DNA from: an uncultured Pirellula sp.
Lineage (GTDB): Bacteria > Planctomycetota > Planctomycetia > Pirellulales > Pirellulaceae
Reading direction: 5' to 3'
Assembly: GCA_903892355.1 (NCBI GenBank)
Contig: CAITIE010000084.1
Coordinates: 62,001 to 126,000, forward strand
Length of the DNA stretch: 64,000 bases
In this document: positions 1 through 64,000 of the stretch, piece after piece
How positions within the stretch are numbered: position 1 is the stretch's first letter
How the letters are laid out: the number at the start of each line of letters is the position of its first letter
Made by a program: the position numbers and the translations under genes
Notes under the pieces: generated by a model
Databases searched by the model: none
What the model saw: the letters and a program-made list of their open reading frames with translations, nothing else
Told to the model about the DNA's origin: nothing

Positions 1-392
1 ACGTGATCGAAGGTGGCAATCTCTTCTACCATATCCCAGTCGACCTGCCCAACGCGATTCCCCACCGCGATCCCCAGGATCCAAACCATCGTCACTCCTT
101 GGTGGTCGAGCCCAATTCCATCCTTGGCCGAGTCTACGGCGAAGGGGAGATCCGGGTTACCAGCCGGCATCATATGGCCATCGATCGGCTGGCTGATAGC
201 TTCCGAGTTACCGCTCGCTGCCAAGACGGCGTGATCGAAGGGATCGAGAGCAAAGTCGAAGATTGGTTCGTGGTTGGCTGCCAATTCCATCCCGAGTCGC
301 CCGCAGCGAGTGCACTCGACATTCGGATCTTCGAAGAGTTTATCGAGGGTATCCAAGCACGGGCTGGACAATTGTCCTTGGCGGCAGCTTAG
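1..392 (+). CDS. C-terminal part of a class I glutamine amidotransferase-like (peptidase C26) hydrolase
   Basis: This is the last 130 or so residues of a gene whose start lies before the window. The fragment has the C-terminal signature of the PuuD/gamma-glutamyl-GABA hydrolase group of class I glutamine amidotransferases: an HHMAI segment where the family has its conserved HHQAV, a DGVIEGIES strand, and GCQFHPES, which carries the His and Glu of the catalytic triad. The nucleophile Cys would lie upstream and cannot be checked. Such enzymes hydrolyse gamma-glutamyl amides in the cytoplasm; the substrate here is unknown. The stop is followed within eight bases by a 22-bp tandem repeat. Family placement is secure, exact function is inference. 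Confidence 0.8.
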   Translation, partial: VIEGGNLFYHIPVDLPNAIPHRDPQDPNHRHSLVVEPNSILGRVYGEGEIRVTSRHHMAIDRLADSFRVTARCQDGVIEGIESKVEDWFVVGCQFHPESPAASALDIRIFEEFIEGIQARAGQLSLAAA

Positions 393-399
393 TTGTGGC

Positions 400-464
400 C
401 CGGCTGTTTTTTGCGGTGGCACCGGCTGTTTTTGCGGTGGCACCGGCTGTTTTTTGCGGTAGCA
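400..464. repeat. Tandem repeat, about 22 bp x 3
   Basis: Three consecutive copies of a unit starting CCGGCTGTTTTTT and ending GCGGTGGCA (lengths 22, 21 and 22) lie directly behind the stop of the upstream gene. The copies differ by one T in the homopolymer and one G-to-A change. Confidence 0.95.
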
Positions 465-492
465 CCGATGCATGCCGCTTCCCAGCATGAAT

Positions 493-523
493 TACCTCGA
501 AGCTCCCCTCTCGCTTCGAGGTA
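493..523. other. Perfect inverted repeat, 11-bp stem, 9-nt loop
   Basis: TACCTCGAAGC at 493-503 pairs exactly with GCTTCGAGGTA at 513-523. No run of T follows on either strand, so it is not a classical intrinsic terminator, though it lies between two convergent genes where RNA 3' ends would be expected. Confidence 0.85.
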
Positions 524-553
524 CGCTTGGTGATGATTCGCTCCGCCGCGTAT

Positions 554-583
554 CGCGTTCGATTCATGGATGAATCGAACGCG
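554..583. other. Perfect inverted repeat, 14-bp arms, GG centre
   Basis: CGCGTTCGATTCAT at 554-567 is followed after two bases by its exact reverse complement at 570-583. With so short a centre it could be a cruciform or hairpin or a dyad-symmetric protein site. It sits in the convergent spacer between the amidotransferase and the sulfite reductase. Confidence 0.9.
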
Positions 584-720
584 GTCCTGTAGCACGAACG
601 GAAAGTACCCCAAGGATTCGGGGTCGATAGCGCATTGCGATGTCGTCTATCGTTGGCACGGAGGCCACTTTTCGTCTTGCTGCGAAGCGAAATCTCGAAA
701 GAGAAGTTCGGTTCCTCCCG

Positions 721-762
721 GTATCGCCTGCAGAGTATCGCCTGAGGAGTATCGACTTAAGA
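721..762. repeat. Tandem repeat, 14 bp x 3
   Basis: Three adjacent units begin GTATCG (GTATCGCCTGCAGA, GTATCGCCTGAGGA, GTATCGACTTAAGA). The third copy is diverged. It is non-coding as far as can be seen. Confidence 0.85.
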
Positions 763-798
763 GCGTTCGACAAGAATGGTGTTTCTGTCGCCGCTGGA

Positions 799-860
799 GC
801 GGTTGGTACGTGACGCACCAACCGCACTCTTGAGCGAAGCAGTCATGAGCGAAGCAAATA
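799..860. other. Hairpin plus 15-bp duplication before the sulfite reductase stop
   Basis: GCGGTTGGT at 799-807 pairs with ACCAACCGC at 817-825 (9-bp stem, 9-nt loop). Directly after it, TGAGCGAAGC occurs twice at a 15-bp period (831-845 and 846-860). The block lies just downstream of the minus-strand sulfite reductase and may form its RNA 3' end, but no T tract is present. Confidence 0.75.
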
Positions 861-864
861 GTCG

Positions 865-2589
865 CTAGATTGCTTGGACCGATTCCTGGCCGAGTCTTGC
901 GCAGAAATCACCGAACGACTCGGTGCCTTCGCGTTGCGATTTGAACGCCACGAATAGAGGCTTGAGGGTATCGGTGATGTTTTCGAGAGGGATTAGGTCC
1001 TTGTAGATGAATGCGAGGCGGGTTCCCAGCCGGGCACCACCGACGTAGACGGTGTATTTCCCTTTGGCTTTGCCCACCAGGCCGATATCGGCGTTGTAGG
1101 GGCGGGCGCATCCGTTCGGGCAGCCGGTCATTCGGACGGTGAAGAGTTCTTTATCGAGTTCGAGTTCTTCTAGGGTTTTCTCCATAACATCGAGGAGTCC
1201 TGGAAGGGCCCGTTCGCTTTCGGTGATCGCGAGGCCGCAGGTAGGTAGGGCCACGCAAGCGATCGACCAGCGGCGGACGTTGGATATCTCTTCGGTGAGC
1301 GGAAGGCCTCGTTTCTTGATAAGGCCTTCGAGTTTGCTCCGCTCGTTTTCTTGAAGGTTGCAAAAGAGGACGCTTTGATGAGCGGTCAGGCGGATCTCCG
1401 GGTTCAGTTCCGAACAGATATCTCGGAGGGCTGCTTTCCAGGCGCGGTTGTCATCATCGTATAGACGGCCGTTTTCGACATTGAATCCGTAGAACCAACG
1501 TCCGTCTCCTTGTTCGTCCCAACCCATGTGATCGCGGTGTTCGGTAACATCGTCGTGAGTGCAGTCGCTCAGTTTGGAGCCGTAGTACTCCTCTACTTTG
1601 CTGCGCATCCATTCGATGCCGCGATCATGGACCAAGTACTTCAGGCGGGCTCGCTTGCGGTCGTCGCGGTAGCCGAAATCACGTTGTACCTTGACGATCG
1701 CCTCTGCCACAGCGACGGCTTGTTCGGGGGTTACAAACGCCATACGCGTCGCAAGGCGAGGGAAGGTTTTCTTTGCGCTCGGCGTGATTCCCAGTCCGCC
1801 ACCGACAGTCACGTTGTAGCCGATGACTTCACCGTCGCGAACGACGGCGATGAATCCGAGGCAATTGGTGTAGACATCCGTGCAGTTGTCGTCGGAAATA
1901 GCGACTGCAGTTTTGAATTTACGAGGCAGGTAGGTTTTTCCATAGATCGGTTCAACGACCTCGTCGCTGCCACCTTGGAGTGTTTCGTCGCCGGAGTCCA
2001 AGTCCTTCAGCCAGAGTTCGTAGTAGGATTTGGTTCTGGGTTCGAGGTGGTAGCAAAGGTCGTAAGCTAGTTTTTGAACGGCGGGGCGAATGTTATCTCG
2101 GTAGGGTGCGGGGCATGCCATGACGTTTCGGTTCACATCCCCGCAAGCGGCGAGCGTTGAGAGGAGTGCATGATTGATCCTTTGCATGCATTCGCGCAGG
2201 TTGTCTTTCAAGATCCCGTGCAGCTGGAGGCCTTGGCGAGTGGTGATCTTCAGTGTTGAGTTGCCGATCGAATCGCAGATGTCCAAGTGGGTCAGGAGTT
2301 GCTCGGCGGTCAAGATGCCTGCGGGGATGCGGGAACGGACCATGAAGCTGTAGAGTTTTTCGCTTTTCCCCGACTCCGTGGATCCGCCGCGTTGTTCGCG
2401 GTCGTCTTGTTGGTAAGTACCGTGAAACTTGAGGAGTTGCAGATCGTCTTTTCCGAAATGCGTTGAATCGGAACAAAGTTCTTCCTTGATGGTGCCTCTC
2501 AAGTATCGGCTGGTATCCTTGATCAATTCAACAGCGCTGAGTTTTTCTGCTGAAGGCTTATCGACGGAGGATGTGGTCGGTTCTGACAT
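865..2589 (-). CDS. Ferredoxin-type sulfite (or nitrite) reductase, sirohaem/4Fe-4S protein
   Basis: The product of 574 residues reduces sulfite to sulfide (or nitrite to ammonia) with electrons from ferredoxin, in the cytoplasm, using sirohaem coupled to a 4Fe-4S cluster. The two cluster motifs are visible: CVALPTC (C-X5-C, about residue 445) and GCPNGC (C-X3-C, about residue 490), with the usual duplicated ferredoxin-like halves before them. I chose the ATG that reads MSEPTTSS. The frame stays open a further 108 codons upstream, but that stretch runs through 17-bp and 16-bp tandem repeats and has no family similarity, so it is very likely non-coding. The gene is divergent from folD. Sulfite reductase is preferred over nitrite reductase because no nitrate or nitrite genes are near, but this is not decided by the sequence. 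Confidence 0.88.
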   Translation of the reverse strand: MSEPTTSSVDKPSAEKLSAVELIKDTSRYLRGTIKEELCSDSTHFGKDDLQLLKFHGTYQQDDREQRGGSTESGKSEKLYSFMVRSRIPAGILTAEQLLTHLDICDSIGNSTLKITTRQGLQLHGILKDNLRECMQRINHALLSTLAACGDVNRNVMACPAPYRDNIRPAVQKLAYDLCYHLEPRTKSYYELWLKDLDSGDETLQGGSDEVVEPIYGKTYLPRKFKTAVAISDDNCTDVYTNCLGFIAVVRDGEVIGYNVTVGGGLGITPSAKKTFPRLATRMAFVTPEQAVAVAEAIVKVQRDFGYRDDRKRARLKYLVHDRGIEWMRSKVEEYYGSKLSDCTHDDVTEHRDHMGWDEQGDGRWFYGFNVENGRLYDDDNRAWKAALRDICSELNPEIRLTAHQSVLFCNLQENERSKLEGLIKKRGLPLTEEISNVRRWSIACVALPTCGLAITESERALPGLLDVMEKTLEELELDKELFTVRMTGCPNGCARPYNADIGLVGKAKGKYTVYVGGARLGTRLAFIYKDLIPLENITDTLKPLFVAFKSQREGTESFGDFCARLGQESVQAI

Positions 2590-2627
2590 TGGTTCTTGAT
2601 GCCCTATTGGCCGACGGGAGTGCCCCC

Positions 2628-2706
2628 GGTTCGGCGTGGAGTTTGGTTCGGCTTGGAGTTTGGTTCGGTGTAGAGTTTGGTTCGGTGTAGAGTTTGGTTC
2701 GGTGTG
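2628..2706. repeat. Tandem repeat, 17 bp x 4 plus a partial copy
   Basis: The unit GGTTCGGTGTAGAGTTT occurs at 2628, 2645, 2662 and 2679, with a partial fifth copy from 2696. Copies 3 and 4 are identical, copies 1 and 2 differ at two or three bases. It lies 39 bp upstream of the chosen sulfite reductase start. Confidence 0.97.
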
Positions 2707-2850
2707 GCTGGCAGGATCGCGTAGCTCTTGGTTGAGGAGCGTCTGTCCGAGTCGAGATGCGCATAAATCAATGCGCACAGGGTGGACGACACTACGCTTC
2801 CTGTGCCGCACATTATATAACAAGAGTTCTTGGGAGGGATACGTCAGTCG

Positions 2851-2898
2851 AACTCTGGGCTGTGCGAACTCTGGGGTGTGCGAACTCTGGGCTGAGCG
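2851..2898. repeat. Tandem repeat, 16 bp x 3
   Basis: AACTCTGGGCTGTGCG and two near-identical copies follow each other directly, in the spacer between the divergent sulfite reductase and folD. Confidence 0.95.
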
Positions 2899-2957
2899 AA
2901 ATCCTAGCGAAGGCATGATGAAGGTGTCGCGATCGTTTCGCTGACGGCGGCTTAGTA

Positions 2958-3008
2958 TAGGATCGGCTAATGCGTAGGATCGGCTAATGTATCTGATTGG
3001 CTAATATT
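2958..3008. repeat. Tandem repeat, 17 bp x 3
   Basis: TAGGATCGGCTAATGCG, TAGGATCGGCTAATGTA and a diverged third copy with GATTGGCTAATATT lie 45 bp upstream of folD. The unit is unrelated to the neighbouring repeats at 2628 and 2851. Confidence 0.92.
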
Positions 3009-3052
3009 GCGTGCAGTTGTGATTGGCGAGTGGTTTCAGGATTGGGGAAACG

Positions 3053-3934
3053 ATGGCAGCAACAATTTTGGATGGTAAGTCGATAGCGATGCAGATTCGG
3101 ATGGAGGTTGCGGAGGGTGTTTTGCGGCTCCGCGAAACGACCGGCGTGGTGGCTTGTTTGGCTGCTGTTCTCGTCGGGGAGGATCCTGCGAGTCAGGTCT
3201 ATGTTCGGAACAAGGAGATCGCGTGTCATAAAGCGGGAATCGAGAGTCGTATGTTTCGGTTGCCTGCGTCGACGACGATGGAGGAGTTGTTGGGGTTATT
3301 GGATCGATTGAATCAGGATGATGCCATCCATGGGATTTTGGTCCAGTTGCCATTGCCCCGGCATTTGGAGGAGCGCCGCGTGCTGGACCGTGTGGATTCG
3401 GCCAAGGATGTCGATGCGTTCTCCCCTGAGAATGTTGGCTTGATATCCCAAGGAAGGCCCCGATTTTTGCCTTGCACGCCTCATGGCGTGATGCAGTTAC
3501 TGCATCGGTGTGGGATCGATGTTGCGGGCAAGGAAGTGGTGGTTGTGGGGCGGAGTGATATCGTCGGCAAGCCTTTGGTCTCAATGTGTTTGCAGAAGAG
3601 TGGGCCGTGGGGAGACTCGAATGCGAATGCAACCGTGACGTGTGCTCACAGCAGGACGGTAGATTTGGCGAGTGTCACGCGGCGAGCAGAGATATTGATG
3701 GTCGCGATTGGCAAGGCGCGAGCGATTACGGCAGAGATGGTTCGACCTGGGGCTGTGGTGATCGATATCGGGATCAATCGCGAAGGGGACGGAATTTGCG
3801 GCGATGTCGATTTTGATTCGGTGAAGGAGATCGCGAGCGCGATCACACCGGTTCCTGGAGGCATCGGGCCGTTGACGATCGCGATGCTATTGCAAAATAC
3901 ACTTGCTGCAGCAGAGTTCGCCGCGTCCGCTTGA
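3053..3934 (+). CDS. folD: Bifunctional methylenetetrahydrofolate dehydrogenase/cyclohydrolase
   Basis: FolD interconverts 5,10-methylene-, 5,10-methenyl- and 10-formyl-tetrahydrofolate in the cytoplasm, using NADP, and feeds purine synthesis and formyl-methionine. The 293-residue product has normal family length and the expected blocks: YVRNKEIA with the catalytic Lys, HGILVQLPLP, the CTPHG loop, the nucleotide-binding VVVVGRSDIVGKP, and PVPGGIGPLT near the C-terminus. The start MAATILDGK is chosen because it matches where FolD proteins begin and has GGGG six bases upstream; an in-frame start 30 bp earlier is possible. The gene stands alone, divergent from the sulfite reductase. Confidence 0.95.
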   Translation: MAATILDGKSIAMQIRMEVAEGVLRLRETTGVVACLAAVLVGEDPASQVYVRNKEIACHKAGIESRMFRLPASTTMEELLGLLDRLNQDDAIHGILVQLPLPRHLEERRVLDRVDSAKDVDAFSPENVGLISQGRPRFLPCTPHGVMQLLHRCGIDVAGKEVVVVGRSDIVGKPLVSMCLQKSGPWGDSNANATVTCAHSRTVDLASVTRRAEILMVAIGKARAITAEMVRPGAVVIDIGINREGDGICGDVDFDSVKEIASAITPVPGGIGPLTIAMLLQNTLAAAEFAASA

Positions 3935-3986
3935 GATCGTGGCGTTCATGTGCTAACGCGACGAAGTTCATGCTTTCACAAGGCAG

Positions 3987-4472
3987 CTAGCAGGCTTTGA
4001 TTTGTTCGATGATGATCAGCAAGTGCTTGGCTCTCATGATCGATCCTGCAGCTTTCACGAATGCGACACCTGCCTCGAGTTCGGGTAGGGTGATGCTGGC
4101 CCCTGGGGAGCTGATAGCCGTGGAATCCACGCGTTCGCTTCGAGTTCGCGTCGATTCGCGGGGCGCGGGGGCGTTGCCCGATGCTCGCTTGGAGATACTC
4201 TTGACGTTGGCAACATCCGCAGCCGTTACCTTGTACTGCTTCAAGGCCTCGACGACATCCTTGTTTCTCGCTTGTGGGTTCGCCTCCATAAATGCTCGGA
4301 TGCGTTGTGCTTTGCTGAGATCTTTTGACATGTTCTTTTCCTTTGCGATGTGAGCGGCTTCGGTGGTGGATTCGTCGGCAATGCTTTTCCTCGATTCGGC
4401 TTGACGGATCAAGTTTTCGGGAACGCTTTCTACTAATTCATCGAGTGTTATCACTCGTTCAATATCTACCAT
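3987..4472 (-). CDS. Small conserved planctomycete protein with a helical DNA-binding-like segment
   Basis: I do not recognise a named family. The 161-residue product has a helix-rich segment AQRIRAFMEANPQARNKDVV followed by ALKQYKVTAADVANVKS, the kind of short winged-helix-like unit seen in many small planctomycete proteins, then a Ser/Arg-rich linker and a C-terminal amphipathic helix (ELEAGVAFVKAAGS). Two starts are plausible. The long form (4472) has AGGAG about 11 bases upstream. An internal ATG at 4331 (MSKDLSKAQR) has AAAGGA at good spacing and gives 114 residues beginning exactly at the conserved unit. A role in DNA binding is inference. Confidence 0.7.
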   Translation of the reverse strand: MVDIERVITLDELVESVPENLIRQAESRKSIADESTTEAAHIAKEKNMSKDLSKAQRIRAFMEANPQARNKDVVEALKQYKVTAADVANVKSISKRASGNAPAPRESTRTRSERVDSTAISSPGASITLPELEAGVAFVKAAGSIMRAKHLLIIIEQIKAC

Positions 4473-4679
4473 AGGTGCAATTACTCCTGATTAGGACTCA
4501 ACAGGTTGGAGGAACTCTGGTGGCTTCATTTGTGTTTTATTCTAAGACCCGACGTCCGCGGCTTTATGATTTCTAATACTGGGGCGTTGATGTTTTCTCG
4601 AAGTTTGCAACAGCGAAACGAAGGCTGAGGTCGATTTGCGTGCATGATTCGTCGGCTAGATTTTGACTGGACTTTCCAG

Positions 4680-4731
4680 GCTGTTGGCGATTGAAGCTGT
4701 CGGCGATTGAATGAAGCTGTCGGCGGTTGAA
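4680..4731. repeat. Tandem repeat, 16 bp x 3 with a 4-bp insertion
   Basis: GCTGTTGGCGATTGAA, GCTGTCGGCGATTGAATGAA and GCTGTCGGCGGTTGAA follow each other. The middle copy carries an extra TGAA. Confidence 0.9.
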
Positions 4732-5163
4732 ATCGTCAAAGCGATGCAGCGCAATCCATAGCAACCCAATCCGAACTCTGCAGCGGCAAATCCCCAGTGA
4801 TTACGAGGCGTAACCTCTTTCGTCCTACCAATCCTCGCATCGGTTCCAATTTCGTCGCCAACACCTTTGCATCTCTCAAGGAAACTCTCATAGAGGTCTG
4901 AGAATCGGGAGCGAGGTGAGTGAGCAAGGGCGGATGGATCGTTGCTGTCTCCAAACCCATGATATTCCTTTCAGCAAATGCGTCAATCGATAAAAAAAGG
5001 TATCGAAACAGCTATATAGAGACCATTGGAACGCTATCGGGAAAAATCGGTACAAGCAAGCGGCGATGGTCATCGGTGACGTACGAGGAGGCTTCGGCTG
5101 GTGGGTGAGCGGCGGATGAGAGGCCAATTCGACCGGATAGCCCGGTCACAAAGTCGGGGAATT

Positions 5164-5172
5164 TGGTATAGT
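5164..5172 (+). promoter_or_regulatory. Candidate extended -10 promoter element for gyrB
   Basis: TGGTATAGT contains a near-consensus TATAGT hexamer preceded by TG at the extended -10 position, 111 bp upstream of the gyrB start. No good -35 hexamer is visible at 16-18 bp. The assignment rests on sequence resemblance only. Confidence 0.4.
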
Positions 5173-5174
5173 GA

Positions 5175-7849
<2,675 letters not shown>

Positions 7850-7870
7850 ACGGCCGTGCAAGATAGACGT

Positions 7871-9334
7871 TTAAGCAAGGCACTCCCGCACCACAGTTCC
7901 ATGGACATCGGTCAATCGAAAGTCTCTTCCTCCCCATCGGAAGGTGAGTCGTTCGTGGTCGATGCCCAGCAGGTGAAGGATCGTCGCGTGCAAGTCATGC
8001 ATGGTGACGACATTCTCTACCGCCCGATAACCAAATTCATCGGTTGCTCCATGGCAGTACCCCCCCTTTATCCCTCCTCCAGCCAACCAAATCGAGAATC
8101 CTTGAGGGTTGTGGTCGCGGCCTTTGCCACCTTGAGCAAACGGCGTCCGCCCAAACTCGCCCGCGAACACCAACAAGGTCGAGTCAAGCAATCCTCGAGC
8201 CTTGAGATCCGCGATCAAGGCTGCGATTGGCTGATCGACCACCTTGGCATTTCTCCGATGTCCCGCTTCGATATTTTCGTGGTCGTCCCACGGGGCGATG
8301 AAGCGAATCCCTTTGACACAAGTGATCTCCACAAAACGTACCCCGCGTTCCACTAGTCTTCGGGCGAGCATGCATTGTCGGGCGTACTGAGCGAGTAGCG
8401 GATCGGCGGAGTCGGTCCCGTAAAGCGAATGGGTTTCGTGTGTTTCGTTTTTGAAATCGACCAAGTCCGGAACTGCTAACTGCATGGCGCTCGCGGTTTC
8501 ATAGTTCTGAATCGCCGACTCGATCCACTGTTCTTCGGTGGATAGTCCTGCTGGATTCCTCAAGAAGCGATGATCTTGTTGGCGAACAAAATCCAACATG
8601 GCACGCTGCACTGACAACGGCTCTGCTGGCGAGATGTTGCTGACCGTTTCCCCCCCGCTAAACGCATCAAAAATCGTCGCTTGATGGATGGCAGGCAAGA
8701 ACGCATTGGAGAAGTTTTCTGGGCCGCCGATGGGAAGCAGTCCCCCGTTGACCACCACGTACTCAGGTAAGTTCTTGTTCTCGGTACCAAGACCATAACC
8801 GACCCAGGCACCGAGCGATGGTCGGCCTTGGATCGGGTTCCCGCTATGCAGGAACATGCACGCTTGGGAGTGTTCTGAGAACTCGCTCTTCATCGAGCGG
8901 ATGACGCATAAATCGTCTGCGAGTTTCGAGAGGTGAGGGAACAGTTCGCTCATCACCAAGCCCGATTTTCCATACGGAGCGAATTGGAACGGACTGCCGA
9001 ACGAGGTTCCGTTCTGATCGAACTGCGTCGCATCGATCGAGGCCGGGAATGGCTTGCCGTGCTCTTTGAGCAAGAGTGGTTTCGGGTCGAATGTGTCGAC
9101 TTGCGAAGGCCCACCGTCCATGAACAGGAAGATTACATTTTTGATTTTTGCAGGATGATGCAGACCGGTGGAGGTTGGATCGCCAAGCTGGTCGTATGCT
9201 GCAGCCAATGCTCCGTTCCTTCCCACGCCGGAGCGCAGGCCAACGTGTTCGGCGAGAATCGAGGATAGGGCCAGCAAACCGAAACCGTTCGCGGAGTGTT
9301 GGAGTATCTTTCGCCGAGTAGGAAATTTTTTCAT
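7871..9334 (-). CDS. DUF1501 (sulfatase-like fold) secreted protein
   Basis: The 487-residue product belongs to the DUF1501 family, abundant in planctomycetes and structurally related to alkaline phosphatase/sulfatase proteins. It begins with a twin-arginine-type leader (TRRKILQ followed by a hydrophobic GLLALSSIL), so export by Tat is likely. The conserved FLFMDGGPSQVDTFD, GEFGRTP and DHN blocks are visible. The gene starts four bases after the stop of the upstream PSCyt1/DUF1553 gene, an arrangement seen again and again in planctomycete genomes, so both are almost certainly made from one transcript. A role in breakdown of sulfated or complex carbon is often suggested but unproven. It converges on gyrB with only 47 bp between them. 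Confidence 0.9.
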   Translation of the reverse strand: MKKFPTRRKILQHSANGFGLLALSSILAEHVGLRSGVGRNGALAAAYDQLGDPTSTGLHHPAKIKNVIFLFMDGGPSQVDTFDPKPLLLKEHGKPFPASIDATQFDQNGTSFGSPFQFAPYGKSGLVMSELFPHLSKLADDLCVIRSMKSEFSEHSQACMFLHSGNPIQGRPSLGAWVGYGLGTENKNLPEYVVVNGGLLPIGGPENFSNAFLPAIHQATIFDAFSGGETVSNISPAEPLSVQRAMLDFVRQQDHRFLRNPAGLSTEEQWIESAIQNYETASAMQLAVPDLVDFKNETHETHSLYGTDSADPLLAQYARQCMLARRLVERGVRFVEITCVKGIRFIAPWDDHENIEAGHRRNAKVVDQPIAALIADLKARGLLDSTLLVFAGEFGRTPFAQGGKGRDHNPQGFSIWLAGGGIKGGYCHGATDEFGYRAVENVVTMHDLHATILHLLGIDHERLTFRWGGRDFRLTDVHGTVVRECLA

Positions 9335-9338
9335 AGGG

Positions 9339-12300
9339 TTACCTGACGAAGATCGTTTCCTTCAAATTGAACATGGCGTGGGCCAGCGTCGACCATGCGA
9401 GTTCCGGAGCATTTGTTTCGGTAAGTTGCTTGATCAATTGTTCCGCCGATTCCATCTCCTCGCTGGATGGGAGACGATTAAGGAGGGCTTGGTACATGGC
9501 GTTGATCCTGGCTGTTTCGGATGCGTTCTCGCGAACGACTCGATCTGCCCACATTTTGGATTGATGGATCACAAAGGGATCGTTCATCAAGGCCAAGCTT
9601 TGGGTTGGGACGATGGTAGAACTTCGTTTTCCGACCGGGGCCGCGGGTCGTGGGAAGTCAAATGTCAGGAGGAATTCGTTAGGGAAATTGCGTCGAACCT
9701 CCAGATACAACGAACGCCGTCCGTTGCCATCGATCGGTCCGGGCGGAGACTGCTTGTTCGGCTCTAGTACTTGGCGGTAGTAATTGGCGGTACCGAGACC
9801 GCCATCGGGTCGTTTCATAGACCCCGCGACGTAGAGCATGGAGTCTCGGATCGCTTCGGCATCGAGTCGGCGTACCGACGCGTGGGACCAAAGCCGATTG
9901 CCGGGATCTTTGTCGCGAGCGACGGGTGATTCCACCGAGGAGCGCTGCCATGTTTCGGAGGTCAGGATGGCTCGCAATAACTGTTTGTTCGACCAGCCGT
10001 TTTCCATGAACTCGATGGCGAGTTGATCGAGCAATTCAGGATGGCTGGGCGGCTCACCCATGCGACCGAAATTGTCAACGGTTCGCACGAGGCCCTCGCC
10101 GAAGAGCCAATTCCAGACGCGATTGACATAGACTCTCGCTGTGAGTGGATTCGTGGGAGAGACAATTTCATTGGCTAACATGAGCCTGCCGCTTTGCGAG
10201 GATTGGTACTCGGAGTCGGAGGAGCCCAGGACTTTCAGGTAGCGACGCGCGACGGTGCCGCGCGGTTGCTTGTGGTCTCCGCGCGAAAGCCATTCCTGAT
10301 CCAGTGCGAGGTTGTCTTCAAAGACGCCAGGTGTTCGTTTGGGAACTGGGATTTGGCTTTCGATGGTGCGGTACTCGTCAACGAGTTGTTTTCGTTCCGG
10401 GGACGAGTCGATGTTGCTTCGCAAAAGCCCGTTGCTGATGAGGGTATTTAGCCAAGCGGCATCGGTTGGAAGTGGTTCGTCCCTTTCCATCCGATCGATG
10501 GCGGCTGTGGTAAAAGTGAGGAGTGCCTCGATCCATGCACTTGTGGAACGCGGATGGGATTCCACCAGTTCTAGAGGGATTGCATGAGGTGGTTGCATTC
10601 GGAGTCCGCGGGAATGCATGATTGCTTTCGCCACACCGAAACTGGAACGACCGTCGGACGCGTTGATCGCCTTGGGATCCTTGACGATGCCAATATAGGG
10701 TTTCGCATCGCGTGTCAGAAATTCGAGATGAGCGCGCAGTCCTCGCCACTGGGGCCGAATGGTCATGGTGACCCATTGGTATGAATTGGAGTTCAAACTC
10801 GGGTTGACCGTATCAAACAGAAGCGAGTCCCCTTGGAAGTTCTCCATCACGAGTCGGACTCGGGCGTTTGCTGTTCCTCGGCAAAGGATCGAGATCGCCT
10901 CGCCATCGACGGTGAAGTCGGGAGATCGCAGACTGCCAGTGGCCCGATCGGAGTAGAGATTCGAGTGATAGCCTGGTTCCACGAGGATCGAAAATGGGTC
11001 TTCTGCGGAGCCGAGGATCGACCAGTGCGTTTTCGCACCGATCAATGACGTCGGCATTCCGGATCCTTGAATGCGCCAATTCTCCAGCAGTTGCGTTTTT
11101 GAAGCTTTGGTCAGTGAGTTTGTGGACGTTAAATCAAAGAGCAGCGTCATTGAGTCGGGGGTGATGTCGCGGGGGGCCAATTCGTTGCGGATCGATTGCT
11201 CCCATGCGATCGATTGCTGTTCGACATCGCTGGAATCGTTTGCAATCAGCAGTGGGCCTAGCGGAGCGAGCTTGGATTCAGAGAGTCTTGATTCCTTGGG
11301 CTTGCAAACCCATTTGCCGATGGCTTTCGTCCATCGGTCGTTAGGGATTGTTTTCTCAAGTTCCTCCCATTTGGTTTCCGGGGTCCAGTGGGTTTGGATC
11401 TCGTGGATAGCTCGTTCGATTTCCGAAGGCCACGACGCTACATCGCGGTCCCAATCGGAAGCGGCGAGGGAGCGAGCGCGTTGTTGCAGTTTGGATAGCT
11501 CGTCGACGGTTTGCGCGAATGCGAATGGTCGATCGATGATGGGTAACCCGGCACGAGTGCTCCGAAGAATCCCGTAGATCGCGTAATAATCCTCGTCGGA
11601 GATCGGGTCAAATTTATGATCGTGGCAGCGGGCGCACGATAGCGTGATGCCTTGAAAGGCTTTGCCAATCGCCTCGATTTGGCTATCGATAACGACGATC
11701 TCCTCGCGCTTGACATCGACTGGCGTTTGATTGAACTCAACGAAACGGTAAAACCCTAGGCCGATCAGAGATTCATTGATTCCTTCAAGTTCATTCCATC
11801 GCGGCTCGACCAGATCCCCAGCGAGGTTTTCCAGGATAAGGCGATGAATTGGGACATCGTCGTGGAAGGCACGAACGATGTAGTCACGGTAGCGGTGCGC
11901 GAAAGGTAAGTACGCATCATCCTCGGATCCGTGGGTTTCTGCATAGCGAACGGTATCGAGCCAATGTCGTGCCCAGTGCTCGGCAAATTCGTCGGTGGAG
12001 AGCATGGTGTCGACGATTTTTATCCATGCATCGTCTACGGGATCATTGAGGAACGCGTCGACCTCGGTTTGCGACGGTGGGATACCACGGAGTTGAAAGC
12101 TGAGGCGTCGAATGAGAGTGCGACGGTCTGCTTTTGGGGAGTGGGGTACACTCCGTTTGGAAAGTTCGCGTCCGATCCAAGCATCGATGGCTTGGCTGCC
12201 GCGGACGTTGATTTCTGGGGTAATGGGCAAGGAAGGGAGCGGTTGCCAGCACCACCATTTGGCACGCTGTGCGGCGATCGATTCCCATTGAGCATCCGTG

Positions 12301-12800
12301 GTTGATTGATCTCCGAAGGAGGTAATGGGTTCTGGGGATTCGCGCGGGTCGATTGCACCTTGCTCGATCCATCGGCTAAATTTCGCGATGTCCGTTTCGT
12401 CGAGTTTGGGGGCTTTGGCAGGCATCTCCAGCCCTGGTTCCCCATGGCGGATCGTGCGGATCAAAAGGCTTTCATCCGGTTTCCCGGGAACGATCGCAGG
12501 GCCAGAATCACCTCCTTTCATCCAGCCTTCTCGGCTATCGAGAGCCAAGCCGCCGTTTGTTTTTTTCTCGTTGTGGCAGGCCAAGCAATGTTGATGCAGG
12601 GCGGGTCGGATATGGGATTCAAAGTACTCGTACTGCGGAGTCTTTGCTGGCGAGTTCAAGGTGTCTGGTGGTGGAGTGCTCTCGCCAGGAGATTGACTGC
12701 GGAGTCCGCCGGATGTTGAGGCAACTAGCCAGAGTACAAGCAACGAGATTTGGATGCCTTTATCAACGAAGCGAGCATCCCGATTATGCCGAGCATCCAT
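9339..12800 (-). CDS. PSCyt1/DUF1549/DUF1553 planctomycete cytochrome-domain protein
   Basis: This 1153-residue protein has the domain order typical of the group: an N-terminal signal segment (ISLLVLWLVASTSG), a PSCyt1 haem c motif (CLACH, about residue 75), the DUF1549 region with LIRRLSFQLRGIPP and a second CXXCH (CARCHDHKFDP), a middle domain resembling a carbohydrate-binding module, and DUF1553 with RVYVNRVWNWLFGEGLV. It is probably periplasmic and covalently binds haem c. The first gene of a two-gene unit, it sits directly upstream of the DUF1501 gene. Function is not established for the family; partnership with DUF1501 is inferred from constant linkage. Confidence 0.92.
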   Translation of the reverse strand: MDARHNRDARFVDKGIQISLLVLWLVASTSGGLRSQSPGESTPPPDTLNSPAKTPQYEYFESHIRPALHQHCLACHNEKKTNGGLALDSREGWMKGGDSGPAIVPGKPDESLLIRTIRHGEPGLEMPAKAPKLDETDIAKFSRWIEQGAIDPRESPEPITSFGDQSTTDAQWESIAAQRAKWWCWQPLPSLPITPEINVRGSQAIDAWIGRELSKRSVPHSPKADRRTLIRRLSFQLRGIPPSQTEVDAFLNDPVDDAWIKIVDTMLSTDEFAEHWARHWLDTVRYAETHGSEDDAYLPFAHRYRDYIVRAFHDDVPIHRLILENLAGDLVEPRWNELEGINESLIGLGFYRFVEFNQTPVDVKREEIVVIDSQIEAIGKAFQGITLSCARCHDHKFDPISDEDYYAIYGILRSTRAGLPIIDRPFAFAQTVDELSKLQQRARSLAASDWDRDVASWPSEIERAIHEIQTHWTPETKWEELEKTIPNDRWTKAIGKWVCKPKESRLSESKLAPLGPLLIANDSSDVEQQSIAWEQSIRNELAPRDITPDSMTLLFDLTSTNSLTKASKTQLLENWRIQGSGMPTSLIGAKTHWSILGSAEDPFSILVEPGYHSNLYSDRATGSLRSPDFTVDGEAISILCRGTANARVRLVMENFQGDSLLFDTVNPSLNSNSYQWVTMTIRPQWRGLRAHLEFLTRDAKPYIGIVKDPKAINASDGRSSFGVAKAIMHSRGLRMQPPHAIPLELVESHPRSTSAWIEALLTFTTAAIDRMERDEPLPTDAAWLNTLISNGLLRSNIDSSPERKQLVDEYRTIESQIPVPKRTPGVFEDNLALDQEWLSRGDHKQPRGTVARRYLKVLGSSDSEYQSSQSGRLMLANEIVSPTNPLTARVYVNRVWNWLFGEGLVRTVDNFGRMGEPPSHPELLDQLAIEFMENGWSNKQLLRAILTSETWQRSSVESPVARDKDPGNRLWSHASVRRLDAEAIRDSMLYVAGSMKRPDGGLGTANYYRQVLEPNKQSPPGPIDGNGRRSLYLEVRRNFPNEFLLTFDFPRPAAPVGKRSSTIVPTQSLALMNDPFVIHQSKMWADRVVRENASETARINAMYQALLNRLPSSEEMESAEQLIKQLTETNAPELAWSTLAHAMFNLKETIFVR

Positions 12801-12866
12801 GAGTCCATGTCCGAAGGGTATCTAGGTTTCAACGCGAACGATGGGCAAGTGCGATGCGTCGTGTAT

Positions 12867-12924
12867 CCCAGTGAATAGCCCAGCGAGTTACCCCAGTGGG
12901 ATGTCCCAGTGGGATATCCCAGTG
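12867..12924. repeat. Tandem repeat, 12-13 bp x 4 plus a partial copy
   Basis: CCCAGTGAATAG, CCCAGCGAGTTAC, CCCAGTGGGATGT and CCCAGTGGGATAT are followed by a partial copy. This fills the middle of the 250-bp spacer between the cytochrome-domain gene and mqnE; nothing else is recognised there. Confidence 0.9.
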
Positions 12925-13052
12925 TACTTCTGTGAGGCCATGGTGCCTACAGCCAGCCGATAGGTTCACGGACCTGGTTATTCCGGAGTCGGGGAGTCCG
13001 ATAACCAGAGGTTTACCAAAGTTTTTGGACGAAAGACCATGCGGGATATTGT

Positions 13053-14207
13053 TTAAGAGACGGTCATTGAGACGGCGACTTCGTCACCGACGCTCCAGTT
13101 TTTAAAGTCCTCTGGATCGCGATGGACGTGTCGGTAAATCGTGTCGCGTTCGACTGGTTCGCGACCAGCTTCGACGATGAGTTGGCGGATTTGATCGACA
13201 GAGAGCATTTCTGGCGTCGTTGCGCCAGCATCATGATAGATGAGTTCATGACGGACGGTGCCGTCGATATCATCGGCTCCGTAGGCAAGCGCTGTTTGGG
13301 CAGTGCCAATTCCCAACATGATCCAGTATGCCTTGATGTGAGGGATGTTGTCCAGCATGAGGCGGCTGATAGCCATCGTGCGGAGATCCATCAATGCCGA
13401 AGGCTTCTTGATGTTGGAAAGTTTTGTGTTTTCTGGATGGAATGCGAGAGGGATAAAGGTCTGGAACCCACCGGTGCGGTCTTGGAGGTCTCTCAGTCGC
13501 AGCAGGTGATCGATGCGATGATAAGGCTGTTCGACGTGCCCGTACAGCATGGTGCAGTTGGTCTTCAGGCCAATTTCATGGGCGGCTTGGTGGATCTCGA
13601 TCCATTTGTGGGAGTTCGCTTTGTGCTCACAAATTTGGTCGCGGACTTCCGGGTGGAAAATCTCAGCGCCGCCTCCTGGCATGCTTCCGAGACCCACTGA
13701 ACGCAGGTCCATCAAGATCTCCTTGAGAGGTTTTTTGGTGAGGAATTCGAACCAGTCGATTTCGACTGCGGTCCAGCCTTTGAGGTGCAATTTGGGGTAT
13801 GCGTTGTGAAGCGTTTCGATCAAGCCCCTGTACCAATCGTAACCGAGTTTGTGGTGAAGGCCCCCTACGATATGCATCTCTGTGCATCCATTTTCTACCG
13901 CTTCTTTGCCACGAGCCAGGATTTGCTCGTCGGACATCACGTACCCTTTGGGATCGCGAAGGTCGGAGCGGAAGGCGCAAAATCGGCAGCGATAGATGCA
14001 GACGTTGGTTGGATTGAGGTGGGTATTGATGTTGTAGTACCCGACATTGCCATTGATCCGCTCCCGTACCATGTTCGCCAGTTCGCCGACCTCGTGCAGG
14101 CAAACCTCTGGGGAATAGAGGAAAATCCCCTCATCGAGATTAAGGCGTCCCCCTTGTTCGACTTTTTGACGAATCGCATTGAATCGGTCGCGGGTAGCAG
14201 GAGTCAT
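13053..14207 (-). CDS. mqnE: Aminofutalosine synthase (radical SAM)
   Basis: MqnE joins SAM and 3-[(1-carboxyvinyl)oxy]benzoate to make aminofutalosine, the second step of the futalosine route to menaquinone. The 384-residue product has the radical SAM motif C-X3-C-X2-C at residues 70, 74 and 77 (CIYRCRFC), a GGLHHKLGYDWY block close to the family's substrate region, and GGGAEI. These separate it from the related cyclase MqnC only by overall resemblance, so MqnE is preferred but not certain. It is the last gene of a minus-strand cluster with ubiA-type, ubiX and ubiE genes, which supports a role in quinone synthesis. A 234-bp gap before it contains nothing recognisable. Confidence 0.88.
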   Translation of the reverse strand: MTPATRDRFNAIRQKVEQGGRLNLDEGIFLYSPEVCLHEVGELANMVRERINGNVGYYNINTHLNPTNVCIYRCRFCAFRSDLRDPKGYVMSDEQILARGKEAVENGCTEMHIVGGLHHKLGYDWYRGLIETLHNAYPKLHLKGWTAVEIDWFEFLTKKPLKEILMDLRSVGLGSMPGGGAEIFHPEVRDQICEHKANSHKWIEIHQAAHEIGLKTNCTMLYGHVEQPYHRIDHLLRLRDLQDRTGGFQTFIPLAFHPENTKLSNIKKPSALMDLRTMAISRLMLDNIPHIKAYWIMLGIGTAQTALAYGADDIDGTVRHELIYHDAGATTPEMLSVDQIRQLIVEAGREPVERDTIYRHVHRDPEDFKNWSVGDEVAVSMTVS

Positions 14208-14441
14208 GATTGTTCTTTGCGGGGGGATTGTTGCTGGTCAAAACCTGGCGTTTTGGGACGGTGGTTTCAAGTCGGGTAGAGACGTTTCACCGTAGAGACG
14301 TTCCACTGAGGCTTCGAATTATACCGTTCCGGCAAACCCTCAAAAGGTTGAGTGTTTTGCTTTGGAATTGGCCGCTCAGTGGCGGATTGCAGTGGCGGCA
14401 TCTCGTTTTTATTGGGACAGATGGGGCTGGAATGTTCACGG

Positions 14442-15365
14442 TTACCTCAGCCAAGCGTCTACGGACCCGGCCACCAAAAAAACGACGCTGATGATGGAAT
14501 TGAGTTGGAAAAACGCCAACTGCATCCTATCGAGTGATTTTTCAGAGATCGCAGAATGCTCGTAGATCAGCAGACCAGCTATCCCTACCAAGCATGCCCG
14601 AAAAATCCATCCCAGAGACAACTGGGGGAACCAAAATGTCATTCCAAATGCGATCCCCCACATGCCCAAATGGAGGATTTTCGAGATGTTCAGGGCGCCT
14701 CGCAGTCCGAATTTTGCCGGGATGCTATGGAGTCCGGATTGACGGTCAAATTCGAAGTCTTGGCAGGCGTAGATGATATCGAAGCCGGTCACCCAAAACA
14801 TGACCACCAATCCGAGCGCAATCGCAGGGTAGAGATCGGTAATGTCGGTTTGGACACAAGAGCCACGGATGGCAACCCACGCGCAGATCGGGGCGAGCAT
14901 GAGAGCGATCCCTAGCCAAAAATGGACCAGCCAGGTAAATCGCTTTCCGAGGCTGTAACCCATCAAGAAAACAAGTACCGGGACGCTCCATTGGATAGGA
15001 ATGCGATTGGGGAGGAAGAGCAAGGTCGAGGCGACGAAGAGACCTGCACAGCCGATCGCGAACCAGATCACTTCGGATCTCGCTAGCAACTTCGCCGGAA
15101 GATGCCGTTTGGCAGTGCGTGGGTTTTCACCATCAAATTTTTCATCGAGGAGACGATTCATTGCCATCGCGAAGCTTCGGGCGGTCACCATGCATGCCAG
15201 GATCCCAGCGAGATCGGTCCATCGGAAGGAGGCTGGTGGTTCGCCGGACGCACCATTGGTGGGGACGATCCAAGCCCAGATGGATGAGAGGATTGCGAAA
15301 GGGAGCGCGAAGATCGTGTGGCTAAATCGTATGAGTTCCAGAAACCGTCGGCAGCGTTCCCACAT
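14442..15365 (-). CDS. mqnP: UbiA-family polyprenyltransferase of menaquinone synthesis
   Basis: This integral membrane enzyme attaches a polyprenyl chain to the aromatic precursor (1,4-dihydroxy-6-naphthoate in the futalosine pathway). The 307-residue product has the two aspartate-rich motifs of the superfamily, NRLLDEKFDGENPRT and YACQDFEFD, and about eight hydrophobic segments. The ATG reading MWERCRRF is chosen; a TTG two codons earlier is an alternative. It lies 52 bp downstream of ubiX and upstream of mqnE. A 4-hydroxybenzoate prenyltransferase for ubiquinone is the other reading, but the neighbouring MqnE argues against it. Confidence 0.87.
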   Translation of the reverse strand: MWERCRRFLELIRFSHTIFALPFAILSSIWAWIVPTNGASGEPPASFRWTDLAGILACMVTARSFAMAMNRLLDEKFDGENPRTAKRHLPAKLLARSEVIWFAIGCAGLFVASTLLFLPNRIPIQWSVPVLVFLMGYSLGKRFTWLVHFWLGIALMLAPICAWVAIRGSCVQTDITDLYPAIALGLVVMFWVTGFDIIYACQDFEFDRQSGLHSIPAKFGLRGALNISKILHLGMWGIAFGMTFWFPQLSLGWIFRACLVGIAGLLIYEHSAISEKSLDRMQLAFFQLNSIISVVFLVAGSVDAWLR

Positions 15366-15390
15366 TTTCAATCGTTTCCCTTCGGTTTAC

Positions 15391-15430
15391 CCGGCTCGCA
15401 TTCATCTTGACCGGCTCTCATTCATCTCCC
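15391..15430. repeat. 20-bp duplication spanning the ubiX stop
   Basis: CCGGCTCGCATTCATCTTGA is followed at once by a near copy. The second copy contains the stop codon of the minus-strand ubiX gene. Confidence 0.8.
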
Positions 15431-16140
15431 GAGCTCGCGTGCTGAGGGTTGCAATCGATAGGTTCGGCAGCCCAGCGTTTCATCAGTTGGTGGTTGATAC
15501 GGAGGTGATCGAGGATGCGAGCGACGATGAAATCGATGAGATCAACAGGGGAGTAGACTCCGTGATACCAACCCGGCATTGCGGGCAGCACGATCGCTCC
15601 CGCTTGAGCGGCACGATGCAAGTTTTCCAATTGGAAGGGTGACATAGGCGTTTCTCGCGGCACCAGGATTAGTTTGCGGTGCTCTTTCAAGTGAACGTCC
15701 GCGGCGCGTTGGATGAGGTTGTTCCCAGCGGCGTGCACGATACCGGAAAGGGTTGCTCCGGAACAGGGGCAGACAATCATCGCTTCGGTAAGATGGCTAC
15801 CGCTAGCGACTGGTGTCATGAAATTGCGGTAATCATGAAGTTCGATGTTGGCCGCACAGCGATCGATTTCTGCGGGTGACAATGGGTGCCAGATGCTGGC
15901 CTGCGGAGGGAGATTCGCTTCCGTGGGCCAGTGGTAGGACAGAAGGGGGGATACGTTGGACCGATTCGTCCCCAATTCCAGATGTAATTCCTGGGCCAGT
16001 ACTGCAGCTCCGGAGGGACTGACCAGCAAATGGACTTTGCGATCCGCTAGGGTCAATTGCTGCAGGAGCCGCACAGCGAACGGTGCACCGCTAGCTCCAG
16101 TCATCGCGAGAACGATCGGAAGGTGAGTCGTGGTAGTCAT
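15418..16140 (-). CDS. ubiX: Flavin prenyltransferase
   Basis: UbiX prenylates FMN to give the cofactor used by UbiD-type decarboxylases. The 240-residue product has the N-terminal FMN-binding AMTGASGAPFAVRLLQ, a CPCSGATLSGIVHA block, the LVPRETPMSPFQLENLHRAA motif and a C-terminal PAMPGWY segment, all diagnostic. In futalosine organisms the partner is the UbiD-like decarboxylase of the naphthoate precursor; that gene is not in the window. It sits between ubiE and the prenyltransferase gene with gaps of about 50 bp, so co-transcription is likely. Its end overlaps a 20-bp duplication. Confidence 0.93.
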   Translation of the reverse strand: MTTTTHLPIVLAMTGASGAPFAVRLLQQLTLADRKVHLLVSPSGAAVLAQELHLELGTNRSNVSPLLSYHWPTEANLPPQASIWHPLSPAEIDRCAANIELHDYRNFMTPVASGSHLTEAMIVCPCSGATLSGIVHAAGNNLIQRAADVHLKEHRKLILVPRETPMSPFQLENLHRAAQAGAIVLPAMPGWYHGVYSPVDLIDFIVARILDHLRINHQLMKRWAAEPIDCNPQHASSGDE

Positions 16141-16170
16141 GGCGTGAGAATCGTTTCGCCCCGAACGGCG

Positions 16171-16200
16171 TTCCGTGTTGCGTTATTCCGTGTTGCTTTA
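16171..16200. repeat. 15-bp duplication spanning the ubiE stop
   Basis: TTCCGTGTTGCGTTA is followed by TTCCGTGTTGCTTTA. The second copy ends with the minus-strand ubiE stop codon. Confidence 0.85.
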
Positions 16201-16926
16201 CTTGGTACCGGTGTAGAGCGTGACGACGCCGAACGTCATCGGTCGCCATTGAACATTCTTCAGCCCCACTTCGCGCAGCACAGTTGCGAGCTGCTCACCA
16301 CTGGGAAACTCGCTCACGCTTTGTGGTAGATACTGGTACGCTTCGCTGGAGTTCTTAGCGACGGAGTTGCCGACTCTGGGCAAGACACTTTTGAAGTAGA
16401 ACTCGTACAGTTGCTTCAAGCCGATTAAGTTTGGTTTTGAGAACTCAAGGATTGCTACGGTACCGCCATCGCGGCATACACGCTTCATCTCTTCGAGACC
16501 GGCTTTGGTGTCTGCAACATTTCGTAGGCCAAATGCGACCGAGACCGCTTGGAAAAACCCATCGGCGAACGGGAGTTCCATCGTGTCCGCCTCGACAAAT
16601 CGCAGGTTGGGACGGGGCTCCGCGAGCTTTGATTGTTTCTTCCGAGCGAAATCCAGCATCTCCGCGCAGAAGTCGCTTCCAACGACTTCCGTTTCGGCTC
16701 TGAGGGATCGCGACGCGGCGATTGCCAAGTCCCCTGTTCCGGTGCAGACGTCCAAAAACGGAATCCCAGACTGCAGCTTGAGGAGCTTGAGCGTTTTCCA
16801 CCGCCAATACCGATCGATGTTCAGCGAAAGGACGTGGTTGAGGAGATCGTAGCGAGGCGCGATCTCCGCGAACATCCTTCGGACGCGTTCTCCCGATTTG
16901 TCGACTGTGGCAGTTTCGCTGGTCAC
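16198..16926 (-). CDS. ubiE: Demethylmenaquinone methyltransferase
   Basis: UbiE/MenG performs the SAM-dependent C-methylation that completes menaquinone. The 242-residue product carries MFAEIAPRYDLLNHVLS at the N-terminus, the SAM-binding LDVCTGTGDLAIAA, and VSVAFGLRNV, all typical. The start is GTG, with TAGGAAT and AGGAAAT immediately upstream as ribosome binding sequence. It is the first gene of the minus-strand menaquinone cluster (ubiE-ubiX-mqnP-mqnE). Because only the futalosine route is represented nearby, the substrate is probably demethylmenaquinone rather than a ubiquinone precursor. Confidence 0.93.
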   Translation of the reverse strand: MTSETATVDKSGERVRRMFAEIAPRYDLLNHVLSLNIDRYWRWKTLKLLKLQSGIPFLDVCTGTGDLAIAASRSLRAETEVVGSDFCAEMLDFARKKQSKLAEPRPNLRFVEADTMELPFADGFFQAVSVAFGLRNVADTKAGLEEMKRVCRDGGTVAILEFSKPNLIGLKQLYEFYFKSVLPRVGNSVAKNSSEAYQYLPQSVSEFPSGEQLATVLREVGLKNVQWRPMTFGVVTLYTGTK

Positions 16927-17040
16927 GATTTCCTATTCCTAACTTCAATGCGATATTGGAATTACCGCATTTTGTGCCAGGAATTAACTCACGAGAAGTC
17001 GTAAAGTGACCGCGTCCGACCAGAAATCTCAGCTTGGGAT

Positions 17041-17463
17041 CTAGTTCGCGGGTTTGGGGCGAATCATCTCTGTGCGTGGAGCGGCCGCGGGAGTCGGGGA
17101 ACCGATGTAGGATCCCGATGGGATGGTGCTGCCCGATGGGATGGAGCTGATCGTGGAACCTGCGGGCGAGCCGATGGTTACCCCGTCGAGCGTTCCTGCG
17201 TAGCCACCACTGATAGTCCCTTCGTAGGATGTTCCGACCATTGCGTCTTCGTAACCGCCGTAGTGAGCCGACGATTGAGCGCATGGGTCGCACGGTGCTG
17301 CGGCTCCCATTTCACAACTCGCATCGCAAGGAGCGCCGACGTTGTTGGCTCGACCGCAGCCGCGGAACAATCCGGTAACGGATTGGCGCATGCTGTTGCA
17401 GGCGTTGCAACCGGTGAGTGTGAGCACGAACGCCGTGGTCACAAGTGCTGTTTTTCTCATCAT
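17041..17463 (-). CDS. Small cysteine-rich lipoprotein with a Gly/Ser/Thr-rich tail
   Basis: The product of about 140 residues starts MMRKTALV and has a lipoprotein signal peptide ending in LTLTGC, so it is probably lipidated and held in a membrane. Behind it is a Cys-rich stretch (CNACN, GCGRA, CDASC, CDPCAQS), then a low-complexity tail with repeated GTISGG/GTLDG/GSTI/SGS units ending in a Pro-rich segment. GGGGGAG lies at good spacing before the ATG, which decides this start over one 126 bp upstream. An exact-period 18-bp in-frame repeat occurs at 17114-17149. I do not recognise a family; a planctomycete envelope protein is likely. Confidence 0.72.
   Translation of the reverse strand: MMRKTALVTTAFVLTLTGCNACNSMRQSVTGLFRGCGRANNVGAPCDASCEMGAAAPCDPCAQSSAHYGGYEDAMVGTSYEGTISGGYAGTLDGVTIGSPAGSTISSIPSGSTIPSGSYIGSPTPAAAPRTEMIRPKPAN
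17114..17149. repeat. In-frame 18-bp x 2 repeat inside the lipoprotein gene
   Basis: CCCGATGGGATGGTGCTG and CCCGATGGGATGGAGCTG are adjacent and encode repeated Ser-Gly-Ser/Ile-Pro units on the minus strand. Confidence 0.85.
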
Positions 17464-17745
17464 TCTTTTTCTCCCCCGAGAATTTGGGCCATCCGACGGT
17501 GACCCTAGAAATCTGGCCTGGGTGCTTGATATCTCAAGGCCTGGCGACTTTTTGACCCGCAACTCTACGTCACCGTTCAGGTCGTGCAAACGGAACCCAG
17601 AAAATTTTCGACAATCCTCTTTTTTTTCCTAACGCTCGCGATCGATTCGAGTGTTACAGTTTCGCGTCAGTTCATCGGAGGAGCGGCTGCAGATAGGATT
17701 TCTGCTCTTAGGTTGGTCGTCATTCCTCGTGGCTTTAGGCTCACT

Positions 17746-18966
17746 ATGAACGTCACTCTTGGTTGCTCGAAGCGATGCGTAGCGATATCGCTAATCGCTG
17801 TGTTGTGCGTTGGCTCGTTGCTCCACCAGCGATTGCTCGCCGATGTGGGAGTTGATGTATCTGCTGCTACAGCACCTGCACCTGCGACAGCTGCTACCGC
17901 AGCAACGCTTGCAGTGCCAAGCAATACTGCAGTGCCAAGCAATACTGCAGTGCCAAGCAACTTGGGGACTGGGGCACTGGAGAACGCGTCGAACTCGGAG
18001 TCGGTCCGCGATGCCGAGGTCTTCGCGACGGAATCCGGACTTTCGAAAATTTCCTCGGAGGACATGGCCGAGGTGTGGGAGATTTCTACGCGGCATTTGC
18101 CCGACCGTTTTCGGTGCATCAACACCGACAATCCCGGTTTCGACGTTCATCGATACGATTGTGGATTGGGTTGGACGCGGGGCTCGCTCGATGCAGCGTT
18201 GGCGGATGATGGGCGATTGCCGATCCTGTATGTGCACGGCAACTTTATGGAACGCAGCAATTCGCTCAACCGCGCTTTGATCATCAATAACTACTTAAAG
18301 CCACGCGCAGGACGACCGTATCGGTTGATCATGTTTTCATGGCCGAGCCAGCGCGAGTCCAAACCGTTGCATGATGTTTTTGAGAATGCCGAATCCGCGG
18401 AGTGTCAAGCGTTGTACGTGGCGTGGATTCTTGAGAAACTGGGTCGGCACTCCCAAGTCAGCGTGCTTGGGTTTTCCTTTGGAGCGAGATCGGTAACAGG
18501 CGCTCTGCATTTGGCATCGGGCGGATCGATTCCAGGGTTTGCTTATAGGAGTGTTGCGCCCGACGATGGTGTCCAATCGGTGTATCGCGTTGGTTTAGTG
18601 GCTCCGGCATTGGATCGCACCTGGCTGATGAGCAACGGAAAACATCGGATGGCTCTCGACCGAGTTGACGCGATGGTGAACCTTTACAATTCGAAGGATC
18701 CGATCCTTCGTCGTTTTCGATTTTTGGATGGTGGATCTCGCCCGGTCGCGGCGGGTTTCGCGGGTTTCGTCGGGTTGTCGGGGACGGCGGATCCGCGGGT
18801 TACGGTCCCGTTGGCTGGACAATCCAAGATCCGTCAATACGATTGCGGTTCGGTGATCGGTACGACCCATAGCGAGAAAAGCTATTATGGCGAGTGCCCT
18901 TACTTCGGCACGGTGCTTGATACTTTGCTCTGGAAAGAATCGATTGGATCCTGCATTTCTCAATAG
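17746..18966 (+). CDS. Secreted alpha/beta-hydrolase-fold protein (DUF900-like)
   Basis: The 406-residue product (from the ATG reading MNVTLGCSKR) has a hydrophobic leader (CVAISLIAVLCVGSLL) followed by an Ala/Thr/Val-rich linker and then an alpha/beta-hydrolase domain. Visible elements are the oxyanion-side LPILYVHGNF, the nucleophile elbow GFSFGAR (G-X-S-X-G) and a late His in GTTHSEKSYYG. DUF900-like esterase or lipase is the best reading; no substrate can be named. The linker contains an exact 18-bp x 3 repeat (NTAVPS). A longer frame upstream (from 17584) is open, but the signal-peptide-like start is more likely at 17746. It is followed after 58 bp by a class IV aminotransferase gene. 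Confidence 0.75.
   Translation: MNVTLGCSKRCVAISLIAVLCVGSLLHQRLLADVGVDVSAATAPAPATAATAATLAVPSNTAVPSNTAVPSNLGTGALENASNSESVRDAEVFATESGLSKISSEDMAEVWEISTRHLPDRFRCINTDNPGFDVHRYDCGLGWTRGSLDAALADDGRLPILYVHGNFMERSNSLNRALIINNYLKPRAGRPYRLIMFSWPSQRESKPLHDVFENAESAECQALYVAWILEKLGRHSQVSVLGFSFGARSVTGALHLASGGSIPGFAYRSVAPDDGVQSVYRVGLVAPALDRTWLMSNGKHRMALDRVDAMVNLYNSKDPILRRFRFLDGGSRPVAAGFAGFVGLSGTADPRVTVPLAGQSKIRQYDCGSVIGTTHSEKSYYGECPYFGTVLDTLLWKESIGSCISQ
17911..17964. repeat. In-frame 18-bp x 3 repeat inside the hydrolase gene
   Basis: GCAGTGCCAAGCAATACT occurs twice exactly and a third time with a diverged last three bases. It encodes AVPSNT repeats in the linker after the signal peptide. Confidence 0.95.
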
Positions 18967-19024
18967 CGTAGGTTTGCGATGGGATTCTCGAACGGAAGGG
19001 TTCGACGAATTGACGCTCCATACG

Positions 19025-19885
19025 ATGTCGTGGTCTGTGCTCGACTACGGATCTCTTTACGGTGCATTTTTGGTGGAGCGGATTCGAACGTTTGGAGGCA
19101 AGTTGCCGGGCGGAATGTTTTCGACCTTGGATCGGCATCTGCACCGGTTATCTCGTGGCATGGATCTGCTCCACATCGACTTTCAGGCGGTGTTGCCCCA
19201 ATTCCCGGGCTTGCTCGAGCGATTGATTGAGCTGAATCGTGAATTGGTCGATCGCGAAGGGGATGTGAGTTTGGTGATTGTTGTTTCTCCTGGGTCGATG
19301 GACCGCTCGGAGGGAGGAGTCCAATGCATGCTTCATTTGTTGCCGTTGCCTTGGCGGCGCATGAAGGGTTGGTTGGCGGAGGGTGTGGATTTGGTACCGA
19401 CGCAGATCGCGTCGGGTGCGGGTGAGTGTTTGCCGGGATCGATCAAGTCTCGCAGTCGGTTGAACTATTTTCTTGCGGACCTGGAAGCCGCAGAGCATGG
19501 AGATACATCGCTGGGTCTTTTGCGCACGTCGAACGGTTTGGTTTCGGACACTTCGGTTGCCAACGTGCTGGTGGTTACGTCGAGTGGTGAGATCGTTTCA
19601 CCACCCAAGGAGAGTATTGTTGTCGGGACTTCGCTGGAAGTGGTCGAGATGTGGCTCAGGGAACGGGGTGACTCGGTCGTTTTTCGAGACGTTGCGTTCG
19701 AGGAATTGGCTTCGGCCGCGGAACTGCTCCTGCTTGGCAATTCGGGTTGTGCTTGGCATGCAGCGAGTGTGCGAGGAGAATCGATTGGTACGGGGGAGGC
19801 GGGACCCGTATGTCGCTGGTTGCAGGAGCGATGGGTGAAGGAGGTCGGGTTCGATTGGGTGGGCCAAGCACTGCGGGCACGCTAG
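19025..19885 (+). CDS. Class IV aminotransferase (PLP-dependent, fold type IV)
   Basis: The 286-residue product belongs to the branched-chain/D-amino acid aminotransferase and 4-amino-4-deoxychorismate lyase superfamily. It shows the region around the PLP lysine (IKSRSRLNYFLADLEAAE), the following NGLVSDTSVANVLVV and a C-terminal LLLLGNSGCAWHAASV with IGTGEAGP. Which reaction it performs cannot be read from these motifs. The ATG reading MSWSVLDYGSLYG is chosen because the family starts about there; an in-frame start upstream would overlap the hydrolase gene. No pabA or pabB is near, so deoxychorismate lyase is only one option. Confidence 0.8.
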   Translation: MSWSVLDYGSLYGAFLVERIRTFGGKLPGGMFSTLDRHLHRLSRGMDLLHIDFQAVLPQFPGLLERLIELNRELVDREGDVSLVIVVSPGSMDRSEGGVQCMLHLLPLPWRRMKGWLAEGVDLVPTQIASGAGECLPGSIKSRSRLNYFLADLEAAEHGDTSLGLLRTSNGLVSDTSVANVLVVTSSGEIVSPPKESIVVGTSLEVVEMWLRERGDSVVFRDVAFEELASAAELLLLGNSGCAWHAASVRGESIGTGEAGPVCRWLQERWVKEVGFDWVGQALRAR

Positions 19886-20030
19886 AGCGATGAACGAAGT
19901 TCAAGCGACGCATTGCCATTTCGCAAACGACCGCGAGGTTTCAAAAGCATTCGCGACGTATTCGATCGAAAAGCGATAGGCATCAGGTCGGTCATTGTCA
20001 AATAGATATTCTGTCATGGTTCCCTCGATC

Positions 20031-20048
20031 CGATTACGAGCACGAGCA
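20031..20048. repeat. Short hexamer array, 3 units
   Basis: CGATTA CGAGCA CGAGCA, the same hexamer family as the long arrays near 34300 and 34590, in the convergent spacer between the aminotransferase and the 6-phosphogluconolactonase. Nothing else is seen in this 240-bp spacer. Confidence 0.7.
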
Positions 20049-20124
20049 CCGTTTCACTGAGCACGATCACGGTATTTATTTGTGAATGGATACCACACTT
20101 CGTTGGTGGGTTGCCGGTTACCCG

Positions 20125-20943
20125 TTAGCCTTGTCGGCGTTCTGGCATGGCTGCCACGTCGAGGAACCATAGAAGCTCCCCGTTCGCCGGATGGATGCCT
20201 TGCGCGGGATATTTTTCCACTTGGCGAGGCCCGTGCCAGACGACATCGATCGCGGCTCGTTTGGACGGACCACAGACCAGGAACGCTACTTTGTCTGCGG
20301 CGTTGATCAGGGGCAGGGTCATGGTCAACCGGTAAGCTTCAAACTTGGGAACGAAGTTCGCGACGAAGAGGTTTTCCGTTTCCTGGAGGGCTTGGGTTTC
20401 AGGAAACAAGGAGGCGGTGTGGGCGTCATCGCCGAGTCCTAGCAAAACGATATCGATTTGGGGGAGATCGGATTTCGCAACGCGATCGCTGATGGATGAG
20501 GGGTTTGCGCTGCTGCTTGGCCCTGCGTTATCGTTGCTTTCGGCCAGCACCTTCCTAATTGTTTCGCTGTATTCATGGGCAGTGCGATCGGGGGCGCTGG
20601 TTTGAACTGGAACTGGGTATACTTGAGGGATGGCTCGCGGTTGCCGGGTTGCTTCAGCGCGCTCGAGCCATGCTCGCTTGACCATTCCATAATTGCTATC
20701 TTCATGATCCTGGGGGACATTTCGCTCGTCTCCCCACAGCAAAGCCACTTTCGACCAGTCCACGCAATGCAGTTCGTTTTCAGCAATCTTTTCGTAGAGA
20801 AGCTTCGGGGTCGATCCTCCGGAGAGAGCGATGCTACATTTGCCCCGTTCCTGGATTGCGTTCTCAATCGCCTCGATAAGCCATTCGCAGACGGCCGAAG
20901 CCACCTCGGCAGCATTTGGTTTGACTATGATTTGAGAGTTCAT
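20125..20943 (-). CDS. pgl: 6-phosphogluconolactonase
   Basis: Pgl hydrolyses 6-phosphogluconolactone in the oxidative pentose phosphate pathway. The 272-residue product has the DevB-type signatures: CSIALSGGSTPKLLYEKIA near the N-terminus, LLWGDERNVP, and IVLLGLGDDAHTASLFP. The start MNSQIIVKP is chosen; it has AGGATGGGA immediately upstream, and a start two codons earlier is equally possible. A Ser/Asn-rich insertion (residues about 140-165) is not seen in the usual family. zwf and gnd are not adjacent. It is divergent from the kinase-like gene. Confidence 0.92.
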   Translation of the reverse strand: MNSQIIVKPNAAEVASAVCEWLIEAIENAIQERGKCSIALSGGSTPKLLYEKIAENELHCVDWSKVALLWGDERNVPQDHEDSNYGMVKRAWLERAEATRQPRAIPQVYPVPVQTSAPDRTAHEYSETIRKVLAESNDNAGPSSSANPSSISDRVAKSDLPQIDIVLLGLGDDAHTASLFPETQALQETENLFVANFVPKFEAYRLTMTLPLINAADKVAFLVCGPSKRAAIDVVWHGPRQVEKYPAQGIHPANGELLWFLDVAAMPERRQG

Positions 20944-21182
20944 TCCCATCCTGCCCGGGCCGTTTTTTGTTGGGGGCCGTTGTTGGAGAGAACCGTCAGG
21001 TTCCATCACGGAGTTACCATCGGATGCTGGAACGGTCGGGTCTTCCAAAAATGGGGTATGCTAGGCAGAATTCAGGCAGAGGGATTCGATTGGGGCGGCG
21101 ATGATCCCAGCGGACCGGCGTGGGTACGGAGGGATGAGTCCCCATTTACGGCACAATCGGAATTGAAGGAACATTGCGAATA

Positions 21183-24100
21183 ATGCAGCCGACGACGGTA
21201 CAACTTTGGGAACGCATCCACGCCTCGGGCTTAGCATCGCCCGAGGAGTGTCGTCGATGGGCGAAAAGCGTTGCTGCCGCCGTGGGCAAAGAAGCGTTGT
21301 CGGATCCTGGGGGGCTCACGAAGGAATTGGTGGGCCAAGGCTACCTGACACCTTACCAAGCGAATGTGCTTTACAAAGGGATGTCCCACCCAGTTCAATT
21401 AGGGTCGATCCGGGTCGTTCGATCCTTGGAGTCGGAGTGGGGGCCTTATTGGTACCAAGGGGTTTCCGGCGGGCAGGGGGGGGCCGGCGGGCAAGGGGGC
21501 GAGTCGAATAACACCGAGTCGAATAACACCGAGTCGAAAAATACCGAGTCGAAAAATACCGAATCGAAAAATACCGAATCGAATTACACGGTTGTTGCAA
21601 TAGCAGCCTCGAACTTAGTCTCGGGGCCAATGCACGATTGGCCGCCGAGTCTGATGTGGGCCGAGGAGCATTGCAAGGCGAAGTCAGCGTATCTGGACGA
21701 TTGGAACGTTTCGGGCGCAACGCTTCAGCATCTATTCGTGGCCGGAACGCGGACCAATGAACCAACTCTGTCCGCGCGATTGATGGATGGGCCACTCGAT
21801 AGCGAAGCATGCGCACAGATGGTTCGCGAGGTTGCGACCGGTTTGCAGGTAGTGCATGAAATGGGATTGGTGCATGGCCGGATTTCTCTCGATGCCATTC
21901 AGTGCACATCCGTGGGTGAGTACCGACTTTTGCGAGACCCGCTATTCCCCCCTGCGTCGGCGTACGGAGTTGGGACGCCATCGTTATTGGGAGGCGAGCA
22001 GGATCGATACGCTGTGGCGGCTCCTGAGTTAGCGCGATCCGGAGCAAAACCGACCGTGCAAAGCGACTTGTATGCGCTCGGATGCGTTTGGTACCGTGCC
22101 TTGACGGGCCAATGGCCGTTCCAGCCAGGAATCGACGCTCCGCCAACCAAATGGTCGGTGCTTCACGCGCAGATCCCAGTATTGATGCCCAATGGTCTCA
22201 ACGAGCCGCTAGCAAAATGCTTGATGTATCTCTTAGCGAAATCACCAACCGTCCGATTCCGCAACGCGAATGATTTGCTCGATGCATTACGTTTCGCTCT
22301 GACCGCAACGAGTAAGAAGGCAACGGACCGTGAGGCATCGCCAGTGGATGTGGCGACCCCTTTGCCTGGCAAGACGGCTCCAAAGTCTGCCGACAGCAAG
22401 TCTGTTGAATCGAAGCCAAGTCCCTCCGAGGTGGATGGCGGCAAGGCAATCACCTCCGGTAAAAAACCAATTGGTACCAGCGAATCTGTCACACGCAATC
22501 CGAATGCGGTGCGAGCTGCTGAGGAGTCTGGGCGCGAGACCAAAGGGAGTTCGTCGGAACAGAGCACAACCCGCGTTAAAAAATCGGTGGCAACGTTGGT
22601 ACAGAGTTCGACGGTAACCAGTGTTCCTGCAATAAATACCGCAAGTGAGGATCCAGAGCGAGATTTCAATCCGCCAGTTAAGAATCCTCCCGTGACCCCT
22701 CCTTTGGTGGAGATATCGAATCCGCTCCTCGGCGCATCCAAGCCTTCGTCGGACCTGAAAAGTCCAGTCGTCGCTGAAGACAGGACGCAGGTCAACTTGG
22801 ACGCGTCGGCGAGCGTTCAAGGTGCGAGCGATACACCAAGCGGTCCTGCTGGGGAGTCGAAGTCTGGGGGATTGGTCGAGTCGAAGCCTGAGGGTTCGCA
22901 GGATGTGCCGGTTGGGGGGGCGGACAAGGGGCTTGGATCGGGAAGTAGCAAGCCTACGATCGTGCTCGATAAACTCAATGCCTTGGATGTGAAAGAGGGT
23001 GGAGCCAAGAAGAAAAAAAAGAAGCCGCGTTCCAAAGACGGAGAGACCAAAGGCAAGAAGGTCGCGGAGGTAGGGAGCAAGGGTGTCAAAGGGAAGCGGA
23101 AACAGAAGAGGCCGGTATGGTTCATGCCGCTGGTGTTTATTTGCTCGTTGCTGATGATGCTGTTGCTCGTGTTGGTGTTGCGAAACACCAGTGTTGGGGT
23201 TGTGAAGATCAAGCCGCAGGAGCGTAACAAAGGGGCGGTCGCGCAGAACGAAACGGTTGTTCCAAGCATCGCGAATGAAGCAGGAAAAGAGCGGGTCGCG
23301 ATCGACCCGATGCTTGAGTATTTTGCATTGAAGGAAGATGACGGAAAGTCCCCTTGGACCCCTCCGATGATCGGGTCACCGTATTCGACGGACATGCTAC
23401 CGATGGGAATTGAAACGTTGGTTTTTCTTTCTGGGGCGGCGATTGAGCAAAAGAAACCCGTCGATCAGTTGCTTCAGTGGTGGCAAAGCGTTCAAGGGAA
23501 CGCGTCGTCGATTCCTGAGTTCGAATGGGTGAATCGAGAAGGGCTCGATTCGGTAGCGATTGCGTGGTATCCAGGTGCTGAAATCTCAACCTTCCAGCGT
23601 GTGGTCCGATTCACCTATGCGGACAGTAAGCCACTCTCGGAGCGGATCGTTGCTTCGGAGGCTATGGAACCAAAGAAAGTTACCTCCGAGAATGGGCCCG
23701 CGCAGACGTTTTGGATCGTACCTATCGATGGCCAGCAGGTCGCAATTGCAGGGGATGAATTGCGGTCGGATGCGAATGCGTCGGTGAAGCGAATTACGGT
23801 TGGCCCCGTCGGGCTGATCGAACAACTGGCAAAGAATCAAGGCAAGTCGGGGCCGCTTCGACGGCAGATGGAAGTGCTGCTTCAGGCAACCGATAGCCGT
23901 GCGGATGTTACGGTGCTGGCGGCTCCGAGTTTCTTGTATGGCGATGGCAAACTCCTCATGGGCGAGCATTCGGGCAGAGTCCTCTCGTTGCTCCGATCGT
24001 TTGTGGATGACAATGTTCAAGCACTCATGATTCGAACTCATTTGGAACCGGCATGGTACGTCGAAGTAAGGACGCTCGGGAACGATCTGCAAAGCGCGTT

Positions 24101-24821
24101 TCGCGATGCTGCAGAAGCCAAAAAGCGACTCGAAGGGTTGCCGGATGAGATGGAGTCGCGATTTACCGCAAAGCCCGCAGATCCCTATTGGAGGGCGCTT
24201 GCCAACCGCTACCCGCAAATGCTGCGCAAGTTGGTCAGTTACACGCGTGCGGCGTCTGAGGATGGCCAAGTGGTGATCAATGCGTACTTGCCGAGCGAAG
24301 CTGTCCTGAACATGACCATTTCGAGTTGGATGGCGTTGCAGGCCGATAGCGGTACGACGACGAGCAAAGTCGCGGTAGCGAAACCGACTCCGACGACCTC
24401 GAAAACGCCCGACGAGTTGCTCGAAGCAAAGATCAATATCAAGCTCGAGCAGGAATCTCTCGAAGCGGTATTGCAAGCCATTTCGAATGAAGTTCGGGAC
24501 AGTCATACCGGCGGCGTCGAGGCATTGCCGATGGCCATCAATGGCGGTGCTTTTCAGAAAGAGGGGATCACGAGGAATCAACAAATTCGCGGTTTTGATT
24601 TCAAGGAGACTCCGCTGCGGCAGGTGCTGACGGCTCTAGCTCGGCGCGCCAATCCGGTGACGACGGTCAAAGCTCCGAATGAAAAGGACCAGAAGGTGGT
24701 GTGGGTGCTGATCGATGACCCCGCAACGCCGAGTAAGAAAAAATTGGAGATGACGACGCGTGTTTGGGCGGACTCCAATCAAGCGAATTTGCCGACGGAG
24801 TTCGTGATCCCCAAAGATTAG
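21183..24821 (+). CDS. Membrane-anchored protein with a degenerate Ser/Thr kinase domain
   Basis: The 1212-residue product has three parts. Residues about 1-380 resemble a planctomycete Ser/Thr kinase: the C-lobe pattern APELARSGAKPTVQSDLYAL and RALTGQWPF is clear. But the catalytic loop reads HGRISLDAIQ instead of HRDxKxxN, no DFG is seen (the position reads LRDPLF), and no Gly-rich loop or VAIK lysine is recognisable, so it is probably a pseudokinase. A low-complexity Ser/Lys/Pro linker follows, then a Lys-rich stop-transfer and one membrane helix (FMPLVFICSLLMMLLLVLVL, about residues 645-665). The C-terminal 530 residues would be outside and match nothing I know. The N-terminal part has an in-frame 15-bp x 6 repeat. 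The ATG at 21183 is chosen over one nine bases earlier without strong evidence. Confidence 0.72.
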   Translation: MQPTTVQLWERIHASGLASPEECRRWAKSVAAAVGKEALSDPGGLTKELVGQGYLTPYQANVLYKGMSHPVQLGSIRVVRSLESEWGPYWYQGVSGGQGGAGGQGGESNNTESNNTESKNTESKNTESKNTESNYTVVAIAASNLVSGPMHDWPPSLMWAEEHCKAKSAYLDDWNVSGATLQHLFVAGTRTNEPTLSARLMDGPLDSEACAQMVREVATGLQVVHEMGLVHGRISLDAIQCTSVGEYRLLRDPLFPPASAYGVGTPSLLGGEQDRYAVAAPELARSGAKPTVQSDLYALGCVWYRALTGQWPFQPGIDAPPTKWSVLHAQIPVLMPNGLNEPLAKCLMYLLAKSPTVRFRNANDLLDALRFALTATSKKATDREASPVDVATPLPGKTAPKSADSKSVESKPSPSEVDGGKAITSGKKPIGTSESVTRNPNAVRAAEESGRETKGSSSEQSTTRVKKSVATLVQSSTVTSVPAINTASEDPERDFNPPVKNPPVTPPLVEISNPLLGASKPSSDLKSPVVAEDRTQVNLDASASVQGASDTPSGPAGESKSGGLVESKPEGSQDVPVGGADKGLGSGSSKPTIVLDKLNALDVKEGGAKKKKKKPRSKDGETKGKKVAEVGSKGVKGKRKQKRPVWFMPLVFICSLLMMLLLVLVLRNTSVGVVKIKPQERNKGAVAQNETVVPSIANEAGKERVAIDPMLEYFALKEDDGKSPWTPPMIGSPYSTDMLPMGIETLVFLSGAAIEQKKPVDQLLQWWQSVQGNASSIPEFEWVNREGLDSVAIAWYPGAEISTFQRVVRFTYADSKPLSERIVASEAMEPKKVTSENGPAQTFWIVPIDGQQVAIAGDELRSDANASVKRITVGPVGLIEQLAKNQGKSGPLRRQMEVLLQATDSRADVTVLAAPSFLYGDGKLLMGEHSGRVLSLLRSFVDDNVQALMIRTHLEPAWYVEVRTLGNDLQSAFRDAAEAKKRLEGLPDEMESRFTAKPADPYWRALANRYPQMLRKLVSYTRAASEDGQVVINAYLPSEAVLNMTISSWMALQADSGTTTSKVAVAKPTPTTSKTPDELLEAKINIKLEQESLEAVLQAISNEVRDSHTGGVEALPMAINGGAFQKEGITRNQQIRGFDFKETPLRQVLTALARRANPVTTVKAPNEKDQKVVWVLIDDPATPSKKKLEMTTRVWADSNQANLPTEFVIPKD
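21501..21590. repeat. In-frame 15-bp x 6 repeat inside the kinase-like gene
   Basis: Six units of the type GAGTCGAATAACACC encode ESNNT or ESKNT repeats. The first two are identical and the rest drift stepwise. An 18-bp GGQGGA-type duplication lies just before. Confidence 0.95.
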
Positions 24822-24847
24822 GTAGCGTTTCCGTCACGCCACATCGC

Positions 24848-24945
24848 CAGTCTATCCTGCAGTCTATTCTGCAGTCTATTTTGTCGTACTCGTGCTCGTG
24901 CTCGTGCTCGATCGAGTAGCAGTCGCAGTCGCAGTAGCAGGATAG
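24848..24945. repeat. 12-bp x 3 repeat followed by an inverted hexamer array
   Basis: CAGTCTATCCTG and two close copies (24848-24883) are followed by TCGTAC TCGTGC TCGTGC TCGTGC (24884-24907), a TCGATCGA centre, and then hexamers of the type GCAGTC and GCAGTA in the opposite sense. The block fills much of the 320-bp spacer behind the kinase-like gene. Confidence 0.9.
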
Positions 24946-25050
24946 AAAGCAGAATTGTGGAGCTTCAAAGCGATACTCCGGGATTCTTGCAATTGTGCCA
25001 TGAGGAATGCTCCGAGATATCGGATTGCCGACGTATTGACGTGTTTCGGG

Positions 25051-25081
25051 TTGTCCGTTGTCCGAGCAGGCTTGCTACAAT
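25051..25081 (+). promoter_or_regulatory. Candidate promoter for the creatininase-like gene
   Basis: TTGTCC at 25051 and TACAAT at 25076 are separated by 19 bp, about 60 bp upstream of the start. The -10 is good, the spacing is long and the -35 weak. Confidence 0.35.
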
Positions 25082-25141
25082 AGGGTCGCGAGGTCCCTAA
25101 TTTTTTACGGACCCGGTTGTTCCTTGATGGTTCTTTACTGA

Positions 25142-25921
25142 ATGCTTTTGGATAGGTGCTGTGTGCAATTTGCAGAATTGAGTGCTCCAAAAATACGTTC
25201 CTTGGCCCCGGATACACCGATCGTATTTCCGATCGCTGCAATCGAGCAGCATGGTCCCCATTTGCCCGTGTGGACCGATTCGTTGATCACGTCAAAGTTG
25301 ATGGAGAGCGTTTCGGAACGGCTGAAAGATCAGGTCTTGTTCGCCCCGTTGATGTGGCTTGGAAATTCCCATCACCACTTGGATTTTTCCGGCACCCTTT
25401 CGTCGTCACCCCGCAACTATTTGGATTTGCTAAGCGATTTGATGGAAAATGCGATTTCGCAGGGTTTCCGTCGCATTGTCTTTATCAATGGTCACGGTGG
25501 GAACGATGTGCCGGCGAAGCAAGCGACCTTCGAGGTACGGCAGAAGTACGCCAATCGCTCGGACTTGCTACTGTTGATGACCACGTATTGGGGGCTCGGT
25601 GTGGAGCCATGGAAAGAGGATGCTTCGATCGTGCAGCGTGAGATGGGGCATGCGTGCGAATGGGAGACATCGATGGTTTTGTCGATACGCCCGGATTTGG
25701 TTGGCGATTACCAAGAATTGATCCCGGTGGATCCAGGCAACCCATTCCGACCCGGTGTGCGAGCATGGAAGACAGCGGATAGGACAGCACCTGGCTATAT
25801 CGGGATTCCCGATGCAGCGAGTCGCTCCAAAGGAGATATATTGCTGCGACTCTTTTCCGATGCGCTGGTCGAATGGCTGGAACGCGTGGTCCGCTGGGAC
25901 GGGCAGAGTTGGGACGGTTGA
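25142..25921 (+). CDS. Creatininase-family amidohydrolase
   Basis: The 259-residue product belongs to the creatininase family of metal-dependent amidohydrolases. It has the metal-ligand block AAIEQHGPHLPVWTDS and the second block FINGHGGNDVP, both expected; later residues (REMGHACEWETS) match the family's third block. Known members open cyclic amides such as creatinine or act on formamide intermediates of cofactor synthesis, but planctomycetes have many paralogues whose substrates are unknown. It is followed on the same strand by the Gfo/Idh/MocA gene (221 bp) and the ThuA/PVC gene. Confidence 0.87.
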   Translation: MLLDRCCVQFAELSAPKIRSLAPDTPIVFPIAAIEQHGPHLPVWTDSLITSKLMESVSERLKDQVLFAPLMWLGNSHHHLDFSGTLSSSPRNYLDLLSDLMENAISQGFRRIVFINGHGGNDVPAKQATFEVRQKYANRSDLLLLMTTYWGLGVEPWKEDASIVQREMGHACEWETSMVLSIRPDLVGDYQELIPVDPGNPFRPGVRAWKTADRTAPGYIGIPDAASRSKGDILLRLFSDALVEWLERVVRWDGQSWDG

Positions 25922-26070
25922 GCGGATCGTTTCCCGTCCCGTTTTGTTTCGAATCAGTAAGCTTCGAGGGGGAAGGTTTCAATCGGAGCTGTAAAAAAGC
26001 TTATGTTTTTTGCGCAATTTTGCATGGCGACTTGCCTAGCAAACGGGGATGATGATAGGCATCGATGAAG

Positions 26071-26096
26071 CCGGAAAGGCTGGCCGGAAAGGCTGT
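26071..26096. repeat. 13-bp x 2 repeat upstream of the oxidoreductase
   Basis: CCGGAAAGGCTGG is followed by CCGGAAAGGCTGT, 46 bp before the start. An in-frame reading frame runs through it but is not used in the chosen gene model. Confidence 0.8.
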
Positions 26097-26142
26097 TCGA
26101 AAGTCCCTCCCACCCTCTTCTATTCTGGAGTGTTGCAAAAGC

Positions 26143-27258
26143 ATGACTAAGAAAGTCAAAGTGGCCATGATCGGACTTGGCTTTGGTGCTGAGTTCATCC
26201 CAATTTACCAACGTCATCCCCATGCGGAAGTCGTGGCGGTATGCCGACGCAACGAAGCGGAAATGAATGAGGTGGCTGACCGTTTCGGGATTGCTAAGAG
26301 GTATACCGATTACGCGAAGGTACTCGAGGATCCTGAAGTCGATTTCGTTCACATCAACTCGCCGATTCCTGACCATGCGTGGATGAGTCTTCAGGCATTG
26401 AAGGCTGGTAAGCATGTGATGTGCACGGTCCCCATGGCCACTACGATCGAAGAGTGTGATCAGATTTGCGAAGCGGTCGCATCGACTGGCAAAAAGTACA
26501 TGATGGCTGAGACGGTTGTGTACAGTCGGGAATTTTTGTTCCTAAAAGAACTGTATCAGAAGGGGGAGCTTGGCAAAATCCAATATATGGCGGCGTCGCA
26601 CCCTCAAGACATGGACGGCTGGCCAGAGTATTGGGAGCGAATGATTCCGATGCATTACGCCACGCACGTGGTCTCGCCTGTGCTCGGTTTGGTCAACGGG
26701 TTGGCCGAATACGTCTCGTGCTTTGGTTCCGGAACGATCCGTCCGGATTTGGCTAAGAAATCGGGCAATTCGTTCGCTGTGGAATCGTGCCATATCAAGA
26801 TTCAGGACAGCGATGTTGCAGCCCACATTTGGCGGTTCCTGTTCGATACCGCGCGACAATATCGCGAGAGTTTCGATGTGTACGGGACCAAAAAGAGCTT
26901 CGAGTGGTCGCTGGTCGAAGGCAAACCGCACATTTTGCACACGGCCAAAAAGCCCGAGCATGAGATCGCTGAGGAGATCGAAGTGCCTGACTATGCGCAT
27001 TTACTTCCAGAACCGATCCGTCAGTTCACTCAATCCATTCAGGATGCGGACCACCTTTCGTTCATCCAAGGCGGTGGGCATGGTGGGTCGCACCCCCATT
27101 TGGTCCATGAGTTTGTGAGTGCCTTGGTCGACGACCGAGATCCGTGGCCCAATGCGGTAACATCCGCCAACTGGACATGTGTTGGTATCTGTGCGCATCA
27201 AAGCGCTGTCAACGGTGGCCAGATCGTCAAGTTACCAGCGTTTACGCTTGGTAAATAA
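26143..27258 (+). CDS. Gfo/Idh/MocA-family oxidoreductase lacking the usual Lys
   Basis: The 371-residue product has the N-terminal Rossmann fold (MIGLGFGAEFI, with CRRNE after strand 2) and the C-terminal substrate domain of the family. Where most members have a conserved E-K-P with the catalytic lysine, this one reads KHVMCTVPMA, so that lysine is absent. YATHVVSP fits the family's substrate-site position. NAD(P)-dependent sugar or inositol dehydrogenase is the family function; the altered motif makes the reaction uncertain. The ATG reading MTKKVKVAMIG is chosen over one 78 bp upstream since the fold begins there. It is upstream of the ThuA/PVC gene with 118 bp between. Confidence 0.87.
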   Translation: MTKKVKVAMIGLGFGAEFIPIYQRHPHAEVVAVCRRNEAEMNEVADRFGIAKRYTDYAKVLEDPEVDFVHINSPIPDHAWMSLQALKAGKHVMCTVPMATTIEECDQICEAVASTGKKYMMAETVVYSREFLFLKELYQKGELGKIQYMAASHPQDMDGWPEYWERMIPMHYATHVVSPVLGLVNGLAEYVSCFGSGTIRPDLAKKSGNSFAVESCHIKIQDSDVAAHIWRFLFDTARQYRESFDVYGTKKSFEWSLVEGKPHILHTAKKPEHEIAEEIEVPDYAHLLPEPIRQFTQSIQDADHLSFIQGGGHGGSHPHLVHEFVSALVDDRDPWPNAVTSANWTCVGICAHQSAVNGGQIVKLPAFTLGK

Positions 27259-27376
27259 CGCGTTCGGGTTCTCACTGATTTGGGACCATGGCGGGGATCA
27301 TCCTCACTGTGTTTCAGCAGAGAGAAAGAGTCGCAGCAGAACAATCCAAGAGCAAATCCTACATAGAGAAGAAAAA

Positions 27377-30300
27377 ATGAACGTTTCAGGATTCGGTCGG
27401 TCTGTCGCTTGGCGGAGTCTATTCCGCATGTTTATGGCGTTAATACCTATGCTCGTTGCGTTTTCTGGGACGCACTCACGCGGGGTTGCGGTTGGGCAAG
27501 AGGGAATTCGAATCCTCTTTCTTGGGGATCAGGGGCACCATCGGCCTTCGGATCTGTATCGAGTGCTCGAGCCAGCGATGAAAAAGTACGGCATACAGAT
27601 CGTCTACTCGGAAGATGTGGCGAACTCACTGACCAAGCAGCGACTGAATGAGTTCGATGGTTTACTGATCTACGCGAACATCGACGTGATCGGAAAAGAT
27701 CAAGAGAAGGCGATGCTCGATTATGTCGCTTCTGGTAAAGGGATTATTCCTTTGCACTGCGCATCGTTTTGCTTCCGAAATTCTGATGCGTATGTGGCAT
27801 TGGTAGGCGCGCAGTTCAAAGAGCACGGTGGTCAGCGATTCACGACGCGCATTGTGGAACCAAAGCATCCGATCATGCAAGGCTTCAGTGGCTTTGAAAG
27901 TTGGGATGAAACGTACATTCACCACATGCACAACACGAAGGATCGGATCGTTCTCGAAGAGCGCCGACAAGGCAAGTTGGCCGAAGGAACCCAAGCTGAG
28001 CCGTGGACATGGGTCCGTACGCATGGAGAAGGCCGAGTCTTCTACACCGCGTGGGGGCACAATATGGATACGTGGGGCAATGAGGGATTCCAAAACCTCG
28101 TGGCTCGCGGGATCACGTGGGCCTGCAAACGCGATTTGTCAACGATTCCGCGCTACAGTGATCCGAGTCGGTTCGATATTCCCAAGATGACGGCCGCTCG
28201 CAAGGATGTTGCCGAGTTCACTTTTGCCGACGTCGGCAAGGAGATCCCGAATTACACTCCGAACGAAAAATGGGGCGTTCAAGGTGAACGCAAGAGCCGG
28301 ATGCAGAACCCGATCACGGCCGTCGAGTCGCAGAAGCATTACATAGCCCCAGAAGGATTCGATGTGAAGCTATGGGCGAGCGAAAAGGATATGCTCGACG
28401 GGGAAGCCGACAAGGGGATCGCAGGTTTGGGTGGCAAGCCGATCGCGATGAACTGGGACGAACGGGGCCGGCTTTGGGTTTGCGAAACAGTCGATTATCC
28501 CAATGAACTGCAAGTGCCTGGCAAGGGGCGCGATCGGATCCGCGTTTGTGAAGACACCAATGGAGATGGCAAAGCGGACAAATTCACTGTCTTTGCATCT
28601 GAGATGAGTATTCCAACCGCGATTGTCGCCTACCGCGGTGGTGTTCTGGTCCAAGACGGGACCAAAACCATCTATATGAAGGATACCGATGGCGACGATG
28701 TGGCAGATATGAAGCAGGAATTGATCACCGGTTGGGCGATGGGTGATACGCACGGTGGCGTTAGCAACTTCCAATATGGTATGGACAACTGGATTTGGGC
28801 CATGCAAGGTTACAACGACTCGTACCCAGTGATCAATGGAGAGAAACAGCAAGGATTCCGTCAAGGCTTTTGGCGGTTTGCATTGGAACAGTCCCCGTCG
28901 AAGAGCACGGCACCGGTCTACGCGATTGCAAAAGACGGGTCGACGGACACGACGGCTACATCAAAATTTGATGCCCATTCGCTGCGGGTTAGCAAGCTCG
29001 AGTTTGTCCGCTCGACGAATAACAACACGTGGGGCTTTGGGATCAGCGAAGAAGGTTTGATTTTCGGATCGACTGCCAACGGGAACCCTAGCATTTTTAT
29101 GCCGATCCCCAATCGATACTACGAACGTGTTACCGGTTGGTCACCGCAGGTTCTCAGCAACATTGCGGATGGATTCAAATTTGAGCCGGTGACCGAGAAC
29201 GTCCGACAAGTCGACTGGCATGGTGGTTACACGGCCGCAGCTGGGCATGCTCTCTACACCGCGAGGAACTACCCCAAGCATTGGTGGAACCGTTTAGCAT
29301 TCGTATGCGAACCCACCGGTCACTTGGTCGGCAGTTTCGTGCTGTCCCGCGATGGGGCGGGCTACCGCTCCACCAGCCCATTCAATTTGGTGGCAAGCAA
29401 CGATGAATGGGCGGCTCCGATCATGGCCGAGGTTGGCCCGGACGGAAACGTATGGGTTCTCGACTGGTACAACTTCATCGTTCAGCACAACCCAACGCCG
29501 CAAGGTTTCGAGACAGGCAAAGGGAATGCTTATGAGACCAAGTTGCGAGACAAGCGATACGGTCGGGTTTACCGCGTTGTTTATAACGGCTCGGAAGGAA
29601 TGTCGACGGAAGAGTTAAGCCGCGGGGACGCGTTGGTGCGTGGTGGATTGGCAAAAGCGAGTGAGAACTCCATCGTTGCAGCCCTTCAGCATCCCAACAT
29701 GTTCTGGCGGCGTTCCGCCCAACGGTTGCTTGTGGAGAAAAGCAAGCTCGAGCCTGCAACGATTGCGGCTTTGCAAGCTCTCGTGAACAACAAAAGTGTT
29801 GACGATGCAGGTTTAAATGTCGGTGCCATCCACGCGATCTGGGTTTTGGCAGCGCACGGCCAATGGTCGGGCGACTTGGTTGGCGCATCCATGCGTCACC
29901 CAAGCGCTGGCGTTGCTCGCAATGCAGTTGCTGCAGCCGTACCGAGCGAGGCGTCCGCGGCGCAGGTTCTAGAGTCCAAACTTTTGAGTTCCGAGGATCC
30001 GCAGGTCAAGTTGGCGGCACTTTTGAAGTTGGCAGATTGCCCAGCCGGCACACCGGGTGTTGCCGAGGCGATCATCGCCAGTTCCGAGTCAGCGACCGAT
30101 CGTTGGCTGTTGGATGCGTGGACCAGCGCTGCTGCAACCCATGCTGCGGACCTGCTGCCTAGGTTTGCATCTCAAAAGGTTAATGTTTCCAGTGAACTCG
30201 CGGGACGATTGGCGATTGTTGCCGAACATGCCGCGCGGAACAAGCTAAAAGCAGATTCGATAGCAGCGCTGATCGAATCAAAATCCAACCCACAAGTCAT

Positions 30301-31957
30301 CTCCAGTGTGATTTCTGGATTGGTCCGTGGATGGCCCAAGGATTACCGAATTGAGTTGTCCGACAAGAGCAGCGATGCGTTTGTCGCGAATTGGTTATCC
30401 GGCGACCTGCCGTTGGATGTAAAAGGTCAAGTGATCCAATTGGCGAGTTCACTTGGAGTTCGAAAACTCGAAGAGGCTGTTGGAAAGATTCGCTCTGAAT
30501 TGCTCACGATGGTCAATGACGGACAGTTGGATCCAACACAGCGATTGGCCGCAGCCAAGCAGATGATCTTGCTCGAGCCCACCAGCGAAAAAGTTCTGGA
30601 GTCGCTGCTCTCCCAAGTCAACGCGCAGTCGACCCCGGATTTCGCCGCTGGAATGGTTGCTGCGCTCGGAGGTAGCAAGGTCGACGGAATGGTTGGCAAG
30701 TTGCTCGAGCAAGCGCAGTCGATGCCACCGGATTTTCTACGAAACAGCATTCGAATGGTTCTGGGGCGTCCAGAGATGACTCGCGAGTTGATCGAGGCGA
30801 TCGAGGGTGGCAAGCTCACCATCAACGATCTCCAGTTGGATCAGCGGCAATTGCTTCGCGATCACCCGGATGCCAAGATCCGTGAAAAAGCGATCGCGAT
30901 GATGAAGAACAGCGGTGGGATTCCAAATGCGGACCGCCAGAAGGTGGTCGATGCGTGGATGCCGCTGACCACGGAGTCCGGGGATTCCGCCAAAGGAAAA
31001 GCTGTCTATCAAAAGCATTGTGCCTTGTGCCATAAGCATGGGGATATCGGAAACGCTATCGGCCCTGAATTGACAGGCATGGCGGTTCATCCCAAGGGGG
31101 AATTGCTGATCAACATCCTCGATCCGAATCGAAGTGTCGAAGGCAATTTCCGAACGTACAACGTTCAAACCGTGGATGGAAACATCGTGACCGGGATGAT
31201 GGCCGGTGAGAGCAAGACATCGATCGAAATCGTAAACGTCCAAGGCAAACGCGAGGTAGTGCTTCGCGAAGACATTGAACGGTTGAGCGGTTCGCAAAAG
31301 TCCCTGATGCCCGAAGGCTTCGAAAGTCAGATGACACGGGATGAAATGCGAGATCTGCTTGAGTTTTTGACCAGCAAAGGCAAGTATGTGCCGCTGTCGA
31401 TCGCTGGGGTAGCAACCTCCATCACGTCGCGCGGCATGTTCTTCGATCCTGATGGACAAGCAGAGCGACTCGTCTTCCCAGATTGGACACCGAAGTTCTT
31501 CAAAGGGGTTCCTTTTGTGTTGGTCGATCCGCAGGATGGCAAGGTCCCGAATGCCATTATGCTCAATGGCCCCAACGGGAAGATGGCGCCCAAGATGCCC
31601 AAGAGCGTCGATGTGGTGTGCAATTCGCCAGCGGTCGCGATCCACTTTTTGAGTGGTGTCGGAGGTTGGTCCTTCCCTGCGACGCGAGAGGGGTCGGTGA
31701 GTATGATCGTTCGGATCACCTATGAAGACGATACGACGGAGGATCACGAACTGATCAACGGAGAGCACTTTGCGGATTACATCCGCCGCGTGGATGTTCC
31801 AAAGAGCGAGTTCGCATTCGACCTCGCAGGTCGTCAGATTCGGTACTTCAGCGTGCAACCGAAGGAACGGAAATCGCTCAAGAAGATCAGCTTGGTCAAG
31901 GGACGGGATGCATCCGCACCGGTAGTGATGTCCATGACCTTGCAAACGACGGAGTGA
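27377..31957 (+). CDS. Giant secreted ThuA / PVC-type dehydrogenase / cytochrome c protein
   Basis: The 1526-residue product begins with a signal segment (FMALIPMLVAFSGTHS) and has domains in this order: a ThuA-like domain (residues about 35-260, ILFLGDQGHHRP, WVRTHGEGRVFYTAWGHN), a PVC-type membrane-bound dehydrogenase beta-propeller (about 310-750, RLWVCETVDYPNE, VCEDTNGDGKADKF, VLDWYNFIVQHNPTP), a helical HEAT-like region, and a haem-binding cytochrome c domain with CALCHKHG (about residue 1215) and GPELTG. A last domain of about 170 residues resembles a ligand-binding module. Such proteins are planctomycete hallmarks and probably oxidise sugars in the periplasm; ThuA domains are linked to disaccharide use. 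The start has AGAGAAG just upstream. It follows the Gfo/Idh/MocA gene, which supports a sugar-oxidation role by association. Confidence 0.9.
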   Translation: MNVSGFGRSVAWRSLFRMFMALIPMLVAFSGTHSRGVAVGQEGIRILFLGDQGHHRPSDLYRVLEPAMKKYGIQIVYSEDVANSLTKQRLNEFDGLLIYANIDVIGKDQEKAMLDYVASGKGIIPLHCASFCFRNSDAYVALVGAQFKEHGGQRFTTRIVEPKHPIMQGFSGFESWDETYIHHMHNTKDRIVLEERRQGKLAEGTQAEPWTWVRTHGEGRVFYTAWGHNMDTWGNEGFQNLVARGITWACKRDLSTIPRYSDPSRFDIPKMTAARKDVAEFTFADVGKEIPNYTPNEKWGVQGERKSRMQNPITAVESQKHYIAPEGFDVKLWASEKDMLDGEADKGIAGLGGKPIAMNWDERGRLWVCETVDYPNELQVPGKGRDRIRVCEDTNGDGKADKFTVFASEMSIPTAIVAYRGGVLVQDGTKTIYMKDTDGDDVADMKQELITGWAMGDTHGGVSNFQYGMDNWIWAMQGYNDSYPVINGEKQQGFRQGFWRFALEQSPSKSTAPVYAIAKDGSTDTTATSKFDAHSLRVSKLEFVRSTNNNTWGFGISEEGLIFGSTANGNPSIFMPIPNRYYERVTGWSPQVLSNIADGFKFEPVTENVRQVDWHGGYTAAAGHALYTARNYPKHWWNRLAFVCEPTGHLVGSFVLSRDGAGYRSTSPFNLVASNDEWAAPIMAEVGPDGNVWVLDWYNFIVQHNPTPQGFETGKGNAYETKLRDKRYGRVYRVVYNGSEGMSTEELSRGDALVRGGLAKASENSIVAALQHPNMFWRRSAQRLLVEKSKLEPATIAALQALVNNKSVDDAGLNVGAIHAIWVLAAHGQWSGDLVGASMRHPSAGVARNAVAAAVPSEASAAQVLESKLLSSEDPQVKLAALLKLADCPAGTPGVAEAIIASSESATDRWLLDAWTSAAATHAADLLPRFASQKVNVSSELAGRLAIVAEHAARNKLKADSIAALIESKSNPQVISSVISGLVRGWPKDYRIELSDKSSDAFVANWLSGDLPLDVKGQVIQLASSLGVRKLEEAVGKIRSELLTMVNDGQLDPTQRLAAAKQMILLEPTSEKVLESLLSQVNAQSTPDFAAGMVAALGGSKVDGMVGKLLEQAQSMPPDFLRNSIRMVLGRPEMTRELIEAIEGGKLTINDLQLDQRQLLRDHPDAKIREKAIAMMKNSGGIPNADRQKVVDAWMPLTTESGDSAKGKAVYQKHCALCHKHGDIGNAIGPELTGMAVHPKGELLINILDPNRSVEGNFRTYNVQTVDGNIVTGMMAGESKTSIEIVNVQGKREVVLREDIERLSGSQKSLMPEGFESQMTRDEMRDLLEFLTSKGKYVPLSIAGVATSITSRGMFFDPDGQAERLVFPDWTPKFFKGVPFVLVDPQDGKVPNAIMLNGPNGKMAPKMPKSVDVVCNSPAVAIHFLSGVGGWSFPATREGSVSMIVRITYEDDTTEDHELINGEHFADYIRRVDVPKSEFAFDLAGRQIRYFSVQPKERKSLKKISLVKGRDASAPVVMSMTLQTTE

Positions 31958-32073
31958 CCCATCAGCGATCGGTTCTTGGCGACCGCTTTCGGGGGCTAAG
32001 AAACTTTGATTCGAAGCGGATTGGATAGTCGGAGCGGATTGGACCTGAAGTCGTACCGATCGATAACGTAATG

Positions 32074-32109
32074 AGTGGCCTCGCAGGAATACGAGGCCAC
32101 TTTCGTTTT
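32074..32109 (+). terminator. Intrinsic terminator behind the ThuA/PVC gene
   Basis: AGTGGCCTCG at 32074-32083 pairs with CGAGGCCACT at 32092-32101 around an 8-nt loop and is followed by TTCGTTTT. It lies between convergent genes; the T tract favours termination of plus-strand RNA. Confidence 0.8.
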
Positions 32110-32136
32110 GCTAGATGGAACAACGATCTGGGGCTA

Positions 32137-32469
32137 TTAGTAACCGTATTCGTTTCCTGGGATGACCGTGTAGGTTTGCACGGCGACGAAGCGTCGTGTG
32201 CGGGGGGTGACAGCTGAGTAGAAGAAGTTGCCGTTGATCTCTGGTTGACCAAAGTTGAATCCAGCGGCTTCGTATTGACGAATCACGGCATATCGGTTCT
32301 CGGAATCTTGGCGAGCACGCATCATCAGGTAGTTTTGGGCTGGCGACTTTTCGAACCGAGCGCGAGGCATCGGAGCCGATCCCGAACGTCCGGGGTCTTG
32401 AGCGTAGCAGATACCAGCGGTGAGGGTTACGAAAGCGGAGAGAGCGAACGTGACTGAAAATAGTTTCAT
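32137..32469 (-). CDS. Small secreted protein of unknown function
   Basis: The 110-residue product has a clear signal peptide (MKLFSVTFALSAFVTL, cleavage likely after ICYAQ) and a mature part with no domain I know, containing MRARQDSENRYAVIRQY and a C-terminal TYTVIPGNEYGY. AGGA lies nine bases before the ATG. The open frame continues far upstream of it, but the signal peptide and ribosome binding site define this start. It is convergent with the ThuA/PVC gene and divergent from serS. Confidence 0.72.
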   Translation of the reverse strand: MKLFSVTFALSAFVTLTAGICYAQDPGRSGSAPMPRARFEKSPAQNYLMMRARQDSENRYAVIRQYEAAGFNFGQPEINGNFFYSAVTPRTRRFVAVQTYTVIPGNEYGY

Positions 32470-32782
32470 GGGGGGCTTCCTGATATCAAGGAATTTTCGA
32501 AGACCACCTTCCATGGCTGGTGCAATCGCTGATCCAACGCGATCGTCGACGCGCGGCTTGTGACAGCGCTTGCGTGTTTTCTCGGCAAGAACGCATTCGT
32601 CGGTAGCGGATTTTGGATGAAACCGTTGGCAATTAAGAGATTCCGGCCGATTGACCGATGCGACAAGCATATTTTTACGTGCCGAGACAAACCGCCGTTT
32701 CCAAACTTGCTGGGAATTGGATAAACTTTGCGGGTTGTACGTGGCTAATCGGCTCGCTCGTGGCCGATCGGTTAGGACGGTG

Positions 32783-32821
32783 CCCGTGTTCGTCACCCGT
32801 GTTTGTAGCCCGTGTTCGTAT
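32783..32821. repeat. Tandem repeat, 13 bp x 3
   Basis: CCCGTGTTCGTCA, CCCGTGTTTGTAG and CCCGTGTTCGTAT follow one another, ending 38 bp before the serS start. Confidence 0.88.
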
Positions 32822-32859
32822 TTTCATGAAGTGTTCCTCAAGCCCCCCAAACACCAAAC

Positions 32860-34140
32860 ATGCTGGATCGAAAATTCGTAGTGGACAATGCGGAAGCTGT
32901 TAAGGCGAATTGCGTTCATCGCGGGACTCCGGCAGAGATCGATCGCGTCGTGCAGTTGGAGTTGCAGCGAAGGGCGAAGCTTTCCGAGGCGGAGGAGCAC
33001 AATCGTCAAGCGAACGCGATCAGCGCTCAGATGGGCAAGGCTACGCCGGAGCAGCGTGAGCAACTGAAAGAACAAGGGCGTAAGCTGCGCGAGCAAAAAG
33101 AGAAAGCGCAAGCCGAACACGATGAATTAGAACGTGAGATCGATGGCCTTTTGGCGCGTGTTCCCAACATGACCCATCCGGACGCCCCGATCGGTGGGGA
33201 TGATGCGTCGAATCTTGAGATTGCCCGAGGCAAAACACCGATTCCGCAATTCGACTTTAAGCCGAAAGATCATTTGGAGTTGGGGCATCTCCACGACATG
33301 ATCGATTTTGAAGCAGGGGCGCGTGTTGCGGGTGCCGGGTTTTATTTTCTGAAACGAGATGCAGTGCTGCTCGAGTTGGCACTGCAGCAATTTGCTGTTT
33401 CCCACCTTGTTCGTAAGGGTTTTGTACCGATTTCGACCCCGGATGTCGCCAATACGGAAATCTTGCATGGTATCGGGTTCATTCCCCGCGGGCCCGAAAC
33501 CCAGATCTATAGCATCGAGAACACCGAGTTGAACTTGGTGGCGACCGCCGAGATCACGTTAGGAGGGATGTATTCCAACCAAGTCCTCGAGGCGGAGCAA
33601 TTGCCATTGAAATTGGTGGGAATCAGCCACTGCTTCCGGACCGAAGCGGGTGCGGCAGGGCGAGCTTCGCGAGGCCTCTATCGCGTGCATCAATTCACCA
33701 AGATCGAAATGTTCGCATTCACGCAGCCTCAGGATAGCAGCGCTGTTCACGAGGAGTTGCGAGAGATCGAATGCGAGTTATTCGATTTGCTAGAGGTTCC
33801 TTACCGGGTTGTAGACACGGCCACTGGCGATCTCGGTGGTCCTGCGTATCGCAAGTACGACCTTGAGGCGTGGATGCCAGGGCGCGGAACGGGTGGGGAG
33901 TGGGGTGAAGTCACCAGCACCTCCAACTGCACCGACTACCAAGCGCGGCGGTTGAACATTCGTTACCGAGTCAAAGGTGAAAAAGGGACCCATTTAACGC
34001 ACACCTTGAATGGTACCGCTATCGCGATTAGCCGTGCCATCATTGCGGTGATGGAGAACCATCAGCAAGCGGACGGTTCCATCCGGGTGCCCAAGGTCTT
34101 GGTTCCATGGGTCGGCAAGGAGTGGATTGGGCGAGACTGA
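32860..34140 (+). CDS. serS: Seryl-tRNA synthetase
   Basis: SerRS charges tRNA-Ser in the cytoplasm. The 426-residue product has the N-terminal coiled-coil arm (residues about 30-105, rich in Glu/Lys/Gln), class II motif 2 in SHCFRTEAGAAGRASRGLYR, the adjacent HQFTKIEMF, TSTSNCTDYQARR and motif 3 in HTLNGTAIAISR. Length is normal. The start is the ATG reading MLDRKFVVDN, where family members begin. It stands alone. Downstream are two hexamer arrays in opposite orientation. Confidence 0.96.
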   Translation: MLDRKFVVDNAEAVKANCVHRGTPAEIDRVVQLELQRRAKLSEAEEHNRQANAISAQMGKATPEQREQLKEQGRKLREQKEKAQAEHDELEREIDGLLARVPNMTHPDAPIGGDDASNLEIARGKTPIPQFDFKPKDHLELGHLHDMIDFEAGARVAGAGFYFLKRDAVLLELALQQFAVSHLVRKGFVPISTPDVANTEILHGIGFIPRGPETQIYSIENTELNLVATAEITLGGMYSNQVLEAEQLPLKLVGISHCFRTEAGAAGRASRGLYRVHQFTKIEMFAFTQPQDSSAVHEELREIECELFDLLEVPYRVVDTATGDLGGPAYRKYDLEAWMPGRGTGGEWGEVTSTSNCTDYQARRLNIRYRVKGEKGTHLTHTLNGTAIAISRAIIAVMENHQQADGSIRVPKVLVPWVGKEWIGRD

Positions 34141-34254
34141 GTCATCCCCTGCAGATCCAACGGCAACCATCACCGAATAGCCGCCAGAGAAGTTTCTAAA
34201 ATTGAGCGCAGCCAACCGGCAACTTAGGTTCATTGCTTTGTTCCAGCTGTTTTC

Positions 34255-34344
<90 letters not shown>

Positions 34345-35082
34345 TCAGTGAAGCGGCGCTCGTGCTCGATCGACGTAGCGATTGTATCACTCCGTTATGG
34401 TCGATGCGCTGGTCGGATTGGAAGTTGCGACCGGGTAGGCGAATGGAAATAAGAAGGACAGCCTACGAGATCAGGAAATGCAGTCTGCCAGCCGTACCGG
34501 ACATCGCAATGCTGCCATGCGAGCGAGCCAATCGATTACGATTACGATTACGATTACGATTACGATTACGATTACGATTACGAGCAGGAGCAGGAGCAGG
34601 AGCACGAGCACGATTACGATTACGATTACGATTACGAGCACGGTAGGATCCCGTAGTCGCGCAGGCTGGAGCTGGGATTTGTGTCGTTAATAGTTCCGTC
34701 CAGTCTCCGTCGTTGTTGCCTCTAGAATCGCAATGAGCATGCACATCGCGGCTAATTCAGCGATTGGATCCAGGCCATCCGCTACCCTCGCTGAACGTTT
34801 TTTCATCAGGTCGAATTGGTGGGGCGAATTGGTTTTCAGAACCGAACAAGAAAACCTTCGAAAATTTCTAAAAAAGAAGTTGGCTGCTGTGTCAAAGCAC
34901 CGATGGATGGGGTACATTTACGTCACAGTGGGGGGTGCAGGCAGGCTGCTGTGCTGATCCATGAGATGAATCAATCAAAAAGAACTTGCCTCACCTGGCT
35001 TTGGTTGGATTTCGGGCGTGACCAACCGCTGTCGGGTGAGGCTTTTCTATTTCTGCGGAGCGACTTTTGAGTTTCTCTCCGA
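34345..35082. other. Spacer downstream of serS without a convincing gene
   Basis: Apart from the hexamer array at 34533-34640 I see nothing that looks like a gene. Short frames here encode RSRS- or TITI-type low-complexity peptides that simply follow the repeats. Confidence 0.65.
34533..34640. repeat. Mosaic hexamer array 2, 18 units of [C/G]GA[TT/GC]A
   Basis: Eight CGATTA, then CGAGCA, three GGAGCA, CGAGCA, four CGATTA and a last CGAGCA, all in one phase without interruption. The array is inverted relative to array 1, 188 bp away. Confidence 0.97.
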
Positions 35083-35751
35083 TCAACCGTCGTCGCCGAC
35101 GTCTTCATTGTCGCTTATCTCGCCATGAGTACCGAATTGGCTGAGGTCGATCGCGAACGGGTTTAAATCCTGCTCACTCGGGTCCGAGGTAGATTCAGCA
35201 ACGGTTCCCTCCGGAGAAGCTTGCAAGGACTGGATCATGGTGATCAGCATGGCTTGAAAGACCCGTTCCATGGAGGTGAAATCGCGGTCCTCGGCTTGGA
35301 ATTGCACAAGGAACGTATGCTGAGCGAATTGGAAGGAAATCAATCGGACCGTGATGAGGAGGTCGAGGTAGTAGAAGTTTAAGTCGGTACCTCGACTGGC
35401 GTTTGGGACGTTGCTTTTCGGTTGCGATGGGGCGCTTTTCGGTTGCGATGGGGCGCTTTTCGGTTGCGATGGGGCAAGGTCGACGTGGAGGAGTTCGCGT
35501 TCTGGTGCGAACGATGATAGCTCGATACCTTCGTAATCGGCTGCGATGGCTTTGGTGGCTTCCTCGATCGCTTCGTCCGGAGATACGCTTCGAGGGTAGC
35601 GGTAGACCGACATGAACGCGCTGGTAGGACTTTGCAGATTAAAACCTACGACCGTTGATTGGTCCGCGTGTTCCGCGACGGTTTCTTCCGAGAGTTGCCA
35701 GTTTTCGGGGTAGGTGCAAGCGAGACCGAGGCCTCGATAAACTTTGGTCAA
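35083..35751 (-). CDS. Conserved hypothetical protein, TTG start
   Basis: I do not recognise a family. The 222-residue product begins YRGLGLACTYPENWQLSEET, which resembles the start of DcrB/PsbP-like beta-sheet domains (a short strand followed by YPxxW), has no signal peptide, and ends in an acidic tail (about 50 residues rich in Asp/Glu/Ser). Between them lies a 21-bp x 3 in-frame repeat (SQPKSAP). The first possible start is TTG with GAAGGA about ten bases upstream; a later ATG (MSVYRYPRS) would remove the conserved-looking beginning. It lies 111 bp downstream of the acyltransferase gene on the same strand. Confidence 0.68.
   Translation of the reverse strand: MTKVYRGLGLACTYPENWQLSEETVAEHADQSTVVGFNLQSPTSAFMSVYRYPRSVSPDEAIEEATKAIAADYEGIELSSFAPERELLHVDLAPSQPKSAPSQPKSAPSQPKSNVPNASRGTDLNFYYLDLLITVRLISFQFAQHTFLVQFQAEDRDFTSMERVFQAMLITMIQSLQASPEGTVAESTSDPSEQDLNPFAIDLSQFGTHGEISDNEDVGDDG
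35414..35476. repeat. In-frame 21-bp x 3 repeat inside the hypothetical gene
   Basis: CTTTTCGGTTGCGATGGGGCG occurs twice exactly and a third time with one change at the end, encoding three SQPKSAP units on the minus strand. Confidence 0.97.
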
Positions 35752-35862
35752 GAAAAGTGTTCCTTCGTCAACGGTGTCTTGGATTTGCTATGCGTGAGTA
35801 GCGGTTTGCTAGTTGTGAGCAGCGGTAGAGGGGCAGGCACTTCGTTCAGTTGCGATATTAAA

Positions 35863-36831
35863 TCAAGCAGCCGCGGTATTTGATGCAGCAGCGGACCGAG
35901 CGCGCTTGGGTGGTTCTCCACGCCAGCGTCGGTGGACCCACCAGTACTGCTGAGGCGTTTCGCGAATCGCACCTTCAAGGCACTGATTGTACCATTTGGT
36001 GAGAGATTGGATGGAGTCCGGGCACTGGGGGTCTTTGGGGTCTGCGATTCCGAGTGCCTTCAGTTCGAATTGCAGAGGCTTTTTCGTGCGGACATTGCTG
36101 CATACCAGCATCGGAGCACCGCTTGAGAGCGTGAATAGAGCAAGGGCCTTGTGGCAGGAAGCGGGGTGACCGAGAAAATCGACCCAGCAACCTTTTGGGC
36201 CGCCATACTGGTCTGCCAGGAGGGCCAGTCCTCCGCCATTTTCCAAAAGGGTTTCGATCGCAGGAGCACTGCCGGTTTTCGGTAGCAGGTGTTGACCACC
36301 GAGCGATCGAAAACGGTTGACAAAGTCATGAATGAATCCGTTGTCGAGCGGGCGAGCGATGGTGGTGGTGCTGATACCAAAAATCCCTGTTACGAACCCT
36401 GCGAGTTCGAAATTGCCAAAGTGTCCGGAGACGAGAACCTTAGGGCGTTGGTCCAAAGTGACTTTTAGGATCGGTTTACGGTTGGCGATCAGAAAGTGCT
36501 CGTGCCAGTTTTCGCGGTGGATTTTTCGGGGGGCATGCGCTATTTCACAGACCATAAGGAGCAAGTGTTCCCACATTTTTTGCTGGACATCGCGAGACTC
36601 TGTCGAGGTCCATTGGGGGAAAACAAGTTGCAGGTTTTCCTCGACGAGCCGTCGGCGAATCTTCACGTGGTGGGTCAGGATGTATGCCAATACGCTGCAA
36701 ACACGTTGGCAGCGCTCGATCGACATCGACTGGAGCAGTGCGATAAAAAGCCGAAAAACCACATAAACCAGCTTGTCCTTAACGGAGTAGCTCTGGTGTT
36801 CCGGGATCTCGCGGTCTTCTTTACCTTCCAT
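35863..36831 (-). CDS. LpxL/HtrB-type lipid A acyltransferase family protein
   Basis: The 322-residue product belongs to the lysophospholipid/lipid A acyltransferase family, which adds secondary acyl chains to lipid A at the inner membrane. It shows the catalytic HX4[D/E]-type motif HFGNFE (about residue 145), GGGLALLADQ (the family's conserved Asp-Gln block) and a C-terminal YWWVHRRWRG. An N-terminal hydrophobic segment (LVYVVFRLFIALLQSM) serves as membrane anchor. Planctomycetes do make lipopolysaccharide-like lipids, which fits. lpx genes are not adjacent, so the acyl acceptor is uncertain. Confidence 0.87.
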   Translation of the reverse strand: MEGKEDREIPEHQSYSVKDKLVYVVFRLFIALLQSMSIERCQRVCSVLAYILTHHVKIRRRLVEENLQLVFPQWTSTESRDVQQKMWEHLLLMVCEIAHAPRKIHRENWHEHFLIANRKPILKVTLDQRPKVLVSGHFGNFELAGFVTGIFGISTTTIARPLDNGFIHDFVNRFRSLGGQHLLPKTGSAPAIETLLENGGGLALLADQYGGPKGCWVDFLGHPASCHKALALFTLSSGAPMLVCSNVRTKKPLQFELKALGIADPKDPQCPDSIQSLTKWYNQCLEGAIRETPQQYWWVHRRWRGEPPKRARSAAASNTAAA

Positions 36832-36914
36832 GGTGGAATCGATCTTCCAAGAGTAGATTGCAGAATGTTAATCATGGCGGTGGGCGGCTTGGTTATAGCC
36901 GATCGCGGGGGGGA

Positions 36915-36968
36915 GAAGACAGAGCAGTGTTCGAAGGCAGAGCAGTATTCGAAGACAGAGCAGTGTTC
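36915..36968. repeat. Tandem repeat, 18 bp x 3
   Basis: GAAGACAGAGCAGTGTTC occurs at 36915 and 36951 exactly, with a two-base variant between. It lies upstream of the acyltransferase start in the spacer behind the DinB-like gene. Confidence 0.95.
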
Positions 36969-37107
36969 TAATGCCGTGCAGGGGGTAGAGGCGGAACAGG
37001 GTAGGTGGGCCTTGTCGGTGGCGTTCCCCTTTCGGGCGTTCATTAAGCAAGCAATTTGGTTGGAACTCCCTGCGATGTCAAATTGCCGTTTTCAGCGAAT
37101 CGGTTTT

Positions 37108-37647
37108 TCAGCGAACAGGGTCGAGTCCGTGGGCACGGCGGAGCAAACCGATTTGGCCCGCGTGAATCGACTCGTGGAGCGGGCAGAAAAGCAGCGCTCC
37201 GAGTTTGATCGGGTAGGCGGTGTAGGGCATGTCGGTCGGTTCCGCCAAGGATTCCGCGGACATTGTAGGAACGAATGCCATCGCGGCTGTGTGGATCTTG
37301 GCCAAAAGTTCCAGCATTTCGGACTTGGTTGCCTCGAGCGTTTCTTCCTCCGACGGAACGCTTCCTCGGGCGTAGCGTTTTCTGAGCCATCCTGGCATTA
37401 GATCCAAGTCACCTTCGGCCCTGCCTCGCTGCCGGAAAAGCATCAGGCCATATTGGGCTACGGCGAGATGTCCTATCTGCCAAGCGAAATGGGTCGGAAC
37501 CCCCTTCGCGGGTGTGTGCCACAATTCATCCGGTACATTGGCGATCAGGTTGAGTGTGTAGTCTCTGGAAAAGACCATTTGGCCGAGCATCGCATCACGC
37601 ATTGCCAATAGTTTCTCAGGGGAAAGAGCTTCCGACGAGGTTTCCAT
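37108..37647 (-). CDS. DinB-like four-helix protein
   Basis: The 179-residue product has the metal-ligand pattern of the DinB/YfiT superfamily: a His in HFAWQIGHLAVAQYG (about residue 55) and a late HESIHAGQIGLLRR (about residue 160), spaced along a four-helix bundle. Members bind a divalent metal and include thiol-dependent transferases and damage-inducible proteins of unknown function. The substrate cannot be inferred. It stands alone between the acyltransferase and the Spy-like gene. Confidence 0.8.
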   Translation of the reverse strand: METSSEALSPEKLLAMRDAMLGQMVFSRDYTLNLIANVPDELWHTPAKGVPTHFAWQIGHLAVAQYGLMLFRQRGRAEGDLDLMPGWLRKRYARGSVPSEEETLEATKSEMLELLAKIHTAAMAFVPTMSAESLAEPTDMPYTAYPIKLGALLFCPLHESIHAGQIGLLRRAHGLDPVR

Positions 37648-37841
37648 ATAAATTTTCTTTCTTGCCGCGAAACGTATGCTTGGGTGTTGGGTTAGAATCC
37701 CGAAGCGGCCGATCGGAAGTACATAAGTAGGATTCCAAATCTAGCCGTCGTGATGGTTGTCGAAAAACGTTATTTTGGGTTGGTAACCATCGTCGCATCA
37801 TTTTCCAATCTTCTCAACCGGGGCTCAGTGATATGCCAATC

Positions 37842-38609
37842 ATGAAGATGTTATCTCGAATCGCGTTCGCGGCGTGTGTCGTTAGTGCGCTTGCTGTTTC
37901 AGCTGTAGCTCAAGGCCCCGGAGGCCGCGGCGGTGCTGGTGGTGGACGCATGGGTGGTATGGGCATGGGGATGGGCATGGGGGGTGGTCCCTCCGGTCTT
38001 CTCATGATGAAAGAAGTCCGTGAGGAATTGAAACTGGACGACGACCAAGTCAAAGAGCTCGAAGACATGGGCAAGGCGATGATGGAGAGCATGCAGAGCA
38101 TGCGTCCGCAACCTGGGCAGCAGCCTGATCCGGCTGCGATGCAAGCCAACATGGAAAAGATGCGCAAAGCGATGGCTGAGTCGGAATCCAAGTTGGAGGA
38201 GATTCTGGATCCGAAGCAATTGGATCGTTTGGTCGGATTGGTGATTCAGCGAGACAATCTCCGAGCGATCAATAGCAAGATGGTTGCTGCAAAGTTGGGT
38301 ATCACCGACGAGCAGAAGGCCAAGATGGCGGACGTTGAAAAGGAAAGCCAAGAAAAGATGCGCGAGCTGTTCCAAGGTGGATTCAGCCCAGAGATGCGAG
38401 ACAAGATGCGTGAAATGCGAGAAGAGAGCGACAACAAGCTCAAGGCGATCTTGACCGACAAGCAAAAGACCGACATGGAAGCTTTGAAGGGTGCTGAGTT
38501 CAAGTTCCCTGAGCCACAATGGGGTCGAGGCGGCCCTGGTGGACAAGGCGGCCCTGGCGGACAAGGTGGTGGTCGAGGAAACCGTCGCCCCGGTGGTGAT
38601 GGAGTCTAA
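37842..38609 (+). CDS. Spy/LTXXQ-like secreted Met- and Gly-rich protein
   Basis: The 255-residue product (from the ATG reading MKMLSRIAFAA; one three codons earlier is possible) has a signal peptide ending about SAVAQ, a Gly/Met-rich stretch (GGMGMGMGMGGG), then two helical hairpin units: EVREELKLDDDQVKELEDM and AAKLGITDEQKAKMADVEKE, each of the type seen in Spy/CpxP-like proteins. A C-terminal Gly-rich tail contains an 18-bp duplication (GPGGQG). Proteins of this type are common and numerous in planctomycetes; a periplasmic chaperone or metal-binding role is only analogy. It ends 73 bp before a strong terminator. Confidence 0.78.
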   Translation: MKMLSRIAFAACVVSALAVSAVAQGPGGRGGAGGGRMGGMGMGMGMGGGPSGLLMMKEVREELKLDDDQVKELEDMGKAMMESMQSMRPQPGQQPDPAAMQANMEKMRKAMAESESKLEEILDPKQLDRLVGLVIQRDNLRAINSKMVAAKLGITDEQKAKMADVEKESQEKMRELFQGGFSPEMRDKMREMREESDNKLKAILTDKQKTDMEALKGAEFKFPEPQWGRGGPGGQGGPGGQGGGRGNRRPGGDGV

Positions 38610-38682
38610 TAGGAACTCCAGGCCCCAGCCTCGTTTGTGATAACCAGCGAGCTGATAGCACGAGCTTCAATGAATTTCTAAT

Positions 38683-38712
38683 AAAAGGCCAGCGGAACCG
38701 CTGGCCTTTTTT
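38683..38712 (+). terminator. Strong intrinsic terminator behind the Spy-like gene
   Basis: AAAAGGCCAGCGG at 38683-38695 is followed after two bases by its exact complement at 38698-38710 and then more T. The symmetric A/T flanks would also let it end minus-strand RNA from the convergent UvrC-like gene. Confidence 0.92.
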
Positions 38713-38778
38713 GATTCAGTGGTTTGGATTGTTTTGTTTGTTGAGGCGCGTGGATCGCTCTCTGGATGGAAGAGTTCG

Positions 38779-40071
38779 TCAAGCATTTGCAGGGAGTAGC
38801 CATTGAGAACGCCATGCATCCCAAGCTTGTGGAACCTGATCGATCGACTCAAGTGTGATCAGGCGTTTGCGAATCTTCGGATGCTTCTGAAACCAAGCTG
38901 TTGCTAGGCCGAGCGAGTCTTCGCTTCGGCAATACTTTGTTTCGAGTTGATGGTCGCTCTGTAGCCAAGCGATGATTTCACATCGTAGCGACCGCCACTC
39001 TTTGTCCGATTTCGGGATGCTGATTGCGTATTCGATCCCCCCGTTTCGGATCAGGTAAAGCAACCCGCGAAGTTTTTTTTGAACGGGAGTGTTTGCAGTT
39101 GGCACCGATGAGGTTGGGGCGGCGGATTCGAAGGCTGGTTCAAAGTGAACCGCGGGGAGGCTTTTGCGGGCCGCACTGAGCCGTTGCAGGCGAGAGGATA
39201 GCCATTGGATAATTTTTAAATCTGCTTGGAGTCTCGCTGCTCGTTCGAAGTGCATCCCGGATGCAGCTCGTTTCATTTCGTCGTCGAGGCGCGAAATCGT
39301 GTCCAGCGGATCTCCTTGAAGAAACCTCTTTGCCAATTCTTCTTGATAGAAGTAGGAAGATTTTGAGATTCCGATGCGGCAGGGGGCTAAGCAAGTACCG
39401 AGTTCTGCTCGCAAGCATCCTGCTCTCGACTCTATTTCAAAAAGAGAGAGTTGGTCGGTCAAGTGCATCGGGGTTTTCGGGCTGCAGTCCCTTAGTAGAA
39501 AAAGGCGGTTTAGGACTTCGACGGCGCGATGGAGATGACCGGCACCGTAGAAGGGGCCATTACAGAGCGTCGCATCGGGGTCCCATTGGCGGGTGACATA
39601 AAGCTGTTCGGCAGGGCCGCGACCAAAACAAAGGAAGGCAGATTGCTGACGTTGTGGCATGCCAACGACGTTCAAGCGAGGCTGCCATCGCCGAATCAGC
39701 GATTGTTCACGAAGCAGGGATGCCAGTTCGCTCGGTTGGTGTTCCCACACAATCGCCCTCGCATTTTCAATGATGCGACCTGCTTTCTCGTCCGAATTTC
39801 CAGGAAGGAAGTAGCTGAGGAGTCGACTCCGAAGAAGTTTGGATTTGCCAACGTAGACGAGTCGCCCGAGCGCATCGATCATTCCATAAACACCGGGGTG
39901 CTTGGGTGCATGCGCGACCACAAACTCGCGCAGTTCTCGCTTGACGATTGCCGGCGATTCCGAAATGGCGTCGACTCGCTGCAATGTCGGGTAAAGGTGA
40001 CTCAGCGATGGATGGGACAAAAGGGGGTCCGGCCCAAAATCGTTGAATTGGTCAATCCATTTCGCGTCCAT
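38779..40071 (-). CDS. UvrC-like GIY-YIG nuclease without the C-terminal nuclease half
   Basis: The 430-residue product has an N-terminal GIY-YIG domain as in UvrC and Cho: HPGVYGMIDALGRLVYVG, KSKLLRSRLLSYF with the catalytic Arg, and the glutamate block SELASLLREQSLIRRWQP. A UVR-like helix follows (LDDEMKRAASGMHFERAARL). The RNase H-like and helix-hairpin-helix C-terminal half of UvrC is missing; instead there are about 170 residues I do not recognise. It probably makes a single incision near damaged DNA, as Cho does, but this is inference. The ATG reading MDAKWIDQ is chosen; the open frame upstream runs through a 17-bp x 4 repeat. Its end converges on the terminator at 38683. Confidence 0.8.
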   Translation of the reverse strand: MDAKWIDQFNDFGPDPLLSHPSLSHLYPTLQRVDAISESPAIVKRELREFVVAHAPKHPGVYGMIDALGRLVYVGKSKLLRSRLLSYFLPGNSDEKAGRIIENARAIVWEHQPSELASLLREQSLIRRWQPRLNVVGMPQRQQSAFLCFGRGPAEQLYVTRQWDPDATLCNGPFYGAGHLHRAVEVLNRLFLLRDCSPKTPMHLTDQLSLFEIESRAGCLRAELGTCLAPCRIGISKSSYFYQEELAKRFLQGDPLDTISRLDDEMKRAASGMHFERAARLQADLKIIQWLSSRLQRLSAARKSLPAVHFEPAFESAAPTSSVPTANTPVQKKLRGLLYLIRNGGIEYAISIPKSDKEWRSLRCEIIAWLQSDHQLETKYCRSEDSLGLATAWFQKHPKIRKRLITLESIDQVPQAWDAWRSQWLLPANA

Positions 40072-40160
40072 GCTTACCAAGAACCGTTCGAGGTGTACGA
40101 AAGATGTGGTTCCGATGTTGAGAGTTCGCCCCCGGCGGATGCGCAACTTAATCTGTCTTG

Positions 40161-40228
40161 ATGACAGCCAGCAGGTAATGACAGCCAGCAGGTAATGACA
40201 GCCAGTAGGGAATGACAGCCAGTAGGGA
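40161..40228. repeat. Tandem repeat, 17 bp x 4
   Basis: ATGACAGCCAGCAGGTA occurs twice, followed by two copies of ATGACAGCCAGTAGGGA. The copies form two identical pairs, so the array probably grew by doubling of a two-unit block or by two separate duplications. Confidence 0.97.
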
Positions 40229-40486
40229 ATTACCAATCGCGAGTATCCACGATGGGGATGGGGAATCCAAGGCCCAGAGGCGTAGATCGAGGCTCTCGAT
40301 CCTTTCGTTTTCTTAAGGGTTACGCGTTGTTCATGTGGGAGGCTTGGGAGGAAAAAACGGCTTGGAAACGAAACTCTCGATCTAGAGTAGTGTTTGAATC
40401 AATGTCTCGAGGCGATGCTTTTCGGGAAGTGTTGCATCGGTGACAGGTTGTTGTTCTTGCTTTCATCGAATACTGCTAGCAAAAAC

Positions 40487-40521
40487 GAACCGCACGAAAG
40501 TTAGTGGCTCTCGTGCGGTTC
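40487..40521 (-). terminator. Strong hairpin with a T tract on the minus strand
   Basis: GAACCGCACGA at 40487-40497 pairs exactly with TCGTGCGGTTC at 40511-40521. On the minus strand the stem is followed by CGTTTTTGC, so it has the form of an intrinsic terminator for leftward RNA. No leftward gene that would need it is evident just upstream. The remainder of the 620-bp spacer between the UvrC-like and transglutaminase-like genes shows only the 17-bp repeat. Confidence 0.6.
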
Positions 40522-40692
40522 TGACCAAACCTCCGCGCTGTAAGAGGGGGAATGGCTGCGCATAGTTTAGTGCCAACAGATTGCTTGGATCAAGCATCTC
40601 TGGGGGGGGCGCAGCTCGTTTTCCGAAATCCGCATTGCTGTGTGGGAACGCGAGGGTTCGAGCCACGAACGGATCAACCGGGGTGGCTGCCA

Positions 40693-41460
40693 ATGGGGCG
40701 CGTTTTGCAAAAGATTCTGATGAACGTTTTGGGTCTTTTGGGGATCAGTTCCTCGCTTGCCGTTGTTGCGACTCCATTTTTGCGACCCGAAGAGGCCGAC
40801 GTCAGATTGGAGCAATTCAAGGCTGTCTCGGCCAGTTTCGCAGCCAACGACCATTTCCCAGTCGGTCGAGCGAACCGATTCGTGCATGCGATCACGATGC
40901 ATAGTGTTGATCGTCGGATCATGCTTCGTGAGAATTGGGTGCAGTGGCTCTTAGGGCAGTTCTACCCCCCTCTCCTCAGGAGTCAGAATCCCCTGCGCAT
41001 CGTGGAGGGTGGGGCCGGAGATTGCTCCGAGCGTGTCGCCGTCCTGCAGTGGATTGCTAGGCAATCCAAGTGCCCGACCCGAATTGTTGGGCTAGGGGGG
41101 CACGTCGTGTTGGAAGTGTTCGCGAAAGGCAAATGGGTCGCTGCGGACCCAGATTATGGAGTCACCTTTTCGACCGACGTGCAAACGTTGACCCACGGAG
41201 GAGCCAAGTATGTGTCATGGCAGCTGCAACGAGCAGGGGCCGATGAACCAACGATTGAGAATTACCTTTCGATCCTTCAGTCGTCCGAAAACAATATCTC
41301 GATGGGTGTCAATGAGCCACTCAGTCCCCGATTGAAAGTCCTCGAGGAATGGTGCGAGATTGCTCGGGTGTCACTACCGTGGTTTTTCTTTGGCGTGTTG
41401 TTGATCGTTCCGTTGGCATGGCCCAGCCAACGCTTGGCTCTGGCGGATTCGAAGCGGTGA
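40693..41460 (+). CDS. Transglutaminase-like (cysteine protease fold) membrane protein
   Basis: The 255-residue product has the Cys-His-Asp triad of the transglutaminase-like superfamily: GDCSERVAVLQWIA, GLGGHVVLEVF and AADPDYGV. Hydrophobic segments lie at the N-terminus (MNVLGLLGISSSLAVVA) and C-terminus (LPWFFFGVLLIVPLAW), so the domain is probably held outside the membrane or in the periplasm. The start MGRVLQKIL is chosen, with GGGGTGG upstream; the open frame before it looks non-coding. Function is unknown; in planctomycetes such domains often accompany exopolysaccharide or glycosyltransferase genes, but none is adjacent here. Confidence 0.75.
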   Translation: MGRVLQKILMNVLGLLGISSSLAVVATPFLRPEEADVRLEQFKAVSASFAANDHFPVGRANRFVHAITMHSVDRRIMLRENWVQWLLGQFYPPLLRSQNPLRIVEGGAGDCSERVAVLQWIARQSKCPTRIVGLGGHVVLEVFAKGKWVAADPDYGVTFSTDVQTLTHGGAKYVSWQLQRAGADEPTIENYLSILQSSENNISMGVNEPLSPRLKVLEEWCEIARVSLPWFFFGVLLIVPLAWPSQRLALADSKR

Positions 41461-41642
41461 GCATTTTTCGCCCAACTTGTACTGAGTAGGTTCCCGAGGG
41501 CTCGGTCGCGTCTCATGGCGGTTTTCTCAACGTTCTTTGCATTGCGGCGGCTGCGTTTAGCCCCTATGGATGAGATGCAACCAGGCGTGTGAGGGACTTT
41601 CGGAGCCCGATTCCAGAGGTTAGGATTTTCGGAAACAGGGCG

Positions 41643-41697
41643 TTGCCTGAGTGTAGAATTGCCTGAGTATGGCATTCGCGGAGTATGGCATTGGCGG
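41643..41697. repeat. Tandem repeat, 16 bp x 3 plus a partial copy
   Basis: TTGCCTGAGTGTAGAA, TTGCCTGAGTATGGCA and TTCGCGGAGTATGGCA are followed by a short partial copy. It ends 61 bp upstream of the M13 peptidase start. Confidence 0.9.
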
Positions 41698-41757
41698 GGT
41701 ACCGTGCAAGCCAACGCGTGGTTTCTTGGATTCCGCAGAAAATGAGCGAGAGGTCTT

Positions 41758-43836
41758 ATGTCAATTCGATTCGGTGCGTGGTTGGATAGACGAACGGCAT
41801 GGGTTTCCCAAAGTGCTTTGATGGCAGGGTTGGGCGTCGGTTTGTTGGTTGCCAGCCATGCCATTGGGCAAGAGCGGGGAACTGCGAAGGGCGTCTCGGG
41901 AGTCGAAAAGGCAAACTTCAGCAAGACGATCAAGGCTGACGAGGACTTCTTTCGGTTCGTGAATGACACGTGGCTCGAAACCACGGAGATTCCAGCCGAT
42001 CAATCCAACTATGGGTCGTTTACGGTTTTGGATATTGAGACGAAGGCGGCCATCCGCGAGATCATCGAAAAGGCAGGGCAATCGGAGTCGCCATCGCCAA
42101 TCGCCAAGCAAGTCGGTGATTTTTATCGTTCCTACACCGATTTAGAAGCCCGCAATGCGGCGGGAATAACCCCGGTTGTCCCCGCCATTCAAGAGATCCG
42201 TGCGATCTTGAACAAGCCGATGTTGTTGGCATACGCCGGTCAGTTATCTCGACGCGGTGTCGCAAGTTTCTTCGGTGTTGGTATCGAACCCGACGCCCGA
42301 CGTTCGGATCAGTATGCGGTGTATGTCGGTCAGGACGGCACATCGCTGCCGGATCGCGATTACTACCTTTTGGACGAACCGCAGTACGTGGAGATTCGCA
42401 AGGCGTATGTCGCTTTCGTTGCGGAGATGCTCGCCAAGATCGGTTGGGAAAACTCCGAAAAAGCGGCCCAGGATATCTTGGCGTTGGAGACAAAATTCGC
42501 GGATTGCCAATGGGATAAGGTTGCTCTTCGGGATCCGGTGAAGGCCTATAACAAGCTCGAGGCGGCCAATTTTGCTGCCAACCACCCTGGACTCCATTGG
42601 AATGCCTATGCGGAGTTTGTCGGCATCCCCGAAGTGAAGGAACTCATCGTCGGGCAGCCGAGTTTCTTCGAAGGATCGCAAAAGATTCTCGAAGAAACTC
42701 CAATCGATACATTGAAGGCCTATTTGGCGTTTCAAGTCATCGATACCTATGCGCCGGTTTTGTCGGAAGAAATCGAGAAGATCCATTTCAACTTTCACGA
42801 AACCACCCTCAGCGGAGTTGCGGAACAAGAGCCCTTGTGGCGGCGCGGGGTCGACGCGTGCAATGCGATGCTCGGAATGCCGGTTGGGCAGCTGTACGTT
42901 GAGAAGCATTTCAGTCCCAAGGCCAAAGAGCGCATGAACGAGTTGGTGGGTAACCTGCTCAAAGCTTTCTCAGAACGCATCGATCAATTGCCATGGATGG
43001 GGAATGGAACCAAGGCACAGGCGCGTGAGAAATTGTCCAAGTTTACGCCGAAGATCGGGTATCCAGACAAATGGAAGGACTACTCCTCGGTGAAGATTGA
43101 CGGCAAGGACGTGGTTGGCAATTTGACTCGAATCGCCGAGTTCGAGCATACGTACGCGATCGGGAAATTGGGCAAGCCCATCGATCGGACGGAGTGGTAC
43201 ATGCCACCGCAAACCGTCAACGCGTACTACAACCCGTTGATGAACGAGATCGTATTCCCCGCCGCGATTCTCCAACCCCCCTTCTTCAATCTAGAGGCCG
43301 ATGATGCGATCAACTACGGCGGCATCGGAGCGGTGATCGGGCATGAAATTAGCCATGGGTTCGACGACTCTGGAAGCAAGTTCGATGGGCAGGGGAACCT
43401 GAGGAATTGGTGGACGGCCAATGATGAAAGCGAGTTTGAAAAACGATCGCAGCAATTGGTTTCTCAGTACGATGCTTACCAACCGATCCCGGGGATGAAT
43501 CTCAGCGGTAAATTCACGTTGGGAGAAAACATCGGGGATCTCGGCGGATTGAGCGTCGCCTACACCGCGTACAAGCTGTCGCTCGATGGCAAGCCTTCGC
43601 CAGTTATTGACGATTATACGGGGGAGCAACGCTTCTTCATTGGTTGGGCTCAGGTGTGGCGTCGCAAGTACCGCGAAGCGGAAATGCGAAAGAGGATCAA
43701 AACCGATCCGCACTCGCCAAGCCAATATCGATGCAATGGGATCGTATCCAACCTCGATGGATTTTACGATGCCTTCGAGGTTAAGCCTGGCTCGGCAATG
43801 TTTATTGCTCCTGAAAAGAGAGTTCGGATCTGGTAG
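41758..43836 (+). CDS. M13-family zinc metallopeptidase (neprilysin/PepO type)
   Basis: The 692-residue product belongs to peptidase family M13, which cleaves short peptides. It has the zinc motif GHEISHGFDD (HEXXH, about residue 528), the downstream GENIGDLGG with the third ligand (about residue 590), the substrate-binding VNAYYNPLMNEIVFPAA, and a normal C-terminal domain ending in IW, typical for the family. The N-terminus has a hydrophobic segment (LMAGLGVGLLVASHAIG), so it is exported. GAGAGG lies before the ATG. It stands alone. Confidence 0.93.
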   Translation: MSIRFGAWLDRRTAWVSQSALMAGLGVGLLVASHAIGQERGTAKGVSGVEKANFSKTIKADEDFFRFVNDTWLETTEIPADQSNYGSFTVLDIETKAAIREIIEKAGQSESPSPIAKQVGDFYRSYTDLEARNAAGITPVVPAIQEIRAILNKPMLLAYAGQLSRRGVASFFGVGIEPDARRSDQYAVYVGQDGTSLPDRDYYLLDEPQYVEIRKAYVAFVAEMLAKIGWENSEKAAQDILALETKFADCQWDKVALRDPVKAYNKLEAANFAANHPGLHWNAYAEFVGIPEVKELIVGQPSFFEGSQKILEETPIDTLKAYLAFQVIDTYAPVLSEEIEKIHFNFHETTLSGVAEQEPLWRRGVDACNAMLGMPVGQLYVEKHFSPKAKERMNELVGNLLKAFSERIDQLPWMGNGTKAQAREKLSKFTPKIGYPDKWKDYSSVKIDGKDVVGNLTRIAEFEHTYAIGKLGKPIDRTEWYMPPQTVNAYYNPLMNEIVFPAAILQPPFFNLEADDAINYGGIGAVIGHEISHGFDDSGSKFDGQGNLRNWWTANDESEFEKRSQQLVSQYDAYQPIPGMNLSGKFTLGENIGDLGGLSVAYTAYKLSLDGKPSPVIDDYTGEQRFFIGWAQVWRRKYREAEMRKRIKTDPHSPSQYRCNGIVSNLDGFYDAFEVKPGSAMFIAPEKRVRIW

Positions 43837-44161
43837 TTGCTCCCAATCGATACTATCGGTTTTGTTAGGTTATGTTGCCGCTCGGAACTTTCTGATTGGA
43901 GCGGCAGCACCGGTTGGAATGGACGTGCGCCTAAAAGATTTTCTCCCGAGGGTTGCCTGTCGGATCGGTTGGAGCACGCCTTGCAGGATTTTCTAAAGGG
44001 ATTTTCTGCCGAGATTTGACATGAATGGGGGGCGACCTAGGTTTCGATGAGAGACTTCCTTGTTTTCGCCTTAACATTGTGGACAGACCGCTTCGATTTC
44101 GTGCGGTTGGTTGAGGGGCATCGAAAGTCCAAAGCATACACGTCCCGAATGCGAATGGCCC

Positions 44162-44926
44162 ATGTTTGTCGTATGCCGAGACGAGAGTTTTCAAAGCAGG
44201 TTTGCCTTTCTAGGCTTAGTGGCGTGGGTAAGCGCGTGCTTGTTCATCGCCGGATTTTTTCCGATCGATTCAAATTGGTCTCGTCCCGTCTCGCTCGCGG
44301 GATTGATCGGATTGGTGTCAGCTGTTGGACTGAATGAATCGCACCGCTCGAGGACCAACGCAAGGCTTGCGAGGCTCAAAGAAACTGCGACCACAGACTC
44401 GTTGACAGGGGTTGGGAATCGCCGGTTGCTCGATCTGGAAATTGACCGTCGCATAGCGCAGCTTCGTCGTCAGGGAACCACGGTTTCCGTCTTGATGATC
44501 GATGTGGATCATTTTAAAGGGTTCAATGATACGTATGGGCATCAGGCCGGCGACCTGGTGTTGGAAGTTTTGGCAAAGCAAATTGCACGAACCCTTCGCG
44601 ATATGGATTTACTGACGCGTTACGGTGGCGAAGAGTTCGCCGCTGTATTGCCGGGGACTGACTTGGAACATGCTCGCTTAGCTGCGGAACGGATACGTAC
44701 CGCAGTCGAGTCGACGGAGATTCCTTGGGAGGATCGCAAGCTATCGGCCACCGTGAGCGTGGGTGTTTCCGAGGCGAGTAACTTCGATACCCCGGAATCG
44801 GTTCTAAAGCGGGCCGACTCAGCTTTGTATGACGCCAAGCGAGCTGGAAGGAACTGTTGTTTTTTTCGAGAGTGTGGAAAAGAGGGTTCCTCTCAGATTC
44901 TCAGTGCGAGCGTCTCAGCCACTTGA
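44162..44926 (+). CDS. Membrane diguanylate cyclase
   Basis: The product of about 254 residues makes cyclic di-GMP. Two hydrophobic segments (residues about 10-55) precede a full GGDEF domain: DSLTGVGNRR, IDVDHFKGFNDTYGH, and the active-site RYGGEEF (about residue 155). RDMD five residues before GGEEF is an intact RxxD inhibitory site, so product inhibition is likely. No sensor domain is seen besides the membrane part. The ATG reading MFVVCRDES is chosen; an earlier in-frame start (44111) is possible. It stands alone between the M13 peptidase and the DUF6655 gene. Confidence 0.88.
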   Translation: MFVVCRDESFQSRFAFLGLVAWVSACLFIAGFFPIDSNWSRPVSLAGLIGLVSAVGLNESHRSRTNARLARLKETATTDSLTGVGNRRLLDLEIDRRIAQLRRQGTTVSVLMIDVDHFKGFNDTYGHQAGDLVLEVLAKQIARTLRDMDLLTRYGGEEFAAVLPGTDLEHARLAAERIRTAVESTEIPWEDRKLSATVSVGVSEASNFDTPESVLKRADSALYDAKRAGRNCCFFRECGKEGSSQILSASVSAT

Positions 44927-44951
44927 AGATGGCCTTCGTAAGTCCATTGAA

Positions 44952-44979
44952 CACGGCGAACTAAGCACGGCGAACTAAG
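44952..44979. repeat. 14-bp x 2 repeat behind the cyclase gene
   Basis: CACGGCGAACTAAG occurs twice in direct succession, 25 bp after the cyclase stop. Confidence 0.9.
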
Positions 44980-45067
44980 CGCTAACTCCCAAACAACACC
45001 TACCAAGCCCATCGGCTGCTGTGGATGGTAGTTTTGCTTCTGTTGGAAAAAGACGGTTGGGTTGCGA

Positions 45068-45715
45068 TCAGCGTCTCAGAGATTGCGAGTCGTTTTTGCC
45101 TGCGGTGAGGTCGAAGGAGCGGCTCGCGGTCGTCGAAGGAATCTGAATGAGTGTCTCGCTCGTACCCGTGTGTTGCTTGATTTGGTCCGCAACGGAGCCT
45201 GATAATACAGGGCCGCTTCCCATCATCGTCCAGTGCTGATGATCGCTGCGGGCGAGGCTGAAGCCGGAGTTAATTACGGGCTGCTTGGACTTTGTGTCGG
45301 TGGCCACCAAAACCAGTTTGGCGGTCCCCATCGCTTTCTTTCGCTCATAAACGTTGACTTTAGGAATGCTGCCCATAATTCCAAGTGGGATTTCAGGGGA
45401 GCCGACGGTGAGGTCGGTCCGGTCGGTCCCCACCCCGCCCGATGCAATCTCTAGCAGAATGTCCGCTTCGTCGGGTTTATCCATCAGTTCGCAGTGATTC
45501 GCTAAGAGCTTCGAGCGCGTCGTCAGGATGATGTAGTTCTTGTCGACGCAGTCGAGCAGATCGGTTTTGAGGTGGACTTTGGCGCCGGCGATGGGGCGAA
45601 AATCAACTTTGGCTAACGACTGGTCGATCGCGCTGCTGATGAGGAGTTGCTCAAGTCCGGTTCGAGAGGTATCGGACTCTTTCATCGAGGAGCCAGAATC
45701 AACTGGGCGAGACAT
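45068..45715 (-). CDS. DUF6655-like protein without a visible signal peptide
   Basis: The 215-residue product resembles the planctomycete DUF6655 family: DTSRTGLEQLLISSAIDQSL, LLDCVDKNYIILTTRSKLL, EADILLEIASGGVGTDRTD and a GTAKLVLVATD strand. Members known to me begin with a lipoprotein or signal sequence, but here the first start (MSRPVDSGSS) follows directly on an in-frame TGA. The same frame just before that TGA reads HFLTAIFLEAHGCLLAIAGV, which looks like an export signal. Either the gene lost its leader through a nonsense mutation, or the resemblance is chance. Function of the family is unknown. Confidence 0.7.
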   Translation of the reverse strand: MSRPVDSGSSMKESDTSRTGLEQLLISSAIDQSLAKVDFRPIAGAKVHLKTDLLDCVDKNYIILTTRSKLLANHCELMDKPDEADILLEIASGGVGTDRTDLTVGSPEIPLGIMGSIPKVNVYERKKAMGTAKLVLVATDTKSKQPVINSGFSLARSDHQHWTMMGSGPVLSGSVADQIKQHTGTSETLIQIPSTTASRSFDLTAGKNDSQSLRR

Positions 45716-46046
45716 TCAGGGATTGAAAACCCCTGCGATAGCTAGCAAACAGCCATGGGCCTCCAGAAAAATGGCCGTTAAAAAATGTTTGGTTCTATTT
45801 TCCGCGAGGCAGTCAGGGAGCTCGACTCCCGAGTACTGGGGGTGTTTTGGGAATTTCTTCGACCGGAATGGGTTGCGTAGATTTTGCCGCTGGCGTGCGG
45901 CAACCTATCGGTTTTCGTGAGCTTTTACAACGTATTTGCGTGAAGGTCGCTGATGGTTCGGCACGCCGTCGGGGGGAGTGGATCGCATTTTGCGTAGGGC
46001 GGGAGGGGGCGAAAGAAAAAAGCGTGCCAAAGCCGTCGATTAACCC

Positions 46047-46076
46047 TTGCAGAGATTGGCTGGCTGTGGGTACACT
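46047..46076 (+). promoter_or_regulatory. Candidate promoter for the ribosomal/RNA polymerase gene group
   Basis: TTGCAG at 46047 and TACACT at 46071 are 18 bp apart, about 110 bp upstream of rpsM. The rest of the 470-bp spacer back to the DUF6655 gene shows nothing recognisable. Confidence 0.45.
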
Positions 46077-46187
46077 TTTGGGCTTCGCAGACCCAACGGC
46101 TTGGGTTTGTTCCCCATTCGTGGGTAAGAAGAGATTTCTGTCGTTTTTACAAATCCCAGTCGGGAAAAGGTTTAGGAGTAGGCACGT

Positions 46188-46571
46188 ATGCCGCGTCTTC
46201 TCGGTGTCGACATTCCCAACGACAAACAGGTCGTTTATTCACTTCAATACTTGTACGGCGTTGGACCGGCCATTGCTCGGGATGCGTGCGTCAAGACGAA
46301 GATCAACCCGACCAAAAAGGCTCGTGAGTTGGACGAGGACGAGTTGAGCCGTTTGGCTAGCTTGCTCGAACGCGACTTCACGGTCGAAGGTCCATTGCGA
46401 CGCCAGGTTGGCCAGGCGATTCACCGATTGCGTGAAATCAAGTGCTACCGCGGCATGCGACACAAGCTGGGGTTACCAGTGCGTGGTCAGCGAACCCGAA
46501 CGAACGCCCGGACACGAAAGGGGCCTCGGAAGACGGTTGCTGGCAAGAAGGGGGTCAAGGACTTGCGATAG
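46188..46571 (+). CDS. rpsM: Ribosomal protein S13
   Basis: S13 sits in the head of the small subunit and contacts tRNA and L5. The 127-residue product has the family's start PRLLGVDIPNDKQVVYSLQY, YGVGPAIARDA, the REIKCYRGMRHKLGLPVRGQ block and a basic tail of normal length. AGGAG lies nine bases upstream of the ATG. It is the first gene of an rpsM-rpsK-rpoA-rplQ group. The genes usually found directly upstream (infA, rpmJ, secY) are absent. Confidence 0.96.
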   Translation: MPRLLGVDIPNDKQVVYSLQYLYGVGPAIARDACVKTKINPTKKARELDEDELSRLASLLERDFTVEGPLRRQVGQAIHRLREIKCYRGMRHKLGLPVRGQRTRTNARTRKGPRKTVAGKKGVKDLR

Positions 46572-46707
46572 TCCTCGACGCGGCTTGATAGGAGAACCTG
46601 CGTTTGGCCTCGATCGATCGGTTTGGAATGCCGGTCGTTCGCTAGTAAGGTTGGCGTGGGTCGAAGGATTTGAATCAGCTTTAGCAAGTTAAATAAAACA
46701 GAATATC

Positions 46708-47115
46708 GTGGCGAAACAACAACAAAACAAACAAGACGCGGCTAACAAGCGGCGCAAGATTCGACGTAATGTTACGTCGGCAATCGCGTTCATTAAGGCG
46801 ACGTTCAACAATACCCAAGTAACGATCACCGACACCAAGGGTGATACGATTTGTTGGGCAAGTGCTGGCACGTGTGGTTTCAAGGGCTCGCGGAAGAGCA
46901 CGCCGTTTGCTGGTCAAATGGCCGCTCAACAAGCGGCTGAGAAGGCTGCGAAGTACGGGGTCAAGGAAATCGAGGTTCGCGTCAAGGGGCCTGGGTCCGG
47001 ACGTGAGTCGGCGATCACCGCGTTGCAAGCAGCAGGCATCACCGTCAAGCAAATCGAAGATACGACGCCGATCCCTCACAACGGATGCCGTCCTCGCAAG
47101 CGGCGACGAGTCTAG
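46708..47115 (+). CDS. rpsK: Ribosomal protein S11, GTG start
   Basis: S11 forms part of the small-subunit platform. The 135-residue product shows the conserved [40 protein letters not shown] and the C-terminal [16 protein letters not shown]. The start is GTG (MAKQQQNKQ). It follows rpsM after 136 bp. In most bacteria rpsD lies next in the row; here it is missing and rpoA follows. Confidence 0.96.
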
Positions 47116-47301
47116 GTCGATCCGTGGAGTGAGGTGCGGGGGCGAGCTTTTGGTTTTTCGGAACGAAAAGATTCGTCTCGGTGTCCGGCGAGCTCGGTGG
47201 GCCGGCTGGTCTGGTTTGTCGGGTGTGAATTGGGGTCGGTTGAGCGACTGCCAAAGTTTGGAAGCACAGTTTCGAATTGGAATTTACTCGGAGTTAATCA
47301 T

Positions 47302-48288
47302 ATGCACGTTCGTTGGCGTGGTTTAGAGCTGCCCAGCCAAGTCAGCGTTGATAGAGCAACGTTGACCTCCAGTTACGGCAAGTTTACGGCGGAGCCTTTC
47401 GAACGCGGATTCGGCGCGACGATTGGCAACAGTCTGCGTCGAGTGCTTTTGTCCAGTTTGGAAGGAAGTGCGATCACTCAGATCAAGATTCGCGGTGCTC
47501 AGCACGAGTTTAGCTCGATCCCGAACGTCCTCGAAGACGTCACAGAGATCGTGCTGAATGTGAAGTCGTTGGTGGTGAAGAATCACAGCGAGAACACACG
47601 TGTTTTGACCATCATGCGGAGCAAAGCGGGTCCGATCACTGGTGCTGACGTGCAGACCGACTCCGACGTCGAGATCATCAATCGGGACCATGTGATTGCC
47701 ACGTTGACCGGCGACACCGAGTTCATGATGGAAATGGTTGTCGAGAATGGCCGTGGATACGTGCCGGCTTCCGAGCACAGCTCGGGGGACCATGAAATCG
47801 GCATTATCCCCGTCGACGCGGTGTACAGCCCGGTCGTTCGGGTTCGATACACGGTCGAAGAGACTCGGGTTGGGCAAAAGACCAACTACGATCGGTTGAT
47901 CATCGAGATCTGGACCGATGGGTCATTGCAGCCGGAATTAGCGATGGTCGAAGGGGCCAAAATCCTCCGCAAGCACTTGAATCCGTTCGTGCAATCGAAC
48001 GAGTTGGGTCGACAAGTCCACGCAGTGGCACGCGGCGGTCCCGGAAGCGCCGAAGCTCAATTGGAAGCCAAGCTGAACATGCTGGTGAACGATTTGAAGC
48101 TTTCGGTTCGAGCGAACAATTGCTTGGAGAGCGAAGGCATTCGCTATGTTCGAGATCTGGTCCAACGAACGGAAGACCAGCTTCTTGAAGTGAGAAACTT
48201 CGGAGAAACGACCCTTTCTGAAGTTCGTGAAAAGCTCTCGTCGATCGGACTGCATCTGGGGATGCGAATCCCGTCGTCGATGCGTTAG
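47302..48288 (+). CDS. rpoA: RNA polymerase alpha subunit
   Basis: RpoA nucleates assembly of RNA polymerase and contacts promoter DNA and activators. The 328-residue product has the N-terminal domain ([20 protein letters not shown]) and the C-terminal domain ([33 protein letters not shown]). GGAG lies eight bases before the ATG reading [11 protein letters not shown]; an in-frame start 168 bp earlier is not supported. It follows rpsK after 186 bp and is followed by rplQ after 49 bp. Confidence 0.97.
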
Positions 48289-48337
48289 GCGTTCATTTAA
48301 ACTTTTAGATTTTTGAAAACTGTTGGACTGATAAATC

Positions 48338-48904
48338 ATGAGACACTTACGTAAAGGTCGCGTGCTCGGGCGGAGCCCATCCCATCGAAAAGCGCTCTTC
48401 CGAAACTTGGCATCGGCGATTTTCTTGACCGAACGTGAAACCACCGAGTTGGATACCAACGTACCTAAGGTGCCTGGGCGGATCATCACCACGATCGAAA
48501 AGGCGAAGGAAATTCGTCCGATCGTTGAAAAGTGCATCACCATCGCTCGCAAGGGGTTGGCTGCCGAAGCCGAGGCGACTCAATTCGCAACCACTGCGGA
48601 ACGAGGTAGCGAAGAGTGGAAGAAATGGCGAAAGAGCGACGCATGGCAAAAGTGGGCCCAAGCTCGCTCGCCAGGTGTAACCGCTCGACGTCGCGTTCTC
48701 TCGATGCTCCGCGACAAAGAGGCAGTTCGCGTGCTTTTCGACAAGGTTGCTCCGCGGTTTACCGATCGGCCGGGTGGGTATACTCGGATCATGCGTTTGG
48801 CAAAGCCACGCGTAGGTGACAACGGTACTCGTGCAATTCTTGAGTTCGTTGGCAAGAACGACCGAGTGTCGAAGAAGTCCAGCAAGCCAGCTTTCGAAGG
48901 CTAG
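48338..48904 (+). CDS. rplQ: Ribosomal protein L17 with an internal insertion
   Basis: L17 binds domain III of 23S rRNA near the exit tunnel. The 188-residue product has the normal start (MRHLRKGRVLGRSPSHRKAL) and the usual C-terminal part (ARRRVLSMLRDKEAVRVLFD, RFTDRPGGYTRIMRL). Between ITIARKG and ARRRVL about 45 extra residues are inserted, rich in Ala, Glu, Trp and Lys (GSEEWKKWRKSDAWQKWAQA). Most bacterial L17 proteins are around 120-130 residues; I take the insertion as a lineage feature. Last gene of the group, followed by a terminator. Confidence 0.94.
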   Translation: MRHLRKGRVLGRSPSHRKALFRNLASAIFLTERETTELDTNVPKVPGRIITTIEKAKEIRPIVEKCITIARKGLAAEAEATQFATTAERGSEEWKKWRKSDAWQKWAQARSPGVTARRRVLSMLRDKEAVRVLFDKVAPRFTDRPGGYTRIMRLAKPRVGDNGTRAILEFVGKNDRVSKKSSKPAFEG

Positions 48905-48936
48905 CGGTTGCCGCTCGATGCGGACGAATAACTCAG

Positions 48937-48968
48937 AACGCCGGGGCGACCCGGCGTTTTTCGTTTTT
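48937..48968 (+). terminator. Intrinsic terminator behind rplQ
   Basis: AACGCCGGG at 48937-48945 pairs with CCCGGCGTT at 48950-48958 around a 4-nt loop and is followed by TTTCGTTTTT. Confidence 0.92.
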
Positions 48969-49045
48969 CAAGCCAGCAAATCCGTAAGTCATCTTGGGTT
49001 TGTTGTGCGACGAACATAGTGTTTAGACTAAGCGCATCACGGTGT

Positions 49046-49203
49046 TTGGAGTAAGCTAATAGCACTCCAACTCGCGAGGAAAGTCGCGAGAGAAATTCGC
49101 GTCAAGGTATTCACTTCCTCGGATTGGAAGGCCTTTCGCGACGCACTGATTCTAGAGGGGATTCTCTGAGGTCAACGGAGACGGTTCCCGGTGCGGGTCG
49201 TTG
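49046..49203 (+). promoter_or_regulatory. Hairpin-rich leader upstream of metH
   Basis: Two perfect hairpins are back to back: TTGGAGT/ACTCCAA (49046-49052 with 49064-49070, and an inner GCT/AGC pair) and CTCGCGA/TCGCGAG (49071-49077 with 49084-49090, loop GGAAAG). A third, nested structure lies closer to the gene: CAACG at 49173 with CGTTG at 49199 around CCCG-GTG-CGGG. I could not match this to a known SAM, SAH or cobalamin riboswitch consensus. It may be a regulatory leader, but that is unproven. Confidence 0.45.
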
Positions 49204-49227
49204 GAGATTCGATAGAGAAATTAGATC

Positions 49228-52200
49228 ATGGGTCGACAGACATCGAGTAACGAACTTCCTGGGTTGATCCGCGAGCGGATCCATGTGCTCGATGGGGCCA
49301 TGGGAACGATGATTCAGCGTCTCGAGCTGAATGAGGCTGCGGTGCGTGGGGAGCGGTTTGCAGGGCATCACAAGGATCTGGTCCGATTCAGCGATTTGCT
49401 TTGTTTGACGCGGCCCGACGATATTACAGATATTCATTACGCGTATCTCCAAGCGGGGGCCGATATCGTCGAGACCAACTCGTTTGGTGCGTCACCGATC
49501 GGCATGGCGGAGATGGAACTGCCAACAGAGTTGGTGCGGGAATTGAACTACGCCGCCGTGGATTGCGCCCGCAAGGCGATCGATCGCATTCTGCGAGAGG
49601 ATCCGTCAAGGCCGCGTTATGTCGCAGGAAGTATTGGCCCGACGACCAAGCAATTAGCGATCAGCACCAAGGTCGAAGATGCTGCCAATCGCGACGTTGA
49701 TTTCATGGAGATGGTGGAGAGCTACAAGGTGCAGATCGCCCATTTGGTGGAAGCGGGCGTTGACATTCTGCTCCCTGAAACGGCGATCGATACATTAAAC
49801 CTCAAGTCATGTCTCTTTGCGATCAGCGAATACTTCCGTGAGTCGGGACGTCGGGTACCTGTGATGGTTAGCGCTACGTTCGACAAAGGTGGACGCACCT
49901 TTGTGAGCGGCCAAACCGTCGAAGCGTTTTGGAATGCAGTAAGTCATTTCCCGATGCTCAGTGTGGGCATGAATTGCGCGATGGGGCCAGATATCATGCG
50001 TCCGCACATCGAGGAGATGTCTAGGGTGTCGAGCGTTGGGATCTCTTGCCATCCCAACGCGGGTTTGCCCAACGCGTTTGGCCAATATGACTTAACCCCA
50101 TCGAAGATGGCGGACTACATCGAGGATTTCGCTTCGAGCGGATGGTTGAATATTGTCGGGGGGTGTTGCGGTTCCAATCCGGACCACATTCGGGCTATTT
50201 CAGAACGGGTCGCTAAGATCAAGCCTCGGGTGGATCCTGAGCCCATTGTATGGACGCGGTTGAGCGGTCAAGAAGCCACGACATTGAGACCGGAAACGCA
50301 ATTCACGATGGTGGGTGAGCGCACGAACGTTACAGGTTCGCGTGCCTTTGCGAACTTGATTCGGAACGACAAGTACGAGGAGGCCGTTGAAGTTGCGCGG
50401 CATCAAGTCCAAAACGGTGCCACGATCATCGACATCAATATGGATGATGCGTTGCTCGACGGAGCTGCGGCCATGACGCGATTCCTTCGGCTGATCGCTG
50501 GGGACTCGGTCGCTGCGTCGGTGCCTGTGATGATCGATTCCTCGAAATGGGAAGTATTGGAAGCCGGGCTGCAGAATGTTCAAGGCAAGGCGATAGTCAA
50601 CAGCATCAGCCTCAAGGATGGTGAAGAGGAGTTTCTGCGCCGGGCCCGGTTGGTGCGTCAGTACGGTGCTGCCGTCGTGGTGATGGCGTTCGATGAGAAC
50701 GGTCAAGCCACCGAGACGTCGGAAAAGGCGAGGATCTGCAAGCGAGCTTATGACTTGCTCATCGATCAAGTCCATTTCCAGCCGCAGGACATCATTTTCG
50801 ACCCCAACATTTTGACGGTCGCCACGGGGATTGAGGAGCACGATAATTACGCGGTGAACTTTATTGACGCGTGCCGATTGATCAAGAAACAATGTCCGAG
50901 GTCGCGTATTTCTGGTGGGGTCAGCAACATCAGTTTTTCGTTCCGTGGCAATGATGTCGTGCGCGAAGCGATGCATTCCGCGTTCCTGTACCACGCCATC
51001 CAAGCGGGAATGGATATGGGGATTGTGAACGCGGGGCAATTGGCGGTTTATGAGGATATCCCGAAGGAGCTTTTGGAGCATGTCGAGGATGTGCTTCTCA
51101 ATCGCCGATCGGACGCCACCGAGAGATTGCTCGTCCTGGCTGAGTCGTACAAAGGGTCCGGTACCAAGAAGTCGGTAGGTGAGAACCTCGAATGGAGAGA
51201 CAGGCCTGTTCATGAGCGATTGAAGCATGCCTTGATTCACGGCATCGACAAGTTCATTGAGGTCGACACGGAAGAGGCGAGGCAATCCTGCACAAGGTGC
51301 TTGGAAGTCATCGAAGGGCCGCTGATGTCAGGCATGAGTGTCGTCGGCGACCTGTTCGGTGCCGGTAAGATGTTCTTACCTCAGGTGGTCAAAAGTGCCC
51401 GCGTGATGAAGAAGTCGGTGGGCTATTTGCAACCGTTCATGGAGAAAGAAAAACAAGAGGCTGGGTTGGAAGGTCAAGCGTTTCGTGGCAAGGTCTTGAT
51501 GGCGACGGTGAAAGGGGACGTGCACGATATCGGGAAAAACATCGTAGGCGTGGTGCTGGGCTGCAACAACTACCAAGTGATCGATCTGGGTGTAATGTGC
51601 TCGTGCGAAAAGATTCTCGAGGAAGCTGTCAAGCATGGCGTTGAAGTGATCGGTTTGTCCGGATTGATCACACCGAGCCTCGATGAAATGACCCATGTTG
51701 CGAGAGAGATGCAGCGCACTGGAATGAAGATTCCGTTGTTGATCGGAGGTGCCACCACATCGGCGAAGCATACCGCTGTGAAAATAGCCCCGTATTATCA
51801 AGAGCCCGTCGTGCATGTGCTCGACGCATCCCGATGCGTTGGAGTTGTAGAGTCGCTGTGCAGTAAACAGTCCAAGCCCTCGTACGTGGAGAATAATCGC
51901 AAGCTACAGGAGGAGTTGAGGGCGAGTTACGAGGCGAGGCAGATCAAGTTGGTGCCGTATGCCGAAGCGTTATCCAAGCGGTTTGCGACCGATTGGAGCA
52001 CGGTTCGCATCGACAAGCCATCCTTTATGGGGCCTCGCGTTATCAAGAACTACTCGCTTGAGAAAATCGCGAAATACATCGATTGGTCTCCGTTCTTCAT
52101 GGCGTGGGAACTGCGAGGGAAGTACCCAAAGATCTTGCAGGATGACGTGGTCGGGACGGAGGCGAAGAAGCTTTTTGATGATGCCAATAAGATGCTATTC

Positions 52201-52926
52201 GATTGCATCACCCAAGGCCGATTGGTAGCCAATGCGATCTACGGTTTCTGGCCTGCAGCCTCCGACGGGGATGATGTGGTGCTGTACACCGATGAATCGC
52301 GCAGCGTCGAGTTTCGCCGGTTTCATTTCTTGCGGCAGCAATGGGAACGCAAAGGACAAACCGACTTCCGCTCATTGGCGGATTACATCGCCCCGATTGG
52401 TTCCGGGCGGCAGGACTACATGGGTGCGTTCGTGGTAACGGCTGGACAAGGAGCCGATGAAATCGCCAAAGAGTTCGAGAGCAAGCATGATGATTACTCA
52501 TCGATCATGGTCAAAGCGATCGCAGATCGATTGGCGGAGGCGTTCGCTGAACTGATGCACGAGCAAGCCCGATTGGATTGGGGGTATGGAATCGAAGAGC
52601 AGCTGACCAATGAGCAGCTGATCGAGGAAGAGTATCGTGGCATCCGCCCTGCGCCGGGTTACCCAGCCTGTCCGGACCATACCGAAAAGAAGATTCTCTT
52701 TGACATGCTCGACGTGGAGAAGGCGATCGGAGTCAAGCTGACCGAGTCCTGCGCGATGTGGCCTGCGGCGAGCGTGAGCGGTTTCTATTTCGGGCATCCC
52801 GAGTCGCGGTATTTCGCGGTCGATCGAATCACCAAGGACCAAGTCGATGCGTATGCATCGCGAAAAGGAATGAGCGTTCGGGAGGTGGAGCGTTGGCTCT
52901 CTCCCAATTTGGGGTATGAACCTTAG
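49228..52926 (+). CDS. metH: Cobalamin-dependent methionine synthase, full length
   Basis: MetH transfers the methyl group of methyltetrahydrofolate to homocysteine through cobalamin. The 1232-residue product has all four modules in order: homocysteine-binding ([12 protein letters not shown], zinc ligands in [14 protein letters not shown]), pterin-binding ([17 protein letters not shown]), cobalamin-binding ([19 protein letters not shown] with the lower-ligand His, about residue 765), and the reactivation domain ([35 protein letters not shown]). Length is normal. It has a structured leader and is followed after 18 bp by the NfeD-like gene, which may be co-transcribed. Confidence 0.96.
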
Positions 52927-52944
52927 GCATCCAGCGAGGGGATC

Positions 52945-53523
52945 ATGGAGACTGCGCTCGCGATTGCGTTTCTGCTGTTCATTGCCGCGTTGGTGGTGTT
53001 TGTGATCGATTTGATGATCCCGACCGGTGGGATTTTGATCGCCGTCACCGGATTGCTTGGATTTGGAGCTGTGGTGTTTGCGTTTCGGCACAGTCCTGCT
53101 AGCGGCTATTGGATGCTCATCGCGACGTTGGCTTGCATTCCCGTCATGATGTTTGTGCTTCTCTACGTTTGGCCCCATACTCCTTTCGGGAAACGGATGA
53201 TTGCCAAGCCTGACTCTCCGGGGGAGTTCGTCTGGTCGGACGCCGCCGCCGTTGGTGATCCGACGTTGCTCATCGGAGCAACAGGCCAAACCGAGACCGA
53301 GTTTTTGCCTCACGGTTTGGTTCGAATTGCGGAAAAGAGTTACGAGGCGGTCAGCGATTCAGGGCCCATCGACCCGGGTGTTTGGGTCAAGGTGACGCGG
53401 CTGGACGTAGGTAGATTGGTGGTAATCCCTGTCCGAACACGAAGCGGAGACGAGGAACCGATGTCATCCGGTTCGGGGCTCGATCGACCGAGCAGCGAGC
53501 TCAATCTCGATTCGTTGGAGTGA
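52945..53523 (+). CDS. NfeD-like membrane protein
   Basis: The 192-residue product has three hydrophobic segments (residues about 4-25, 27-50 and 58-80) followed by a soluble beta-barrel-like OB fold (LLIGATGQTETEFLPHGLVR, GVWVKVTRLDVGRLVVIPV), the layout of NfeD proteins, here without the ClpP-like protease half. Such proteins are linked with stomatin-type membrane quality control. It starts 18 bp after metH, with GAGGGGATC before the ATG, and probably shares its transcript; a functional link to methionine synthesis is not obvious. Confidence 0.8.
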   Translation: METALAIAFLLFIAALVVFVIDLMIPTGGILIAVTGLLGFGAVVFAFRHSPASGYWMLIATLACIPVMMFVLLYVWPHTPFGKRMIAKPDSPGEFVWSDAAAVGDPTLLIGATGQTETEFLPHGLVRIAEKSYEAVSDSGPIDPGVWVKVTRLDVGRLVVIPVRTRSGDEEPMSSGSGLDRPSSELNLDSLE

Positions 53524-53535
53524 GTCGGCTGCTTC

Positions 53536-53955
53536 TTATTTCTCGGAATCGAAACCAGACTTGGCGAGTTCTTCATAGCCCGGCTTGAGCGGTCGCACGT
53601 CGTAGCCGTACTTCTTTAGGATTTTTGCGGCCCGGAGAGAACGGTAGCCAACGGCGCAGTACGTGTAGACAATTTTGTCCTTCGCGACCTTTTCGCGGAC
53701 TTGATCCTCTTTGATTTTATCCTGCAGATCCCGCCAAGGGAGCAGCGTGGCCCCTTTGATGTGTCCCGCGTTCCATTCAATAAGATCGCGGACGTCGACG
53801 AGAACCGCCTTCTTGGCTTCGATGTTTTGCTTGACGGTCTCTAACGAATCCTTGGTGTGTTCTTTGGGCTCGTCATTTCGATCGTCTGCCATCGAAAACG
53901 AGAGTGCAATGAAGCAAAGAACAAGGGCCTGTGGGAGCAAGGAGAAGCGCATCAT
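53536..53955 (-). CDS. Secreted rhodanese-domain protein
   Basis: The 139-residue product has a signal peptide (SLLPQALVLCFIALSFSMA) and one rhodanese domain: VLVDVRDLIEWNAGHIKGA and the active-site loop YCAVGYRS with the catalytic Cys. Single-domain rhodaneses transfer sulfane sulfur; the periplasmic site suggests thiosulfate or redox chemistry, but the acceptor is unknown. AGGAAC lies upstream of the ATG. It is convergent with the NfeD-like gene (12 bp apart). Confidence 0.9.
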   Translation of the reverse strand: MMRFSLLPQALVLCFIALSFSMADDRNDEPKEHTKDSLETVKQNIEAKKAVLVDVRDLIEWNAGHIKGATLLPWRDLQDKIKEDQVREKVAKDKIVYTYCAVGYRSLRAAKILKKYGYDVRPLKPGYEELAKSGFDSEK

Positions 53956-54482
53956 GGCTAAAAGTTCCTAATTGCGGAATCGAGTCGATTGAAAGCAACC
54001 CATGGACCTACCCACACCGGTGCTGGACCGAATGGGAGAGTCGATGGGGGAATACGGCTGATTCAAAGAAACGATCGGTAGGCACATTATCCGACTGACG
54101 ACAGAGCCTAGAGGGCGTTCAGGCTATAGATCGCATCAGTTCTCTTCGAATCGACAGTCATTTATAGGCATCGAAGTCCAGGATTGTCAACGACACCTTG
54201 CTCGATGGCAACAATGAGCGGCCGACGAAGCAAGTATATATCACAAATGCGCGGTGATAGCGAAATCGACGTGGATTGTGCGTCGTGGCTTGTGCAATCG
54301 TTATACGTGTTACGAGGGAAACGGGGGGGGCTCTGAGTTGTTAGGAAACAACGGTTGATCGCAACGATTTCGATTGGGCGGCCGATGAAATTGGCGAGAT
54401 AAAATAAGCGGATCGAAAGGAATCGGCCGCAGGAAAGAGATGTTGGAGTGTAAGCGATCGGGAGCAGAAAAGGAGTTCGCCC
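53956..54482. other. Divergent spacer of about 530 bp, no gene seen
   Basis: It must hold the promoters of the rhodanese and lipoprotein genes. I see no repeat array or clear promoter; a GGGGGGG run at about 54325 and AAGGAG just before the downstream gene are the only notable items. Confidence 0.5.
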
Positions 54483-55247
54483 ATGAGATCCTTCTTTTGG
54501 TTGGCTTTGGCGGTGGCATGTATTTCCATGGATTTGGGATGCGCCCCACGGGTGCGGGTCAAATCGAATCCTGGGCCACACGATCAAGGAATACGGTACT
54601 ACAGGCCGAAGCCCTATCTGCTAATCTCAAACATTGCAGATGGCGTTCTCAACGAAAATGGTAAGCCAGGACGCGCGGTTTTAGATGAACGGTACGTCGA
54701 TATTCAGCTTCAGTATTTGCCCGATTTCGAAGAGGAATATGCCATCGACGTACGGACGGGGTTTGGCGTCGCGGATGTCGCCATCACCCTCGAAGACGGA
54801 TGGAATTTGACCTCCATCAACCAGAAGCTCGATTCGCAGACCGATGAAAATCTGAAGGCTGCTGCCGATTTGATGGGTAGTGTCGCAAGTGCTGCAGGTG
54901 CTGGCTCGCGTGTTTCGGATCCAGGAAAAACGACATCGCCAGCGTTTCGGGTCAAGGCGACGAATGTTCCTTTGGGGTATTACGAATCGGTTATCGGGCG
55001 AGACGGTTGCGGCCGCAAGCGGCTTTATGGATTCCGGTACGTAGGTTTTATTCCGTACCAATCGTGCCCGACATCGATGAGTGGCAGCGAATGCGGCAAC
55101 TGCCAGAGCACCGAGATTTATGGCTTGGTGTTCGAAAATGATGCGATGGTCTTCCGGCCACTGCATCGCGTTGAAAGCCTTGTCAATTCCTCAGACATCG
55201 TCGAGCGAGTCTCATCGCTGGACGTGCAAAGTGGAGTTGTACGTTGA
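54483..55247 (+). CDS. Lipoprotein of unknown function
   Basis: The 254-residue product starts MRSFFWLALAVACISM and has a lipobox ending in DLGC, so it is probably lipidated. Behind it is a YYRPKPYLLIS segment, a predominantly beta domain (VDIQLQYLPDFEEEYAIDV, VADVAITLEDGWNLTSINQK), an Ala-rich linker and a Cys-rich C-terminal region (GRDGCGRKRLYGFRYVGFIP, ECGNCQS). I do not recognise a family. AAGGAG at good spacing defines the start. Its last 36 bp overlap the end of the convergent zinc-ribbon gene. Confidence 0.75.
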   Translation: MRSFFWLALAVACISMDLGCAPRVRVKSNPGPHDQGIRYYRPKPYLLISNIADGVLNENGKPGRAVLDERYVDIQLQYLPDFEEEYAIDVRTGFGVADVAITLEDGWNLTSINQKLDSQTDENLKAAADLMGSVASAAGAGSRVSDPGKTTSPAFRVKATNVPLGYYESVIGRDGCGRKRLYGFRYVGFIPYQSCPTSMSGSECGNCQSTEIYGLVFENDAMVFRPLHRVESLVNSSDIVERVSSLDVQSGVVR

Positions 55248-55499
55248 TTGGCAAGCCTGCTGCAATTGCTTGTCGGCTTGTGCGAGCAGCGTATCGACCC
55301 TTGAGTCCAAGCTTTCGCGAGGAAGTGCGTGGGGGAGTTCGCGAGGAAGTGCATGGGGGACGTGGGATGGAGCGCTGGTAGCGCAAAACTCGGCGCTGCA
55401 CGCGTGGCAGCGAACCTGTTTGCCGTGCAGTTCGATCGGGACATGCAGTTTCCTACCGCACGTGGGGCATGATCCGACAAAGCGAATGGATCCTGTCAT
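55212..55499 (-). CDS. Small zinc-ribbon protein
   Basis: The 95-residue product (from MTGSIRFVGS) has one zinc ribbon of the MJ0042 type: CPTCGRKLHVPIELHGKQVR followed by CHACSAEF, four cysteines in two CXXC pairs. A 24-bp in-frame duplication then encodes HALPREL repeats, followed by a helical tail (LDSRVDTLLAQADKQLQQA). Such ribbons are frequent at the ends of planctomycete membrane or secretion proteins. The function is unknown. It overlaps the lipoprotein gene tail to tail by 36 bp. Confidence 0.7.
   Translation of the reverse strand: MTGSIRFVGSCPTCGRKLHVPIELHGKQVRCHACSAEFCATSAPSHVPHALPRELPHALPRESLDSRVDTLLAQADKQLQQACQSTYNSTLHVQR
55314..55361. repeat. In-frame 24-bp x 2 repeat inside the zinc-ribbon gene
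   Basis: Two adjacent 24-bp units begin TTCGCGAGGAAGTGC and differ at two bases. They encode the repeated LPRELPHA-type octapeptide on the minus strand. Confidence 0.92.
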
Positions 55500-55838
55500 C
55501 GGTTTTGCTTCCCTGTTTGCCAGAAAATCCTGTGTACCCAAAAATTCCTGAAAGGGGAGACGTGGTCGCTGCCGCAATCAAGGGAGCTGATTATTGTGGC
55601 GTATTCTTCCTCTGTCAATATCTTAATGTGGTTTTCGAGCCCTGTATGCCATGTGAAATTGCATGGTTGGGGTGGGGGAACAGGGGAAACCAGGGGGAAA
55701 GATGGATGGTGGGACCGGCAGAAGGACCCGCAGAGGGACCCAAGGTGTCCGAGGGGTGCCGTTTGATAGGTGGATTCGGAGCTTGGAGTTGGTTGTTGGA
55801 ATGGGATTTTGAGGAATCGTGGACGACGCGGCCTTGGA

Positions 55839-55853
55839 GTGCTAGCATTGCAC
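55839..55853. promoter_or_regulatory. Candidate operator upstream of imuA
   Basis: GTGCTAGCATTGCAC has inverted GTGC/GCAC ends seven bases apart and lies 32 bp before the imuA start. imuAB operons are often under LexA control, but I cannot match this to a known planctomycete LexA site. The 386-bp spacer upstream holds no other feature. Confidence 0.3.
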
Positions 55854-55885
55854 GCAGAGGTGGCTCTGATCCGGTGTAGGGAAAC

Positions 55886-56812
55886 ATGGCAAACGAAGCA
55901 ACAGAATCGATGGCTGCAGGTAGGGCAACAGGGCATGTGACGGGTCGGCAGGCGGGTCATATTGCAGTGGGGGCTTTGGACGGTTTCGTTGCCGGAGTGG
56001 GGGAGACTCGTCAGGACCAAGTATCTCGGTTATCGCGAGAGATTCGAGCATTGGAGACGGCCGGGCGTCCGGGAGGGGTGCGTGTTTCGAGCGGGAGTGT
56101 TGGCATGGACCGATGCCTTCCCGGTGGTGGGTATGCGAAAGGAAGCATGCTGGAGTTGGTTCATGGAGGGATGAGCCATCGCCGTGGATTGTTTTGCGGC
56201 ATGGGATTGATGGGGTTGGGGGTTCGTATTGCGAAGGAGTGGATTTCCGATGGCAGCTATATGGTGATCCTCGATCGCGATCGCCAGTTTTATGCGCCAG
56301 GGGTGGCTGCGATGGGTGTACCCTTGGAGCGGTTGATTGTGTTGCAACCCAGTTCGGAGTCGGATGCGATTTGGGGGATGGATCAAGCGTTGCGGAACAG
56401 TGCTGTCGGTGCCGTGGTGGCGTGGGTGCATCGTTTGGAGGACCGGGTGGCAAGGCGTTTGCAGCTGGCGACGGAGCATGGGGGAGGAGTAGGTGTTTTG
56501 CTGCGAGATTTTCATTCGTCCCGCACGAGTCCGAGTTGGTCGGATGTGCAGTGGCGAGTGCGAGGTTCCGGTAACGTTGCCGATCATGCTTCCCGTGGCA
56601 CTGTGGATTGGCAGAAGCGGTGGTATGACATGGAGTTGACGCGAGCGATTGGGGGGCGGGTAGGAAGTCGGTTGCGTCTTGGGATAGACGCAAGCGGAGA
56701 TTGGATCGAAGAATCACGGGAGTCGGGAGCCTCGCATGAGCAAAAGAGTTCTTTGCATTTGGCTGCCCAATTGGCCCAGCCAGCGCGCAGCCGCCGAGAA
56801 ATGGCGGGCTGA
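55886..56812 (+). CDS. imuA: ImuA-like RecA-related protein
   Basis: ImuA is a RecA-like partner of ImuB in damage-induced mutagenesis. The 308-residue product has a RecA-like core: MDRCLPGGGYAKGSMLELVH, a strand YMVILDRDRQFYAPGVAAMG, LERLIVLQP and AVVAWVHRLEDRVARRLQLA. Where RecA has its Walker A, the sequence reads HGGMSHRRG, without the GKT/S lysine, so ATP hydrolysis is doubtful. The N-terminal 35 residues are Gly/Ala-rich. It overlaps imuB by 77 bp in another frame, so both are translated from one RNA. The usual third partner, DnaE2, is not in the window. Confidence 0.85.
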   Translation: MANEATESMAAGRATGHVTGRQAGHIAVGALDGFVAGVGETRQDQVSRLSREIRALETAGRPGGVRVSSGSVGMDRCLPGGGYAKGSMLELVHGGMSHRRGLFCGMGLMGLGVRIAKEWISDGSYMVILDRDRQFYAPGVAAMGVPLERLIVLQPSSESDAIWGMDQALRNSAVGAVVAWVHRLEDRVARRLQLATEHGGGVGVLLRDFHSSRTSPSWSDVQWRVRGSGNVADHASRGTVDWQKRWYDMELTRAIGGRVGSRLRLGIDASGDWIEESRESGASHEQKSSLHLAAQLAQPARSRREMAG

Positions 56813-58610
56813 GGCCGCAGATTCGCAATCGGTACAGGTGCTAGCCGATCAAGTACTAGCCGATCAAGCGGCAGTTGATCAAGCGGCAGTTAAGCGAGGC
56901 TCGGTCGGTCCATTGGTTTTGTATACCAATGATGCCAGGCGTGGCCGTTTGGTTGCTGCGGCCAACGCGACGGCTCGCCAGCGCGGTGTGGTGCCTGGGA
57001 TGACATTAGCGCAGCTGACAGCGATCTGCCCTGAGGCTAAGTGGAGCGAGCACGATCCGAGCGCGGACGTTGAGGAATTGCTGACGATTGCGGAGGGGCT
57101 GCAGCAGTTCTGCCCCTTGGTCGGGCTTGAGACGTTGGGGCGGCAATTATGGGCAGGACGCTCCATCCATCAGCCGCAAGGGATTTTCTTAGACATCACC
57201 GGATTGGCCGCGTGGTACGGCAGCGAAATGCGACTCGGGGTGGCGATCCAACGTTGGTTGGCTGGTGAACGGTTGCTCTGCTCCATCGGTGTCGCCGGTT
57301 CTGTGGGGGCCGCATGGGCGATCGCGAATTATCGCTGCCGCCACCTGATTGCTGCTGCGATGTTGCGATTGGAGTCGGGTGAGGAGTTCCCTGCTGACGG
57401 GGATTGGGTATTCGAGGTCGCACCCGGAGCCGACATGCCGGAATCGCTTGGAAGGTACCCGATCGAATCGCTCCGATTGGAGTTGGATGTGGTTGCCAAG
57501 CTGCATCGGCTCGGGATAAAAACCGTCTCGGCGCTCCTGCAACTGCCGCGAGCTTCATTGACCTCCCGATTTGGACCGGAGTTGTTGGAGAGGATCGATC
57601 AAACCATCCACGGGCGGGATGAGTTGATCCGAGGTTGTTCGGTGGGGGCACCGATGGAGATCGATATCGAGCTCGAGCATGTTGTGTTCGATCTTGTGTC
57701 GCTCGAAGGGATTCTTCGTCAAGCATCGATCGAGCTTTGCAAACGCTTGGATCAGGTTGGGCATGGGGCTTTTCGCATTGTCTGTCGAATCGCGTTGGAA
57801 CGCCAAAGCATCGCTGTCGATGCGAGTGATCCTCAACCCTCGGGGATGCCTTTAGCGCACGTGATTCAATTGAGTTTGTTTCAAGGCTCTCGCGACCCTG
57901 AGCATTGGGTTTGGTTGCTTTTGGGGCATCTCGCCAACAATCCCTTAAAATTGGCTCGAGGTGCAGCCGCATCTCGAATGCGGGGCAACGGCGAGTTCGG
58001 AATCCGGGCCGTTCGAATCGAAGCCACGGCCACGGCACCGCTGCACTGGCATCAAAACCAATTGTTTGAAGGGGCGACGAATCGATATCGAGACGATGCG
58101 GCGCGATTGATCGATTCATTGAGTTCCCGCCTCGGTCGCAATCGCGTGTTGACGCCATCGATCCAGCGAGATCCCATACCGGAGAACCAAGTCCGAATGC
58201 GCCCGCTCACAGGGTTGCGCAAGGACGGGGAGTCGCAACGGACTAAGAGCAAAATGGGCCGCGAGCAAGGAGGCAAATTGGGCAAGGATCCCAAGCGGGA
58301 TTTTTCAGACGAGCATTCGCTCGAATCGCGACCCGAGGAGTATCTTTCTAGGCCGACTCGCCTTATGTCCGAGCCTGAGCCCGTCGAGGTCGTTCAATTG
58401 GAGAACGGCGAATTGGCGTCGATCACGCATCGTCGCGAAAAGTTCGAGGTTTCTGCGTTCGCTGGTCCCGAGCGCATTGAGAGTGGATGGTGGGATGGAC
58501 CGACCGAACGGCGGGATTACTTCCGAGTCGTTTTGTCGACGGGGGATTGGTGGTGGATCTATCGCGATTTGCAGCGCAAGCAATGGTTTTTGCACGGCTG
58601 CTTTGATTGA
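56736..58610 (+). CDS. imuB: ImuB-type inactive Y-family DNA polymerase homologue
   Basis: ImuB is a Y-family polymerase-like protein that acts as a hub in translesion synthesis with ImuA and DnaE2. The 624-residue product starts RVLCIWLPNWPSQRAA where active Y-polymerases have DxDxFF, so the catalytic aspartates are missing, as expected for ImuB. GIFLDITGLAAWYG, RLHRLGIKTVSALLQLPRA and the C-terminal DYFRVVLSTG and WFLHGCFD fit the family. Residues about 35-55 contain an in-frame 15-bp x 4 repeat (VLADQ/AAVDQ), which is not conserved in the family. A second low-complexity insertion lies near residue 500. Confidence 0.9.
   Translation: MSKRVLCIWLPNWPSQRAAAEKWRAEAADSQSVQVLADQVLADQAAVDQAAVKRGSVGPLVLYTNDARRGRLVAAANATARQRGVVPGMTLAQLTAICPEAKWSEHDPSADVEELLTIAEGLQQFCPLVGLETLGRQLWAGRSIHQPQGIFLDITGLAAWYGSEMRLGVAIQRWLAGERLLCSIGVAGSVGAAWAIANYRCRHLIAAAMLRLESGEEFPADGDWVFEVAPGADMPESLGRYPIESLRLELDVVAKLHRLGIKTVSALLQLPRASLTSRFGPELLERIDQTIHGRDELIRGCSVGAPMEIDIELEHVVFDLVSLEGILRQASIELCKRLDQVGHGAFRIVCRIALERQSIAVDASDPQPSGMPLAHVIQLSLFQGSRDPEHWVWLLLGHLANNPLKLARGAAASRMRGNGEFGIRAVRIEATATAPLHWHQNQLFEGATNRYRDDAARLIDSLSSRLGRNRVLTPSIQRDPIPENQVRMRPLTGLRKDGESQRTKSKMGREQGGKLGKDPKRDFSDEHSLESRPEEYLSRPTRLMSEPEPVEVVQLENGELASITHRREKFEVSAFAGPERIESGWWDGPTERRDYFRVVLSTGDWWWIYRDLQRKQWFLHGCFD
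56838..56897. repeat. In-frame 15-bp x 4 repeat inside imuB
   Basis: GTGCTAGCCGATCAA and a near copy are followed by GCGGCAGTTGATCAA and a diverged copy, giving VLADQ, VLADQ, AAVDQ, AAVKR. Two successive doublings explain it. Confidence 0.93.
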
Positions 58611-58814
58611 TGGGCTGCTTGCGTAGCTTGGCTGCATACGTCGCTTGGAATGGGCTCGGCGGTTCTAGGACGGTTCCAGAACCTTTCTTTGTCGCGTAAA
58701 CTGGTAGGCAATTCAGCGGGCTCCCATGGGGTGAGGTTCCGTATTCTCGGTGTTAGCGATGACGACTCGGGACACCGCTGGTTCGATTCCCTTCCGCGAT
58801 GATTGAGAACCTGC

Positions 58815-60041
58815 ATGAAGTACCTGAAGCGAGTTGAGTTATTGGCGATTGCCGTCGCGATCGCAACGATCGCCCTCGGGATAGGGGCCTTGCATGCCCA
58901 GGATGCGGTGAAACCTACAGTAAAGGTTCTCAGGCTCGATGGGCCTGAGTTGTCTGGCGACCTCACCAGCGCATCTCAAGAAGGCATCGAGCTGACGTTG
59001 GAAGGGGTGAAACAACCATTATCGGGGAACTCGCTCAGCCGCGTTGAGTTTCCCAATCGTATTGGAGTCGGAGGTATACAGCCTCTGCTGCTGGGACTCG
59101 TCGATGGTTCACGAATTGTGGGTGCGAAAATCTCAGGGAAAGAGCAAGGGTGGCAGGTTGCCGATTCCGCGGGTGGGGTGCTCACGATGGGACCGGGTAG
59201 CGTTCGATTTCTCCAAGTCCGGCCAATGACTGGAGAGCTTAAAAAATCGTTCGATGCAGCGATCCTGGAACCGGCAACTAGCGACTCTCTTTTGGTGGTG
59301 CGACCGGGTGACACACTGGATCGGGTGAATGGGTTGATCAAGGAGATCAAAGAGTCGAAGGTGTTGTTCGATTTGGATGGGGATGTGGTTGAGGTCTCTT
59401 TTGAGAAGTTGGCGGGGATGGTTTGGTTTCGAAAGGCGAGCGAACGTGTGAAACCCAAAGTCGCGGTCAATACTACCGATGGTGGGACCGTCTATCCCGA
59501 CACGTTTCGACTTGTGGGGGACCGATTCGAGTTGCAAGGTTCTGCTGGAGAGCTATCGATTCCCATCAACCGTATCGCATCTTTGGATTATGGCAGTGCC
59601 AATTTGCGATGGCTCTCAGAAATCGAGCTTTTGGATTCCAAAGCAGAAAAGCGAATGGATTGGAAGTTTGAATCCAAGTCTCTTGGAAAGGCGCTTGCCC
59701 CTCATTTCGAAGCGAAGGATGCCGATACGGCGGCTGGTTTGGGAATGGATCTCCTCTTTCCGATGCCGGGAAGTTATACATTCCGAGTTCCTGAAGGTTT
59801 CACGCGACTTCAAACCCGTTTGGTCCGCGGTGACCGCGGTGAGCAACGGTCTGAGTTGACGGTCGAGGTTTGGCAGGATGATGCGAAAGTGCTCGACAAG
59901 CGGTTGGCTTCTTCGGAGGAAGCGTTGGAATTGGATGTGCCTTTAACGGCCGGAAAAAAGGTCCGTTTGTCAGTGCGTTCGAAGAGTCGTCTTATGGTTG
60001 GAACTGAGGTGCGGTGCCAGCAACCTCGACTGGCGCGATAG
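58815..60041 (+). CDS. Secreted planctomycete protein with a C-terminal carbohydrate-binding-like module
   Basis: The 408-residue product has a signal peptide (LLAIAVAIATIALGIGALHA) and a mature part of repeated small beta domains (VKVLRLDGPELSGDLTSA, DSLLVVRPGDTLDRVNGLIK), followed by a C-terminal part (KALAPHFEAKDADTAAGLGM, YTFRVPEGFTRLQTRLVRGD) that resembles NPCBM/NEW2-like carbohydrate-binding modules of planctomycetes. The family is not characterised. The ATG reading MKYLKRVELL is chosen over a TTG four codons earlier. Confidence 0.73.
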   Translation: MKYLKRVELLAIAVAIATIALGIGALHAQDAVKPTVKVLRLDGPELSGDLTSASQEGIELTLEGVKQPLSGNSLSRVEFPNRIGVGGIQPLLLGLVDGSRIVGAKISGKEQGWQVADSAGGVLTMGPGSVRFLQVRPMTGELKKSFDAAILEPATSDSLLVVRPGDTLDRVNGLIKEIKESKVLFDLDGDVVEVSFEKLAGMVWFRKASERVKPKVAVNTTDGGTVYPDTFRLVGDRFELQGSAGELSIPINRIASLDYGSANLRWLSEIELLDSKAEKRMDWKFESKSLGKALAPHFEAKDADTAAGLGMDLLFPMPGSYTFRVPEGFTRLQTRLVRGDRGEQRSELTVEVWQDDAKVLDKRLASSEEALELDVPLTAGKKVRLSVRSKSRLMVGTEVRCQQPRLAR

Positions 60042-60367
60042 CGGCTTGCATGTGACCGATGCAAACATTAACAATTCGATGTTGGGTGGTTGGGAATTTC
60101 TTTCTTAGGGTAGGCGTTTGCTAAAGATGATGCATAGTGCAAAGGTTCTAGCGCTACCCTTTCTAGATTGCAGATTATGCGACAGGGCGCTAAGTTCCAC
60201 CTAAATTTTTGGCGCGGCCGTCCGATAGAATAGCTTGCCCAGCCCGCAGATTTCCACAACGATTGGTTCGCTGCTGAATGCGAACGGGAACGTTGGAGAA
60301 TGGTTGTTAGGCTGGTCACATCGCACCTGAATTGTGGATCTGAACACTACAGCATGGGTGAGTCGAA
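60042..60367. other. Spacer of about 325 bp, no gene seen
   Basis: No repeat array or gene is recognised. AAAGGT and ACCCTTT at about 60139-60161 form a weak imperfect hairpin. Confidence 0.5.
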
Positions 60368-60634
60368 TTGCCAAACTTGACTAATATTCGGGAAGTCGTT
60401 TTGCAGGAATTGTGCAACATGCACCAACTCCTTCCCAACGCCTTTCCATTGACCGAAAAATTATTGCGCAAGCAGGGTAACCCCTGCGGAATTTTTTATT
60501 GTTTGCATGGCCCTCGCAGCATCCGATTGACTGCGGTCTTTGACATCGAGACTGCCAGGGTCCTGTTTTACGATTCCACTGGACAGAGGTCCGGTACACG
60601 TTGCGTCAAGGACTTAGTTGTCGCCGCAATGTAA
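60368..60634 (+). CDS. Small conserved-looking protein upstream of csrA
   Basis: The 88-residue product has no domain I can name, but the C-terminal half is well-formed: CGIFYCLHGPRSIRLTAVFD, IETARVLFYDSTGQRSG, with a beta-hairpin pattern and no low complexity. The first start is TTG (preceded by GGGTGAG); an internal ATG at 60419 (MHQLLPNAF) with AGGA about ten bases upstream would give 71 residues. It lies 92 bp upstream of csrA on the same strand and could share a transcript with it. A regulatory role is speculation. Confidence 0.6.
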   Translation: MPNLTNIREVVLQELCNMHQLLPNAFPLTEKLLRKQGNPCGIFYCLHGPRSIRLTAVFDIETARVLFYDSTGQRSGTRCVKDLVVAAM

Positions 60635-60726
60635 CCGGTGTCGAGTCGAGTAGGAGTTGTGGGCGAATCGTTGCGACGATTTGAGGAACAAAACCCAAAA
60701 CTCAATTACGGGAATGGAATCCAGTT

Positions 60727-60933
60727 ATGTTGATATTGTCTCGTAGAGAATCGGAACGCGTTTACTTGGGCGACGATATCGTGTTGACGATCGTTCGAGT
60801 GAACGGAGACAAGGTTCGGATTGGGGTGGAGGCGCCGTCCAATGTAAAGATCCTTCGGACCGAGTTGGAAATTGCGGCCAACAAGTCCGAGGTGGTGGAT
60901 GGGACGCCGGAGTCTCGCCGAAAAGCGGCGTAA
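60727..60933 (+). CDS. csrA: Carbon storage regulator CsrA
   Basis: CsrA is a small RNA-binding dimer that blocks or protects mRNAs at GGA motifs. The 68-residue product has the complete fold: MLILSRRESERVYLGDDIVL, VRVNGDKVRIGVEAP, and a KILRTELE helix. The leader contains several GGA motifs (GAGGAAC, GGGAATGGAATCC), one of them close to the ribosome binding site, so autoregulation is possible. A small hairpin (AATCGT/ACGATT at 60666-60681) lies between it and the upstream small gene. Neither fliW nor flagellar genes are in the window. Confidence 0.95.
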   Translation: MLILSRRESERVYLGDDIVLTIVRVNGDKVRIGVEAPSNVKILRTELEIAANKSEVVDGTPESRRKAA

Positions 60934-61112
60934 TACCCTGATCGCAGAACGAATGATCCTGCGAATAGATTCTTGAATCAATCCAAAGGCGGGCGCCGAT
61001 TCGATGACCCAACAAACATCGAGTCGGCGTCTTGTCTTTTTTCTATTTCAGCCCCCGAGATTTAACGCCAAAATGCTTGTGGGTAGGGCCGAAACAGCGC
61101 GGCGATTGCAGC

Positions 61113-62120
61113 TTATTCGACAACCTTTGCGTCGATCCATTTCATCAAGCTGCGGAGTTTCTGACCGACTTGTTCCACCGGATGCTTACGCTCCAACCGA
61201 CGCGATGCCTTGAACGCAGGTGCCCCAGCTTTGTTCTCGAGGATCCATTCGCGGGCGAATTGACCGGTTTGAATTTCGCGGAGGATCTTCTTCATTTCCG
61301 CTTTGGTTTGAGCCGTGATGATGCGTGGGCCGCGGGTGTAATCTCCGAACTCGGCAGTATTGGAAATGCTATATCGCATGTAGTTCAAACCACCTTGGTA
61401 GAGGAGATCGACGATCAGTTTGAGTTCATGCATGCACTCAAAGTAAGCCATCTCTGGTTGGTAACCCGCTTCGACCAACGTCTCAAATCCGGCTTTCACC
61501 AATTCGCTGACACCGCCGCACAAGACGACTTGCTCGCCGAACAAATCGGTTTCGGTTTCCTCAGCGATGGTGGTTTCAATGACACCACCCCGTGTTCCGC
61601 CGATCCCTTTCGCGTAGGCCAATCCAATCTTTTTCGTGACTTCGCTGGCTCCCGCGCCGAGAGCGATCAAGCACGGGACGCCACCACCTTTGGTGTATTC
61701 GCTGCGAACCAAATGGCCAGGTCCCTTGGGGGCGACCAAAAGAGTATCCACACCCTTGGGTGGTTCAATTTGGCCGAAGTGCAAATTGAAACCGTGCGAG
61801 CACATCAGGACGTTGCCCGGAGAGAGGTTCGGCTTGATGTGCGTGCGGAACAAGTCGCCTTGGACTTCGTCCGGAAGGAGAACGTTGATGATGTCCGCTT
61901 TCTTGCTCGCTTCATCGATTTCCATCGGCTGGAAACCATGACTCACCGCGAGATCGTAGTTCTTGCTACCGGGGCGTTGCCCGATGATGACTTTGCAACC
62001 GCTGTCACGCAGGTTTTGAGCTTGCGCGTGGCCTTGGGATCCATATCCCAAAATAGCGATGGTTTTATCCTTCAGAACTGAAAGATCGGCGTCGTTGTCG
62101 TAGTAAATAGTTGCTGCCAT
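61113..62120 (-). CDS. ilvC: Ketol-acid reductoisomerase
   Basis: IlvC converts acetolactate and acetohydroxybutyrate to the dihydroxy acids of valine and isoleucine synthesis, using NADPH and Mg. The 335-residue product is the short class I form, with [20 protein letters not shown], the cofactor loop [23 protein letters not shown] and the helical C-terminal domain with the metal-binding acidic residues ([18 protein letters not shown]). The start [10 protein letters not shown] is chosen because the family begins so; one three codons earlier exists. It lies downstream of ilvN (154 bp) on the same strand. Convergent with csrA. Confidence 0.97.
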
Positions 62121-62274
62121 GGGAATCAATGCTCGTGTGGGAAAGGAGACTTTCGGGAAATGGTTCGGTGGGTTTAGTAGGATCGATTGGACAGGATGAG
62201 CGAGCGGTTATCGCTAGAGACACCGCAGGCTCGTCGCTATGACAAAAATGACGGGCGGGCTTCGCGGTCTCTAA

Positions 62275-62823
62275 TCAGTTAGCTTTGATGGCCGAATTGG
62301 GGTCGTCGGATTCGGTCAGCGAGTTCGGATTGCTGCCGCGGACCATTGCGATGCGGCCCGTCCGCACTAATTCGGCGATCCCATAAGGCCGCATCCGCTC
62401 AATGAATGCTTGGATTTTGCTCTCGCGGCCAGAGATCTCAATCACCATCTCCTCTGGTCCAACGTCGACCACCCGTGCACGAAATATATCTACCAGCTCG
62501 CGGATCTCACTTCGAAGGGCCCCTGTGACCGCACGGACTTTGATCAACATCAAATCCCGTTCGACATAGTCGTTGGAGCTGATGTCCTGGACCGAAACGA
62601 CGGTGATAATCTTTTCGAGCTGCTTGCGAATTTGCTCCACAATCCGATCGTCACCTCGGACCACAAACGTCATCCGAGAAACACCTGCGTTTTCGGTTTC
62701 ACCGACCGCTAGGGAATCGATATTGTAGCCGCGGGATGCAAGCATTCCTGAGATATGGGCCAGAACGCCAGGAACGTTTTGAACAATCGCGGAAAGTACG
62801 TGCCGCATCAGTTTAGGTGCCAT
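62275..62823 (-). CDS. ilvN: Acetolactate synthase small (regulatory) subunit
   Basis: This subunit confers valine feedback control on acetolactate synthase. The 182-residue product has the N-terminal ACT domain (MRHVLSAIVQNVPGVLAHIS, MLASRGYNIDSLAVG) and the C-terminal domain (VVDVGPEEMVIEISGRESKI), as in IlvH/IlvN of normal length. The catalytic large subunit gene is not in the window. The start MAPKLMRHV is chosen; MRHV five codons later is also possible. It precedes ilvC, consistent with the common ilvBNC order. Confidence 0.94.
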   Translation of the reverse strand: MAPKLMRHVLSAIVQNVPGVLAHISGMLASRGYNIDSLAVGETENAGVSRMTFVVRGDDRIVEQIRKQLEKIITVVSVQDISSNDYVERDLMLIKVRAVTGALRSEIRELVDIFRARVVDVGPEEMVIEISGRESKIQAFIERMRPYGIAELVRTGRIAMVRGSNPNSLTESDDPNSAIKAN

Positions 62824-62946
62824 AGAGGTTAAAATGGAGTCGGCGAGCCTTTGGCTTTTCTTTTGCCGTGTGGTAAGTTCGCCGCCAAGCACGTCGAATC
62901 ATAAGTCGGCTCGCATGTTTCCTCAAGGGTTCCGACCACTTAACCT

Positions 62947-63945
62947 ATGAACAGCACCCACCAAAGTTACGAGTTCATCGATTTTGGTAATGGTAGAAAG
63001 CTTGAGCGGTTCGGAGAGATCGTCGTCGATCGACCTTGCCCAGCCGCCGTAGAGCCGAAATCGTCTCCAGAAGCGTGGTTATCAGCCGAGCTAATTTATG
63101 ATGGCTCGCGGTTGAATGGCGGAGTGCGAGGTGGTTGGGTGTACCAAGGCCGCCGCGTCTCGGATCCGGAGGCAATCGAAAGCTGGGAGTGTGGGGCGTC
63201 CGGTTTGCGTTTTCGCGTGAAGCCTCAGCAGTCCGGGCAACTCGGTCTGTTTCCCGAGCATTGGAACACATGGCCGTGGGTTGAGGATCGAATCGCGGAG
63301 TGGCTCGCTGAGCGATCGGCCATGGCAGGCAGTCGAAATACTTCCGATGGACTGAGCATCGATCCGGCAATCGATCCGGCATGTACAGCGCCAGTAAGCA
63401 CAGCTCCTGAAGGTACCGGCGTGCCGAGGGCGCTTCATTTGTTCGCGTACACAGGCGCAACGACGCTCGCCATGGCGTCGTTTGGGGCTAGCGTTACGCA
63501 TGTCGATGCGATGGAATCCGCGGTGGCGTGGGGGAGAGAGAACGCTCGATGTTCTGGATTGAGCGACAAGCCGATTCGATGGATTGTGGACGATGCGAGG
63601 CTCTATGTTGCGAGGGAGCTGCGACGAGGCAAGCGGTATGAGTTGATCGTGCTCGACCCGCCCAGCTACGGGCATGGTGTGAAGGGGAAAGCGTGGGAGA
63701 TCCACCGCGACCTGATGCCGCTGATGCATGATTGCTGGAAACTCCTGTCCGAATCGCCGATCGGAATCGTATTCACGGGCCATAGCCGCGACGTGTCCAT
63801 GCAAAAAATTCGGGCGGAATTGGAGGATGCCCCAGGGACGACCACCGGTGTGTCTTGCGATGTGACTCAAGCAAAACTCGTTGATTTAGCGGGGCGAGTG
63901 TTGGATTGTGGTTATGTTGCGAGTTTTGAACCTGTTCGGTTGTAG
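62947..63945 (+). CDS. SAM-dependent methyltransferase (RlmI-like class)
   Basis: The 332-residue product has the Rossmann-type methyltransferase fold: ALHLFAYTGATTLAMASFGA (motif I), VTHVDAMESAVAWGRENARC (motif II), WIVDDARLYVARELRRGKRY and the active-site VLDPPSYGHG, the DPPSY motif typical of the RlmI/RlmK-type rRNA methyltransferases and their bacterial relatives. It lacks the PUA domain of RlmI. A target cannot be named; rRNA is one possibility. It is divergent from ilvN. A short GTAP/APVSTAP-rich stretch lies near residue 145. Confidence 0.85.
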   Translation: MNSTHQSYEFIDFGNGRKLERFGEIVVDRPCPAAVEPKSSPEAWLSAELIYDGSRLNGGVRGGWVYQGRRVSDPEAIESWECGASGLRFRVKPQQSGQLGLFPEHWNTWPWVEDRIAEWLAERSAMAGSRNTSDGLSIDPAIDPACTAPVSTAPEGTGVPRALHLFAYTGATTLAMASFGASVTHVDAMESAVAWGRENARCSGLSDKPIRWIVDDARLYVARELRRGKRYELIVLDPPSYGHGVKGKAWEIHRDLMPLMHDCWKLLSESPIGIVFTGHSRDVSMQKIRAELEDAPGTTTGVSCDVTQAKLVDLAGRVLDCGYVASFEPVRL

Positions 63946-64000
63946 TGGGATATGCGGAACGCTTGAGCGAATCGCTGTGTAGAATATCGCGGTGAAGAAC

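Follow-up and report, generated by a model that had tools for sequence, protein, structure and literature searches.

The short tandem arrays of this Pirellula genome probably arise by frequent local tandem duplication through template misalignment, followed by turnover of copy number and, in genes, by selection; we put the probability of this reading at about 0.7. Units private to their arrays, array lengths that differ from the sister species in both directions, a density independent of promoters, a frame filter in genes and a band of unit sizes are all directly observed. The window is the whole stretch of 64,000 nucleotides that was analysed. Its source genome (G000) is a draft in 158 contigs. 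It was compared with a sister species (G022), with another Pirellula genome held in a single contig (G001) and with a further comparison genome (G003), the between-species set containing one genome per species.

Arrays in the window

Using TRF with a period of 8–40 and a score of at least 50, 26 arrays were called in the window, counting those in genes as well as those in spacers. Shuffling the window 100 times gave a mean of 0.28 arrays and a maximum of 2, which excludes a chance origin. In each array the copies are contiguous, head-to-tail and of one unit.

The original prediction listed 18 intergenic arrays in the first 45 kb. All 18 places are self-similar at a lag of 12–22 bp, and 15 of them were recovered by TRF at a score of at least 30. 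The three outside the TRF calls are 831–860, a weak two-copy repeat (12/15 matches at lag 15) whose length is identical in G022; 2958–3008, three decayed copies of a 17-bp unit (27/34, lag 17) with four copies in G022; and 15391–15430, two copies of a 20-bp unit (16/20, lag 20) with three in G022 and, by eye, an unrelated 17-bp repeat in G003. The label "intergenic" does not hold throughout, as 7816–7849, 15391–15430 and 16171–16200 overlap the edge of a predicted gene, the first of them spanning the gyrB stop. Nor do the arrays occupy almost every spacer, as had been proposed: in the first 45 kb an array scoring at least 50 was present in 16 of the 27 spacers of at least 40 bp, and in the sampled genome in 84 of 387, about one fifth. 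Genes were called with a home-made codon-pair predictor rather than a standard gene finder. Arrays lying in frame within genes, and two long hexamer arrays at 34254–34346 and 34533–34637, are missing from the original list.

Unit sequence, density and placement

The sample of G000 comprised 0.55–0.88 Mb out of 6.18 Mb, drawn from large contigs and from guessed contig numbers. Three of its pieces (L139, L184 and L186) have a G+C content of 0.00, as N-filled sequence would give. They were kept in the lag spectrum and in the genome-by-genome densities, and L139 also in the 545-kb shuffle comparison; they were excluded from the length, frame and birth counts and from the counts based on 387 spacers and 105 units. 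TRF cut-offs vary by count: a score of at least 50 with a period of 8–40 or 8–60 was used for spacer classes and densities, and a score of at least 40 for lengths and frames.

In 545 kb, 80 spacer arrays were found against 0.2 in shuffled sequence, so base composition is rejected as their cause. The units are unrelated, as predicted: of 105 spacer units sampled, 3 turn up again in a different array when up to two mismatches are allowed, compared with 1 of 105 shuffled units. A mobile or shared repeat family of the REP or MITE type is rejected on this privacy, and the proposal that each place has duplicated a stretch of itself is borne out by the private units together with the sister-species comparison. 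A CRISPR array is likewise rejected, since the copies are adjacent, with no unique spacers between them.

Density hardly depends on the orientation of the flanking genes, with 0.74 arrays per kb in convergent, 0.76 in divergent and 0.87 in codirectional spacers. Promoter, regulatory or iteron arrays were rejected because convergent and divergent densities are about equal and there is no conserved unit. Hairpin-driven duplication or a palindromic unit was also considered. The folding energy of single units, calculated with RNA parameters (n = 108), averaged −0.53 versus −0.36 in random spacer pieces, and 19% folded below −1 in both, which is no clear difference. The richest of 43 sampled bins covers window positions 1–18000, with 11 arrays over its 4.5 kb of spacer. 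Although this bin over the first part of the window is the richest, counts over the bins are near Poisson (p = 0.065) and a window-specific hot spot was mostly rejected. The process acts across the genome, and the window is a region rich in its products.

Comparison with the sister species

G000 and G022 were aligned over 163 kb, with a divergence of 8.4% in spacers and 6.3% in genes. In 61 of the 84 indels of at least 8 bp the longer allele is tandem; some of the remaining 23 also appear tandem on inspection. By inspection, copy number at the 18 listed places equals that of G022 in four, while 14 differ in number, unit or presence. The change in copy number is seen between species only, and array length differs in both directions.

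Copies are more numerous in the window at 395–467 (unit of 21–22 bp, 3.4 copies against 2) and 2628–2707 (17 bp, 4.7 against 2.7). G022 holds one copy at 7814–7852 (17 bp, 2.3 copies that span the gyrB stop codon, with an end homology of 5 bp), 26070–26095 (13 bp, two exact copies, end homology absent), 32783–32820 (13 bp, 2.9 copies), 40161–40230 (17 bp, 4.1 copies) and, in a spacer further on, 55314–55360 (24 bp, two copies). The opposite direction is seen at 721–763 (14 bp, 3.1 copies against 5 in G022) and 16171–16200 (15 bp, two copies), where the G022 version is longer and rearranged. G022 is shorter at 36915–36968 (18 bp, three copies), with a poorly aligned right flank, and at 41643–41701 (16 bp, 2–3 copies). 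The arrays at 2849–2900 (16 bp, 3.2 copies against 3), 12864–12924 (13 bp, 4.8 decayed copies, a similar array in G022) and 24848–24880 (12 bp, 2.8 copies against three) differ little. At 4680–4731 units of 16 and 20 bp stand where G022 has a different repeat of about 14 bp. For 44952–44980 (14 bp, two exact copies) no copy was recovered between the flanks in G022, where the flanks are partly unaligned, or in G003.

For candidate births the reference was a sister species with about 8% divergence in spacers; the available outgroups are too distant to separate gain from loss. Among the 29 candidates, 10 have an end homology of at least 3 bp, about 4% being expected by chance, and 19 have at most 1 bp. 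In 10 of these 19 the copies have diverged, and homology may be undercounted there for that reason. Perfect two-copy arrays in G000 spacers gave a mean end homology of 5.3, compared with an expected 0.6; the candidate births are preferred because the perfect two-copy set includes arrays with a third, decayed copy.

Size band and frame filter

Unit length is constrained, to a wider band than the 16–18 bp originally preferred. Of 135 spacer arrays, 108 have units of 12–18 bp, 7 of 8–11 bp and 17 of 19–25 bp. Within the band the distribution is flat (15, 20, 15, 19, 15, 9 and 15 arrays from 12 to 18 bp; p = 0.56), and the narrower preference was not upheld. The 12–18 bp band also appears in the exact-match lag spectrum of G000 and G022, and it is absent from shuffled sequence and from the sampled part of G001. 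Arrays in the 545-kb sample hold 1.9–6.5 copies.

Genes are affected as well as spacers, contrary to what had been supposed: they carry units of equal length in multiples of three. Within 12–18 bp, genes have 83 units that are multiples of three and 11 that are not, versus 49 and 59 in spacers. The corresponding densities are 0.116 per kb in frame and 0.015 per kb for other lengths in genes, and 0.356 and 0.429 per kb in spacers. Selection of frame-breaking duplications out of genes would leave this pattern, with mainly multiples of three in genes and all lengths in spacers. Examples are 35413–35475, three copies of a 21-bp unit in the predicted gene 35083–35751 (two copies in G022), and 21500–21589, with units of 15 and 30 bp in the predicted gene 21183–24821, where the G022 region is 27 bp longer.

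Relatives and outside controls

The controls from outside the Planctomycetes were few: the E. coli chromosome and two megaplasmids, 200 kb in total. They gave 3 arrays in 40 kb of spacer compared with 106 in 138 kb here (p = 7e-9). Equal richness was thus found neither in shuffles, which held almost no arrays, nor in these 200 kb, which were poorer; this partial comparison leaves the original prediction standing.

G001 has 24 arrays in 61 kb of spacer. The density in G003 was 0.75 per kb on 44 kb and then 0.48 per kb on 98 kb. A five-fold deficit in the clade at 90% gyrB identity (0.14 per kb, 2 arrays in 20-kb gyrB neighbourhoods) failed with more sequence, the larger sample giving 0.57 per kb and 23 arrays, six of them with a period of 8. 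Within the genus, the excess over the nearest clade was not significant (p = 0.21). Elsewhere in the order, G030 has 2 spacer arrays in 8.4 kb and G031 none in 12.9 kb of spacer.

A single GyrA-type subunit was found in 10 of 10 genomes searched of the array-rich clade, and two in 6 of 6 others of the genus. Within the genus, topoisomerase IV thus seems to have been lost from the array-rich clade, a change that might alter the resolution of stalled or tangled forks. Nevertheless, G031 also has one GyrA-type subunit yet no arrays, and the clade represents one event.

Origin of the arrays

On the preferred reading, a genome-wide mutational process would copy short unique stretches in place, usually 12–18 bp long; it would differ by degrees across the order and reach a high level in the source lineage. 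We infer that in the first step a displaced strand misaligns on its template while DNA is replicated or a gap is filled, and that the step of 12–18 nt reflects how long this strand is. From two copies on, the number may drift through slippage or unequal exchange while point mutation decays the copies, and selection would purge frame-breaking duplications from genes. Evidence against this comes from the 19 of 29 candidate births whose ends have at most 1 bp of homology: both slippage and the yeast rad27 signature are attributed to direct repeats in the part of PMC5677150 available. A mutator through loss of MutS, MutL or RecJ was rejected: MutS_I, MutL_C and RecJ_OB domains are all present in 13 of 13 genomes. 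MutS_V was found in 9 of 9 named planctomycete genomes.

Uncut 5′ flaps of about 12–18 nt, retained by a deficient FEN1- or PolA-like activity and ligated, as proposed for yeast rad27, are a possible but less likely source. The flap length would supply the step size, the 10 candidate births with at least 3 bp of homology fit, and the product resembles rad27 insertions, which in the available part of PMC5677150 repeat neighbouring sequence and outnumber deletions. However, those insertions span a wider range there (unique part 1–91 bp, repeat 1–21 bp). Moreover, a PolA 5′–3′ exonuclease domain, of putative activity, is present in 12 of 12 genomes searched, and loss of this domain was rejected. 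A mechanism particular to the clade, with a built-in measure of 12–18 nt and no need of end homology, is a doubtful proposition; it would keep and ligate a displaced strand, or a repair patch, of fixed length, and the chromosome would steadily gain short copies in place.

Fill-in end joining, in which staggered breaks are filled in and joined so that the overhang is duplicated, is a model from plants. It would account for the 19 births with little homology, and an overhang of limited length would likewise limit the length of the unit. It is improbable here, as Ku was found in 0 of 13 same-genus genomes searched, a set that contains some incomplete genomes but also G000 and G001, the latter in a single contig, and the one Ku-bearing genome of that search, G030, has the two arrays given above.

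Regulatory repeats, that is, binding sites or phase-variable promoter spacers under selection, are very improbable. Control of transcription by such repeats is noted, citing a review, in the part of PMC9426551 available, but the near-equal convergent and divergent densities, the lack of a common unit sequence, the arrays in genes and the 14 of 18 listed places that differ in G022 by inspection argue against them. Misassembly of repeats from short reads, conceivable in a draft of 158 contigs, can practically be set aside, since G022, a separate record, has related units at matching places, gene arrays keep the frame and the single-contig G001 also bears arrays.

If template misalignment is the true source, in-place tandem gain and loss make up most of the longer indels of the lineage (the 61 of 84 above), and the lineage would be a natural system for studying the onset of short tandem duplication, which is difficult to catch in other systems. 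Sister species offer single- and multi-copy versions of one place, the frame filter measures selection, and the size band is a number that any mechanism must meet. A further use of the arrays could be as markers of strains in lakes.

Comparison with known systems

The only direct precedent recognised in a literature search is PMC9426551 (2022), the available part of which links intergenic tandem repeats to noncoding deletions in lake Planctomycetota. Both studies concern lake Planctomycetota; ours compares species and used no reads. The unit-length band, frame filter, unit privacy and clade comparison do not occur in that account as far as it was available; of these, the band, the filter and the comparison of clades add to the published record. 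In the part of PMC6749651 available, Rhodopirellula baltica is among the bacteria listed as having satellites of four or more repeats. The likeness to the yeast rad27 signature (PMC5677150, part available) lies in insertions that repeat neighbouring sequence; unlike that signature, which is direct-repeat mediated and wide in size, most candidate births here (19/29) have at most 1 bp of homology and the flap-nuclease domain is present.

REP/BIME, MITE and cyanobacterial STRR repeats are abundant in spacers and have a sequence common to their sites. The arrays described here are alike in spacer abundance and have no sequence common to sites. VNTRs, or bacterial minisatellites, consist of head-to-tail copies whose number varies between related genomes. 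The present arrays likewise have head-to-tail copies of a single unit that differ in number between related genomes, here between species. Unlike VNTRs as a class, they are many and private, have few copies (1.9–6.5) and keep to a narrow range of unit length.

Tandem arrays in the window and in the genome

The original prediction listed 18 intergenic tandem arrays in the first 45 kb of the window. Every place proved to be a genuine self-similar stretch, and a tandem-repeat finder (TRF) detects 15 of the 18. At period 8–40 and score ≥50, TRF finds 26 arrays in the window, genes and spacers together, whereas 100 dinucleotide-preserving shuffles, made separately within each block of predicted gene or spacer, average 0.28 and never exceed 2. 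The window is C84:62001-126000 of the source genome, G000 (a 6.18 Mb draft in 158 contigs). In 545 kb of G000, 80 arrays were found in spacers and 54 in genes, compared with 0.2 and 1.2 in five shuffles. Because shuffles yield almost no arrays at either scale, chance is not their source. The description of arrays in almost every spacer holds loosely in the first 45 kb (16 of 27 spacers of at least 40 bp) but fits the genome sample poorly (84/387). The units are indeed private and form no repeat family, with recurrence in just 3 of 105. Single units did not fold clearly more strongly than random spacer pieces (mean −0.53 versus −0.36), and 19% of each fell below −1.

In contrast to the 12–18 bp arrays, hexamer arrays at 34254–34346, 34533–34637 and 24884–24910 have a common unit, TGCTCG/CGAGCA by eye; the first two are mutually inverted. 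In the sister species, G022, there are about 20 copies at the first place and nearly none at the second. Of 13 genomes searched, 7 contain the three-copy TGCTCG pattern; overlapping matches to it number 125 in G014 and 35 in G000. The backwards hexamer is invalid as a control, being a rotation of TGCTCG.

A band of unit lengths

The predicted preference for 16–18 bp is absent. Spacer arrays with units of 12 to 18 bp number 15, 20, 15, 19, 15, 9 and 15, a flat distribution (p = 0.56), and the band they form has marked edges: 108 arrays at 12–18 bp versus 7 at 8–11 bp and 17 at 19–25 bp. The surplus of exact 9-base matches per lag relative to shuffles, a measure independent of TRF, climbs in G000 between lags 11 and 12 (−1 to 25) and drops between lags 18 and 19 (31 to 4); the corresponding steps in G022 are 3 to 15 and 20 to 2. 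Shorter, 7-base matches soften the lower edge (lag 11 gives 9 and lag 12 gives 36), so detection accounts for part of the fall below 12 bp.

The same-genus genome G001 (single contig, 400 kb sampled) showed no such band, with 10 of 24 arrays at 12–18 bp versus 86 of 106 in G000 (p = 0.0002). Rhodopirellula genomes favor 16 bp (6/10 spacer arrays), and a preferred unit length may therefore be a wider trait whose value varies.

Genes and spacers

The process is not restricted to intergenic space; genes hold the same unit lengths, filtered by frame. Among arrays of 12–18 bp, 83 fully coding ones have units of 12, 15 or 18 bp and 11 have the other four lengths, compared with 49 and 59 in spacers. 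Per kb, genes carry about one third of the spacer density of in-frame arrays and about one twenty-eighth of that of other lengths. Such a pattern is predicted by genome-wide mutational input followed by selection. Some of the 11 out-of-frame coding arrays may be gene-prediction errors.

The most frequent period in genes is 15 bp (42 of 115 fully coding arrays; period 8–40, TRF ≥40); G000 spacers, unlike genes, have no peak there. Predicted spacer makes up just ~0.1 kb of G000:C153:1-20000, which suggests a single very long gene or a small number of them.

Comparison with the sister species

Matches to the window's gyrB came from same-genus genomes and from lake metagenome entries carrying the label Pirellula sp. 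or Planctomycetota. The nearest relative seen was G022 (98% gyrB protein identity; about 87–96% DNA identity over long matches), followed by G003 (about 77–88% over longer matches). The G000–G022 alignment covered 163 kb, 135 kb of it coding and 27.5 kb spacer. Single-base events were the largest class of spacer indels (55/132), and 31 of the 132 were of 9–18 bp; in genes the commonest length was 15 bp (9/38). The longer allele had tandem structure in 61 of 84 indels of at least 8 bp. Several of the remaining 23 looked tandem on inspection, and others were clearly non-tandem.

One species has one copy and the other two at, for example, 7814 (a 17-bp unit spanning the gyrB stop codon), 26070 (13 bp) and 55314 (24 bp). 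Such candidate births range from 9 to 24 bp, so the band edges are not absolute; G003 has diverged too far in its spacers to act as an outgroup, and the births hence carry no direction of gain or loss. By eye, G022 has a different repeat at 4680–4731 and G003 at 15391–15430, as expected if spacers are struck repeatedly.

End homology was ≤1 bp in 19 of 29 candidate births and ≥3 bp in 10, for which about 4% is expected by chance (geometric). Homology thus helps duplication, seemingly without being required. It is possibly undercounted, since the copies have diverged in 10 of the 19 low-homology births, and the 10 long-homology births may include older arrays.

Distribution among genomes

Spacer-array density (TRF ≥50, period 8–60; samples of 40–860 kb) is graded within Pirellulales and highest in this lineage. 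Arrays per kb of spacer numbered 1.25 in G022, 0.77 in G000, 0.57 in the 90%-gyrB clade of the genus (13/23 at 12–18 bp), 0.48 in G003, 0.39 in G001 and 0.28 in G015, G016 and G026 pooled. Values elsewhere were 0.68 in Botrimarina (6 arrays), 0.41 in Rhodopirellula G037/G038, 0.32 in TBK1r, 0.24 in G030 of the same order (2 arrays), 0.16 in G032, 0.12 in Lacipirellula and 0.07 in SP176; the samples of G031 (same order) and SZAS-6 held no spacer arrays. The G000 excess was significant against G001 (p = 0.002) and not against the 90%-gyrB clade (p = 0.21). Outside planctomycetes, E. coli, pSymA and pHG1 gave 0.08, 0.06 and 0.09, pooled as 3 arrays in 40 kb of spacer, well below G000 (p = 7e-9).

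Proposed mechanism

The arrays would arise by frequent local tandem duplication through template misalignment, in replication or gap filling; copy number would then drift, and selection would act on arrays in genes. We give this process as a whole a probability of roughly 70%, and the misalignment step less. The 12–18 bp band would be accounted for if the length of a flap or patch fixed the step.

A correlate is the apparent loss of topoisomerase IV from the array-rich clade, judged from gene content. One GyrA-type subunit was found in each of ten genomes (G000, G022, G003, G006, G005, G007, G002, G017, G014 and G008), with no second near-full-length GyrB-type match in these ten; all six other same-genus genomes searched have two GyrA-type subunits, and a second GyrB-type match, whole or in large part, was found in 13 other genomes of the genus. 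Some of the ten are just 80–89% complete, and the ten together make chance loss from assemblies unlikely. The loss is at most one event on the tree, and G031 has one GyrA-type subunit and no arrays, while G039 has two and no arrays; we give it no causal weight. End joining is unlikely, since Ku was not found in any of 13 same-genus genomes. The enzyme losses that were checked do not account for the arrays: MutS, MutL and RecJ domains were found in 13 of 13 genomes and the PolA flap domain in 12 of 12. A regulatory role is very unlikely, given similar densities in convergent, divergent and codirectional spacers (0.74, 0.76 and 0.87 per kb).

Relation to known systems

Searches of an open-licence library turned up no printed account of either the band of unit lengths or the frame filter. 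Multiples of three are, in the available part of one source, a general sign of repeats within genes (PMC6749651). Judged against the available part of the account of repeat-linked noncoding deletions in lake Planctomycetota (PMC9426551), the present arrays are an instance of that phenomenon, to which their anatomy is added here.
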